Assembly: GCA_003024785.1 (NCBI GenBank)
Contig: PUQB01000555.1
Location: 62,001-126,000 of the forward strand
DNA: 64,000 nt
Direction: 5' to 3'
Source: Selaginella tamariscina
Taxonomy: Eukaryota > Streptophyta > Lycopodiopsida > Selaginellales > Selaginellaceae
Part shown: in pieces, positions 1 through 64,000 of the stretch
Numbering within the stretch: the first letter of the stretch is position 1
Layout of the letters: the number at the start of each line of letters is the position of its first letter
The notes under the pieces: generated by a model
Databases searched by the model: none
What the model was told of the DNA's origin: nothing
What the model saw: only the letters and a program-made list of their open reading frames with translations
Translations under genes and position numbers: made by a program

Positions 1-23
1 GATGGGAGTCGACCGAGTCTTGA

Positions 24-276
24 TCAAGTTGAAGGAAATTGAACAGTTGAATGTGCCATACCTGCAGGAGAGAGGTTCGGTAGCATGGGTAACTGCACGC
101 CAGAAGCAATTAGACGCCCATCGGCCACCTCTACAGGAACTGCACGCTTCAACTTCACCACCGAAATGCCATGTTGAGTTGCAAACGTGTCATCCATGAA
201 GCATGCATTTGCACCAGTGTCTAACAAGGCAAACTCCATGAGCTCTCGATTATTAAGATGAATGTGTACAGGAAAC
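24..276 (-). pseudogene. Retropepsin-like start of pol (fossil)
   Basis: Directly downstream of gag on the minus strand, an aspartic-protease motif LLDTGANACFMDDTFA is visible. The D-T/S-G triad is the catalytic site of retroviral-type proteases, which cut the polyprotein. Only the N-terminal half of the domain is inside the window. Confidence 0.65.
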
Positions 277-1316
277 TTAAGTGATGGGATGGTATGAGCA
301 GCACCAATGGAGCCTGCACCTACGTCCAACTTCGCGGCTCCTAGACGAAGTGGACATTGGAGTTTTCCGACTGAACTTCAGCTTCAACTTCACGCGTCTT
401 GAAGTTCCTGGCTTTAATAGGACAATCTGCCACCTTGTGTCCTGCTCCACCACAATACAAGCACAGGTTCTCACTGCGACGACGTTGCTTCTCAGCAGCG
501 GAAAGAGGCCACGCTTGGATTTCTCAACCTCCATAGGAACTACTCCAGAAGGTGGTGCAGGAACATGTACCACAGCTGCAGGATTGGTTTGCAGGAACTG
601 CTGACGGGATCTTTCCTGACGACGCTCGAACAAACGGTTGTCGCAACGAACAGCTTGTTGCATGATCTCCGCTAATGTTTGGGCATCCGGTAACGTAAGG
701 AGAAGGTCCTTCACGTCATCCCTCAACCCAAAACGGAAGTGTTCGATCAATGCAGTCTCGTCCCATGGAATGTTCGTGCAAAGTTGCTGAAATTCGGATG
801 CATAGACGGAAGCTGGTCGGGATCCTTGAGTGAGCTTCCGTAACTTCGTGCATGCAGAACGGTACTTATCAGGATCTCCAAAACAGGCTTCAAAGGCAGC
901 CACGAAACCTTCAAAGTCTTCCATCAATGGGTCGTCACGCTCCAGCAAGGGGGCAACCCAAGCCCGTGGAGATCCACTTAGTAAGGATGCCAAAAGACCC
1001 ACCTTTTGAGCATCAGTCGAGTAGCGCCGTGGTTGCATACGGATCAAGAGCCGGATCTGATTCAGGAAACCTTGGAAATCGGCACGATTACCACTGAACT
1101 TCTCTGGCATGCTAACCTTCGGCTCCGAAGAAAAGTTTGATGAAGAGGGAACCACCGATGCCTGGGAGAGAGCCTGCGCAGCAGCCTTGGAGGATGCATC
1201 AGCAGCTGCATGTGCCGCAGTGGTGGAACCTTGCAGGTCGGTGACCACTTGGCGCAAAGTGGCCAGCTCATGAAGTAGCATTTGGTGCTCGCGTTGAAAG
1301 GCTCAAAATCAGCCAT
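277..1316 (-). pseudogene. Ty3/gypsy gag (fossil)
   Basis: A long gag-like reading region of about 330 residues belonging to the 1-2,018 element. The core resembles the retrotransposon gag fold: a PEKFSG motif, then FLNQIRLLIRMQP, AWVAPLLERDDPL, FGDPDKYRSACTKLRKLTQG and FRFGLRDDVKDLLL. This pattern is known from chromovirus and Sushi-like gags. It would form the particle shell around element RNA. The N-terminal part is rich in alanine and serine. I treat it as part of an old element rather than a host gene. Family assignment within Ty3/gypsy is inference. Confidence 0.7.
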
Positions 1317-1437
1317 GATCTAGGAAAGAAAAAGGAGGAAAATGAAGGAAAAGAATCAAGAAAAAGGTAGCTGGAAAACGGAGAACTATGAAGCAGTTAC
1401 TATCAAACTGTCAAGCCACGATCCAGGAACCAGGAAG

Positions 1438-1695
1438 AGAACAGGATTCCAAGGACAGGAAGGCTTGACTCAGGAACAGGACCGAGAGCAGGACAGGAAC
1501 TAGGAATAGGAACAGGACGGATCTAGGAGCAAGACAGGATCAGGATAGGATCCGGGAGCAAGACAGGAAAGCGCAGGACAGATCCAGGAACAAGACAGAA
1601 CAGGAAGGATCCGGAGCAGGACAGGATCCAGGAGCAGGACAGGAAACAGGAGCGAGACAGGAACAGGACAGGAAACAAGACAAGAACAAGACAAG
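1438..1695. repeat. Purine-rich minisatellite (caggac/caagac type)
   Basis: About 258 bp of degenerate tandem units such as gaacaggac, ggatccagga and gagcaggaca. It lies in the leader or LTR of the gypsy element at 1-2,018. Short open frames across it are products of the repeat, not genes. Confidence 0.8.
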
Positions 1696-1699
1696 ACGA

Positions 1700-2018
1700 A
1701 TTGATCGTAGTAAGACTGGTGTTGATAGTAACTGATTGTACAACAATTAGGTCGGAGCTTTTATGCTCACAACTCCAAGAGCTAATCTAGGCATGAGTGC
1801 TAAAAGTGGTTGCATGCATGCAAAAGTGATTGCATGCATGCAGAGGCTAAGATGAGTCCACATGTCCCTTATCCTCTAGGCATATCCTGTGGCATATCCT
1901 GTAGGAATATCCTGCAACCGAATCCTGTGTCCGGAATCCTGGTAGGAATATCCTGTAGGAAAATCCTGCAACCCATATCCTGTATCCGGAATCCTGTATT
2001 CTGTATTGGGTCGTGACA
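1700..2018 (-). mobile_element. Putative gypsy 5' LTR
   Basis: On the minus strand the sequence begins TGTCACGACCC at 2,018 and runs into the gag leader. It contains degenerate short repeats of AATATCCTG type (about 1,870-2,000) and two copies of TTGCATGCATGCA (1,812-1,842). The inner LTR edge is uncertain because no second LTR is inside the window. Confidence 0.5.
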
Positions 2019-2484
2019 CCCGCCTTTGAAAATGTCAACATCCTTATTGACATCTAACTCCAAGACTAGACTAGGTTAGGAAAAATTAATTGAAAATTAA
2101 CGCTAATCACTCTATGCGGAGTCAGCAAAATGTTCACAAGTTTTTTTACCCCCCTTGCATTACGCGAAGCCAAGTACTTCAGAACCGTCATTCACTAAGC
2201 GACAACTCAACTGTGGAGGCACCACTTGCGATAAGAAGTCACTTTGGAGACCTTTTGCACGTCTGCAAAGTTTGTCACCCGGCACAGACAACAAGTTAGT
2301 TAATTTCTTTAAGTTAACTATAATTTATATTAGAGGCCTCTAATTAAGATTGTCTATCGGCCCCTAGGTTAATAAGAAATAAGTTCACTTTATTTCTCAT
2401 CATCATTATTAATAATTTGAGACCTTGCCTCAGACTCCTTCACTATCTCCATCGCGTTCTATAGATTATCCAATGGTTCCCATG
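2019..2484. other. Spacer without recognisable gene
   Basis: A 466-bp AT-richer spacer between two retroelements. I see no open frame longer than about 70 codons that looks coding and no repeat shared with the rest of the window. Confidence 0.5.
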
Positions 2485-4019
2485 TGTCAGAGTTTTAACC
2501 CAAAGGGCCAACACGTGGCAACACGTGGCTGCCAGATGGCCATTTGGCGTCATCACCCTGTGTGAGCAACACTAAGTTTCCCAGAACAACTCCAACAACC
2601 CCGTGACAGAGCTAAGGCATCGTCACTTACCCCTTGAGGAATCACCTTCATTCGGGAGTACAACTCCTTTAGGGCGACAAGGGGTACCCTGAACCAACGA
2701 CTAACCCCTAAGGGTCTGAGTGGCCAAGTTATACCCTAGACCTAGGGTTAGTACTTAGTGAGGACACGAGTGTGCGCCGTAGGCGGACACGAGTGTTCTG
2801 CTAAGCAAACTCCCTAAGACTAGGTTTGGGATAACCCTAAGTACACGACCTTGCGAGTGCCTTACGAAAGGGCTTCTGCTAATGAGCTTAGGTTGTTCAA
2901 CCCCTGGATTCCAAGGAGAACACTCCCCTAGCCAAGTGTGCCAAAGCACACCTAGTTACGAAACCTAACCTCCCTTGAGCGGATGCTCAAGGCTTAGCAC
3001 CCTAGTGCAAGCACAAGCATGCCTGTTTGCTAGAGTATCCAACCCTTAGCGACAAGCCCATGACATAACCCAAAGGGTGTGCCTCAGGCGTTGTACCATG
3101 TGACATTTAGCCTAGTGTCACATCTCCATGTGACACTGCCTTCCCGATGTGGGCTATCATGCCATAGCCCTTAGATTCAAGAGTTGCACCCAAGTACCAC
3201 AAACGTGGCTCCTAAATGCCAACTCTAGAACCCCTCAATGAACCCTCAGGAACTGGTACTGTGAACCTGTCAAACAAGATCCCACACCCATAGTTGGTCA
3301 AGGACACGGATGTGCCTTACTTGGCCATGAGTGCAACGTCTAGCTTGACGGGAGGAGGAGGCTGGAGACAAGCCTAACCTCTGCCTCTTGGAACGTGCAT
3401 TCCGATAAGACCTCCCATGCATGGATTCGCCAATGTTAAGGGTAAGCTACCCCGAAGGTGGGACGTACCCTGGCATCTGGAAGTTAGGGCGGCACAACAG
3501 AGGGTTGTGCCTTGATGACACAAGCTAGAGCTTGCACCGGGAGAAGAGTAACGAGCTCAGTCATGAACCCAGGAACCCTCACTCCTATATACTACCTTAT
3601 TTATGTGACAGAGCCCCCCCCCCCCCCCCCCCCTGTTTTCCTGTTTACATAAGTGGGCTAGCATGAAATCTCATTCCCAGAGGGAACATACTTGGTGAGT
3701 TTTCCATCGACCCCTAAACCCTAACATGTCAAACCTGGGGGTATTTCTAAGCATATCCGACATGCCGAACTCACCAAAACTAGCCATTAATCCAACCGGG
3801 ACACGGAAAAACCAAGGTAAGAGTTTTCTAGATGGAAGTGCTAGCTTCGCCTAGAGTTTCTTGCAAATACCTAATGACACCCGGCCGGACCATCACTAGA
3901 TATCCAAGTGCACTAAGCGGCCTGTTTCTTCTACACCTAGGGCTTATCAACATAGTACAGTAGGTAACAACAGTCAACGTCCAAAGTAAAGGGTCGAGTC
4001 ATAGTAAAAAACTATGACA
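2485..4019 (-). mobile_element. 3' LTR of the gypsy element (LTR family A)
   Basis: In element direction it starts TGTCATAGTTTTTTACTATG (right edge, 4,019) and ends AAAACTCTGACA (left edge, 2,485). It contains a C homopolymer after the motif tttatgtgacagag (about 3,612-3,632) and interstitial ccctaaaccctaa. Its edges match at least five other copies in the window. The family ends serve as landmarks for the nested insertions described below. Confidence 0.85.
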
Positions 4020-4199
4020 CCATGTGCCGGGTAACCCTTCCACTTAAAAGATATTCTCGTTTATGTTTCCGTCCCTCGGCGTTTAATATCCTTTGCATCC
4101 AAATGACTCAACTTTGAACTCCTTCGTATCACCAACTCAAGAAACGGACAAGTTTTCATATCTATGTGGATGTTTCTCATCCTTGTGGAATGGCTCGAG

Positions 4200-6740
4200 T
4201 AAATTGACATGAAACACATTGTGTATTGTTCCCAACTCCGGAGGAAGATCTAACTCATAAGCCACTTTCCCTACTTGCTTCACCACCTTGTATGGACCTA
4301 TGTAGTGCGATAGAAACTTTCCTCGAAAGAGTCGTTGGAACCTTCAGGTTTTTGGTACTCAACAATACCATATCCCCAACCTGATACTCTACATCCGCCG
4401 ATGCTTTATCGTACTGTGACGATACCTTTCCTGACTGCAGCCATCGCTTGACGAGCAGCTTCCCATGTCGATACAATTGTCCCGTGAACTCTGCTATAGA
4501 TGGAACTCGATTGCTATCGTCTTTCGGTAACACCATACTCTGAGGAATACCACCCTTATTCCCAGTTAACACTTCCATCGGGCTACATCCGATTGCAGTT
4601 GTGTCGAGTTATTGTAACATATCTCAGCCATATCTAAGTGTTCAGCCCAATCAAGTTGATCACCTTGAACATAGCATCTGAGATAGTTCGACTTGTCGGT
4701 TCACTCTCTCCGTTTGACCATCAGTTTGCGATGGTAAGCCGTACTGAACTTCAGCATCGTACCAAACTGCTTAAACAACGTCCCCAAAACTTCCCCGTAA
4801 ACCGAGGATCCCGATCTGAGATTTTCCGGTAGTCCCACACTCTTACGACTTCGTGGAAGAACAACTTTGCTGCTTGTTTTGCATTCACTGTCTCTACAGT
4901 TGGAATGAAATGAGCAACCTTTGAAAACGATCGACTACCACCATGAGCGTTAAAACCACAAGATTTTGGCAATCCCATGATAAAGTCCAAAGTAACACTT
5001 TGAAATGGCCGCTCTGGAATCGGTATACACTTAACTTCCCAGCTCGTTTTTGCGATCGGCTCTTTACTTGTTGACATGTGGGGCATGTCTTGACATACTT
5101 GGCAACATCATCTATCATACCCGGCCAATAGAATCCCTGTTTCAACAAAGCCAACGTCTTATGCCTTCCACCATGTCCTGCCAAAGGAACGTCGTGATGC
5201 TCTCTTAACAGCCTCTCCCTCCATGTCCCTTCTGGAACATAGAGTCTCTTTTCTTTATAATAAAGAACTCCATCTCGTACTGCAAAATGGCCTGTTTGAG
5301 TGCATCCATTCGACTTTCTATTCCTGCTGGAATATTACCATCTCTTCGTAATTGATGAACTTGTTTCCTCTTTGCCACCAGGCTCAAAGCTCCTTAGCAA
5401 ACTTGTCCTGAGGATACGCCGTCACAAATTCATCCACCAAAGTTGACACGGGTGCTGACATAATCGAAGACCCTTTCTACTGAGTGCATCAGCTACCACA
5501 TTGTCCTTTCCCGCCTTATGTTTGATTTCAGGCTGAAATCGTGCCAACTTCTGCTGCATCTAGCATACTTTGGCGATAGCTTCGGCTGCGTTTCAAAATA
5601 CCTTAGAGTTACACTATCTGTCCAAACCACAGTGCCATGACTTGGAAGATAATGACGCCAATACTCCAAGGAAGCAACAATAGCATACATCTCCTTTTCG
5701 TGAGTAGGCCATCGAGTTTGCGCGGCATCTAACTTCTTCGAGAAAAAGGACACTGGATGTCCTTTCTGTTGCAATACACCACCAATTGCAAAGTCGGAAG
5801 CGTCACATTCTACTTCAAAGGGATCTTCAAAGATGGGCAACTGCAAAACTGGCTCAGAAGAGATAGCCTCTTTGAGTTTGACGAACGCACGTTGGCACTC
5901 TGGAGTCCAATGCCATGGAATGTTTTCGTAAGATCTGTCAATGGGGCCGCTATTTCCGAGTAACCCTTTATGAATCTTCGGTAATACCCTGTCAGACCAA
6001 GAAATGATCTAACTTCATGCACGTCTTTTAAAGTCATCCACTCGTAATAGCTTGAATTTTCTTTGGGTCCATGGCAACCTCCCCACCTGAGATCAAGTGT
6101 CCCAAGAAATCTATCTTGGTTTGACCAAATGCGCACTTGCTTTCTTTAGCATATACAATGGTTCTCTCTCAACCTCTGAAACACTTTTTCTAAGTGTTCC
6201 ACATGTTCCTCAATTGTCGAACTGAAAATCAGAATGTCATCAATATACACCACTACGAACTCGTCTAGATAGTCTCTAAACACATCATCCATCATTGTGC
6301 AAAAAGTTGCTGGAGCATTGCACAACCCGAATGGCAAGACTAGAAACTCAAATGATCCATAACGCGTTCGAAAAGCGGTCTTCTCAATGTCATTCTCTGC
6401 TACCCGAATCTGATGGTACCCCGATCTCAAGTCTATTCTTGAAAAATACTTTGCTTTTGATAGCCTATCAAATAAGTCGTCCACTCGTGGAAGAGGATAC
6501 TTATTTTTGATAGTTATCGCGTTCAGCGCTCGATAGTCCACACACATTCGCATCGTACCATCCTTTTTCATTACAACAAGATAGGTGCACCATATATCGA
6601 CTAGGTCGAATGTGTCCTCGACCAATCAATTCTGTCAGCTGTCTCTTCAATTCTACTAACTCTTGAGGATTCAACCGATATGGGGCTCTTGCCGGTGGAG
6701 ACGAACCTGGCAAAATCTCTATCCTGTGGTCCACAGCTCG
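4200..6740 (-). pseudogene. gypsy pol: RT, RNase H, integrase (fossil)
   Basis: From right to left the minus strand shows reverse transcriptase ([38 protein letters not shown], around 6,230-6,560), RNase H (FEVECDASDFAIGGVLQQ near 5,800), integrase with zinc-binding HKTLALLKQGFYWPGM and CPTCQQVK (5,080-5,180) and the core (SVTLDFIMGLPKS near 4,990). The C-terminal VGDMVLLSTKNLK (about 4,370) is typical of plant gypsy integrases. These enzymes copy element RNA and insert it. The reading is interrupted at several points. Confidence 0.88.
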
Positions 6741-7004
6741 ACGTGGAGGTAACTCGGCGGCAAGTCTTCTGGCAACACATCCTTAAACATGTTCAAGACT
6801 TCCAAAATAGGTTCGGAACAGATTCTTGACCATCTCCTATTTTGACTTCACCAGTATCCAAAACCATTGCAAGAAACACACGTTCCCGATGTCTAACTGC
6901 CTTACGCAACTGAGTTAAGGTAAGGAACATAGGATTCCAATCCTTATCAGTTAGCGTTTTTGGTCTTTCTAATGTCTTCTTTATCTGCTGCAAGCGTGAT
7001 TCGA

Positions 7005-8678
7005 TTATCTCCAACCCCTCATTTCGATTACATGTTTATGGAACCATTCCATACCCAAAACAAAAAACCCCGTCATATTCAAGACAACTAAGTCTAGCTT
7101 AGCCTTCCAATCTTTGATTTGGACAGGAACTGCCCTTGCTATATTATTAGTATTTTGAGAACCTTTGCCAAAATTGATCTTTATTTCACACATCTTTATT
7201 ACATCCAAATTCAATCGACGAGCTAGACTAGTCGATATGAAGTTGTATGTTGCTCCAGTATCGATCATCATTCGGACTCGGTCCCCTCGTATCCTTCCTG
7301 TCAAATATAGCAAAGGGTCAGTTTTGTCTTGAATAGCGAATAAGGCAGGTTGTGTCTGGCACAACATTACCTCTTCTGACTCATCTTCCGGATCTTCAAG
7401 CGTTTCTGGTTCAGCAACTTCCTCTTCTACCATCGCCTTGAAATGTCCTGATTGTTGTGAGGGTGCCGGACACTCTTTAGCAAAATGACCAGGCTTGTTA
7501 CAATTATAACATTTCACGACCCCGCCTGCGGAACGCGGGGAGCAGACTTTGGAGCCGATCCTTTGGCCTGCTGAGGAGGTGGTAACGCCAATGGTTTCCG
7601 AAATCCGGTGGGTCTTGATGTGTCCGAAAACTTGGAACTGCCACAAAGGGACTTGCACTTCGAATTGATGGCGATTGATCTGGTCGCCTATCAAACCTTC
7701 TGAACCCAGACTTTGGAGGAAACTCCTTGGTTTAGGTTTTGCTTCCTCCCCTTTGTACAAGTCTTCTAACGACATGCCATAAGCAACCTTTTGAGCTGCC
7801 TCTTGACATTCCCGATAGCTTGTTGGCTTGTACCTTAAGATTTCCTTCGCGTTTCTCATTCAAGCTAGCCATGAAGCAACTTCGAGCTTCATCATCGCTC
7901 ATATTTGGCACCAATCGCCGTACACTTTCGAATCGATAAACGTGGTCCATTGGACTTCCCCGAACTCCCTGTTGACAAAGTGCCAGGTCAGCACGCAATC
8001 GCAAACCGAGATCATCCGGCATATACTGCTTTTTGATCTCCTTTTTCATGTGCTTCCAGCTGTTTCGGTATCCACGTTCACCTTCAACAATTCGCCACCA
8101 AGTCTTAGCTTCTTCTTTAAGAAACTGCTTGGCACATGCAACCTTTTCTGTCTTTCTCACGGAAGCAGCCTCGAAATAGCTTTCCATATCATACAACCAG
8201 TCATCCAAAACCTTGTAATCCTTTGAACCCATGAAATTCGAAGGCTTTACCGGTTTGAATTTACTGGGACCTCCACCACTACTTCCGTCGAAGAATCTGA
8301 TTCAGAGGAACCTGACTCTGAGTCATGCTTCTTCTTTTTTTCCGTGTGTCTGCGGAACATCTGGCACTGCAGTATTCGTTGGAATCCGAACGGCAACATT
8401 ATCGATTCGGTCGTTCAACCCAAAACATCCCCTCGAAGTTCGTTTAGGGCATCCATCATTATTTCTGCCAACCAGGTCGTTGTAACTCTAGGGGGTCGAC
8501 CTGGATCAGCCTCATCCATCTCCTCATTTTGAGCCTCTGCGACAGCCCTCTCTGCCTCAGGCTCTGGTTGCTTTCTTTTGCTCATCGTATTGAACCCTAG
8601 TTTCAACACTCGGAGAATATGCTTGGAATATTCCCAATGTGAAATTGGAAACACCCTGCACAGGTTGTACACCCACAC
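7005..8678 (-). pseudogene. gypsy gag with zinc knuckle and protease (fossil)
   Basis: The minus strand carries a gag region (8,232-7,732) with WLYDMESYFEAASV and AKTWWRIVEG, as in plant gypsy capsid domains. A CCHC zinc knuckle CYNCNKPGHFAKECP follows at about 7,475-7,520, then a retropepsin MMIDTGATYNFISTSLARRL at about 7,215-7,275. A short charged N-terminal segment starts at 8,588. The order gag, knuckle, protease, then RT fits one Ty3/gypsy polyprotein. It has several breaks. Confidence 0.85.
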
Positions 8679-8892
8679 ACATCAGCTTAAACTAGCATAA
8701 GACTTTCGGACATACCTAGAATCTCACGCCGACTCACTGAGCAAGTGTTCTCCGAAGTTTGACAACTCACAGGATCAAACTCTCTGCGCAGAATACAGAC
8801 ATGTCAACCAAAGCATAGAGTATATCAAGAATTTAGAGTTATCTAAACATTGAAACACCTAGACTTAAGGCAGTCCTACTGACCGCAGAGAA

Positions 8893-8909
8893 CTTGCTCC
8901 GATACCAAT
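8893..8909 (-). other. Primer binding site of the gypsy element
   Basis: Directly inside the 5' LTR the minus strand reads TTGGTATCGGAGCAAG. This matches the 3' end of plant initiator tRNA-Met, the usual primer of plant gypsy elements, and fixes the element's direction. Confidence 0.8.
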
Positions 8910-9862
8910 TGTCAGAGTTTTTACCTGGTGCCACAAAGGCGGCTTGCCAGGTGCCAACCCTGGAATCCCCTCTCTGGAAACCCCACGGAATCTGGTAAAG
9001 TAACCCGTATTAGGAACCCAAGCCTTAGGAACTCAAACCCTAACTGACTAAGTCCACGAACGAGACTCACCTTGTGAATCAGGATACACGGACTAGCCGA
9101 GCTTTAGGTGTCGTTCCTAGCTTGGCGTGGTTGAGGCGGCCGGAGCAAGGCCTCAACCACTAGTTTGCGGAACGTGAACTCGGGCAATGCCTTTGAGCTT
9201 GCGAGCAGGTTTTCGGACCAAGGAATCTGACTAACTCCTTGGAAGTGACGTGCCCCTATCTCAAAGGCAAGATCCTGCCAACGATAAGGATAGTCTAACC
9301 CTAGGGTGGGTTGTACCCCTGTCGTGTGGAAGTTTGGGCGGCACAACGGAGGGTTGCACCTTGACGACACAAGCTTAGCTTGCACCGGTAGGAGGTTAAC
9401 GAGCTCTCTTTTGAACCCAGGAAGCCTCACTACATATACTCTACCTTATTTATGTGACGGACCCCCCCCCCCTGTTTACCTAAATGAGTAAGTGGGCTGG
9501 CACGGAAATGCCAGCCCTTAGAGAAAATGGTTGTCCTAACCTAACCCTAAACCTAACCCCTAGGGGGGGGGTATTAGGGCGTGGGGTTAGGGCAACCCTA
9601 GGGGAACCCTTTTTGACAAGCTATATTTAACGGAAAACCTATCTTTGTAACGTCAAACTGGGGAGAGTTTTCTAGAGGGTAAGTACTACCTTCGCCTAGA
9701 GTTTCTCGAGGTACCTAGTGACAGCCGGCCGGACTACCCCTAAACACCTAAGTGCACTAAGCGGGGCTGTTTCTCACTACAACTAGGGTTCGCCACAAAC
9801 TCGGTAGGTAACAACAGTCAAACCCCAAAGTAAAGGGTCGAGTCATAGTAAAAACTATGACA
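8910..9862 (-). mobile_element. 5' LTR of the gypsy element
   Basis: It ends in AAAAACTCTGACA next to the primer site and starts TGTCATAGTTTTTACTATG at 9,862. It is shorter than the other copies of LTR family A, and its inner third is different. It abuts an inverted LTR copy at 9,863. Confidence 0.8.
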
Positions 9863-11339
9863 TTAGGTATTTGCAAGAAACTCTGGGCGAAGTAAACACT
9901 TCCATCTAGAAAATTCTTACCTTGGTTTTCTGTGTCCCAGTTGGTTAATGGCTAGTTCCGGTGAGTTTGGCATGTCGAATATATTTAGAAATACTCTAAG
10001 TTTGACAGGTTAGGGTTTTAGGGGTCGATGGATAACTCACCAAGTATATTCCCTTTCAGAATGAGATTCCGTGCCAGCCAACTTATGTAAACAAGAAAAC
10101 AGGGGGGGGGGCTCTATCACATAAATAAGGTAGTATGTAGGAGTGAGGGTTCCTGGGTTCATGATTGAGCTCGTTACTCTTCTCCCGGTGCAAGCTTTAG
10201 CTTGTGTAGTTAAGGCATAACCCTCTATTGTGTCGCCTAACTTCCAAATGATGAGGGTACGTCCCACCTTCGGGGTAACTTACCCTTAACGTTGGCAAAA
10301 CCATGCCTGGGAGGTCTTGTTGGAATCGACGTTTCAAGATGTAGATGTTGAGGCTTGTCTCCAGCCTCCTCCTCCACGTCAAGCCAGGTGTAGCACTCAT
10401 GGCCAAGCAAGGCACATTCGTGTCCTTGTCCAACCGTGGGCGTGGGATCTTGTTTGACGGGTTCTCATTACCCGGTTCCTAAGGGTTCACTAAGGGGTTC
10501 TAGAGTTGGCATTTAAGAGCCACGTTTGTGGCACTTGGTGCAACTCTTGAATCTAAGGGCTATGGCATGAATAGTCCACATTGGGGAAGGCAATGTCACA
10601 TGGAAAGTGACACTAGGCTAGACATCACACAATACAATGTCCGACGCACGCCCTTTGGGTTTGTGTCATGGGTTTGTCACTAGGGGGTTGGATACTCTAG
10701 CAAACAGACATGCTTGTGCTCGCACTAGGGCTAAGCCTTGGGTATTTGCTCAAGGGAGGTTAGGTCTCGTAACTAGGTGTGCTTAGGCACACTTGGCTAG
10801 GGGAGTGTTCTCCTTGGAATCCAAGGGTTAACAACCTAAGCTCATTAGTAGAAGCCCTTTTGTGAGGCACTTGCAAGGTCATGTACTTAGGGTTATCCAA
10901 ACCTAGCCTTAAGAAAGTTTGCTTAGCAAAACACTCGTGTCCGCCTACGGCGCACATTCATGTCCTCACTAAGTACTAGCCCTAGGTCTAGGGTATGACC
11001 TGGCCACTCAAACCCTTAGGGTTAGTTGTGGTTTAGGGTACCCCTTGTCGCCCTAAAGGGGTTGTACACCCGGATGAGGGTGATTCTTCAAGGGGTAAGT
11101 AATGATGCCTTAGCTCTGTCATGGGGGTATATGTGGGTTGTCCTTTAGGGTTCAGGGGATAGACATTCTAGGGGACTTAGGGTAGGACTCTAAGTCTTTT
11201 GCCTAATTGGGCCCAGAGTCAGACTCTTAGGGTTATCTTGAAAAGACTTAGCGTTACTCACACAGGATGATAACGCCGGATGGCCACTTGGCAGCCACGT
11301 GTTGCCACGTGTTTGGCCCTTTGGGTTAAAACTCTGACA
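9863..11339 (+). mobile_element. LTR family A copy, inverted, left end missing
   Basis: Reads as the family A LTR in the plus direction from ttaggtatttgcaagaaact to AAAACTCTGACA at 11,339. The first ~150 bp of the LTR are absent. It lies head to head with the LTR at 8,910-9,862, forming a large imperfect inverted repeat. Confidence 0.8.
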
Positions 11340-11653
11340 GTTTGGGGATGGTCATTCTAGGAGACTTAGGGTAGGACTCTAAGTCTTTTCTATTTAATTA
11401 GGCATCAAACTCTTGGGGTCATCTGGAAGACTTAGCGTTGCTTATATAGGGTGATGACACCGGATGGCCACTAGGCAACCATGTGTTACCACCTGTTGGC
11501 CCTTCGAGTTAAAACTCTGATAAGGCATATGAATCAAACTTTTGAGGTCGTTTTGAAAAAACTTAGCATTGCTCACATATGGTGATGATGCTGGAAGGCC
11601 ACTTGGCAGTCACATGTTGCCACATGTTGGCCCTTTAGGTTAAAACTCTGACA
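11340..11653 (+). repeat. Tandem fragments of the LTR family A 3' end
   Basis: Two further diverged copies of the last 130-180 bp of the LTR follow directly, each with ggatggccact..ggcagcca and ending near ttaaaactctga. This is a tandem amplification of an LTR end rather than separate insertions. Confidence 0.75.
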
Positions 11654-12119
11654 TTAAGCATGGGCATCCTCATTCTAAAAGAAGGCAAAGAGGTAGAGGA
11701 AAGCACGATATGTTAGGTTGAAGCTAGCATCCACATTCGAAGATTTGCGGTGAGAATTTGTGGTAGACTTACAAGAATACAAGATTGGAGGTTTTTTGTT
11801 TGTGATAAGCACAAGGGTAAGGTTACCGTAGTGGAGGAGACACAAGAATCCAGTGGGCCGTGGATGTTGAAGAAGTGAAGTTGAGATTTTAGGATTCCAA
11901 ACTCCTTGATGAAGAAGTCAATGAGGGAGACCAAGCAAAAGAGGACTAGCTATTAAATAGTTCAATTAGTCTTTCACCCCTATACCCAAGTCATACGAAC
12001 AATTTGCACGTCAATATCCCTTGATAATTTTATCTTGAACATAATATTATTCATTCTTGTGAATGCAACAAACTAGTAAGTTAAAGAGCAAGTTGGCTAC
12101 CATAAAGAAAACACAAAAG
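11654..12119. other. Spacer without recognisable gene
   Basis: About 460 bp not obviously related to the LTR family. A 73-codon open frame on the minus strand (11,713-11,934) shows no motif I recognise. Confidence 0.4.
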
Positions 12120-12349
12120 TTCAAGGTCATGTACTTAGGGTTACCCAAACCTAGCCTTAGGGAGTTTGCTTAACAGAACACTCGTGTCCGCTATGGCACA
12201 TATTCCTATCCTTACTAAGTATAGCCCTAGGTCTAAGGTATGACTTGGCCACTCAAACCCTTAGGGGTTAGTCATGGTTCAAGGTACCCCTTGTCACCAT
12301 AAAGGGGTTGTACTCTTAGATGAGGGTGATTCCTCCATGGGTAAGTGAT
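12120..12349 (+). repeat. LTR family A fragment
   Basis: An internal piece of the LTR from caaggtcatgtacttagggt to ggggtaagtga-like sequence. It is joined directly to the start of the next LTR copy. Confidence 0.7.
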
Positions 12350-14383
12350 TGTTATAGTTTTTATTATGACTCGACCCTTACTTTGGATGTTGACTGTTAT
12401 TACCTACTGTACTATGTTGATGGACCCTAGATGTATTAGGAAACATGCCCGCTTAGTGCACTTGGGTATTTGGTGATGGTCCGGCCAGGTGTCAATAGAT
12501 ATTTGCAAGAAACTCTAAGCGAAGCTAGAACTTACCTTCTAGAAACCACCCCCAATTTTAAAGTCCCAGTTAGGCTGATTGGTTAATATAAATGAGTTCG
12601 GCATGTTTAGTAGGGTTAGAACACCCCTAGGGTTGACCTAACTCTAGGGTTGCCCTAACCCACGCCCTAAAACCCCCACCCCTTGGGTAGGGTTTTAGGG
12701 TTAGAGTTAGGCTAAGTTAAACACTCTCTCATTAACTTAATAAGGGGTTAGTTAATTTAGTGCTAGCCCACATACACATATAGATAAAGAGGGGGGGGGC
12801 TCCATCACATAAATAAGGTAGAGTATGTAGAGTGAGGGTTCCTAGGTTCATGACTGAGCTTGTTACTTTTCTCCCGGTGTAAGCTCTAGCTTGTGTCGTT
12901 AAGGCACAACCCTCTGTTGTGCCGCCCTAACTTCCATACGGCAGGGGTACGTCCCACCTTCGGGGTAACTTACTCTTAACATTGGCGAATCATGCTTGGG
13001 AGGTCTTGTCGGGATGCACGTTTCAAGAGGCAGAGGTTAAGGCATGTCTCCAACCTCCTCCATGTCAAGCTAGGTGTAGCACTCATGGCCAAGCAAGGCA
13101 CATCTGTGTCCTTGTCCAACTATGGGTGTGGGATCTTATTTGACAGGTTCACGTTGCTTAGTTCCTGAGGTTCACTAAGGGGTTTCTAGAGTTGGCATTT
13201 AGGAGGCACGTTTGTGGCACTGGTGCAACTCTCGATCTAAGGGCTATGGCATGATAACCCACATCGTGGAAGGCAGTGTCACATGGAGATGTGACACTGG
13301 GCTAAACATCACACGATACAACACTCGAGGCACGCCCTTTGGGGTTGTGTCATGGGCTTGTCGTCAAGGGGTTGGATACTTTAGGAAACAGACATGCTTG
13401 TGCTCGTACTAGGGTGCTAAGCCTTGGGCATTTGCTCAAGGGAGGTTAGGTCTCGTAACTAGGTGTGCTTAGGCACACTTGGCTAGGGGAGTGTTCTCCT
13501 TGGAATAACCTAAGCTTGTTAGCAAAGCTTTTTCGTGAACACTCACAAAGTCATGTACTTAGGGTTATTCAAACCTAGCCTTAGGGAGTTTGCTTAGTAG
13601 AGCACTCGTGTTCGCCTAAGGCGCACACTCGTGTCCTCACTAAGTACTAGCCATTGGTCTAGGGTATGACTTGGCCACTCAAACCCTTAGGGGTTAGTTG
13701 TGGTTTAGGGTACCCCTTGTCGCCCTAAAGGGGTTGTACTCCCGAATGAGGGTGATGCCTCAAGGGGTAAGTGACAATGCCTTGGCGTTGTCATGGAGGT
13801 ATGTGTGAGACACATCTCCTTTGTGGGGTTAGGGCATGAGTCTGCCTAGGTCTACTAGGAGGATCCTAAAAGTCTACTCGGGTTATCCTCTAGGGTTTAG
13901 GGGATGGTCATTCTAGGGGACCTAGGGTAGGACTCTAAGTCTTTGCCTAATTGGGCCTCTGAGTCAGACTCTTAGGGTTATCTTGGAAGACTTAGCGTTG
14001 CTCATATAGGGTGATGATGCCGAATGGCCACTTGGCAGCCATGTGTTGCCATGTGTTAGCCCTTCGGGTTAAACTCTAACAGTGATGATGCCTTAGCTCT
14101 ATCATGGGGTATGTGTAAAGCACATCTCCTTGATGAGGTTAAGACATGAGCATGTCTAGGTCTACTGGGACATGATTCTGAAGTCTACTCGAGTTATCCT
14201 CTAGGGTTCAGGGATGGTCATTCTAGGGGACTTAGGGTAGGACTCTAAGTCTTCTGCCTAATTGGGCCTTTGAGTTAGACTCTTAGGATTATCTTGGAAG
14301 ACTTAGCGTTACTCACACAAGGTGATGATGCCGGATGGCCACTTGACAGCCACATGTTGACCCTTCAAGTTAAAACTCTGACA
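12350..14383 (+). mobile_element. LTR family A copy with internal tandem duplication
   Basis: Starts TGTTATAGTTTTTATTATG and ends TTAAAACTCTGACA at 14,383. The last ~300 bp occur twice (about 13,789-14,083 and 14,084-14,383), which lengthens it to 2.0 kb. No internal gag or pol sequence is attached, so it is a solo LTR or LTR remnant. Confidence 0.8.
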
Positions 14384-14465
14384 CTTTTTTGTTGCATATA
14401 ATATGGTTTTTTAAGAGACATATGCCATCTACGGTCTAGTAGATTGAACTCTTCTTAAAGAGGAA

Positions 14466-15467
14466 ATGCATGTTGTAACTAAAATGGGTATGTCTATAAT
14501 CCCATTTCTTAATTATTAGCAATTTTAGTTAATTAGCAATTTTTAATATTAAAGGAATATTATTTATAATAATAATATATATTTAAAGAAAGATATCTTT
14601 AGAAATATGTTTAAAGACATAATATTTTTAGAACATTTTATTTTTGTAATTAACCCTTCAATAAAATAGCATTGGTGGACAAAAAATTGATATTATTATA
14701 AAAGTAGAAGGTATTAAGTTATAATATATTATATTTAAAATTGTATGAAAAGAACATGAGAGGTACATATATAAATATTTATGTCGTTATTAAAATACCA
14801 ATATTTAAATATAACATTAATTAAAAATTTGTAATAGTAATATATATATAATATATATATATATAATATATATAATATATATATATATAATATATATATA
14901 CAAAATCTTATATGGTCAATCTTCTTATAAGTTTATATAGTTAAGGAAACAATTTAGTTTTATTATTAAAGAGTTGATTATAATTATGAATACTATTGCT
15001 TTAAGCTTCAGAAGTATAATTGTTTATTTTCATTTCGAACACACAATCACTTCTTTCCATCCGATTGTTTTTGTATAGGTCTAAATTGCAATCTATCAAT
15101 TGGACCTGATGATAAATTATGACTTTATTAACACTTTTTAACTCTACCATATCGAATGAATTTAACATTTATAAAACATGTTAGGTCTTTTTAATTAGAA
15201 GACCATGTTTTCTTTAAGCATCTATTATACCTTTTGCTCTCCTTCTTATGTCGCCTTTTTATGATTTGAACCATGTAACCTTTACTATATTATTTTTTGT
15301 AATGACTTCGGTGTGTCGATAATTTGACTCATTCAATAGGCTGGTTATATGACACATCTAGAGTAATGAAGACGATATCAATTTTTGAAAATCCTTGCAG
15401 CAATTAAAGTATGGTTTAGGTTTCTAGTTCTTTTGTTCAACGAAGTGTGGGGTTTGCACTTCCACAT
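14466..15467. mobile_element. DNA transposon E1, left segment
   Basis: Begins ATGCATGTTGTAACTAAAAT, the same end as E2 (15,510) and E3 (57,653). An AT-rich 0.5-kb region with a TA microsatellite (14,840-14,900) follows. Then comes sequence matching the 3' part of the DUF7869-like gene (about 15,060-15,467, compare 16,060-16,410). At 15,467 it is interrupted by a solo LTR flanked by CACAT. The same gene resumes at 42,156. E1 and E2 are therefore two copies of one transposon family. The right end of E1 is not identified. Confidence 0.7.
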
Positions 15468-15509
15468 TGTCATAGTTTTTACTATGACTCAACCTTTTAC
15501 TTTGCACAT
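15468..15509 (+). mobile_element. First 42 bp of a solo LTR (family A), split by E2
   Basis: Reads TGTCATAGTTTTTACTATGA, the exact LTR start, preceded by CACAT (15,463-15,467). After ..ttttactttgcacat it stops at the left end of E2. The continuation of the same LTR is at 39,595. The ACAT at 15,506-15,509 is repeated at 39,595-39,598 as the E2 target duplication. Confidence 0.8.
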
Positions 15510-15535
15510 ATGCAAGTTGTAACTAAAATGGGCAT
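15510..15535 (+). repeat. Left terminal inverted repeat of E2
   Basis: 26 bp starting ATGCAAGTTGTAACTAAAAT and ending GGGCAT. It pairs with the right terminus 39,569-39,594. The same left end occurs at 14,466 and 57,653. The next ~480 bp are AT-rich without a gene. Confidence 0.8.
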
Positions 15536-16027
15536 AGTTATAGTCCCATTTCTTAATAATTAACAATTTTAACTATTTAATTAGCATTTCTAATATTAAA
15601 GGAATATTCTTTAGAATATATGTTTGAAAAATAAGATATATTCTTTAGAATATTCTATTTTGTATTCGACCTTTTAATAAATTATAGCATTCATTGAACA
15701 AAAATTAATAACATTATAAAAGTAGAAAGTATAAATATATAATATATTGCCTAATATAACAATTAAGAAAGAGCATAAGAGGTACATTATATAAATATTG
15801 ATGTTGTTATTAAAATATAATATTTAAACATAACATTATTAATTAAAAATTTGTAGTAGTAATAATATATATAATAACAAAATCTTATAATAATATATTT
15901 CAATCTTCCATATCGTTTTTTAAATTTATATAGTTAAATAAACAATTTGGTACTATTATTAAAGAGTTTATAATAATTATGAATATTAAATATATAATAT
16001 TTTTTTAATTTGTAATTGTTTTAAGCT

Positions 16028-19000
16028 TCAGAAAAACATACATTCCCTTGCAGTTTTGTTAATTGTGACTTTATCAATGCTTCTTGACATCCACCCATAT
16101 CGAATAGATTTACATTTATAAAAATGCTGGGTCTTTTTGATTGGGGACATGTTTTTCTCTAGGCATCCATTATATCTTTTGTTCTCCTTCTTGTGTCGCC
16201 TTTTTTGTGGTTTGAACCATACAACTTTAACAATACTATTTTTTGTGATTACTTCAGATGTGTCGATAATTTGACCCATCCAAATAAGCTGATTATATGA
16301 CGCATCTGAAGTAATGAGAACCATCATTAGTTTTTGAAGATCCCGACAGCAATCAAAGTATGCTTTAAGTTTTTGGTTCTTGTCCAATAAAGTGTAGGAT
16401 TTGCACTTTCACATCACTACTAGCTTCTATGTCGTTTGTTGCTCAGTGATGTCATTTCAATCTCCTCTCACCACCTTGTTTTAAGCCAAAAAGGGTGTTG
16501 CAATTTTGTACTTGTGACAGTAGGCCCTTCCAACTCTCAAACAACAGTCTCCCAATAGTCGACCACATACTTATATAGTTCTGAATAACCAGTTGCCTTA
16601 TCAGAATTCTTTGGCATTGATTTTTGAACCCATGCCACATATTTTTTTAATGCCATTAATAATAACCTCTTGTTCCTTAAGCTGGGCACTCAATGGAATA
16701 GGGTCTGGTTGTCCTTCTGGGAGAAGTGGCTTTCCATTCTCTCCACTTTTGAAGAGCATTAACCCCTCTTTTGGTAACCACTCATGTTCTGATGGCCGTA
16801 ACTTGTACTACATAATAGGTATACCATCTCGTATAGAGAAAAAAGAATTGTAGCGGCACAAGGTGACCAACTAAAGAATCACTCCCCTCTTTTATATACT
16901 TCTTGAGAAATTTTTTGAAGTCTGGCACCTCAGTCACAAGCAATGCACAACTTTTTTTGGAGATGCAATTTTCAAAAAGATTCATCATATGCGGTAAGGT
17001 AAGTGCACTTGTCCTTTTTGTAGAGTTGGAGACCTTGCTGAAGAACGCATCAATATCTTCATGAGTATGACCACCATAAGAAAACTGAGTGTGATTGTTT
17101 CAAACACACCTTTGGCAACAAGCATTGACAAGTATGCTAGTACATATCTAGAAAATAAAAGTATGAGTTTGAGAAACCCTTAAGTAAATGATTTACCTAT
17201 TTTTGTTCTCGCTTATACAATTATCCATCTGTAAAAGCAAATGACGAGGAAGCTTATTTTGATGTTGAGGACACATGTACACTATTTGAGCTAGATCCCC
17301 ATTGAACTGAACTCTCAACAGGGCCATCTATTTTTGTGCAGGCGCTGACAATGCCTCTCATATTCCCAAGTAGCCTCAAGTGCAGACATGTTCATGAAAG
17401 CATTATATAAAGGTTGAAGGTGTTGTTTCTTCATTTGAGATCACTGATAGGATGTGTCTGTGAGTGGGCTTCAAGGTTTTTAAAACACATGGCCAACGAC
17501 CCAATAGTGAAATTGAAGTTGCTAGACCAATGTGGAAGTGAAAGTGTCCATATGACTCATAACCGTGTCCATGTGTTAGCACACTGTCAATGAAATCGAA
17601 AGTTTCATGACATTTTCAAGGCATTTTGGTGTTGCAACGAGCTTTGGAATGCTGGTCTTTGAATGATCCATCTTGTCATGGATCAAGCACAGGTACTCTG
17701 ATGGGCATGACACAGAAAGCATGTGGTGTGCATAGTACTGAGACCGGCAAGTTTTGTTTGCAATCATGTGGGCCTCCATCTCTTTGAATGGCAAGTGATC
17801 TCCACCAAGGTTTTTGCACAAGCCTCTGCAGCCTTCAATGATGTACAAGTGTCACACTTGGAAAAGCTAAAGTGTTTTGCAATCTCCACATCCTTAAAAT
17901 GAGTATTCCATATGTTGTTAAAGGTACCAGTGCAGATTGCTTGCAGCCATCAAACTGAGGCACTTGTTCACATGTTCACACAGCTTCAAATTGAGTGTAG
18001 ATTGAAGGCAAAACCTTGAGATTTTCCCTGACCCCTACATTTGTGGTTCGGCATTTGTGAGGCATCCTATCTGGATTTGCTTCCACAAAAGCCTTGAGTA
18101 TCTCTATGGCTGCCATAATGTGAGAGCGGGTTTTGACCAAGCAAGTGTTCCCATGTACTGAGGTTCGAGCTCCATCTAGCCACTCATCCCTCCAACGGTA
18201 GAACGTGGTCTTTGGGATCCCGTATATACTGTACCAAGCTTTGAAGCAGATGGCAACCTTATTAAATACCATGGATGTACTCTGATAACCTGTGTTCGAG
18301 CCATTCCATCAATACACCCAGTTAGTGCAGCATATTACAAACTCATGCCTTTGCTTTTGGGTGAGCGTACGAAGACATGTCTACATTGGGTAATTTCTTC
18401 CGGTCTGCCATCTGACAACACTTCTTCTTGCCAGTCAATCGTAGAAATGCTCGTAACACTTTCAGAAGATGTAGGATTCATCTTGACCCTCTTGTTGAAA
18501 CTTGCAGGGGAAGATCTGCAACCCATGAATCGCCTTTTTCGTACAATAGGACCAATGCAAGGAACCTCTTCAAATATGAGTTGTTCTTTCTAGGTTGTTA
18601 TTATTAAAATCCAACCCAGAATATGTTGAACCATCTTGCTGTCTTAATTCAGATGTTCGCCACCTCACGAGGGATCCAGGATGCAAAGTGCCATTCGGTG
18701 AAACCTCTGTCACAACCACACCCACAAAGTCGGACCCTAGTTTCTCTTCTGACACTGCTTCCATTGGATTTATAGTTGTGATGATGCCTCTCCCAACCTC
18801 AATCTCATGAAGAAAGAGAATCTCTCATCCATCACAGCAGGCAAGCCATCATCTGGAAAACTCGTGCTACTGTTTGTTTGTGACTCTGTATATTCTGTGT
18901 CAGCCTTGACTTCATCCAAATTCCACAATACAGGAGAACCCTCCTCAATTCCATTTCTGGAACCTCAACATGCTTGAAAATGGTGTTCACCCATACGTAC

Positions 19001-19170
19001 ACAGAAGATCCTTGGGCAATATTGTGACATGATACATTATCATCTCAAACTTCCACAGTTCCAGTGCCAACTATCTCGTTGTTCCGAAGAAGATGGTAAG
19101 GGGATTTGGAATTAACTTGGTCATATTTCAAACTAAATGGGAAGCGCATTGGAACAATTTATCTCCAGTA
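16028..19170 (-). pseudogene. DUF7869-like putative transposase gene (degenerate, E2 copy)
   Basis: The minus strand shows an N-terminal segment (NNEIVGTGTVEV, HNIAQGSSVYVWVN), then KAWYSIYGIPKTTFYRWRDE (helix-turn-helix-like, about 18,190-18,250). Next are LYIIEGCRGL, LCLIHDKMDHSKTSIPKL (about 17,640-17,700), LQMDNC..ENKNR (about 17,200-17,235) and GGHTHEDIDAFFSKVS (about 17,035-17,080). I recall this motif series from DUF7869-type proteins of mosses, algae and invertebrates. The spaced acidic residues would suit an RNase-H-fold nuclease; that is inference. It is broken: one in-frame TGA near 19,055 is CGA in the E1 copy, and the frame changes several times. Some changes may be introns, for example after NKNR where GTAAAT follows. 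It is the first gene in both E1 and E2, so it is a candidate mobility gene. Confidence 0.6.
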
Positions 19171-19328
19171 TTATACATATTGTCTGCACATAAATAATTG
19201 TGTTATTTATGATATCTGTTTATGCAATATTTCTAAGAAACATAACTGCGGTTATTTAATAATATGCATGTGCAAATAATACATATTATGTATAAAGATA
19301 ATATCTCATGCTTTATTAATACAACTGA

Positions 19329-19620
19329 TGGGCGGGATTAATCCCGCCCACGACTCCATCCGACGAGGAACGATGGGCAGGATTAATCCTGCCGTCGACT
19401 CTACCCATCGGAGAGAGTCGGCGGGATTAATCCTGCCGTCGATTCCCTCCCACGAGGAAGAATCGGCGGGATTAAATCCCGCTGGCCGATTCCTCCCACG
19501 AGGAAGAATCGGTAGGATTAATCCCGCCGCCGGTACTTTTCTCGTTGGAGAGAGGCAGCGGGTTTAATCCCGCTGCAGACTCCCTTCGACGAGGAAGTAC
19601 CGGCGGGATTAATCCCGCTG
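19329..19620. repeat. Palindrome array 1 (GGCGGGATTAATCCCGCC)
   Basis: Seven copies of an 18-bp palindrome, some with one or two changes, spaced about 40-45 bp. The spacers are themselves partly self-complementary, for example cgactct..agagtcg and gattcctc..gaagaatc. It separates the DUF7869-like gene from the SAM/TNP2 module. A segment of 200-300 bp is repeated in the same order and direction in array 2 (from about 29,308). Confidence 0.9.
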
Positions 19621-20020
19621 ATTCTTCCTCGCAGGCACTGGAAATGTTTTTTGATGAGTTTTATACAAGATTTTGACGTAAACCACTTTCTAAAAGCACA
19701 TATGTGTAAATGTAAAATGTTGGATACAATCGCATATGCGTTTTAAGCCAATGTTTGGAAGCATTATTTTGGGCAAGGTTATCTTTTGTGTTTACAGAGA
19801 GGTTTAAGTAATGTTTTTGACATGGTTTTATGTACTTGTTTTTATAGGGACTTTTATTGGTGTTTATGTGATTGTTTATGTGCCGGTATTGACATGATTT
19901 ATTATCTATGTTTTTAAAGGAGTTAATGTTGCACAGTAAGATTTAAGTCACCTCAAATAGTATATTAAACATAATTATTTATAATTAGATTTCATGGATA
20001 GATTATAGCTACAAGTTTAT
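19621..20020. other. Spacer, no gene seen
   Basis: 400 bp of AT-rich sequence between array 1 and the 3' end of the SAM-domain gene. It probably holds the 3' untranslated region of that gene. Confidence 0.4.
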
Positions 20021-23000
20021 TTAAAACTGTCGTCCATCCCACTTTTTAGTTTTCCAGGCAGCCTCGTTGATTTCCACAGTTCCAGTCTCAACACAGGCAC
20101 TTGCAAACTCCTTTAGAACTTGAAGACTATTGTTTTTCGTCTTTTTGTAAATATTTAGCTCCCACCCCTTTTCCTGTGCAAAGTTAACACAATCATTGAC
20201 CTTCACTGCCCGAGGACCATCCTTGCTTAGAAGTTTATACACAAGAAGCTTATGTTCAAAAGCAGATCTGCCAGCAATATTTGCTCTCCAATCATCAGGA
20301 AGAATAGGAACCTAATATAAAATTGAAGAACATATTAGCTCAACTACTAAACTTGAACGGGAATTACCTTGTTCTTGTTCTGGATAGTAAGATTCGTGGT
20401 CGATGTTTGTACAATAGGACTTTTAGTCTTTGTTTGCTGTAAGACAATTGTGAGCCGAGTATAGAAAAGACAAATTAACATACCTGCACATCTCTAGATT
20501 TGGAACTGGTTTTAGGTTCTATATGGCTGCCATCTTCATCAAGGATGTCGGACTTTGATAGTCGCTCTTTCGGATACTTAATAAACCATCCACCTGATCC
20601 ACACAAGTCGTCGAAGTTTTGAACGTCAGGTTCAGGTGGGAATGGAAGCGTTGTCTTCAACATATGCTGGTGGATATCCTTTCTGTAAATCTTCAGTTTT
20701 ACACAATCAGGACCCAACGCTACACAGTGGACTGTTGCGTTAGGGTTCACTTCCTCAACCACAGCGCATCCAATATGAGCTCCTATTTCTGACTTTAAAT
20801 AAACTCTGTCGCCTTTCTTACACTCTACGAAAGCCTGAGAATTACTTGTGGCCTGAAACACCAATTAAATTCATAAATAATGTGAATGAAGCTCTTACCT
20901 GCTTCTGAATGTCAGAGTTGTTTGTAACCTGGTCCAGGTTGTTGCTACTTGATCCTGTATGAATGAATTAGCACGAATTAAAAATTATATGCATACGTAC
21001 CTCTTGTACTACATCTGCTCGATTTGGAGAAGGTTCATGCTCCTGGAAGTACATGTAATCAAAGAATGAAAAACATAAATTGAAATATACCTCAAGTGCG
21101 TCCCTTAGTGAAAAAGTATATTGTTGTGCTCTAGATGAAGTTATTACTTGTTCTTGTTCTCGTGGGGTACTCTGAGTCTGACCATCCTCACCGCCATTGG
21201 AAGCAACTTTATCTCCATTGTACCTCTGACTTGAAGATAGTAAGCGGCCTTTTTCTCTCTGCATTTACAAGTTAATATAAGACCTATCTTCTAGAGTTAT
21301 GTTTAGCCCACCTTACGACTATGATTTGATTTCTTCTTCCTAGTAGTTGCCTCTAATTTAGTGCTCTAATTCAAAGCAGTCAGCAAACAAAAAAAAATAG
21401 TTTAAAAGCATATTGGACATGAACTTACCTGCTCGTCCTCGTCAATATGGTGACCTTCAGATTCTTGTGATGTGCCTATGTGAAGTAAAGCATTCATATT
21501 TTAAAATAGAAAACAAACTCGCTTCAGGTGTAAAAAATTACCTCCGCTTCAGGTCGTCTCAGCTTGCCATTTGTAGCAGCCTACTTAATGTGTTAGAGTA
21601 TACATAATAATAGAGTTTAAAATCATGCCTGCTCGTCAACGTCAATATGGTTGGCTTCAAATTCGTCATGCATCACCTGAAAAATTCAAGTCTTAATACA
21701 GAATACTAGCAATATAAAAGGTGCAGAAATTACCCGCAATCCATGTTGTCTCAGCGGTATGCCATTTGTAGCAGCCTAGCCAATGTGTTAGAGTATACAA
21801 TACATACATAACCTATAATAACATATATACTAAATGCATACTTGTGCTACAGTTTCTGGGTCCTTGGAATTTGAGAATGAGGAGCCTCAATATCGTCATG
21901 TTCCTCCTCTTCGTCCTATGTACATGTGAAATAAAGCATTGTGGTTAAAACAAAATAAATTACGAAGCCGTTACACAATCTTACCCCGACTCAAAACTCA
22001 TCTGTCGTTTAAATCTTTGTTGCTTCCCATTCTTAACAACCTGCTCAATGTGTTAATAGCTAAGTGTACATGATAAACACCCACCTCTACTACATGTTTG
22101 TGGCTTCTTTGATTTTGAAGAGGAATAGTTGTGTCGTCCTCCTCTTCATACACCCTCTGTACTCAATGTAAGAATGCATCTGACTATTATAACACTTACC
22201 TTATTAATGGGATGTTTCTGGTGTCTACTTGCATTGTTCTCATCCGACTTCTCAACCTCTGTAGAGTTATCCCCGTCCAAGTTGTCCTCGATATCATCAT
22301 CATCTCCATACTCGTTCTTGTCTTCTAACTCAGCATCCTTGAATTTTTGGTCCTGCACGCAAGTGGTCATGCACTCTGGCCACTTCACAAGTTCCTGCAA
22401 CAATCACATAAACACAATTATCTAAAAATGAAGAAGAGAACTTGCATGAGTACCTCAAGTTGTATGTCATCAATCTTTTTAATTGATCTAGGAACAAACA
22501 GTCCTGCAGCTCGGCCACCCATAGTCTTCACGCGGAGTCTAAAAAAGGTGATACCACCTTCCTCGCAAATGCTTTCCACAACAGCAGACCCGGCAGTTAC
22601 ACAATCTCGTTTATAGAACTTCGGATGGCTCATTCGAGCTCTTTGCAGTCGCTGAAAAAATGAGCAAAGCTCCCTGTCAACCGGAAACTTTGCAGCTATA
22701 AGCCTGACCATAGTTTCCCCAAATGTATACTGTCTTCGAGGATAATTCATCTTTTCATGCTTGTACAACCGCCGTCGTTGGTTACTAAGAACATCCACAA
22801 TAATGGTGCTGATGAAGTCTTCAGGACATGTATATCGGGTGCCATCTGGAAATTCTATACATGGCATCTCTTTATCGTCAGCTAGTTCTTGAACAAGGTC
22901 TTCTTTCTTCTCTATCCAGAATGAATCCTTTTTTTTATCCTTGAATGATGCCTTGAGGAAATTCGGAAATACTGTATAGACATGTTCGCGGATCCGCCTG

Positions 23001-24103
23001 GAGCACTGAACACGAGTCATCCACTGCTTAGCCCAGCCTGCTCTCTTCAGCGCCCACTTCCCACTACAGACCTTGTTTTTGAAACTTCCATGAACTCGCC
23101 AACAATCACTGGGGGATGGTGTCTCCCCTGCTTCCATGTTGCAAATCGCAGCTCGCCGGTCATTCATTTTCATTTTCTTTGGTGGAGTTTTTGGTATGGA
23201 ACCATCTGAAGATGTCGACGCTTATGCCAAGACTCCGTACGATCGCTTTCCTGGCGCACACTGTCACCATCAATCTCTGAGACCTTGAAGTTGTCTTCTG
23301 ATTTCCCAGAGGAGAAAATGCTTGCAAAGCCTGCTTTTGCCTTCATTAGTTGAATGCTGTTCACTATTCCCTCGGCAACACCAAATGGAAAACCAAGATG
23401 TTGAAGCTTGGAGGCCGTGAGATTGACAATCGAATTTCCATGCAGCGCATGCTCATAGCATAGTTGTGTGATGTGTTCTTCATATGTTGGGAATTTAGCA
23501 CAAATAAAATCAATAACCTCGTCGACACCCCAATCCATCAAATCCATGAGAGACACTTTTGATAACGTTTGAGCCATCTTCTTCCTTGCTCCTGCAATGA
23601 TAAAACAATGAGAACCCCGCGACCTTAAACTATAGAGTTTGCTTACTAAAAACGTTTTGTCCCTTAGGAAGTCGGTGGAGTGGACTAGAGGCCCTCTCTA
23701 CACCAGTCTCAATACTCGCAGAAACCCCTTGACGTTGAGAAGCTGTTGGAGAGAATGAAGATACCCCAACTCGGCCGTGAGATGTTCTAGAGACCCCAGC
23801 TTCATGCCGAGGTCGGCCGTAGGAAGCTGTCGATAATCCAACTTGGCGCCGAGGGCTGGGTCTTACCCCATGTCGATGTTGAGGACTACACACCTCTGTA
23901 GGACCTATTTCGATTGGGGATGCTCGACATCGAGTACCTTGTCTCATCTGATGTCGATCCTGAGGAGTACATGTCATTGTAGCAAATCGGGGAGGCTCGG
24001 CTCGGATCGGAGATCCTGCAAACCGGGATGGATACCCATCTTCAAATCCTAAAAAGCTATCCTCTGGCTGCATATAGAAATGCAGATCCTCAGCGCTACC
24101 CAA
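20021..24103 (-). CDS. Spliced SAM-domain protein gene of E2
   Basis: Start codon at 24,103. The first exons are 24,103-23,647, 23,591-23,268, 23,205-22,454, 22,394-22,200 and 22,156 on. Their GT-AG junctions keep one reading frame. Further short exons run to a last exon 20,311-20,021. The product has a basic, serine-rich N-terminus, a SAM-like domain in exon 2 (WGVDEVIDFICAKFPTYEEH ... LTASKLQHLGFPFGVAEGIV) and a conserved unknown domain in exon 3 (YTVFPNFLKASF, PDGTRYTCPEDF, RRQYTFGETMVRLIA). An acidic linker and a tudor/BAH-like segment follow (GDRVYLKSEIGAHIGCAVVE, about 20,720-20,820). SAM domains mediate protein-protein binding, so this may be an accessory factor like CACTA TNPA; that role is inference. 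Phase was not resolved for some exons between 22,000 and 21,400, so a small defect there is possible. It is divergent from the TNP2-like gene. Confidence 0.65.
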
Positions 24104-25392
24104 AAACCCTTGCCTATGAATGTCTGGTTTAAAAAACCCTTCCTCTACAAAGCACCTCGCATTTATGCCTTAATCCATTTTTGAAAACATGGCTGCGGCG
24201 GGAGTTCCACTTATTCCAAACACACTTTGTCTGCTCCACTCCATTATCTAGAATAGTGGAATGCGAAAACATGCCCTTTGTATATAAACCACCAGGGTCC
24301 CGCAACCAATGGTCAGGATCAAATAGCCGATGGACAACCCAGATCTACGAAATCCCTCAAGCATTCTACCGTGTAGTTGCTGTTAATGGTGCTCTTTATG
24401 TACATGTTCATCTTGTTGTTTCAAGGATTTGATGTATGTGTCATGAAAGTGCTTTGTAGATTGATTGTTTCCATTCTTTTGGACAAGGTTCATTTTCTAG
24501 CTCTATTTAATATAATTTATCACAGCGATTGTAGGAAACAAGACAATATAAGGGGGTACACACCAAACCTGAGCAGATGCTATATAGTGAGAAAATATCT
24601 TGGTAGGTGTATATGCATTACGGATGCTTCCTTGCTTGTGAGCAAAAATAATATGCAATTATGTTATTCAAATCTCCACAATTGCGAAAAGTGCTTCTGA
24701 TGCAAAGAATATTATCCAATCCGTGGTTCAATTTTTGACTACAACCTGTTATAACATCAACAGAGAAGGTATGCCTCTCAAGTTTCACAAACCATTAACA
24801 TTGCTAGTCTACTTTGCAGATGTTTCATCAGTTGCTTGGAAGAGAGAAGTGGTTTCCTGGCTACTTCTGAGATCTTATATGTCGGTGTAGCTAGACATAC
24901 TAGACATTGTTATCTGAACATATCTCTGCACACTACTCTGGCTCTATCAACTTCACTCTACCTCAGCTCAAACCTGATATATGCAGCTAGCTCCATGATG
25001 ATCAGGCTCCCACCGTGCACTACTTGGATTCACAGTTAGCATTTGTGAACATACTTGTACCAAAGCTGGTGTAGGCGTTTTACCACTTCAGGCATTTCTA
25101 CCACTGCTCCTTCTAGTTAAAGCATGCTAAGGCCACTACAACAACAACACAAATGGCCCATACACACCAAAAATAGCAACTTGAAACTTGAAACTTGAAA
25201 AATCTTCCAAGGCGTTTGTAGCACGAATCTGTAGGAGATTGCACAGCATCATACGACTCTAGCATGGCCATGAAATCAGCACAAAAATCACATTCATCAT
25301 ATACATCCATTAGATTGAATATATAGAGGCAAAACTACAACTAGCATTTAGGGTTCATTTTGTTTGATACTGTGAGTAGGAGGGACAATGTG
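24104..25392. promoter_or_regulatory. Divergent intergenic region of the SAM and TNP2-like genes
   Basis: 1.3 kb between two start codons facing away from each other. No convincing open frame. It presumably holds both promoters. I cannot assign TATA boxes with confidence in this AT-rich sequence. Confidence 0.45.
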
Positions 25393-28300
25393 ATGGCCCC
25401 GCCGAATAGGGCAGACGTTCAATGCTTCTGCAAAAGGTGTGGCACAAGAGGGTTGTGGATTTCTCCCCAGCTAGCTCGTGTTCACAGAAATGCCAAGCGA
25501 CTATCAATCAAGCAAGCTCAATCTCAGCATCAGGAAAACAAGAATGTCGACGTCTTTCAATGTAAGTGCCCCAAGTGTTTGAATGACCAAGGTGAAGGGA
25601 TTTGGCGGCAAAGGTCTGGGCACAGCAAACACATTGAAGCCGTCCTTCGAGCGTCACAACGTTCATTTGAAGGACAGGGTACATATCTTTATTGCCTTGA
25701 CGTTTATAATTTATTTTGTTCATTCTGTGCAGATGATATAGAGGCTGAGCTCTTTGCACAGACTGGAATGGATGTTGAGGCACCCTCTGATCATGAGGAA
25801 GCTTTTGAGGACGTAGATGATGCCTTAGATGCAGCAGATTTAGATGCCCAACAAGATTTGCGGCCAATTCTCCAAGTGTCGAAACCCATACATCGTGATG
25901 ACCAAATTTTCATGAAAGTTTTGGAGCTTTTGTCAATTTGCCATCAACACATGTGCTCTGAATCTTTCATCGACAAACTTTTGAAGATAATTTTTGGGAA
26001 GAGAGGTCCTGAAGGGGAGTGTCTGGCTGCATTATTGAGCACCCGAGGAAATTGGAATGGCCGCCTTCGAAACATAAAGGTCCCACATAGTTGGGACACT
26101 TTGAAGAGTATGTATAGGCTTCTTGGGATTCCAGAGCTTGAGAGGCATGCAGTATGCTTTCATACAGGAGGCCAACCTTATGAATTCCCCATGTACATTG
26201 ACCAGAAGATGACAGTAGCTAAAAAGAGTGAACAATGCCCAATCTGCAAAAAGTATCGACAACAAGCTGTGGAATATATTTATATCCCCTTAGCACCTCG
26301 GTTACAAGTAAGATGCAAGTCCAGCACTGTGAACTACAATGACTTGACCCCCTTTCGAGACTTCACCAACAAGAAAAATCGGAAGGAGATCTGGCACTGT
26401 GCAAAATGGGAACGCTACTCTGCTTTTTGGGATCCAAGATTGGAGTGGGAATTACCAGCACACTGTAAATGTTCCAGATACATTCAAGCTTGGCCTTCAA
26501 AGCATGAAGCATTGTTACAAGCAGAGAAGACAGCTACACGAGATGGTGTGTATGAAGTTCAATGCCCTACATGCAAATCGAAATTCAACCACAGGCCAAT
26601 ATATGTCAAAGGCAACCCACGGAATTTGGCCCTTATGATTCACGCAGATGGATTCAAGGCAAATACTACGAGAGTGAAGAATGTATATGCCTTCAATGTC
26701 GTGGTTATGAACGGTGGAAGCCGTGGTCTTAAAGAGGTTGAGGAGCTTGTGTTGCCGAGCTTATATGTCAACAAGGAACCACTGCAACATGGTCCAATTG
26801 CTTGGATATTTTTTTCAACCGCTTAGTGACTGAGCTCGAGCAACTATTCTATGAAGGCGTTCCAGTTCAGTATGCAATGGAGATCAATGGACAACCACGT
26901 CAATTTCAGCAACGTGCCATGGTTTTTGCACTAACTGCTGATTTGGTGGCAACCTGTGAGCTCGTGAAGATGTCATTTAGTAAGTTTTTTTTGTTTTTGA
27001 AGAAATAGATATTTCATATCAATGTTTGGTTCTAATTTTGGTTTTTAGTGGGAAGCGTACCATGTAGACGTTGCTTGGTGACTACTAATAACAGGAAGTA
27101 CACTGAGGTACTGAAGAAGACACGCTTCCCAGATGAGAGCCGACATATGAAGCATGTTGAGGCTGGGGTTAAACATCTTGAAGAAGGTTCCCAATCAGAG
27201 GCTTGGGATCTTGGAGTGAGAGGTAAATCTGTGCTTATGAGGCTTTGGGAACAACAAGGATTTGATATTCTGCATGATACTGTCTGGGATGCACTACACA
27301 CAATTGCACTAAAATTGTGTAAAGTGACAAATGAGGTGATGTGGGAAACTTTGAAGAAGGAAAAAAGGTGAAAGTTGCAGAAGCACGACTAAGAACCATG
27401 CTTGCAGCTAGGACCTCACAAATGAGAAGAGGACGACCACCTGACAAGCCGTCTGAGCGGATTAGTTTCTGGAAAGCGGACGAGCACCAACATTTTTCAC
27501 AGTGGTATGCCAACTATGTTTTTGCAAACTTATTTTCTGATCCTAGGGATGAGGAGCTTTGTAAGCTCACGACAGAGATCACCCGACTTTTTTATGATTA
27601 TGCAAGGGACAATGGCTGGTCTGATGACACACTACACATAGCACAGAAACTTTGTCAAGCGTGGCGTGTGAAGTGGGTGGAAAGGCATGGAGAGGATGCG
27701 ATGATATTGCTACATGCAGTAGGTGCTGGACATCTTTTTGATGACATCCGCCGAATTGGGCCGTGTGACTGTACTTGGTGTTATACTTTTGAGCGTTTAT
27801 TTTCAGAGCTCAACAGGGTGAAGACAAACTCTAAGCAGATGGAGATAACATTTAGTAGGCATCATAACAGGCTTTTTTTCTCAAGGATCCAAAGGTTACT
27901 TTCGAGTGAACAAGAAGGATTGAACCCAGAGGAGAGGTGGGAACATGTTTTATTAACATGCATTGTTGGAGCAGAACATGGGAAACCAAATTCAGGTAAG
28001 AAAAAGTATTTATTTCTTTGTTTGTAGCTAATTTGGCTTTTTTTTACCAAGGTTACATAAATGCTGGAAGTCAAGACATTGCAAAGCAGATATGGGAAAG
28101 AGCTACAGACTCTGATTGGGAGGATTTAATAGCTGAGAAAGGAGTAGTCATTGGAGCTAGAAAGGTCAGACAAATTGATGAAGTTGAGGTTGGTGCATTG
28201 GCAGCTATGTACAACAAGGATCCGCTTGTGTTGGAGGGCATAGAGGTCATTGTATTCCAACAACTTCTAATGGCTGGCAGTATTTTTGGACGGAAAAACT

Positions 28301-28927
28301 CGAATTTGGTCATCAAGAACAACAACATTATGGATCTTCCTATAATTGCAAGATTCAGATATGCTTTTGTTGTATACCTCGATGGCCAGTACAAGGTAAA
28401 TATACAATAGTTTATATGTGGGTGTAACTAACATCCCTGACTTATAGGTATTATTTGCAGCGGATCAGTATCGTTATGAGTATGTACAGAGGAAGGTGGC
28501 TATTGATCAATTTAGCGGAATGCACTTACTCGCAAAACAGGAGAAGAAGTTTTCATCTGAATGCATTTTGCCAGTAAGTTTCATTCAACGTGAGATTTGT
28601 ATTTTGCCAATTAGGGATGGAAAGCACCCAGGTATAAAGCTCGCATGGGAGATCAAGACCCTCACAGCCAGTCGCTTCTTTCAAAATGTGGACACAGATA
28701 TAACGCCAGCAATCTACCCAGTGTCTGGTGATATTATACAACTTCGAGCTCCAAAGTATGCCAAAGAACCGTGGTTTGGTTTGGTGACAGAGGTAGAGTA
28801 TAATTTGAAGAAAGTGAAGGTCACTTGGCTTAAAAAAATTGATGATGATGACTCTGATTACTTGAAATTTTTGTTGGATCCCCAACCTGACTTGGCTTGC
28901 ATGGGATTCAATCGTCAAGTCTTTTGA
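25393..28927 (+). CDS. TNP2-like (CACTA/En-Spm type) transposase gene, five exons
   Basis: Exons 25,393-25,678, 25,733-26,979, 27,049-27,995, 28,052-28,395 and 28,448-28,927 are joined by GT-AG introns in phase. The N-terminus has cysteine pairs (CFCKRCGTRG, CKCPKC). The middle carries LALMIHADGFKAN and VEELVLPSLYV, followed by LGVRGKSVLMRLW, DTVWDALHTIALKL and IGPCDCTWCYTFERLFSELN. This order matches Transposase_21 of plant CACTA elements, where D-DALH and the FERLF block belong to the core. The C-terminus has a BAH/tudor-like segment, SGDIIQLRAPKYAKEPWFGL. Frame slips lie at a T run (26,809-26,815) and an A run (27,361-27,366), one base each, so this copy is either slightly broken or affected by homopolymer errors. 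The expected role is cutting and joining element ends. Confidence 0.75.
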
Positions 28928-29249
28928 AGTACATAAGAAAGTAGTATATGATCATAAAGTTGTATTTTTTGTTAAATAGATTTAAATATTATCATATATT
29001 TTTCTGTGTTACTTTTTGAAACATGTACACAAAAAAGGAAGATAACAAAATGAACTACTACACAAACTAATCAAACCGGAATGCCTATGTGTTCTTAAGA
29101 TGTAAAAAAAAAATCGTCAAAAACACACTCAACATATGAGTTCTTACATATGTTTCTAAGTTTTCAACGTAAAACATCGATACACATGTGTTTCTTTACC
29201 TTTGTGTATGTGTTTTATTATGGAGTTTTTTGGAACTTTTCTAGTGGGG

Positions 29250-30060
29250 AGGTAATCGGCGGCGGGATTAATCCACCGCAAATCCCTCCGACGAGGAAGA
29301 GGGGGCGGGATTAATCCCGCCCACGACTCCATCTGACGAGGAACGATGGGCGGGATTAATCCCGCCGTCGACTCTACCCCATCGGAGAGAGTCGGCGGGA
29401 TTAATCCCGCCGCCGGTACTTCCTCGTCGAAGAGAGGCGGCGGGATTAATCCCGTTGCGGACTCCCTTTGACGAGGAAGTACCGGTGGGATTAATCATGC
29501 CGATTCTTCCTTGCCGGAGGGAATTGGCGGCGGGATTAATCCTACCGCAAATCCCTCCGACGAGGAAGAGGGGGCAGGATTAATCCCGCCCACAACACTG
29601 ACGAAGAAGAATAAGCAGCGGGATTAATCCCGCCACAACTCTGACGACGGGGAATAAGCGGCAGGATTAATCCCGCCCACAACTCTCTCCGAAACTATGA
29701 TTTCAAAGAGATTCGGGATGAATCTGCCTACAAATATTTAAAACAGGAAAGTGGTGGCGAGATTAATCCCGCCACCCCTTCTCTGCCTCCTAAAATGGTT
29801 GGCGAGATTAATCCGTAAATAACTCTTTTTAATAAATTTAAGTAACTCTTTATTAATTGAGAGAGTTATCGGCGGGATTAATCCCGCTGCTCTTTTTAAG
29901 AGGGGAGAAGTATTGTCTGGACTAATTTTGCCATAGCTATTAAAGAGATGGTGGCGGGATTAATCCCGCCACCTTTTCAAAGAGGCAAAAAAAATGGCCG
30001 GATTAATCCGCCACCCGGCTAACCGAGAATATTAAGTTAGAAGTATATTTAAACGGGATA
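29250..30060. repeat. Palindrome array 2
   Basis: About 15 copies of the GGCGGGATTAATCCCGCC palindrome, from near-perfect to degenerate. The first ~250 bp repeat the order seen in array 1. The later units are more degenerate and spaced by AT-rich sequence. Confidence 0.9.
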
Positions 30061-30103
30061 AATCCCTAACAGCATATATTGTAATCCTAATGCATTCCTA
30101 AAT
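30061..30103. repeat. Border sequence shared with the array in E1
   Basis: The stretch ataaatccctaacag ... gtaatcctaatg, directly after array 2, resembles the end of the E1 array at 45,650-45,692 (ataaatcctaacaa ... gcaatcttaatg). It may be an old terminal sequence of a smaller element. Confidence 0.5.
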
Positions 30104-32613
30104 CTAAATTCTAAAATTTAAGAGAGAATGTAAGGAGTGAATCTTTATAATATATTTAAATTTGTTTATAATACTTACTTGTAAACAGTACTGAAGGCGC
30201 CGTGTTTTCTTATAAACAATAGTGCACCCAATTTAATGTTGCTCCTGAGCTGATCACTAAGAAGAAAAAAAAATTGAAGAGTGAAAAATAAAGAAATGAA
30301 GAAACCCTTGCCGGAGAAAGAACCAGATCTGAATTTGAGTGGGAAATTAAATGCATTTTCAAATTTACATGTCAGACCGACAATACTTATGTCAAAATTC
30401 GAAATTTTTGAAATAACAGAAAAGAAAATTTAAAATGAGTTGAAACAAATAACCGACAGTCTGACATATATACTCTCCAATTCCAATGAGTGTTTTAAAA
30501 TTGCATTTAATGTCATTCAAGTGCTTCAAGCTGTTTAATATTACAAATTTTTGTAATTATTCTACATTCTTAATATTCAATATATTATTAAGTTTATATT
30601 TATATATATATACACTAATACAATAAATAAATTGATATATTATTATGTATCATTTAAAATATATTCATAGTCTATTTATTATATTATTTTCTTAATTACT
30701 CGAGTAATTAATTTACATTTCCTACTATTAATGGATATTCTTTATTATTTTCTTAATATTCAAAGAAATATTCCAATATTAAACCTGATTATCTTAAATA
30801 TTTCAGTAATTATTCTACATTTGTATATATTAATGGGATTTTCTCAATTAATTTGTTATTATTTCAAGAATATTCCTATGTTAAACCTTATTATCAATAT
30901 TAAATTAATATATATTATTAAAACTATATATGACTATATATTAGATAAAATGATGTATTATTATGTATAATTTAAAATATGTTCATAGTGTGTATATTAA
31001 TATCATTTTCTTAAATACTTGAGTAATTAATCTTCTTTATATTAATGGGATATTCTTTATTATTTTCTTATTATTCCAAGAATATTCCAATATTAAACAT
31101 GATTATCATAATTAATTTAGTTAATTATTTCAGTACTTGATCTACATTTGTATATATTAATGGGATTTTCTCAATTAAATTCTTATTATTTCAAGAATAT
31201 TCCAGTGTTAAACCTTATTATCAATATTAAATTAATATATATTATTAAAACTATATATGGCTATATATTAGATAAAATCATATATTATTATGTAAATATG
31301 TTCATAATGTGTTTATTAATATTATTTTCTTAATTATTCGATGTTTGTTTTGCACACATATATAAACACAATCATAAATTTATATATACACGTGCACATG
31401 CATTAGAAGCACTTACAGAGACATATATGCACACACATGCACATTGCCTTAAACCAAACTTGAGAAATATATGTTGCTTCTTTATTAAAAAACATCATGT
31501 TCAACGCATGTATGATCTATATGTACTCAGGTGTGTATGTAACGCATTAAATTTAAACATGTAATATATATGTATATCTGTGTGTATGTATATATGTGTA
31601 CTAATATATGCAATGTGTACGATTTCATTTGTTAACACTCTATCTCTTCTCTCATACATACACAGTGTCACCATGCATAATCCCACCATATAATATGTAC
31701 TGATGTTACAATATATATAATATGTATAATGTATATCTGTGTATAACACTCACTCCTCTCATACATAAACACCATGCATGATCCATCCAAACCTAAACCT
31801 AAACCCTAAACCCTATGTAACACATTGAATTTACACACAATATGTATGTATGTCTATGTGTACACACGTGTGTATATATATGTGTGTACTAATATATCCA
31901 ATGTGTATGAATTTAATTTGTTAACACTCTTTCTCTTCTCTTATACATACACACCATACATGATCCATATTAATATGTACTGTCTCTTCTCTCAAACATA
32001 CACACCATGCATGATCCATAATATGTATTGTCACTCTTCTCTCATACATACACACTATGCATGATCATGTACTCTGTCTCTCTAATATTAATATGTATTA
32101 ATATGTAGTATGTCTATTGTATAATACTATGTGTGTATATATGTATTGCTGCACATGAAACTTTAACATCTCATGGACACACACATGTTAAACACCTACA
32201 TGATTTTTATTCTTGGGTGTATGTGATACACCCACGCACACGCACACGCTGATAATATAATGAAAAATATTCGTTTAGGGCGAATCTATAGTTTATTCTT
32301 TTTAGGGTTTAAATATATTCTTAAAAGGAATATTCGATTAAGGTTAATATATATTCTATTTCTTTTAGGGTTTAGGTATATTCCTAGGGTTTCAAGAAGT
32401 AAAGCGGCGAAGGCGGTGGCTGTGAAATCTCCTTCTCTCTCTCACACACAGGTGAGATCTCTCTCTCTCACACGCTGTGCACTCCTGAGTTTATTTATTT
32501 ATTTTTATTCACATATATATTTATATGTGTGTATCTTAATAATATAATTTAAATCTCTATCTCTCGCACACACACGCACACTCGTATACATATACATACA
32601 CACACACACACAC

Positions 32614-32657
<44 letters not shown>

Positions 32658-33407
32658 CACAAATATATATATATATATATATATCTGTGTGTGTTTGTGT
32701 TTGTGTATCTGTATAATTTTATTAATTTATTAATTTTATCTCTTGCACACGCACGCACACTCCTGTTTATCTGTATGATTTTATTTGTTTCGCTCACACA
32801 CGCATACTCACGATATACATACACACACACACACACATATATATATACCTATATACATATATATACATACATATATATGTGTACCAGTATCTGTATAATT
32901 CTATTTATTTATCTATTTCTCGCACACACACGCACACTCCTATACATATATATATATATATATAACACACACACATATATATGTGTGTATCTGTATAATT
33001 TTATTGATTTGTTAATTGTATCTCTCGCACACACACGCACACTCCTGTATATATATATATATGTGTGTGTATGTTTGTTTATCTGTATGATTTTATTTGT
33101 TTCACACACGCATACACACGATATACACACACATATATATATATACCTATGTACATATATACATACATATATTATGTGTACCAATATCTGTATAATTTTA
33201 TTTATCTATCTCTCGCACACACACACACACTCCTGTATATACATAACGTATACATAAATATACATATACATATATGTGTGTGTGTGTATCTGTATAATTT
33301 AATTTACTTAGCACACACATACGATATACATATACATATACATATGTGTGTGTGTATCAGTATAATTTTATGATTTGTCTATCTCTGGCACACACACGCA
33401 CTCTCCT

Positions 33408-33465
<58 letters not shown>
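30104..33465. repeat. AT-rich region with TA and CA/TG microsatellites
   Basis: 3.4 kb without a credible gene. From 30,700 to 31,350 a ~430-bp AT-rich unit occurs twice (attaatgggattttctcaatt near 30,829 and 31,157). From 31,500 to 32,060 there are degenerate repeats with catacacaccatgcatgatcc. From 32,560 to 33,465 long (CA)n, (TG)n and (TA)n tracts alternate in units of about 150-250 bp containing gtgtatctgtataatttta. Open frames here are translated microsatellites. Confidence 0.85.
31790..31815. repeat. Short interstitial telomere-type repeat
   Basis: A few units of ccctaaa/cctaaac. This matches the plant telomere unit but is far too short to be a telomere. Confidence 0.6.
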
Positions 33466-33469
<4 letters not shown>

Positions 33470-34515
33470 AGCGGTGGGATTAGTCTCGCCGCCTACGGAT
33501 GCCCTGCGCGAAATCCGCGGGATTTATCCCTGCCGCCATTGGCCTGTCTGAAGGGCCTAGGTGGCGGGATTAATCCCGCCGAATTTCGCACAGGGCATTG
33601 GCGTCCGACGGGATTAATCCGCCGCGTACGCATGCCTTGTGCGGAATCCGGCGGGATTAATCCCGTCGCCAAAGGCCTGTATGAAGGGCCTAGGCGACGA
33701 GATTAATCCCGCCGGATTCTGCACAGGGCATTGGCGTCCGGCGGGATTAATCCGTCGAGTACGCATGCCCTGCACGGAATTCGACGGGATTAATCTCGCT
33801 GCCAAAGGCCTGCATAAAGGGCCTAAAAGCAGGATTAATCCCGCCCGATTCCGCGCAGGCATTGGCGTCATGCAGGATTAATCCCGCCGCCTAGGGCCCG
33901 AGTGAAGGACCTGGGCAGCGGGATTAATCCCACTGCCCCACGCAGAATTGGGCAGGATTAATCCCGCCGCCAAAGTCCTGCCTGAAGGGCCTAAGCGGCG
34001 GGATTAATCCCGCCCGATTCCACGCAGGGCATTGGCGTCGGCGGGATTAATCCCGCCTGATTCACGCAGGGCATTAGCGTTCGGCGGATTAATCCCGCCG
34101 CCTAGGGACCGAGTGAAGGCCTGGGCAGCGGGATTAATCCCGCCGAGCCTTCAATGCCTGTTGGAGGATGAATCCGCCACCCTTCCCTTTTTTCTCCATT
34201 GGTGAGTCGGACCAATCCCAAACGTTTCTGTCTGAGACGTAGAAGGTTTACAACATACCAATGGAGGGGACTGGGAAGGGTGCGAGATTCATTTCACTAC
34301 CCTTACATGGTGGGCGAGATTAATCCCGCCGCCTTTCTGGAGTCACTGAAGGGGTGTGCCAAATAAATCCTGCCAAATTCTCTCTGAGACTGAGAAGGGT
34401 GGCAGATTAATTCCGCACTCCCGTTCAAGGCCTCAGAAAGGTGGCGAGATTAATCCCGCCCACTCTTTCAGGAGGCATTGAAGGGGTGGCGAGATTAATC
34501 CCCGCACCTTCCATG
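33470..34515. repeat. Palindrome array 3
   Basis: At least 20 copies of the palindrome. Spacers alternate between a sequence and its reverse complement: gcacagggcattggcgtcc is followed by near-complements such as cgcatgccttgtgcgg. Others are hairpins such as aggcctg..aagggcct. The whole block is a chain of mirrored modules. A (TG)n tract lies directly to its left. Confidence 0.9.
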
Positions 34516-34608
34516 TGAATATATATGAATATATTTATTGCATATCTCATTTTATTTACTTTTATCATCTTATCATAATATTTCAGTAAAAGCTAGGAAT
34601 CTATGTAA

Positions 34609-34693
34609 AACTGTCCAGAGCTCACATTTGTGTGGTTCTAAAACGAAATGTTATCTTCTTTTTCACTAGCACAAATGTGAGCTTTGGACAGTT
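34609..34693. other. Hairpin with 24-bp stem
   Basis: The left arm aactgtccagagctcacatt..gtg (34,609-34,632) pairs with the right arm 34,670-34,693 at 23 of 24 positions around a 37-base loop. It could be a tiny inverted-repeat element or a small-RNA precursor. Nothing in the sequence decides between them. Confidence 0.6.
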
Positions 34694-34829
34694 AATTCCG
34701 TCCACTTTCTCTGTGTATTATTTTTGTATATTCGGGTTTATACAAGTGTGTGTGCGTTTTTATATATTTTGTATTCATAGTGTATTATTTTAAAGGACGA
34801 TTTGATCAAACAAGGAGATCAGTCATTAG

Positions 34830-37800
34830 TATGGAGTCGTCGTCAAATTCTGGGTAAGAATTAAAATAAAATCTGTTATACTCGGAATGTGCTTGAACTA
34901 ATCATTTTTGTATTCAGATGTGGAATTGAGGTGACATTAAAGATGAGAGCAGAGAAGAGATGGGCAGGGGGATTCTGGAATCAACTTGGCCATATTTAAA
35001 CTAAACGGGAAGCGCATTGGAACAACCATGGTTGTTATCAAACTAACCTCTGTCACATCGCATGGCAAGCAAAACAATGGAAAGTGGGTGTGCTAGTCAA
35101 GCATCCGAAAGCATGCTGTGAACCCAATTGAACGATGCTCGACACATATGCCTTGTTCCATCCAATGTCACGTTCTCGGATCCAGAGGTCGCTAGTTACA
35201 ACATTAATTTCGGGTGGTCTTGTCGACTTGTGGATAATGACGTTCACATGTTCACTAATGATGTTGATTGTGGAGTTCTTCTTCAACTCAACGAAAGCCC
35301 ATCTATGGAGGGATCCAACTGGATGTCTACTTCGAAGATCTTCAGACTCATCGAGTAGGTATTCTCAGAGATATGCTTCACAATACAGAAAATCCACAAG
35401 TGGAGCAATTGTCCCTCTTCACATTGAAGAAAACCAACGAACATCAAAGGAGATTGAGAGGGTGGCTTGGTCTCAGGTTCTTTACAGATCACGTTCAATT
35501 TGCTTAGAAATTTCGGGAGCTGGAAGAGTGTGCCGAGAACATTAGAACAGCATCAATCGGGGATCACACATGTTGATTCGGATCGTAAAGAAAATCTCGT
35601 TTTGTCAGCTGCACCTGTGGCATCCCATGCTGCAATAAGCCACAAGGAAATGATGTTGGGATGATAGGATTTACGAGTGTAGGGTTAATATTGCAGCGTC
35701 AACCCAAACTTCAATTACAGGCCACTCAACCAGGAACGTGTAGCTGAGCTCATGGAGAAGATGAAGGACGACAATTCTTACACCGTTCCACATAATGCTG
35801 TTTTGTGCGCATACTAGAGAGAAACAAAGGCGCTGACAAAGTGTGGATCACAACACCGGAACAAATGAGGAAGGTTCAGACGGAGAATAGAAAATCATCA
35901 AGTACTACATCATTAGTGGCCAGCACACAATAACGGCAGCCCAACGACTTCTCGACGAACACAACAAAGGAACGATGGCAACAAAACTTTCCGAGCATAC
36001 CCGTGAGAAGCTGACGAAAAGATCGGCGTTTTTAGCGAAGCCGAATCTCACAATCGAGCAGTACCATAAGTTATCGGCGGAATGGGACGCTGCAGACACC
36101 AACCACTACAACAGCAAAATATGGGAGAAGTTCAAACACACGCGAGCCGTGTGGGAATCTCTTCAGCGACCACAAAGAGCTACCAGGGAATACACAATCT
36201 GCGGACTACCGGGTAAGCAAATTGTTTGGGCGGGATTTATCTCGCCGGTATATTAATCTGTCTTTTTTCTCAGAGAGTTGAAGAAATTTAGCAGTTGATT
36301 TTGCCCAGGTGGGCGGGAAGGAAACATCCTTTTTGATGATGTTGATTTCTTGTCCCGAGGATAGGATCTTTGCCAAATGGTTGGGGATTATGGAATCCTT
36401 TGCAAAAGGAACACTGAAGAAGAAGCAGACAAGTGAAGGGAGCCCTCAGAGAAGTCTGCAAAGAAACCCAGTAAGACGCCGAAGGCTAAGTCTGTTCAAT
36501 CTATAAAGGATGTAGACAACGATTTCAAGCTCACATGGTTGAAGCCTTTAAATGGAACAACGATGGAGGAGATGGAAGTCTTGGCTGATTTGGTGATTGA
36601 TGGCAAATTACAGATTAACAACAGCAGCCCACCTCTCCTTTTCATCTCAAGGCAATGGAGTTGAAGACGGTCAGGCACTTCAAGGAGTGGTTGGGAATAC
36701 ACTGCCACAAACTGGGTTGGACCTCGGCTTCAACATACGAAGAGGTCAGCAAATATTTGCATGTGACAAACGATGATATGCTTGTCGAATGGGTGAATCA
36801 ATCGGAAGATCTGGGCAAGAATCTATTGCACGCCAACGCCAAAAAGGAGAACATTGCGATGACGCCTTCTCTTATGGCAGTCCTTCAGCAGCGGAGAACC
36901 GAGTTGAACCTTATAAAGGAGGATGCTACGAATCACGACAAGCCCTACAGATGTTTGTTGTTGGATTCGGAGACTTTATGGGGTACATCACTGCTTGTAG
37001 GAAACCGTTTCAATTGTTCGTGATGGATCGGCGGGTGTCAAAAAATCCTTCGACAGACAGGACACTAGAGGATTTGGTGGAGAAACTTAGCCGTGCAAGC
37101 ATGTACAAAGAAGGTATTTATTATTGAATTCATACTTGCACTCTTGACTGATACGTTTTCAGGTATTTATTTCTTGATTCTTGCTCATGTCACCGATACC
37201 TTTGCCTTCGCCTTTGCCAAGAGGAATAAACATCGTTGGACAGGATTTTATATGAATGATGATCCGAAGTGCATTGATTCGGTTGTTCACTTGGTTGTTA
37301 GGAATGCGCCAAACATTTCAAACTTCCAAATGACTGGCCAGGCATCTGTTTGCACTCCAACGGCCCTGAACCTCCATCCGATACACCGATAGGAGAGTGA
37401 CGTATTCGGCAATGTACGTTATCCAAACATACAAGTCAAGCGGCACGGAGCATCGTCAACTTGATCAGGGGTCCTCACAGTGATGCGTGGGTTTTTGACT
37501 ACTGCACTAGGGGGTCCGTCTTGAAGGAGTGTTACCTTCGGATACATGTGTGTTTGCCGTTGAAAAGGATAAGACCATGGTTGAGGACCTGAACAAGTGG
37601 ATAGAGATTCTCAACTGATACCCCAACGAATCCATAAAGGAGTATTTGAGAAAGTTCCCTCCGATAAGTGCGATAGCTCTGAAGACGAATCTGGTTCAAT
37701 GTCGGAGTCTGAGACGAACTTCAATCAGATATTAGACCGGAAGTTATCTCGAGGAGTACAGAACATTCACACCCATGGAAACATCAATAGAAGATAGAAG

Positions 37801-37860
37801 ATCTTGAACCATCTCACAAGCGGCTTAGACCTTCTTCGCCTCACTCAGAAGGTAATAGCG
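34830..37860 (+). pseudogene. Decayed multi-exon region of unknown function
   Basis: Plus-strand open stretches with intron-like GT..AG gaps but frequent frame changes: FKLNGKRIGT (about 35,010), VTFSDPEVASYNINFGW (35,180), LFTLKKTNEHQRRL (35,420), FKEWLGIHCHKLGWTSAST (36,680), DTFAFAFAKRNKHRWTGFY (37,200). I do not recognise a family. About 60 bp near 34,980 (aacttgg.catattt.aaact) also occur near 19,110, beside the DUF7869-like gene. A lone palindrome unit lies at about 36,228-36,246. Confidence 0.45.
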
Positions 37861-38189
37861 AAGAAGAATTGTTAATGAGTTTTAGAGTGACGAATAGTTG
37901 TAAATGAGTGTAACATAAGGCATTTTTGTATATTTTTTATATTTGTACAGAAAATAAATTCTCAAGGATTAATGAAGCTTTTAGTTCAAACATGGGTCAC
38001 ACATTAACAAGGTAAATAATATACCTTGATAATTTTAAGGTCAGCTAATTATCATTTTGCAGATGTAATGAAACATTGAGAACATGGATTTTCAGCATTG
38101 CATGAGGTAAGAGAGGGGTTTGGCGACAATTTCTTGTGCCACATGTCAGAATGACAGAGTTCATGCAGGAAATGGATAATAATGCAGCT

Positions 38190-39124
38190 CAAAACATCGT
38201 TACCATGGGGGCCACTTCAGTTTTTTCATCATCATTTTATTGGCTTCAGTTCCGAAATCAATTTCTTCAGCGCATGCAATATCTGAATCTTGTAAGGATG
38301 ATGTACAATTAAATGATGAAGGGATAGGCAACGAGATAGTGCAACGGATAAATGTGAAAGGGAGCAAACAAGTGATTTGCAAAGTATTCAAGAGGCAACG
38401 CTATCCATGTTACTCATGGCCATATTGTGTTGTTGGATGTCAATGGTGTTCTGCTTCATCGACAAAGGCCCGAGGATAGGAAAAAAGAAATCAAACAAGG
38501 AGATTTCATTCCTTGTCATGGTAAATTTCGATATGATATTATTTTTCGTCCAGGGTTGGATCGTCTCTTTCAAAAGCTTAAGGAGATGGGTGCGCTTGTG
38601 GGGATTTGGTCATGCATGCAGATTCATAACTTAACACCGCTGTTGAATTTGCTTAAGAAACATTGTAGTGTTGCAGAAGAGGTGATTCGTAAAGATTGGA
38701 TTTTTGACCAGCGAATGTTATAAACCTCTCGAATTTCACAATATAAGAAAGGAAAGCAAGCCATACTTCTTCAAGAATGAAAGAATAATTGGGACTCATG
38801 GGGAGATCAGTCGCTTAAGGATAATGAAGAATGCACATATCTTAGTAGTAGACGACTCTCCTCAGAAGGCTATGCTCAACCAAAACATTGCTTGTATTCA
38901 TCCAATCACTTTCGATCCATATTCTGATACGATATCATGGATGAGCTAGTGAACTACTTGGATACGTGCCTCAGAAAGAAGAATCTCGAAAATTTTTGTG
39001 AGCAGTATCCACCGTATCATACATTTCCTGAAGCTTTTCTTTCTCGTGATTTTGAATTTTATAAAATGAAGGATAGCAACCGGGCGCTTTATAATATTAT
39101 TCTTAAGGAACGTCATTTTAGATG
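38190..39124 (+). pseudogene. FCP1/NIF-like HAD phosphatase fragment, probably captured
   Basis: The plus strand encodes HAD motif I as LLDVNGVLLHR (about 38,425), then FRPGLDRLFQKL and VGIWSC (38,550-38,610). A late block VVDDSPQKAML (about 38,845) carries the DDSP metal-binding pair, followed by a C-terminal DELVNYLDTCLRKKNLENF. This order is that of plant FCP1-homology (NLI-interacting factor-like) proteins, which are aspartate-based phosphatases. The frame changes near 38,420, 38,710 and 38,945, so this copy is unlikely to be active unless some changes are introns. It lies 470 bp from the right end of E2, which suggests a captured host gene. Confidence 0.65.
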
Positions 39125-39568
39125 AGCCTTTATGCAGACCTTCTTATACATCTTATGTATTAACAAGGATGGCAACTCCCAATTGCATTCGTGAGAGTGT
39201 TAAGGTGGTAACAACATCAAGATATTGACCAAAATGATTTGATTAATCCGAGAGTGATGATTTAGACAAAATGAAAGATTTCTTGTATTAAGAAAGTATT
39301 TATAAAAAAATTAACATGTTGATAAGAAAATGATTTCATTTGTAATTATGTTTGATAGTATTTCTTCATTATTGTAAACTATTTTTAGAATAATATGAAT
39401 ATTCTAAGATATTTTAGGAATATTCCTTACTAAGTAAGGTTATTGAAGGATTAATTAATTAATTAATTAATATTTAAGGCTTAATTACATATTAATTAAA
39501 TGATTAATTAATAATTAAAACTTAAGTATTAATTAGTAATTTATTTTATATTCCCATTTTCACGTATC
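39125..39568. other. AT-rich right subterminal region of E2
   Basis: No gene. Contains attaatt runs and the GGAATATTC-type motif also present in the left subterminal region. Confidence 0.5.
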
Positions 39569-39594
39569 ATGCCCACTTTAGTTACAACGTGCAT
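39569..39594 (-). repeat. Right terminal inverted repeat of E2
   Basis: Read inward on the minus strand it starts ATGCACGTTGTAACTAAAGT and ends GGGCAT. It is followed outside by ACAT and then the continuation of the split LTR. Confidence 0.8.
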
Positions 39595-39796
39595 ACATTG
39601 ACTATTGTTACCTACTGTTATGTTGATGGACCCTAGATGTAGTATGAAACAGATCCGCTTAGTGCACTTAGGTATTTGGTGATGATCCAGTCAGGTGTTA
39701 TTAGGTATTTGTAGGAAACTCTAAGCGAAGCTAGAACTTATCTTTTAGAAAACCCACCCCAATTTTGATGTCCCAGTTAAGCTGATTAGTTAAAGC
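39595..39796 (+). mobile_element. Solo LTR (family A), second piece
   Basis: Continues the LTR begun at 15,468 (..tgactattgttacctactgt). It is itself interrupted at 39,796 by another solo LTR, after aaagc. Confidence 0.8.
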
Positions 39797-40695
39797 TGTC
39801 ATAGTTTTTATTGACTCCCCTTTATTTTGGACATTAACTATTGTTACCTACTGTACTATGTTGATAAGGTATTTGCAGGAAACTCTAGGCGAAGCTAGAA
39901 CTTACTTTTTAGAAAACTCTTACCCTAGTTTTCCGTGTCCAGTTGGGTTAATGGTTAGTTCCGGTGAGTTCGGCATGTCGGATATGTTTACAAATACCCC
40001 TAGGTTTTGACATGTTAGGGTTTAGGGGTCGATGGATAACTCACCAAGTATGTTCCTATGAGAATGAGATTTCAGTGCTAGTCCCGTAACTAGGTGTGCT
40101 TTGGCACACTTGGCTAGGGGAGTGTTCTCCTTGGAATCCAGGGTTGAACAACCTAAGCTCATTAACAGAAGCCCTTTCGTAAGGCACTCGCAAGGTCATG
40201 TACTTAGGGTTATCCAAACCTAACCTTAGGGAGTTTGCTTAGCAAACACTCGTGTCGCCTACGACGCACATTCGTGTCTTCACTAAGTACTACCCTAGGT
40301 CTAGGGTATGACTTGGCCACTCAAACCCTTAGGGGTTAGATATGGTTCAGGGTACCCCTTGTCGCCTAAAAGGAGTTGTACTCCCGGATGAGGGTGATTC
40401 CTCAAGGGGTGACGATGGGTGGGGTATGTGTGAGACACATCTTCTTTGTGGGTTAGGGCATGAACCTATCTAGGTCTACTGGGACATGATCCTAAAGTCT
40501 ACTCAGGTTACCCTCTAGGGTTCAGGGGATGGTCATTCTAAGGGACTTAGGTAGACTCTAAGTCTTTTTTCCTAATTGGGCCCCAGAGTCAGACTCTTAG
40601 GGTTATCTTGGAAGATTTAACATTGCTCACACAGGGTGATGATGCGAATGGCCACTTGGCAGCCACGTGTTGGCCCTTTGGGTTAAACTCTAACA
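39797..40695 (+). mobile_element. Nested solo LTR (family A)
   Basis: 899 bp, starting TGTCATAGTTTTTATTG and ending AAACTCTAACA. It is flanked by AAAGC on both sides (39,792-39,796 and 40,696-40,700), a 5-bp target duplication typical of LTR elements. No internal region remains. It is younger than the LTR it sits in. Confidence 0.88.
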
Positions 40696-42155
40696 AAAGC
40701 AGATGAGTTTGGCATGTTAAGTAGGATTAGGAACACCCTAGGGTTGAACTAACCCTAGGGTTGCCCTACCCATGCCCTCCCCACCCCTTGGTAGGGTTTA
40801 GAGGTAGGAGTAAGGGTAGGTTATAAGCTAATTTCATTAATTTAACTAAGGGGCTGAAATTCCTTACCAACCATTTAAACATAGGGGTAGGGTGCTCCAT
40901 CAATAAATAAGGTAGAGTATGTAGTAAGAGAGCTCCTGGGTTCATGACTAAGTTCGTTGCTCTTATGCTGTGCAAGCTTTAGCTTGTGTCATTAAGGTAC
41001 ATCTCTTTGTTGTGCCCCCTAACTTCCAAATAACATGGGTACGTCCCACCTTCGGGGTAGCTCCACCCTTAATGTTAGCGATGCTTGGGAGGTCTTGTCG
41101 GAATACACGTTCCAAGGGTTAAAGGTTGAGGCTTGTCTTCAGCCTCCTCCACGTCAAGCTAAGAGTAACAGTCACAGCTAAGCAGGACACGCTCATGTCC
41201 TTGTCCAACTGTGGCCATGGGTTCTAAGTTGACAAGGGTTTCCTTACGAGTTTCTTGAGGGATAATTAAGGGTTCTAAAGTTGGCATTTAGGAGTCATAT
41301 TTGTGGCACTTGGTGCAACTCTTGAATCTCTAAGGGGCATATTAGCCCACATCGTGGAAGGTAGTGTCACATGAAGATGTGATACTAGGTTGGACGTCAC
41401 ACAATATGAGGTAGGCCTTTGGGGTTGTGTCATGGGTTTGTCGCCAAGGGGATCAAACATGCATGCTTGTGCTCACATTAAGGTGCTAAGCCTTGGCATA
41501 TGTCAAGGGAGGTTAAGTCTTGTAACTAGGTGTGCTTTGGCACACTTGGCTAGGGGAGTGTTCTCCTTGGAATCCAGAAGTTGAACAACCTAAGCTTGTT
41601 AGCAGGAGCCCTTTCATGAGGCACTCGCAAGGTCATGTACTTAGGATTATCCAAAACCTAACCTTAGGGAGTTTGCTAAGCAGAACACTCATGTCCGACT
41701 TCCGTGCCACACATGTCCTCATTAAGTACTAGCCTTAGGTTTAAGGTATGACTTGACCACTAAACCTTAAGGGTTAGTCATGGTTTAAGGTACCCCTTGT
41801 CGCCCTAAAGGGTTTTACTCCCGAATGAGGTGATTCCTCAAGGGGTAAGTGACAATGCCTTAGCTCTATCACGGGGGTATGTGTGAGACACATCTCCTTT
41901 GTGGGTTAAGGCATGAGCCTGTCTAGTTGTACTGAGATAGGATCCTAAGTTTACTTGGAATATCCTCTAGGTTCGAGGGATGGTCATTCTAGGGAACTTA
42001 GGGTAGGACTTTAAGTCTTCTGTTTAACTAGGCATTTGAGTTAGACTCTTGGGGTCATCTTGGAGACTTAGCGTTGCTCACACATGGTAATGACATCGGA
42101 TGGCCATGTAGTCACGTGTTGCCACATATTGACCCTTTGGGTTAAAACTCTGACA
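40696..42155 (+). mobile_element. Solo LTR (family A), third piece
   Basis: Continues the split LTR from agatgagtttggcatgtt to the end AAAACTCTGACA at 42,155. CACAT follows (42,156-42,160) and matches the CACAT before the LTR start at 15,468. Confidence 0.85.
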
Positions 42156-44780
42156 CACATCACTAATGGCTTCTATGTTGTTTGCACTCATTGATGTCGT
42201 TTCAATCTCCTCCTGCCACCTTGTTTTATGTCGAAAAGGGTATTGTAATTCTGTAATTGTGACAACATGCCCTTTTAACTCTCGAACAATAATCTCTCAA
42301 TAGTCGACCACATGCTTATATAGTTTTGAGTATCTAGTCGCCTTAATGGAATTCTTTGGCATTCAATTTTTGAACTACTTTTTGATGCCATCATAATAAG
42401 CTTTTGTTCCTGGGTATGATTGTCCTTTTGGAGAAGTGGCTTTTCATCCTCTCCACTTTTGAGGAGCATTAAGCCTCTTTGGGTAACCACTCTTATTCTT
42501 ATGGCCATAACTTACACTACATAATAGGTATACCATCTCTTATGGAAAAGAAGAACTGTAGTGCACAAGGGGACCAGTTAAAAAATCGCTCCTCTCTTGA
42601 TATACTCCTTGAGAAACTTTTTGAAGTCCGGCACCTCAATCACAAGTAAAGCACAACTTTTTTTTTTTAGATGCAATTTTCAAAAAGATCTATTATATGT
42701 GATAAGGTAAGTGCACTTATCTATTTTGCAAAGTTGGAGACCTTGCTGAAGAATGCATCAATATCTTTTATGAGTGTGACCAACCATAAGGAAATTGAAC
42801 ATGATTGTCTCAAACATACTTTGGTGACAAGTATGCTAGTACATATCTAGAAAATAAAAGTAAGTATTAACTAAAATGATTTACTTATTTTTGTTCTGGC
42901 TTACACAATTGTCCATCTATAAAAACAAATGATAAGGAAGCTTATTTGATGTTGATGACACTTGTACCATGTTTAAGCTAAATCCCTCACTGAATTGGAA
43001 CTCTCAATAGGGACATCTATTTTTTATGTAGGCTATTGATAGTGCTTCTCATATTCCCAAGTAACCTCAAGTGCAAATGTGTTCATGAGAACATTGTGTA
43101 AAGGTTGGTGTTGTTTCTTCACTTTGAGATCACCCATAGAACTTGTTTGTGAGTGGGCTTCAAGGTTTCTGAAACACATGGCCAACGACCCATAGTGAAA
43201 TTGAAGTCACTAGACTAGTGTAGAAGTGAAAAGTGTCTATATGATTCACAATTATGTCCATGTGTTAACACACCTATTAATGAAATCGAAAGTTTCATGA
43301 CATTTCCAAGGCACTTTAGTGTTGCAACTAGCTTTGGAGTGCTAGTCTTTGAATGATCCATCTTGTTTTGGATTAAGCATAGGTATTTTGATGGGCATGA
43401 CACAGAAAGCATGTGGTGTGCATAGTATTGAGACCGACAAGTTTTTGTGCAATCATGTGGGCCTCCATCTCTCTTTTAAATGGCAGTGATCTTCACCAAG
43501 GTTTTTGCACAAGCCTTTGCAGCCTTCAATGATGTACAAGTGTCACACTTAGAAAAGTTAGAGTGTTTGCAATTTTCACATCCTTAAACTAAGTATTCCA
43601 TATGTTGTTGAAGGTATCGGTGCAGATTATTTAGAGCCCCATCAAACTGAGACACTTGTTCACATGTTCACACAGCTTCAATTGAGTGTAGATTAAAAGC
43701 AAAACTTTTAGATTTTCCCTGACCCCTGCATTTGTGGTATAAATACATTGTGAGGCATCCTATTTGCATTTGCCTCCACAAAATCTTTGAGTACTCTCTA
43801 TGATCATAATGTGAGAGTGGGTTTTAACCAAGTAAGTGTTTCCATATACTGAGGTGCGTGCTTCATCTAGCACTCATTCCTTTCGCGATAGAACATGGTC
43901 TTTAGAATTTCGTATATTGTGTATCAAGCTTTGAAGCAAATGGACACCTTATAAATACCATGGATGTACTCTTACAACCTGTGTCCAAGGTCATTCCATC
44001 CCTAGTTATTGTAGCATATACAAACTCATGCTTTTTCTTTTGGGTGAGCTTCAAAAGGCATGTCTACATTGGATAATTTCATTCTAGTTCGCCATTTGAT
44101 AACACTTCTTCTTGCGTAGTCAATCATGGAGATGTTAGTAATGCTTGCCGAAGTGTGGGATCCATCTTGACCCTCTTGCTAAACTTGTTAGAGTCGATTT
44201 GTAGCCCATGAATCTCCTTTTCCTTATTATAGAACCAATGTAAGGAACTTCTTCCAAATATGTCCTTCCGGGTTATTACTATTGTAATCAACTCTAGATA
44301 TGTTGAACCATCTAGCCATTTTAGTTCAGATGTTTGCCACTGCACGAGGGATTCAGGATGCTGTGCCATTTGGTGAAACCTTTGTCACAATTACATCCAC
44401 AAAGTAGGCTCCTAATTTCTCTTTTGATATAGTTTCCATTGCATTGATAGCTGAGATGATGCCCCTCCCAACCTCATTCTTATGAAGAAAGGGAATCACC
44501 TCATCCCTCACAACAAGCAAGTCATCATCTTATGAATTCGTACTAATATTTGTTTATGACTTTGCATTCTCTATGTCAGCTTCGACTTCATCCACATTTT
44601 ACAATACATGAGAACCCTCTTCAAATTTCATTCCAAGAACCTCAATGTGCTTGTTAATGGTGTTCACCCAAATGTACATACAAGACCCTTAGGCAATATT
44701 ATGACATGATGCATTATCATTTCGAACTTCCACGGTTCCAGTGCCAACTATCTTGTTGTTCTGGAGAAGATATATTTTAT
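42156..44780 (-). pseudogene. DUF7869-like gene, E1 copy (degenerate)
   Basis: Collinear with 16,405-19,080 of E2 over its whole length on the minus strand: LSVSCPSKYLCLIQNKMDHS (about 43,330-43,410), the MDNC site near 42,905 and VGTGTVEV near 44,730. It is more decayed than the E2 copy, with more frame changes and stops. It retains CGA where E2 has TGA near its N-terminus. It lacks the ~65-bp stretch around 19,095-19,160. Confidence 0.65.
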
Positions 44781-44942
44781 CTCTATTATTAAACATATTA
44801 ACCTGTACATAAATATTTGTGTCATTTATGATATTGTTTATGCAATATGCAATAAAATATGAATCTAGAGTGCTTAATTTATATGTGTGTGTAATGACAT
44901 ATAATTATGTATAGGAATAAATTTTATGCTTGATTAATACAA
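44781..44942. other. AT-rich sequence shared by E1 and E2
   Basis: Matches 19,160-19,328 and carries the homology from the DUF7869-like gene into the palindrome array (..tgattaatacaagtgg). No gene. Confidence 0.6.
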
Positions 44943-45610
44943 GTGGTGGCGGAATTAATCCCACCACCCCTTTCCCGCCTCCTATAATAATGGGCGGGAT
45001 TAATCCCACCAACAACTTTCTCCGATGGGAAAGAAATGGTGGGATTAATTCACCTCCTAAAATGGTGGGCGTGATTATATATTGGCTTATTGCAATGTGC
45101 CATTTGGTAAACTATTTTAGGGTTTAGAAATCCATTAAGATTACACTAGAATCCATTAAGGATTTATTCCGTTCACACATTCCCTTTACTTAGAATTATT
45201 AGTTACCCAAGATTTCAGAGAGTTCTTAATGGGGTGACAAAATTAATTCCATCAATGCTTTCTCACCTCCTAAAATGGCAGCAAGATTAATCCCACCCAC
45301 AACTCTTTAAAACGAAGAAGAGATGCCGAAATTAATTATGTCACCCCTTCCCTACCTCTTAAAATGGAGGACAGGATTAATCATATTCACAACTTTATGA
45401 GATTAATTTTGCCATCTCTTTCCCAATCTTAGAGAGTTGTGGACGAATTAATCCTGCCGCCCATTTTAGGAGGTGGGAAGCATTGACGAGATTAATCATG
45501 CCACCCCTTTCATATTTTAGAGAATTGTGGGCGAGATTAATCTTATCCACCATTCTAGGAGGCAAGGAAGCATTAGCTGGATTAATCCTGCCACCCATTA
45601 AAAACTCTTT
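44943..45610. repeat. Palindrome array 4 (E1)
   Basis: About 12 diverged copies (ggcggaattaatcccacc, gggcgggattaatcccacc and similar). The first unit is at the same position relative to the DUF7869-like gene as array 1 in E2. An inverted repeat interrupts it at 45,133. Confidence 0.85.
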
Positions 45611-45692
45611 AACATTTGGACTAACTAAGAATTTTAAGTAAAAGAATGTGTGAACGAAATAAATCCTAACAAATTCTAGTGCAATCTTAATG
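45133..45692. mobile_element. 560-bp inverted-repeat element or inverted array end
   Basis: The left arm starts cattaagattacactagaat and the right arm read inward starts cattaagattgcactagaat. Similarity continues for about 100 bp (gatttatt.cgttcacacatt). The inside is filled with palindrome-array units. No clear target duplication. The CACTAG near the tips recalls CACTA ends but is 11 bp inside. Confidence 0.6.
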
Positions 45693-45699
45693 AGGCCTT

Positions 45700-46469
45700 G
45701 TTTCTTGGCAAGAAACCGTCAAGTGGGGAGCAAAGGAAAGGAGGCACTAGCCGTGGGCCTTGTACCTCTTCTAGTGCAACTCCCAACTTTGGAAACAATT
45801 TCTCCAAGAAAAAAAGGGTCCTTGCAACTACTGCAGGAAGATGGGACATGTGGAGCATGAATATTGTGCAAAGAAGGTAGCCACCTAGCACTACTTACTC
45901 AAAGCAACTTGTTGTTGGTGATGGCTCTTCACTTGTCACTAGTGTCTACTTTGGAGATGTATGGCTAGATAGCGGCACTTTGTTTCACATGACTCCCTTG
46001 AGGTCTGCGTTTCACACCTACGAGCCTCTCCACGCTCCACAACGTTGGCGACAAACCACCACTCCATGTGGAGGTTGTGGCATGGTGTTGATCAAACTTC
46101 CAGATGGACCTCTCAAGGAGTTCATCATGTTCACTTCGTCCCTAAAGCTGGATAGACGTTCTTTCCATAGGTGCAAGCCTTGAATCAAAGCTTTACCAGT
46201 TTCTTCATAAAGGGTGCACAATCTATGCTCATGATGGTACTCCTATAGCCAGTGGCGTCAGGTATGAAACTCTCTACCACTTAAACGCGGAACTGGTATT
46301 TCCAATTCAAGTGCTTGCTTTTCAAGCAAAAGACACCATCGAGCTATGGCAAGCTCGTTTGGGCATGTCAATTAACAAGATTTGCATGCCTTAGCTCGCA
46401 ACCAGCTCACTAAAGGCATCACACTCCCAACTGGCCATCTTGGCAAGAAAGTTTGCTTTCCATTCACAT
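45700..46469 (+). pseudogene. Copia element fragment: gag knuckle, protease, pre-integrase (fossil)
   Basis: The plus strand shows a zinc-knuckle-like CNYCRKMGHVEHEYC (about 45,815), the Copia protease motif WLDSGTLFHMTP (about 45,965) and LWQARLGM of the GAG-pre-integrase domain (about 46,345). Order and motifs are Ty1/Copia. It has several breaks and is interrupted by a solo LTR at 46,470. Confidence 0.75.
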
Positions 46470-48221
46470 TGTCAGAGTTTTAACCCAAAGGGCCAACACG
46501 TGGTTGCCAGGTGGCCATTTGGCGTCATCACCCTGTGTGAGCAACGCTAAGTTTTCCCAGAACAACCCCAATGACCCCTAGGGTTAGACTCTAATGCCCA
46601 AGTGGACAAGAGACTTAGGGTTTAGCCTAAGTCTCCCTAGAATGTCTACCCCCAGAACCCTTGAGGGATAACCCTAGTTGACTTAAGGTTTAGCCTAAGA
46701 CTCCCTAGAGTGTCTGCCCCCAAAACCCTTGAGGGATAACCCTAGTTGACTTAGGTCTTGCCCTAGAAGACCTAGACATGCTCATGCCCTAACCTCATCA
46801 AGGAGACGTGTGTTCCACACATACCCCATGACAGAGCTAAGGCATCGTCACTTGCCCATTGAGGAATCACCCTCATCTGGGAGTACAACCCCTTTAGGGC
46901 GACAAGGGGGTACCCTAAACCACGACTAACCCCTAAGGGTTTGAGTGGCCAAGTTATACCCTAGACCTAGGCTAGTACTTAGTGAGGACACAAGTGTGCG
47001 CCGTAGGTGAACACGAGTGTTCTGCTAAGCAAACTTCCTAAGGCTAGGTTTGGGATAACCCTAAGCACATGACCTTGCGAGTGCCTCACGAAAGGGCACG
47101 CTTAGGTTGTTCAACCCTTAAATTCTAAGGAGAACACTCCCCTAGCCAAGTGTGCCAAAGCACACCTAGTTATAAGACCTAACCTTCCTTGAGCGGATGT
47201 CCAAGGCTTAGCACCCTAGTACAAGCACAAGCATGTTTGTTTGCTAAAGTATCCAACCCCTTAGCGACAAGCCCATGACATAACCCAAAGGGCATGCCTC
47301 AGGCGTTGTACCATGTGCTATTTAGTCCAATGTCACATCTCCATGTGACATTGCCTTCCCCGATGTGGGCTATCATGCCATAACCCTTAGATTCAAGAGT
47401 TGCACCAAGTGCCACAAATGTGGCTCCTAAATGCCAACTCTAGAACCCCTTAGTGAACCCTCAAGAACTGGTAATGTGAACTTGTCAAACAAGATCCCAC
47501 GCCCACAGTTGGACAAGGACACGGATGTGCCTTGCTTGGCCGTGAGTGCTACACCTAGCTTGACGTGGAGGAGGAGGCTGGAGACAAGCCTCAACCTGTG
47601 CCTCTTGGAACGTGCATTCCAACAAAACCTCCTAGGCATGGATTCGCCAACGTTAAGGGTAAGCTACCCCGAAGGTGGGACGTACCCTTGGCATCTGGAA
47701 GTTAGCGCGGCACAACAGAGGGTTGTGCCTTAACGACACAAGCTAGAGCTTGCACCGGCAGAAGAGCAACGAACTCAGTCATGAACCCAAGAGCTCTCCT
47801 ACTACATACTACCTTATTTATGTGACAGAGGCCCCCCCTGTTTTCCTGTTTACATAAGGGGCTAGCACTGAAATCTCATTCCCAGAGGGAACATACTTGG
47901 TGAGTTATCCATCGACCCCTAAACCCTAACCTGTCAAACCTAGGGGTATTTCTAAACATATCCGACATGCCGAACTCACCGGAACTAACCATTAACCCAA
48001 CCGGGACACAGAAAACCAGGGTAAGAGTTTTTTAGAAGGTAAGTTCTAGCTTCACTTAGAGTTTCTTGCAAATACCTAATGACACCGGCCGGACCATCAC
48101 CAGATACCCAAGTGCACTAAGCTGGCATGTTTCCTACTACATCTAGAGCTTATCAACATAGTACAATAGGTAACAACAGTCAACGTCCAAAGTAAAGGGA
48201 GTCATAGTAAAAACTATGACA
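46470..48221 (-). mobile_element. Solo LTR (family A) inserted in the Copia fragment
   Basis: 1,752 bp, from TGTCAGAGTTTTAACCC to AAAAACTATGACA, flanked by CACAT on both sides (46,465-46,469 and 48,222-48,226). This is the best-preserved full-length LTR in the window and a good reference for the family. It contains ccctaaaccctaa and a short C run. Confidence 0.9.
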
Positions 48222-48422
48222 CACATCAAGAACTATGGAGGATCATGCTTGCTAGATCTAGTTCACAGTGACGTGTGCTACTTACTCGTGGAAACACTCA
48301 GCCACAAGAGGTACTTTGTGTTATTTATCGATGACCATTCCAGGTACATTGTGGTGAGTCTGGAACACCAGCTAACCACGTTATGGTTGTATATGAAGAC
48401 ATACACTGAGGTGGATCTTCTG
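48222..48422 (+). pseudogene. Copia integrase core fragment (fossil)
   Basis: The plus strand reads LLDLVHSDVCYL and KRYFVLFIDDHSRYIVV, the start of the Copia integrase core. It continues the fragment interrupted by the solo LTR. Confidence 0.8.
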
Positions 48423-48680
48423 TCATCTACCTGCCCAGTCTACGTCCGTGTATCCCACCAGGCCATTGTCTCCATTTCCTCTTGCATATTTCAATGTGTA
48501 TTTCCTTGTGCCACTCACGTACCTCATGATCCACTTCACATCAGCCCAATATGAGGATGAAGGGCTTTGAGACTGCTCCCACACTAAATGCCCTAGTCGA
48601 GAAGGGCAAAGTGTTCTACATTTGTATAAGTATTTGAAAACAGCATTTTTATCATTAGAAAGCAACGGTGTCATTGCTAA
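48423..48680 (-). pseudogene. Copia RT/RNase H fragment, opposite strand (fossil)
   Basis: The minus strand reads ADVKWIMRYVSGTRKYTLKY and GYTDVDWAG, the end of the Copia reverse transcriptase and start of RNase H. It lies on the opposite strand to the integrase fragment beside it. It is therefore an inverted piece or a different element. Confidence 0.75.
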
Positions 48681-49441
48681 TAACTTGTCTTAGAAGAGTG
48701 AACTCCCATTAAGAAGACAGAAAACCCTTGATCACACAAAATCTATGAAAAAGAGGTAACAATTGCAGCATAATGGACTATTATGGGCGTAGAGAACCCC
48801 TATGGTTGCGCTAGACACACTAGAGACCATAGTGATTTTACTACTGATTATTGAACATCTATTTCCCGTGTGCTTATATTATCCATTAATATATGTTAAC
48901 AGAAATGAAGTTATTAAAAAGTTAAAGACTGTACGGATTGGATATCACAATTGATTTATTAAGATTTTTATTTAAATAATTAAATCATAATTAAGAGTTT
49001 AATCCATCTATTGAACTCAAAGTTTAGTAACCCGACTTTGCTCCAGGGCCATTGTTCCTTCATATGAGATGTAACATTCTTCACCAGGCATTTCTCTCTC
49101 ATCTTGTGTATACAAACCACATTGATCTTTACGATCGCCCTTTGTTGTCTTATGGCAGTAGCATGCTCCAGTGACACATGCTATCTATTATGCATCAAAT
49201 TTTGAGACTAATATGCAAATTGTCTGTTATCCAGTATTCAAGTGATGCCTCATTTTGCAGTCCTAATGCTTATATACAGTGATTAAATCCATACGGAAAT
49301 TTTAAGTACTAATCTAATTACTAATTTATTAATTATTAATTTAATTTAATTATTAATCCGTAGCATTTTTTTACTACGGCATATATCACTGTTATATATC
49401 CTCACGTTTTTACCTACATTATCATCTGTATGCGTCGCAGA
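48681..49441. other. Spacer without recognisable gene
   Basis: 760 bp, AT-rich towards the right. No open frame with recognisable content. Confidence 0.4.
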
Positions 49442-49560
49442 GTGTCGCCATTTTGGAGGCTTGGGCCAGGAGGCCTGGGCTCGAATATTCAAGAATATTC
49501 TAGAATTTTTGGAATATTCTTTCTGGTCGGCAAATTGGCCTCAGTCGGCAAAAAAGAATT
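49442..49560 (+). repeat. Left terminal region of E4
   Basis: Inverted relative to 57,400-57,518. It contains two GTCGGCA motifs and several GAATATTC motifs. Confidence 0.55.
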
Positions 49561-50129
49561 CTATTAAAACTGTTGTATTTCTATCTTATTTTTTTTTTAA
49601 TATTAACTTAATTTATTACTCAATATACATTAGCTAAAGTTTCTTCTTCATCTTAAGTAAAGCTGGCAGTTCTCGAACCACCAGTTACGCTTGACGTGGA
49701 GGTGTTTGAGTAGGTAACTCTCTGGTCTAATGTTCTCTGCGAGCTTGTTTGTTGCCAACCTAGAGAGTTCGAAACTCTTCTCGGTTCCTATAATATTCCT
49801 TCCGAGCTCGACGGCAAGCTAATAATGATGACCCGGTTCCGGAACAATATCCCAACTAGGTCGCTAGGTCTACTGAGACGCTCGATCAAAAGCTGCATGA
49901 GTCAAACACTCTTCAGTTGAATCATCATCCTGCACAAACTTCCATTAGATAAACATAGCAAAGTACTTCCTTACCAAGTCTCCTGATAACGGTCGACAGT
50001 GTCAATGAGGATCGTGTTCTCAACGCCAGAGGGTTTGGCCTCTTCGACTTCTTCTCAGAGCTTTGCAGCACCAAGAGAACTAACAAGTTATCCTGCCACA
50101 TAGACCAAGTTAAACTTGAACTTGAATAG

Positions 50130-52846
50130 CTAGCTTACCTTAATTTTGTCACGGTATCCCCAGCCTCGTGCACGGTAGACGCTGTAAGTCCCTGCAACCT
50201 CCAAGTTGATTACTGCAGCCGCCTGAATCACCGCCGAAACAGAAGGAGAACTCGCGAAGACGACCATGAAACCACTCGCTGCCAAGTGCATTCCACTGAA
50301 CTGCAAGGCCTCCTCAAACTTCACCGGATCTAGCTGCACAATGTCCTTGTTGATGCTAGCACCTCCATATACAAGCTCATTGGGCAAGTCGAGGATGATG
50401 AGGTTGAAGCCGTATTCACCTACCACTTCCTGGAACAACGTTTGTGACTCAACCGTATGTAGTCTGTCAACCTGTTGTCGGAGCTTGGTGTACACCTCTG
50501 TCTGGGAAGCACCTGGCTCGAAGAAAGACCTGCTCATCTCCTCCATGTCGCACACAGCTAGGTCGTAGGATCCACGGGATGCAGCCAGGGTCGGGATGAA
50601 GGTCATCAGGTCGTCCTTGATGTCCAAACTAGCTACAAGTGGCTGTACCTCATTGATTGTAAAGTCGAATGCCGGCGGAGGTGCTGTAGAAGAGCTTGGT
50701 CCCGCTCCCGATCCCTTTGCAGGTGTAGTTGTCTTCCGCACCGTCTTCTTCATCTTGCTCTTCTTGATAGCCTCTACTTCTTCTGGCTCCCAAACAATCG
50801 CTGGTAGATCATTGGCGTGCATGTCGAATAGTGTGCTCTCCCAAGCTGGTGGCTGTTGCGACGGACAGTCGAGCCAGAATGGAACATGCTCCCGTTCGAA
50901 CGGTGTTAGAGCTCCTCTGCTCTTCGACCACATGTGAGGCTCGCTTGTATGATCTGTCCACAGCTTATCAGTATGGGACGGTGTCATTTGCTTCGCCAGT
51001 ATGAACCTGCAACACAAAGTCAGACAGTAGCAATGCTTGGATTGAAAGCTTACCTCCATATCATCCGACGCGCAGATTTCACGCTCCAGAACTCATTCGG
51101 CTCCATCGAATAAGTGAACCGTATGCAGTCATGGAAGGGCTGAAAGACCAGGCACTTGCTCCGAGTTCTCATCTCGTCAAACCAGCTCATGAAGTCGACA
51201 TCCGTTCCAACTTCTTCACCATCCTCTCGCAACCCCTTAAGGATCTGAATGGCTTCCTCGCGCACAGCCTTCCAATATAAGTCCAAGGTGAACCACTTGA
51301 TCCACTCTTTGTCCTGCATGCCCGGTAGCCCAAGTGTCTGTTGTTCTGCCTTGGATTCGAGACGGGTGAGCTTGTTCAGGTATCGGAGTCGCAGCATGTT
51401 TGGAATCTTCGCCTTGACATCGCATACAGCTTCTCAATGCCCATCCAGCGACACTGCTTATGAGAGATGTTTGTCACCTTCTGGAACCACTCCTCCCCCA
51501 AGTCTGGGTCTATGATGGAGAGGAACTTGTGCATACGCTTGTCATGCTTCTTGTACACTAGCTGCTTCAGGTTCACCTCAACCTGTGATTGCCCTTAGCA
51601 CTGGTGACTGCTCTGTCGAGATCATCGTCGATCTCGTTCTGCACATAGAATAAGTTAAAAATTCTTTCCTATAAATTAAATCGGAGGTTACCTTGAAAAG
51701 GATCTTTGCGCAGATCAGGTTCGGAAGAGGATGCCAAGCCGTCTTTCCTGTGAACTCTCCTTCCACTTCCGCACCTCAAGACGATCAACCTCCGTGAGTG
51801 ACTCGAGGATTTTCTGAGTTCCTTCTGTACTAGTGCAGACCGCCTTTACAGCGAGGAGAATATGTGGTAGCGTTGTTTCCACAGATGTTGCTGAAGATCT
51901 GTTCAACGAAACTGTAAGTCTAAACTCTTAACAAAAAGAAAAGAAAATACTCACATGTTAATCGATTGGAACATCGAAACCAGTTGAAGAATGTCGAGGT
52001 TCTCCGTGGAGATGAAACTCGATCGAACGCGAATAGCCCATCGCTGGTTGTCCTCTGCATCCTCTCGGTACAGCTTCTGCAAAGCCTGTAGCCTATGGTT
52101 CCCGTCCCAGCAGCTAAACTTCCTGTTTGAGAGCCTTGAAGCCCACTGTTTGTACTCCGGCTGAGTAAGAGCTTGCTCGAAAGACCGGTGCTGCTCGTAC
52201 TGAATCGTGTCCTTCGACAGCTCCGATAGCTCCTCAGCAGTGAGTCGATCTCCGATGGACAGAATGAACAAGGCCGTGTTGCGTAGATAACCAGCCTTCT
52301 TCAACGATGACACCAGCCTGTCCAAGTCCCCTGGGTTCACTCGTCGAACCACCTCGTTGAATGTATTCTAAGATGGGCACATCAGGAGGATCACCAAGTC
52401 CCTTGATAGTAATTTTGTCGAGCAGGTTTGCTGAGCTCTCCAAATGCAGGCTCGCCGGTATGCTGTATAACTCCTTCGGCTCCTTATCGCTCTTCGCCTT
52501 CTTGCCTTTTGAATCAGCTTTCCCGCGGCCTCTCTTTTTGCTGACTGCCTCCTCCAAGTCGTCCTCGCTAGCTTCAACTGCCTCTGTCATCTGCACTTGC
52601 TCGTTCAGGACTGCAACCTCAGCGATGAAGGAGGCAACTGCGACGAGCTCTCCGGGAAATCTGTGATTGGTTGGTGGAGGCTGTTCTTGCTCAACTGGTA
52701 CTACTCCAGACTGAGTCACTGGAGGATCCTCCTTTGCTACATTAGATGGTTCTCCTCTCTTGCCTCGCTTCTGCTTCGATATCCTCTTCTCTCCCTGGCT
52801 CTTCATCAGGCGCAGTCTCTAGTAGACGTTTTGAAGCTCTCACCAT
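50130..52846 (-). pseudogene. ParB-like plus methyltransferase-like gene of E4, frame-broken
   Basis: The start at 52,846 (MVRASKRLLE) is followed by a lysine-rich stretch (KKRGRGKADSKGKKAKSDKE). A ParB-like segment comes next (VNPGDLDRLVSSLKKAGYL ... CWDGNHRLQALQKLYRE, 52,330-52,050). A middle region (KEWIKWFTLDLYWKAVREEA, about 51,280) leads to a C-terminal Rossmann-like block (YGFNLIILDLPNELVYGG ... GFMVVFASSPSVSAVIQAAA, 50,430-50,210). DLPNE sits where DNA N4/N6 methyltransferases have DPPY/DPPW. ParB-like and methyltransferase domains occur together in bacterial and phage proteins. GT-AG introns are visible near 51,910-51,955, 51,640-51,690 and 51,010-51,055. Single-base frame changes occur about four or five times. 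Catalytic activity is doubtful, and the methyltransferase call is the weaker one. Confidence 0.5.
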
Positions 52847-52929
52847 TTTGTAAACTCTGGAAAGCAAACACACAAGTCAATTGATTAGGAGACAAAATAA
52901 AAAAAACAAACAAAGATGACTAACCTTGT

Positions 52930-53760
52930 GGCTGCCGACTCAAGCTAGATGGTGCCGACTCTCAGTCGGCACAAATGGAAGACACTTAACTCTGAAAAAA
53001 AAATTGTTTACGATACTTGAGCCGCAAAGCAAAATAAACATTCAAAATACCTGTGCCGACTGAAGAAGGATGGTGCCGTCACTCTCAGTCGGCACAAATG
53101 GGAAGACACATTAACTCTGAAAAAAATGTGATACGACTTGAGCGCAAAGCAAAATATAAACAAATTCAAAATACCTTGTGGCTGCCGACTGAAGAAGGAT
53201 GGTGCCGTCACTCTCAGTCGGCACAAATGGGAAGACACATTAACTCTGAAAAAAAACATTGTGATACGAATACTTGATCCAGAAAGCAAAAAAAAATATC
53301 GAAAATACCTTGTGGCTGCTGACTGAACCAAGGATGGTGCCGTCACTCTCAGTCGGCACAAATGGGAAGACCATTAACTCTGAAAAAAAAAACATTGTGA
53401 TACGAATACTTGAGCCAGAAAGCAAAAAATAAACAAATCAAAAACCTTGTGTTTGCCGACTGAACCAAGATGGTGCCGTCACTCTCAGTCGGCACAAATG
53501 GAAAGACCCATTAACTCTGAAAAAAGAACATTGTGACATGTATACTTGAGCCGCAAGGAAAAAATAAATAAATCTACAATACCTTGTGTTTGCCGACTGA
53601 ACAGGATGGTGCCGTCGCTCTCAGTCGGCACAAATGGGAAGACCCTATATCTTTGGAAAAAGAAATACTTTGAGCCGCAAATCATAAAATACAGAAATTA
53701 CACATACCTTGTGGCCGCCGGCTCAGCAGGATGGTGCCGACAATCTAAATCGGCACAGAA
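52930..53760 (-). repeat. Seven-unit tandem array of exon-like repeats
   Basis: Seven units of about 120-135 bp. Read on the minus strand each has a polypyrimidine-AG, a ~70-bp block from AGTTAATGTGTCTTCCC to CAGTCGGCAGCCACAAG, then GT and a ~55-bp T-rich stretch. Each is therefore laid out like an exon plus a short intron. Each block contains GTGCCGACTGA..TCAGTCGGCA, an inverted repeat of the GTCGGCA motif. The array lies directly upstream of the start codon at 52,846. Confidence 0.8.
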
Positions 53761-54247
53761 ATCTCCATTGATATACTGCTGCACGAATCGAGTCAAAATG
53801 GATGGCGCCGCAGTGGAAACCGTAACTCTGAGATCTGAGATTGAAGAAACCCTCGGGATCTGCCGCAGTGGAAACAGATCTGAGATTGAAAGAACCCTAG
53901 CCACAGTGGAAACAATAAACCCTATCTACAAAAAAACCCTAGCCGCAATGAAAACAGTGAACCCTACGGAATAAATGTGACATTAATATTTAGGGTTTAT
54001 TTTAAAATATGTGAATAATTGGTAAATGTGAAGATATTTCAAATCAAAAAGGTAGAAATTAAATTAAATTGGTGATACTAGAGAGGACATCATTAAGAAC
54101 ACTGTGAGCTGGGCAGCGTAGAATTAACTATATACAAACGTGTATTCACATTTATTATCACGATTGTAATTTTTTTTTGGCAAGGGAAAGTGTGTTTAAT
54201 CTTTTGCTTTGCTTTCCTAAACCACCGAGCTTTCTCCTTGTGTTGTC
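53761..54247. other. Spacer between the E4 array and the plus-strand gene
   Basis: Begins with three repeats of a short A-rich unit around aaccctagccgcaatgaaaac (about 53,815-53,970). It probably contains the two promoters. No gene. Confidence 0.4.
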
Positions 54248-57240
54248 ATGGCCAGAGTTACCTATGAAGGCATTGACAAAGATTTCCCAGTCGATGAAGA
54301 TGGAAATGCTTTTGTGTTTGAACATAATCTTCACATTGCTTTCAACATTCCTTGTTGGTTCAGTATACATGTGGTTCAATTGATGTCAGTTTTGCAAGTT
54401 CTAGAGAAGATGTGGAGTTGTACCAGAAGGCAATGCATCAAACCAGTTTGTCTTTTACACATTGTGCTCGGCAAAGGGCCCGTTGTTCAGGTTGTGAATA
54501 GAGGAGCGTGAGGAATCCATGCTGGTGTCTTCTAAGAGCAGACAAATGTAGGATAGGGAAGGATCTCATTGGTTCGTCTGAAGTTAAACGCGTCTCTGAA
54601 CTACTGCAAATATACAATGGAAATGTCATTTACGAACTTCCCCCTAAGACAGAAAGCACAGAGAAGTACTCGGGATGAATCGCAAGGATGGCTGCTACCA
54701 TTGGACACACCCGAGCACAACACACTGGCATGTTCCGGCGCGAGTCAGTCGAAGTTCATGTGTCGGACATCTCAAATGCATCAATCCTACCTGCCCTACT
54801 TGGCTTTTAAGAAGAAAGCAAATGAATGTCACTTCAAGGGTGCTGTGGACAAGGCAAAGACAACTAAGACAGGCAAAGTAATAGGCATGAAATGTAAGTA
54901 TTGTGGAGAGGAGCCATTGCTGGTGCACACTTGTCCGGCTAGTGTACTACATTCTGCCAGACGACATTTCTTTTACAAGGTTGTTCATTCACAGAGGTGT
55001 TCATTAGCATCTAGTCAGCCCTCAGTGTCAGCTTCAAACGTTCAGCGAGCCAGATCTAGTGTCAGCAACGTGGTAAAGAGCAGTTCGCGAACCAATCAAC
55101 GAGTGATTGAGTTTCAAGCCGCACGTGAGCTCATCTTTAAAGAACTTTTCAAGGAAGAAGGAGAAGTCCGTACACTAGTTTACTCTCAAAACTTGAACCT
55201 CTAACAAACCATCGATCAATGGGTTGTTTGGACCACACACACTGTATACCAAACTGGGCAACAATGAATACACCTTTATGATCCATTGTAAGTTGTCGAA
55301 CAGTCATAACACTTTCTATTCTTGTTATCTAATGCTCTCTTACAGTGTCAGATCCATGGTCACTATAGCTTGCGCAGATATGTGCCACGAAGATAATGTG
55401 CAGTGCTGAAGTTCTTGAACACAATGCTAGAAGTTTGTAAGAAACAGGGTTTGGAGAATGTAAACTTTGCTGGTTTCATGTCGGATGAGGCTAGAGCAAT
55501 ATGGAAGCCTTGCGCCAAGTATTCAATAACGGAGCAAAGATGAAAGAAAGGGAAAGAAGTTGTCTATTTCACTTTAATGCAATCTGTGCGTCAAGTGACA
55601 AAGAAATGGATCGCAGAAGAACACCGTGAAGAAACACATGAAGTTTGCTCGTGCCTGGCTTGCAGCATTGAATGAACAATCCAAAAAGGAATGACCAACA
55701 ATTCTCGAGTCTTTTGGGAAGTATGAAGCGTCAAACATTCGTGCTTTGAAAACATGGATGTCTTGGTGGATCAGGCATGAGGACCACATCTCCATCGTGG
55801 AATTGGGAGACATGACAGAAGAAGGACTCACGAGCATTCCAACTACAAACAATGCAGAAGTGATTCATGCGAGAGCAAGAAGAGCAAGATTGGCCAAAAG
55901 AGTACCACTACTAGAGGCGACAATGTTAGACCTCACCGATGCAGTTTTGCAGAGTGCAAAGGTAAAAGTGGCAATAGAAGGGAGGTATATAGGGTCAAGT
56001 CCTTTGAAGGAAACTCTGTTGAAACGGTGCAATGCAAACTCTCTAAGGGGAAAAGTGTATCTCCATCAACAATTATCAATCTGGTGGAAGACGAAAACAC
56101 TTGACCAGCCTAGAGTTCACGAGTACACTAACGTTCAAGTGCAAACTGTCAGGAGAACAGTTATAGGAACAGAACAGTTTGATGCTCGACGTTCACACAG
56201 ACATGATATAGAGTACACAGAGTGGGTGGTCCAAAACAACAGAAGAAAAGGTTAAGGTTCGAAGAGGTTTTAGAGAGAGAAATTGCACAAACAGAGTGGG
56301 CCATCAAATGAATTGGAGCATCCAGTAAGGTTAAGTATTTGGGGATGAATCAAGAAGGAACTGCTATGTGTGGAAAACCAATTGGTTATCCAAGCAGAGT
56401 GCCAGCACCAAGATTTCTACGAAAAATGAATGTACAATGATGCCTTGGGGAATGAGAAGTATGTACAACAGGATGTGTTCTGCCCAAGAGATTCAGGGTG
56501 TTTCACGCAGCCAAATGGCAAAATTCTGCAATCAAGAATTCCAGCACCACCAACGGTTTGGCCTGTGCTCAAGGAAACAAAGATGACAAATGAGAGGTCA
56601 AAGAACTACAGAATGCAGGCTTTGTTTTGGAAGGTTATAGGGATGGCAGGAAGAGTAGATAGGGCAGAAGGACAAAACACCATCGCCACCACGTGGAGTT
56701 GGATCTATAATAATTCCACCTTTCAAAGAACACATGGTCCGGACTCCAACAAAAATGTCCAAGGAACAACATAAGAGTTTCCACAAGGCCAAGACATTTT
56801 TAGGTTGAGTGAGAAATGTTGTAGTGACAATTAGAGGACGGAAGGAGGCTTTCGTTATGTTGACAGAAAATGACTCTGCAAATGTGATTATCAATACTTA
56901 TCCTACATGTAGTTGTTCTACCTTTCAAAAGAGCAAAAGTTAGAACCCATGTGTACACCTGTACTTCATCTATAGCTGGTCTTGGCTTGAACCCGGATGT
57001 CACATACTTTCTACAAAGGCGATTGCTTAGTGAGATTGAGGTTCAATACTTATCCTACATGTAGTTGTTCTACCTTTCAAAAGAGCAAAAGTTAGAACCC
57101 ATGTGTACACCTGTACTTCATCTATAGCTGTGTGCTTGCTTGAACCCGGATGTCACATACTTTCTACAAAGGCGATTGCTTAGTGAGATTGAGGTCCACC
57201 GTTTGCTAGTCAATTGCAATAGATTCATGACCCACCAGTG
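54248..57240 (+). pseudogene. Zinc-binding, SWIM-like gene of E4, frame-broken
   Basis: Plus strand from MARVTYEGIDKDFPVDEDGN. Open stretches follow: VEVHVSDISNASILPALLGF (about 54,745), a zinc-binding-like MKCKYCGEEPLLVHTCPA (about 54,890-54,945), ESWLKTWMSW-like sequence (55,740), a 169-codon block 55,746-56,255, and TYPTCSCSTFQKSK then PCVHLY (about 56,895-56,970). The last resembles a SWIM zinc finger (CxC..CxH), known from MULE transposases and FAR1 proteins. I do not recognise the rest and see no catalytic triad. The frame changes several times, and some changes may be introns. It could be the transposase of E4. Confidence 0.45.
56892..57194 (+). repeat. Tandem duplication of 152 bp in the SWIM-like region
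   Basis: Two nearly identical copies from caatacttatcctacatgta to gcttagtgagattgagg. The high identity points to a recent event, and it doubles the SWIM-like segment. Confidence 0.9.
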
Positions 57241-57399
57241 CTACAAGGATAAATGGTATACATAAAAATGCTTTGTTGAATAGTAACTTATTGAACTTTT
57301 TATAAAGTATTCAAAAAAATTCTAAAAAATTAAATGATTATTTGTTGGTCGGCAAATATTAAGCCGGTCGCAAATATTAAGCTAGTCGGCATATTAAAA

Positions 57400-57518
57400 A
57401 AACTTATATCAAAAAATATTCTTAAGAATTTTAGAATATGCTATAATACCTGGAATATCCATGAATGTACTAGAATATTTTGAAGCCTCCTGAGCCGGAG
57501 CCTTCTTTTTGCCGAGAC
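57400..57518 (-). repeat. Right terminal region of E4
   Basis: Inverted match to 49,442-49,560. Three GTCGGC(A)-like motifs lie just inside it (57,348-57,390). Confidence 0.55.
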
Positions 57519-57652
57519 CCATCAAAATACTACCAACAATATCAAATTGTTGATGTTTCCATTTACATTAAAAGAAGATGTAAATGATTGATATTATGCT
57601 CAATTGATATTATAATAATTTGTTGCTAATGTTCTAAACGTATTGATTACAT

Positions 57653-57950
57653 ATGCATGTTGTAACTCAAATGGGCATGTCTATAATCCCATTTCTTAAT
57701 AATAGCAATTTTAATTTAATTAGCAATTTTTAATATTAAAATAATATTCTTTAAAATATATGTTTAATGATAAAATATTCTTTAGAACATTCAAATTTTA
57801 TAATTAACCCTTTAATAAATCATAACATTGGTGGACAAAAATTTGATAACGTTATAAAGGTAAAAGATATTAAGTTATATAATATATTATATTTAAGATT
57901 GTATGGCCTAATATAAATGTTATAAAGAGCATGAAGAGGTCATTAATGTT
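57653..57950 (+). mobile_element. Left end of a third E1/E2-family transposon (E3)
   Basis: Starts ATGCATGTTGTAACTCAAAT and follows the AT-rich subterminal sequence of E1 and E2 for about 300 bp (aatattctttagaacatt.., gagcatgaagagg). It is preceded by ACAT. The gene expected next is absent. AT-rich sequence follows instead, so E3 is truncated or a deletion derivative. Confidence 0.65.
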
Positions 57951-57978
57951 AAAGTCCCATCTGTGTATGTATATATCC

Positions 57979-58722
57979 TACATGGCCAAATGCACAATCA
58001 TTAATATAAGTAAATAGTTTATAAGCTGATTTTATGTATTAATTATGAATGACATCATTTTAAAAAGCAAGTTCTTGTTTCAATTAGTAAAAAATATCAA
58101 AATAAATGATTAAAAAATACACAATGTGCAATTGTTCACATAAAAAAAACAAGAGCATGTACATATGAAAGATTCTTTATATATTCATACGTAGGTTGTG
58201 CACAATATTAAATTACAACTCTTCCCTTACATACATAAGGATTATCTTTACACTAAGTTGAATATGGATTAGAACAAAACTTACCAAGTTAACTTGTAAA
58301 TAATTAATTTTGATAAATTAAATACATTCAATTCAATCTATGATCTCTCTCTTTATATATATATGATGTTTGTATGTACGTATGTATGTATAGCATAAAT
58401 TCCATGTAATATATATTGAAGTACTATAGTATTAATTTGAAATTTATACAAACTAAAGCTAACAAGTGTTTACATGTTAGATTGGTAATTCTTGTTCTAA
58501 ATCCTATACTAAATATTTAAAATTATATACTCATTACATAAAGTCTTATGAAGGCCAACAATATCAAGATGAAATAAAATTAAATATGCTAGACTACAAT
58601 TCATGCAGGTATGCAAAACAAATGCATTTGTGTTCTCTTATATATAAAAAAAACAAATCGTATAAACAAGGGAATCACTTCCACTACAAAATTATAACAA
58701 TACAAACTATTTTCCAGCCTTT
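57979..58722. repeat. Segmental duplication, copy A
   Basis: About 745 bp starting tacatggccaaatgcacaat and running to ttttccagcc. It is nearly identical to 60,221-61,022. No gene. Confidence 0.85.
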
Positions 58723-60220
58723 TGATGTATATAATGTGATGAATTTCACAATATACAAGGTTTTATTAATCAGACTTTTCCAATATTAATTGATTATATC
58801 TTTTGTTAATTTTCCTAAACAATGTAAAGGATAATATATATAAGCTATGTTATATTATATTTATAAATCACCAAAAAGCTATGATCGGGGTGCTGGAATT
58901 ATTATTTTTTAAATGATATCAATAAATTAAAAACCGAATTTTTATTGCTAGTTACTTGTTATGTTACTCTAGTTTATTATAAGTATCTTCAATTTTTATA
59001 AGATATTTATATTTTATCTTGACTTTGTTTACACCAAAAGGAACAATTGTTCTACTTTTGTAATGGACCATTTCATGATTACAAATCCTCATGTATTCAT
59101 TCGTAATCGATTGGAAAGCCCCTAAGCTGAATTTAAATTATCTAAGTTAAATTTTAGATTGTTTTTCATGAATTTAATCTATTAATTTTTTTATAAGGTT
59201 TAAAACTTTTGGTGACATATTGGTTCTACTCTACTTTGCCAAAATTTATTTTGAGTAATATTAATATGACAGCTCCTTGCATGCACGTCGTGTGTATTAG
59301 GAGACTATTATATACTCGTTGTTAAAAAAAAATAGGATATTATGATTTAGATGATATATGACATTTTATATACGCAAGCTTTCCATAGCAATGTCATGCT
59401 TGACTTTCCCAATGTGTTTCTGAATTATGTGTAGCAAATATGCATGTGTAGTACTAGTATCTGTTTTCTTATATATAAAATATATCAAGGAATATTGTTT
59501 ATTGATCTAGGTTGGAGGGTTGCTTATAATCAACATTGTTATAGTAATTATATATACACATACTGAGATATATTTAAGTGTTTGTACACATATACATACG
59601 AATACTTATAGATCACCCCAAAGGAGTATATTTATATTATTAATTCCATCCATTAAGCAGTGTCCGATACCCCAAAGGAGTGCATCCTATCGAATCTATA
59701 AGTATACATATGCATTCGAGGATTAGCAAGGCAGTTAAGCCCAATTAGCATACCTTATTAATGTCAAATTTGATTAGCCCAAATTGTGCATGTGCCTCAA
59801 GTGTATTAGAATATCCCAAATGATCCACTTACTAAACATAACGTGAGAACCAATATGCTAAAGATATCTTATTAATTGTTATATAAGTGCACAATTGCCA
59901 ATAATTGTTCATACTTAACATAAATACATGACAAAAGTAAGCATTAAAATATTATAAATACATATATTATACATGTTTTATATCTAAGACATTTCTTTAG
60001 AATCGCTCTTTCGTATGTAATTGAATCAAAAGTAGAGCATTCTTTTTCGTTTTTAATTTTAGCGAAATGCAGTGCCACATTTGGGTTATAACCTTCCACT
60101 ATATTTTAAATATTACTTTGCTCTTTTCTTAAAGAGATTATTTGTTGCACAATTATATATTCGAAATGCATTCAAGAAAAACCCTCTAAATATGCTAGTA
60201 TATGAACAATACCCATCTCT
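58723..60220. other. AT-rich sequence without recognisable gene
   Basis: 1.5 kb. No credible open frame, no match to the arrays. A short palindrome-free repeat ccccaaaggagt occurs twice (59,617 and 59,674). Confidence 0.5.
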
Positions 60221-60606
60221 TACATGGCCAAATGCACAATCATTAATATAAGTAAATAGTTTATAAGCTGATTTTAATGTATTAATTATGAATGACATCA
60301 TTTAAAAAGCAAGTTCTTGTTTTAATTAGTGAAAAATATCAAAATAATGATTAGAAAATAATGCATACAATGTGCAGTTGTCCACATAAAAAAAACAAGG
60401 GCATGTACATATGAAAGATTCTTTTATGTATTCATACGTAGGTTGTGCACAATATTAAATTACAACTCTTTCCCTTACATACATAAGGGTTATATTTACA
60501 CTCAAGTTGAATATGGATTGGAACAAAACTTACCAAGTTAACTTGTAAATAATTAATTTTGGTAAATTAAGTACATTCAATTCAATCTATGATATCTCTC
60601 TCTCTC

Positions 60607-60672
<66 letters not shown>

Positions 60673-61022
60673 GTATGTGTATAGCATAAATTCCATGTAA
60701 TATATATTGAAGTACTATAGTATTAATTTGAATTTTACAAACTAAAGCTAACAAGTGTTTACATGTTAGATTGGTAATTCTTGTTCCAAATCCTATACTA
60801 ATATATTTAAAATTATATACTCATTACATAAAGTCTTATGAAGGCCAACAATATCAAGATGAAATTAAAGTTAAATATGCTAGACTACAATTCAGTGTAG
60901 GTATGCAAAACAAATGCATTTGTGTTCTCTTTATATATAAAAAAAAAATCGTATAAACAAGGGAATCACTTCCACTACAAAATTATAACATATATTTGTC
61001 CAATACGAACTATTTTCTAGCC
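60221..61022. repeat. Segmental duplication, copy B, cut by an LTR element
   Basis: Matches copy A up to ..ctagcc, where the LTR at 61,023 begins. It differs mainly by an expanded microsatellite (60,596-60,680). Confidence 0.85.
60596..60680. repeat. Compound microsatellite (CT)n(TA)n(GTAT)n
   Basis: The shorter form of the same tract is in copy A near 58,344-58,392, so the tract expanded after or during the duplication. Confidence 0.9.
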
Positions 61023-62309
61023 TGTTGAATAGTAAAATCTTACCCTCCGCACATAGGTAAGATTACTGTCGATAAACCTGTATTAAGGTCTACCAGAATA
61101 AATAGAGAAGAAATCAGACATCAGAAGGTCGGGAAAAGGGTAAGGATGACAAGGTGTATAACAGGCAGCAGTACTATGGATCCCGTCACAGTACTGGAAG
61201 AGAGAAATAGTATACATCAAACAAAAATATGAGTAAGAGATAGACATATAGAGAGAGAAAGGAAAATTATATTATGTCCGCACACGGCACATGGTACAAA
61301 ATAACAGTATATTCGGGATCCCTTCTAGTCCTAACCTGATTTATTTATACCCGTACTCTAGGTCCCGTACTAGCAGTTATCGCAACTGCCTCTCAACCTT
61401 ATGGTCATCGAGGAACTCTGCAGGCCAGATGTGATGCTTCTCAGGAAGCTGTAGTGATCGCCAGGACGCTGTTGAGGGCGTCCAACTCCGGGGGTTCGGC
61501 CGGTACGCCGGGCCTTACCTCAGAGTAATGGGAAGTATTGGATGGCCTCTACCCGGACGCCGCGAGGGTCTGTGTACAGGTAAGGGAGAGTTCTACTGAG
61601 ATGACTAGGCAGAGAGTGTTGCGAGGCCCAGGAGTCGGGCAAGCGGGGAGTGCCCGCTTGTGGGGTGAATAGAAGGAAAATGGATATATATTGCCTGTCT
61701 GAGTACAAACTATCTCGACAGGGGAGCAAGATATAAGACACAGACTTGACTCCTCAAACGATCCCGACCCACTACCAGCCTTCCGGCTTATATAGTGGGT
61801 ACCTACCACTAGTCCCTAGCTACAGGTGGCACTCTTTCACTGTCTGCCACCTGGTGACAGAGTCCTGCTTGTCACATTTATGCGCCTTCCCACGCGTGCT
61901 GTCCTTCGTACCCTGGTGGTTGGTCCAAACAATCGGATCTTCGCCCTTACGTCGCCGCCTAACACCGATTGCCATCCGTCCGTACCTACAGTACCTCCCC
62001 TTATTCGGCGCTTCGTCAGCCGCTCATCCGTGCCGATGCCAACCTGCCGGCTGGTCGCGATGACGGCCACCGTCAACCACCTTATCCATCAGTTACTGCA
62101 CTCCTTCTTATCCTTATCCAAACATGCCGTACTCCGTTGGTATCGTATTGTGGTGATGACTCATATTGCGGTATTGCGTTTGTAACTCGTACTCAAATAT
62201 ATCCTTTCCACTCTCGTTTTCCACAATATATATTATTTTTGATATTTTCCCATTATATTGCCCATAAAATAACAAGAAATTCTATTAATATCTAACTATG
62301 ATCTTAACA
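61023..62309 (-). mobile_element. 3' LTR of an LTR retrotransposon
   Basis: 1,287 bp, with ends TGTTGAATAG..CTTAACA on the plus strand. On the minus strand a G-rich polypurine tract (AGTTTGGGGGGA) lies directly before the LTR start at 62,309. This sets the orientation to minus and makes this the 3' LTR. It is GC-richer than its surroundings. It inserted into duplication copy B. The other LTR lies outside the window. Confidence 0.8.
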
Positions 62310-64000
62310 TCCCCCCAAACTGGAAGTGTTGCATCGCCCGATGCAACCTTACGATGTGCCCGCACTTCTGCACATAGAAGCAATGAAGTTCTTCAGCTTG
62401 AGATTCTCCTCGCATAACTTACGTACTTCGTCCATGTCATTTGATATTGGAGTAGCTGCCGGGTTAAACTCGCTCATCTTCTCATGGATATTACGGACTT
62501 GGTCAGCTAGTGTGTGTACAGTATCCATGAGTACCTTGTTTTGGTCATACAAACGCCGTATGATGTTCGATTGTTCCAAGAACTGCTTATCAATTGCATT
62601 ACAGCGGTCATGAAGCTGCTGACTGAAAGTAGCTTCTGCTCGTTGAAGTGCTACCTACTGCATAATAGAATCAACAACACTTCGAAGGTGGGAAAGCTGA
62701 CCTTCAAGAGTTGTATCTTATGGTGGGTCTTGCGGTGGTAGTCTGGGTGAAGCAGTTTGATCACGAGTACGCTTCAAACCCCTTGAAATGTTCCGCTCTT
62801 GACGATCTGAAGCGTGATGTCCCATCTGTTGTATTGGTGAATAGGGCTGCTGCTAATGCTGCTCTTTATCGTGGATGTTGTTCTTGGTAGATTGTCCAAG
62901 TGTCAGTTCTACTGAATCTGGTTCTTATCCTGACTGCCGTACTGCTGACTCCCGTACTTGCTATGCTGGAGGTACTACCTGTGGTGGTATGATATGAGAA
63001 GATGTACCTGCCGTGGTTTGATGTTGAATTGATGGTGGTGATGGAACTACGGTAGGACCAATATTGTTGAATGGCGCCGAATCCCCACACTCCATATGTG
63101 TCGTTGAAGTTGGTGCTATGGGCTGACTAAGATCTGGTAGTGTTGTGTCTTCACACTCTGTGTGTGGTACAGAAGTTGATGCCGTAGGCTTGTTCCACAT
63201 CCGCCGTTGGTCTCCTCGAGGTAAAGGTCTCCTCTGTAATACTCGATCATTGTCTTCCTCCTCATCCACAAACTCGAGTATGATTTCGAGTTCCTTGGAC
63301 TGTGGCTCCTCTGGTTTCTTCACTGTGTACGTGGTCATTTCTTCGGCTTAGATGGTAGTGGCGCATCCAAATTACGGACGTCGAAAACATTATCCGGTAC
63401 TGATTAGTAAGACCTAACCAAAAGCCCATCCTTGTTGTGAGTGCCGATGTACTTGTGGGTGCTAAATTCGCATATGTAATGTTGAGAGTTGTTAAATATG
63501 ATGAAGCACCGAAAATACGGACGTCTCCTTGTCCTTGCTTTTGGGGTTGTGCAAAGTGTTAAGCTCACGTTGCAGCCCTACTACGACTAGCTCCCCCCAA
63601 TCCAGTTTCTGTCCCTTTCAGATAGATGATATACATACATCTCCTTATTGAATCCTGCCGGCGTTTTGCGGAAAGCGAACGCAGTGGTGATAGCCTTAAT
63701 ACGACTCTTATGAGGTTCGCAGAATTGATGTTGGTGCTGCATTCACCGTCTTCTGCTTCTAGCGAAACTTGTCCAAATTATCAGTGTAGTGATGGACGTA
63801 TGTGTTGACTTGTGGAATTGGATCGTAGGAGATGTTTGGCTCTGGGAATTCAAAGACATCTTGAATAAGCTTACTTGTGAATGCAAATGTGCCACCCTAT
63901 AGTTGTAGAGCCTTGTATTGTGGTAGGTATGCCTTGATCGCCTGGTCGACTAAGTATTCACCGTGCTGATCCAACCATTTGTGTATGAACGTTTCGAAAT
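62310..64000 (-). mobile_element. Internal region of the same LTR retrotransposon, partial (fossil)
   Basis: The minus strand has a coiled-coil-like segment beside the LTR (QNKVLMDTVHTLADQVRNIH, 62,349-62,579). A 125-codon acidic, proline-rich stretch lies further up (62,961-63,338). That stretch resembles the variable linker after a Copia integrase. The reverse transcriptase is not where expected, so this copy is internally deleted or belongs to a non-autonomous group. It is broken, with many interruptions. Family assignment to Copia is tentative. Confidence 0.5.

Follow-up and report, generated by a model that had tools for sequence, protein, structure and literature searches.

The 64-kb stretch of DNA analysed here (the window) contains a 24,085-bp segment, E2 (positions 15510-39594), that interrupts an LTR. 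The locus raises the question of whether this segment arrived as a single insertion and, if so, which of the proteins it encodes could have moved it. A preliminary description, made from the sequence alone, had proposed that E2 is a DNA transposon with a readable target site and the best candidate in the window for an undescribed system.

Structure of the insertion

The ends of E2 are 26-bp inverted repeats of the form ATGCA..TGCAT, identical at 24 of 26 positions; beyond these 26 bp no clear likeness between the left and right ends is seen. Each end lies beside a copy of ACAT. With up to 3 mismatches allowed, the 26-bp end had no match on either strand in 20 shuffles of the window. When the flanks are joined with one ACAT, the restored site aligns, gap-free at the junction, with four other LTR copies (12350-12586, 85%; 48221-48027, 84%; 4019-3823, 84%; 9862-9655, 78%) and with a 69-bp piece (39797-39865, 86%) that sits within the target LTR's own remainder. 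In all five comparison sequences the site holds just one 4-bp unit, which is ACAT in one of them, the 69-bp piece. With E2 taken out, the LTR is whole again and can be aligned through the former junction with its other copies, so that E2 represents one insertion with a 4-bp duplication. Inverted ends, duplication and restored LTR together support its reading as a single DNA transposon, inserted by cut-and-paste into a nuclear genome that looks plant-like. The claims that both ends lie beside ACAT, that the flanks are the first 42 bp and the rest of one LTR, and that the target site can be read directly are thereby borne out, and relatives of E2 lie nearby in the window. The features are collected in Table 1.

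Table 1. Features of E2, its target and its relatives in the window
Feature	Position	Strand	Remarks
E1 left part, older family member	14466..15467	+	starts with the same end as E2
Target LTR, first 42 bp	15468..15509	+	from empty-site alignment
Target-site duplication ACAT, left of E2	15506..15509		4 bp
E2 left terminal inverted repeat	15510..15535	+	ATGCAAGTTGTAACTAAAATGGGCAT; 24/26 identical to right end
DUF7869 gene, decayed	16455..19044	-	read-through PF25273, E 1.2e-37
Palindrome array 1	19332..19618		6 matches to GCGGGATTAATCCCGC, <=3 mismatches
Multi-exon gene with SAM-like domain	20024..24169	-	SAM-like domain ~23.5-23.3 kb; exon limits by eye
tnp2-type transposase gene	25393..28924	+	three introns, two frame breaks as modelled; PF02992 in read-through
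Palindrome array 2	29262..30012		14 matches; in part 80% like array 1, in the same orientation
Palindrome array 3	33474..34504		19 matches; one more at 36230
Decayed gene, function unknown	35122..37794	+	weak ParB-like motif ~35.9 kb; no Pfam match
Phosphatase-like gene (NIF/FCP1)	38376..39122	+	PF03031, E 1.7e-7
E2 right terminal inverted repeat	39569..39594	-	ATGCACGTTGTAACTAAAGTGGGCAT, read reversed from 39594 to 39569
Target-site duplication ACAT, right of E2	39595..39598		4 bp
Target LTR, remainder	39599..42155	+	target LTR ~2.6 kb in all without E2
E1 continued past LTR	42156..45692	+	DUF7869 relic and palindromes
DUF7869 gene copy in E1	42156-44771		relic
E3, third left end	57653..57945	+	~290 bp alike to E2; ACAT precedes

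Relatives in the window and order of insertions

The window holds four occurrences of the end sequence rather than the two first described: left ends at +14466, +15510 and +57653, plus the right end at 39594 (0-2 mismatches observed in a search that allowed up to 8). The E2 family thus has at least three left ends in the window. The first of these begins E1, which is split by the target LTR: CACAT at 15463-15467 matches CACAT at 42156-42160, a 5-bp duplication. Because the LTR splits E1 and E2 in turn splits the LTR, the order of insertion was E1, then the LTR, then E2. The right end of E1 is not seen in the window.

E1 and E2 are colinear over 15510-16414 with 14466-15467 (72%) and over 16410-19431 with 42156-45049 (79%). 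Past array 1, the E1 match (45285-45692) is a weak one (66%) and falls within a self-complementary stretch, which has matches to E2 on either strand. In both copies it is DUF7869 rather than tnp2 that adjoins the left end; the block holding the SAM-like and tnp2 genes is absent from visible E1, and no tnp2 gene was seen in E1 or E3. Arrays 1 and 2 of E2 are direct repeats (80%) that flank this block. E1 may be a shortened copy, in which recombination between arrays 1 and 2 would have removed the SAM-tnp2 block.

Gene content

Profile searches agree with the description of two transposase-like genes, matching PF02992 and PF25273. The read-through of the first, with X at its two breaks, scores 31.7 bits against PF02992 (Transposase_21/tnp2; cut-off 28.6); single exons alone fall below the cut-off. 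Because the read-through transposase passes this cut-off, E2 is tied to the known CACTA/CMC group. Of the C(2)C and H(3-4)H pairs that mark the CMCT clade between the second D and the last E, a C-x2-C can be seen by eye following the second Asp, its place in the CACTA group by a rule in the available text of PMC12730594; the His pair has no confident identification. Protein searches gave no tnp2 relative among 3396 candidates at E<=0.001 or, in a search of limited sensitivity that includes Ceratodon proteins, among 7987 scored at E<=1.

The second, DUF7869, is badly broken in E1 and carries 14 frameshifts and 4 stops in 1.94 kb in E2, against 2 breaks in 3.36 kb of tnp2 plus at most one in ~1.3 kb of the SAM gene (p 9e-6 for frameshifts, 1e-7 with stops); the comparison favours tnp2, its exons having been picked for being open, and the DUF7869 count spans an intron. 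As read from these lesions, the tnp2 and SAM genes appear much less decayed than DUF7869 within E2. In the E1/E2 alignment of DUF7869, 19 of 20 gaps in E2 and 25 of 28 in E1 are not multiples of three; the gene may have died before or after the two copies split, a pairwise alignment giving differences only. Acidic residues are conserved across the DUF7869 family, whose fold is likely of the transposase/integrase type. Foldseek had nothing at E<=0.001 either in PDB, where a CAST transpososome came first (8e-3), or among viral models, where the best match was a putative transposase (5e-3); the DUF7869 profile against PDB sequences returned one row, a polyhedrin at E 0.45. In viral contigs 161 stretches fit a DUF7869 pattern and none was confirmed as a relative. 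The name DUF7869 was not found in the literature searched, and 'Sola' appears in no name among the protein matches listed, most of which are nameless.

The SAM-like domain has no Pfam match, and the description of a SAM-domain gene is upheld by a fold search in which the best eight matches are all SAM domains (best E 0.15). At 20.5-20.9 kb the same gene encodes a domain common to the N-termini of DUF7869 proteins; the N-terminal domain of DUF7869 relatives left no clear trace in the DUF7869 gene of E2 itself (0.4 bits).

The three palindrome arrays described earlier are present. The 16-bp palindrome occurs 44 times in the window, 40 times in E2, 4 times in E1 and nowhere else (shuffled mean 0.05). 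The arrays have a period of about 45 bp and are internal, the first match lying 3.8 kb from the left end and the last 3.3 kb from the right end.

The phosphatase-like gene, likewise confirmed by profile (PF03031), was probably captured from the host. Identification of the decayed 35.1-37.8 kb gene as a ParB-methyltransferase was rejected: it has no Pfam match, its last piece has no PDB match, and against the gene at 50-53 kb it reaches no better than E 0.058. A separate element around the SAM-tnp2 block was also considered but not adopted: 19636-20500 and 28900-29260 share three inverted matches, none with a matching 2-9-bp flank, and a wider test gave 246 matches, of which those read were array repeats. 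NCBIfam gave no match for three proteins, and neither Rfam families nor tRNAs were detected in the 64-kb window. The E2 end pattern had no match in viral contigs, nor had a slightly looser one in bacterial and archaeal genome contigs.

Comparison with described superfamilies

The ends and 4-bp duplication of E2 set it apart from CACTA, Chapaev, Plavaka and KDZ as published. E2 has the PF02992 domain of CACTA/EnSpm elements, but its ATGCA..TGCAT ends are not the CACTA or CAC..GTG given in PMC12730594 and PMC2613891, and its duplication, read from the restored LTR, is 4 bp rather than 3 bp. Ends without the CA..TG usual in the tnp2 (CACTA) group are an observation against tnp2 as the mover. A close parallel is Tgmt*, a 20.5-kb soybean CACTA/EnSpm element with a PF02992 transposase, introns, giant size, repeated motifs that could fold into stem-loops and a DNA-binding partner; unlike E2 it has 13-bp CACTA ends and a 3-bp duplication, and the internal arrays, SAM-like domain and DUF7869 distinguish E2 from it as far as the available text goes (PMC2613891). 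Chapaev resembles E2 in belonging to the larger CMC group and in its 3-4-bp duplication, but its CAC..GTG ends, described as invariable in the part of PMC4079192 available, are not those of E2. Neither the 2-3-bp duplication and TGT..ACA or CATCA..TGATG ends given for Plavaka nor the 8-bp duplication given for Zisupton (KDZ) in the accessible portion of PMC12730594 agrees with E2.

Giant EnSpm, KDZ and Sola-1 elements of Ectocarpus are like E2 in size (15-30 kb), cargo, an often dead transposase gene and nested insertions; the sections available mention no DUF7869 or SAM-like gene, and KDZ duplications are 8 bp in Zisupton (PMC12477816, PMC12730594). Sola shares the 4-bp duplication and, in Sola2, short inverted ends, and a giant Sola1 with cargo exists in Ectocarpus; no SAM-like gene or palindrome array is mentioned in the excerpts at hand (PMC3627910, PMC12477816).

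The ends and duplication depart from the published CACTA, Chapaev, Plavaka and KDZ rules, but an undescribed system is not demonstrated, as the tnp2 gene exceeds the PF02992 cut-off. We judge the gene set not wholly new, and E2 a new variant of giant tnp2-type element.

Which protein moved the element

We put just better than an even chance on E2 having been moved by tnp2-type (CACTA-group) DDE machinery, with a SAM partner, a dead DUF7869, a captured phosphatase, and E1 as a loss through array recombination. A transposase from the 25.4-28.9 kb gene, or from a live sister copy, would bind the 26-bp ends, excise E2 and insert it where the target had been cut with a stagger of 4 bp. The SAM-like protein may be a DNA-binding partner, as TnpA is in Spm/En, whose putative assembly on the arrays would join the ends. 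The arrays of E2 are internal, whereas the repeats bound by a TnpA-like protein in CACTA/EnSpm elements are subterminal, an observation against such a pairing role. DUF7869, possibly a second DDE-type protein, would already have been dead in the E2 copy.

We consider it possible, if rather improbable, that DUF7869 from a live copy elsewhere is instead the family's transposase, the SAM-tnp2 block being a passenger or a later-landed tnp2 element; the family might then be Sola. In E1 as in E2, DUF7869 adjoins the left end, and it has the acidic residues and likely fold noted above; Sola2 combines 12-21-bp ends with 4-bp AT-rich duplications in the available text of PMC3627910, and the contrast in lesions would also be accounted for if the block were nested and younger. 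However, DUF7869 is badly broken in both copies, and its E1/E2 divergence per codon position (0.125, 0.123, 0.161; p 0.20) has no codon-position pattern. In the stretches tested outside the arrays, none of the three inverted matches flanking the block has a matching flank, although ends inside the arrays are possible. In Ectocarpus, a 21.5-kb Sola1 has its transposase on one strand and a ParB-like/methyltransferase gene on the other (PMC12477816, in part), a likeness to the decayed plus-strand gene of E2, but the ParB-like motif there is weak and has no established ParB homology.

Membership in Lanisha, a tnp2-related group, is unlikely in our estimate and would be compatible with movement by tnp2. 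Lanisha is of plant origin, and its authors, Maumus, McDaniel and Carey, reportedly work on the moss Ceratodon. It was proposed as a plant superfamily (Repbase Reports 2020; Maumus, McDaniel and Carey), and the part of PMC12730594 available places it, as a recent EnSpm-like lineage, within the CMCT group, whose 2-5-bp duplications include the 4 bp of E2; against this, the protein search that covered Ceratodon gave no tnp2 relative at its limited sensitivity, and the name was not found in the literature searched beyond that paper. Finally, the three left ends in the window would allow the two ends of E2 to derive from different copies brought together by assembly or later rearrangement, but flanks restoring one LTR with a single 4-bp site are not expected from chance pairing, and we regard this as highly improbable.

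Significance

In our judgement the most unusual features of E2 are its two unrelated proteins of probable DDE type and its internal palindrome arrays. A more speculative proposal, which we think has only a small chance of being right, is a giant family in which tnp2 and DUF7869 perhaps once formed one transposition machine, the SAM-like protein assembles on the arrays, and the arrays are recombination points that yield short copies like E1. On that view DUF7869 would be a transposase family, as yet without a name, ranging from bryophytes to sponges, corals and molluscs. The locus also points to a likely transposase fold for DUF7869, a family so far known only as 'unknown function', and thereby opens a set of nameless proteins from bryophytes, corals, sponges and molluscs to direct testing as mobile-element enzymes. 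The E2 locus itself is a readable stack of three mobile insertions. If the pattern holds genome-wide, it would define a lineage of giant plant-type DNA transposons that have an end sequence of their own, make 4-bp duplications and carry a SAM-like partner gene.

Target site of E2

The giant DNA transposon E2 (positions 15510-39594, 24,085 bp) is bounded by a 26-bp inverted repeat, identical at 24 of 26 positions, with ACAT outside each end; comparison of the left and right ends found no clear likeness beyond the 26 bp. The E2 flanks were joined with one ACAT and aligned to LTR copies in the window. The joined sequence aligned through the junction to four copies and to a 69-bp piece within the remainder of the target LTR, the copy that holds E2 (Table). 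A single 4-bp unit stands at the site in all five sequences, which shows that E2 is one insertion with a 4-bp duplication, although its interior parts did not necessarily arrive at the same time. At that site ACAT itself occurs only in the 69-bp piece. The preliminary description is borne out as to inverted ends beside ACAT, flanks from one LTR and a readable insertion site.

Table. Genes of E2 and sequences aligned through its reconstructed insertion site
Feature	Position	Strand	Match
DUF7869 gene	16.5-19.0 kb	-	PF25273
Multi-exon gene with SAM-like domain	20.0-24.2 kb	-	fold matches
tnp2-type gene	25.4-28.9 kb	+	PF02992 in read-through
Decayed gene	35.1-37.8 kb	+	no convincing Pfam match
Phosphatase-like gene	38.4-39.1 kb	+	PF03031 at 1.7e-7
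LTR copy	12350-12586		85%
LTR copy	48221-48027		84%
LTR copy	4019-3823		84%
LTR copy	9862-9655		78%
69-bp piece of target LTR	39797-39865		86%

Genes and palindrome arrays

Two transposase-like genes, a SAM-domain gene, a phosphatase-like gene, a decayed unknown gene and three palindrome arrays had been described in E2, and all were recovered, the SAM domain as a SAM-like one, with exon limits set by eye. The read-through of the gene for tnp2, the CACTA-group transposase type, carries X at two frame breaks and omits three GT..AG introns; it scored 31.7 bits against PF02992 (cut-off 28.6, E 1.1e-7), and single exons gave no PF02992 match. One piece of the gene for DUF7869, a family with a probable transposase/integrase-like fold, alone matches PF25273 at 1.1e-15, and the read-through at 1.2e-37. 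The types of gene present, together with relatives of DUF7869 in bryophytes, suggest that the sequence is plant-like. The Pfam search of the SAM-like gene gave neither SAM nor another convincing match. Structure prediction for one 175-aa piece gave a model that is poor overall (pLDDT 52.7) and good at residues 61-120 (block means 73-91); the eight best fold matches of this piece are all SAM domains (top probability 0.99, E 0.15). An exon of this gene at 20.5-20.9 kb encodes a domain also present at N-termini of DUF7869 proteins (16.8 bits versus 7.0 for the best of 1000 shuffles). A broken gene at 50133-52818 (- strand) has a ParB-like motif by eye and no match in a Pfam search; its best match to the decayed + strand gene of E2 falls at this motif (E 0.058).

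Matches to the palindrome GCGGGATTAATCCCGC with at most 3 mismatches number 44 in the whole window, 40 in E2, 4 in the older family member E1 and none elsewhere (shuffled mean 0.05). Spacing is 42-47 bp in 30 of 43 neighbour steps, and many spacers are partly self-complementary by eye. As single-stranded DNA, 29250-29700 folds better than 100 of 100 shuffles (z -15), as such repeats must. Arrays 1 and 2 (80% between array 1 and part of array 2, same direction) flank the SAM and tnp2 genes, a block lacking from visible E1; recombination between them would delete it and would explain E1. In the manner of Spm/En, where subterminal repeats are bound by TnpA according to a section of PMC2613891, the putative SAM protein might bind the arrays. 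A long CA/TA-type simple-sequence block (32490-33500) lies between arrays 2 and 3.

Family members and order of insertion

Scanning the window located the E2-type end on the + strand at 14466 (E1), 15510 and 57653 (E3), and reversed at 39594; 20 shuffles gave no match at 3 or fewer mismatches. ACAT, 0.7% of window positions, precedes both E2 and E3, and GGAA precedes E1. E1 from 14466 is 72% identical to the first 0.9 kb of E2; the target LTR then interrupts it, and it continues from 42156 onward (79% to E2 16410-19431). The match of E1 45285-45692 to E2 29717-30092 (66%) is weaker evidence, since it lies in self-complementary sequence that matches on either strand. CACAT bounds the LTR on both sides (15463-15467 and 42156-42160) and occurs once at the corresponding place in E2, so the LTR entered E1 and E2 then entered that LTR. 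Likeness in E3 is kept over about 290 bp, and the scan of the window detected a right end for neither E1 nor E3.

Within E1 there is a 560-bp inverted repeat (45133-45692, 74%). Just past E1 comes a fragment that by eye is retrotransposon-like, with a zinc-knuckle motif (45750-46470), and then an LTR copy in the opposite orientation. The AT-rich stretch right of E3 holds a direct repeat (57973-58702 and 60215-60994, 93-95%, about 2.25 kb apart). Broken Ty3/gypsy-type retrotransposon pieces (reverse transcriptase, zinc knuckle, by eye) occupy 4897-8301 (- strand), and tandem repeats lie at 52901-53757 and 56891-57195, the latter two copies of about 153 bp (98%).

Which enzyme moved E2

The 4-bp duplication would fit movement by either transposase-like protein. 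The chance that the tnp2 protein moved E2 seems slightly better than even: its gene has two breaks in 3.36 kb, whereas alignment of E2 DUF7869 to P0001 over 1.94 kb shows 14 frameshifts together with 4 stops (18 and 3 against P0005, 15 and 4 against P0003). For frameshifts, with one possible SAM-gene break added, p is 9e-6 in a comparison biased by selection of tnp2 exons for being open, in which later small SAM exons lie outside the model and the DUF7869 stretch spans an intron. Movement by the DUF7869 protein is less likely; in its favour, the gene adjoins the left end in E1 as in E2. Between the two DUF7869 copies, 434 of 2655 sites (16%) are different, and divergence by codon position (0.125, 0.123, 0.161) has no clear pattern (p 0.20), so that by sequence both look like fossils.

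Comparison with known transposon groups

By rules published in sections of PMC12730594, PMC4079192 and PMC2613891, E2 shares tnp2 with the CACTA group but breaks its end and duplication rules, and is therefore not filed there, nor is it placed in Chapaev, Plavaka or KDZ. The proposal that no named superfamily fits E2 thus stands for the rules of these four groups, although the tnp2 is of CACTA type, and size and cargo are not new by themselves: excerpts of PMC12477816 describe giant Ectocarpus elements with cargo genes and often dead transposase, of maximum size 15.2 kb (EnSpm) to 30.3 kb (KDZ), among them a Sola1 of 21.5 kb that carries a ParB-like/methyltransferase gene. Part of PMC9033089 lists Sola1 of Physcomitrella. 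Lanisha and Sola (the latter as covered in part of PMC3627910) may be the remaining candidate groups for E2.
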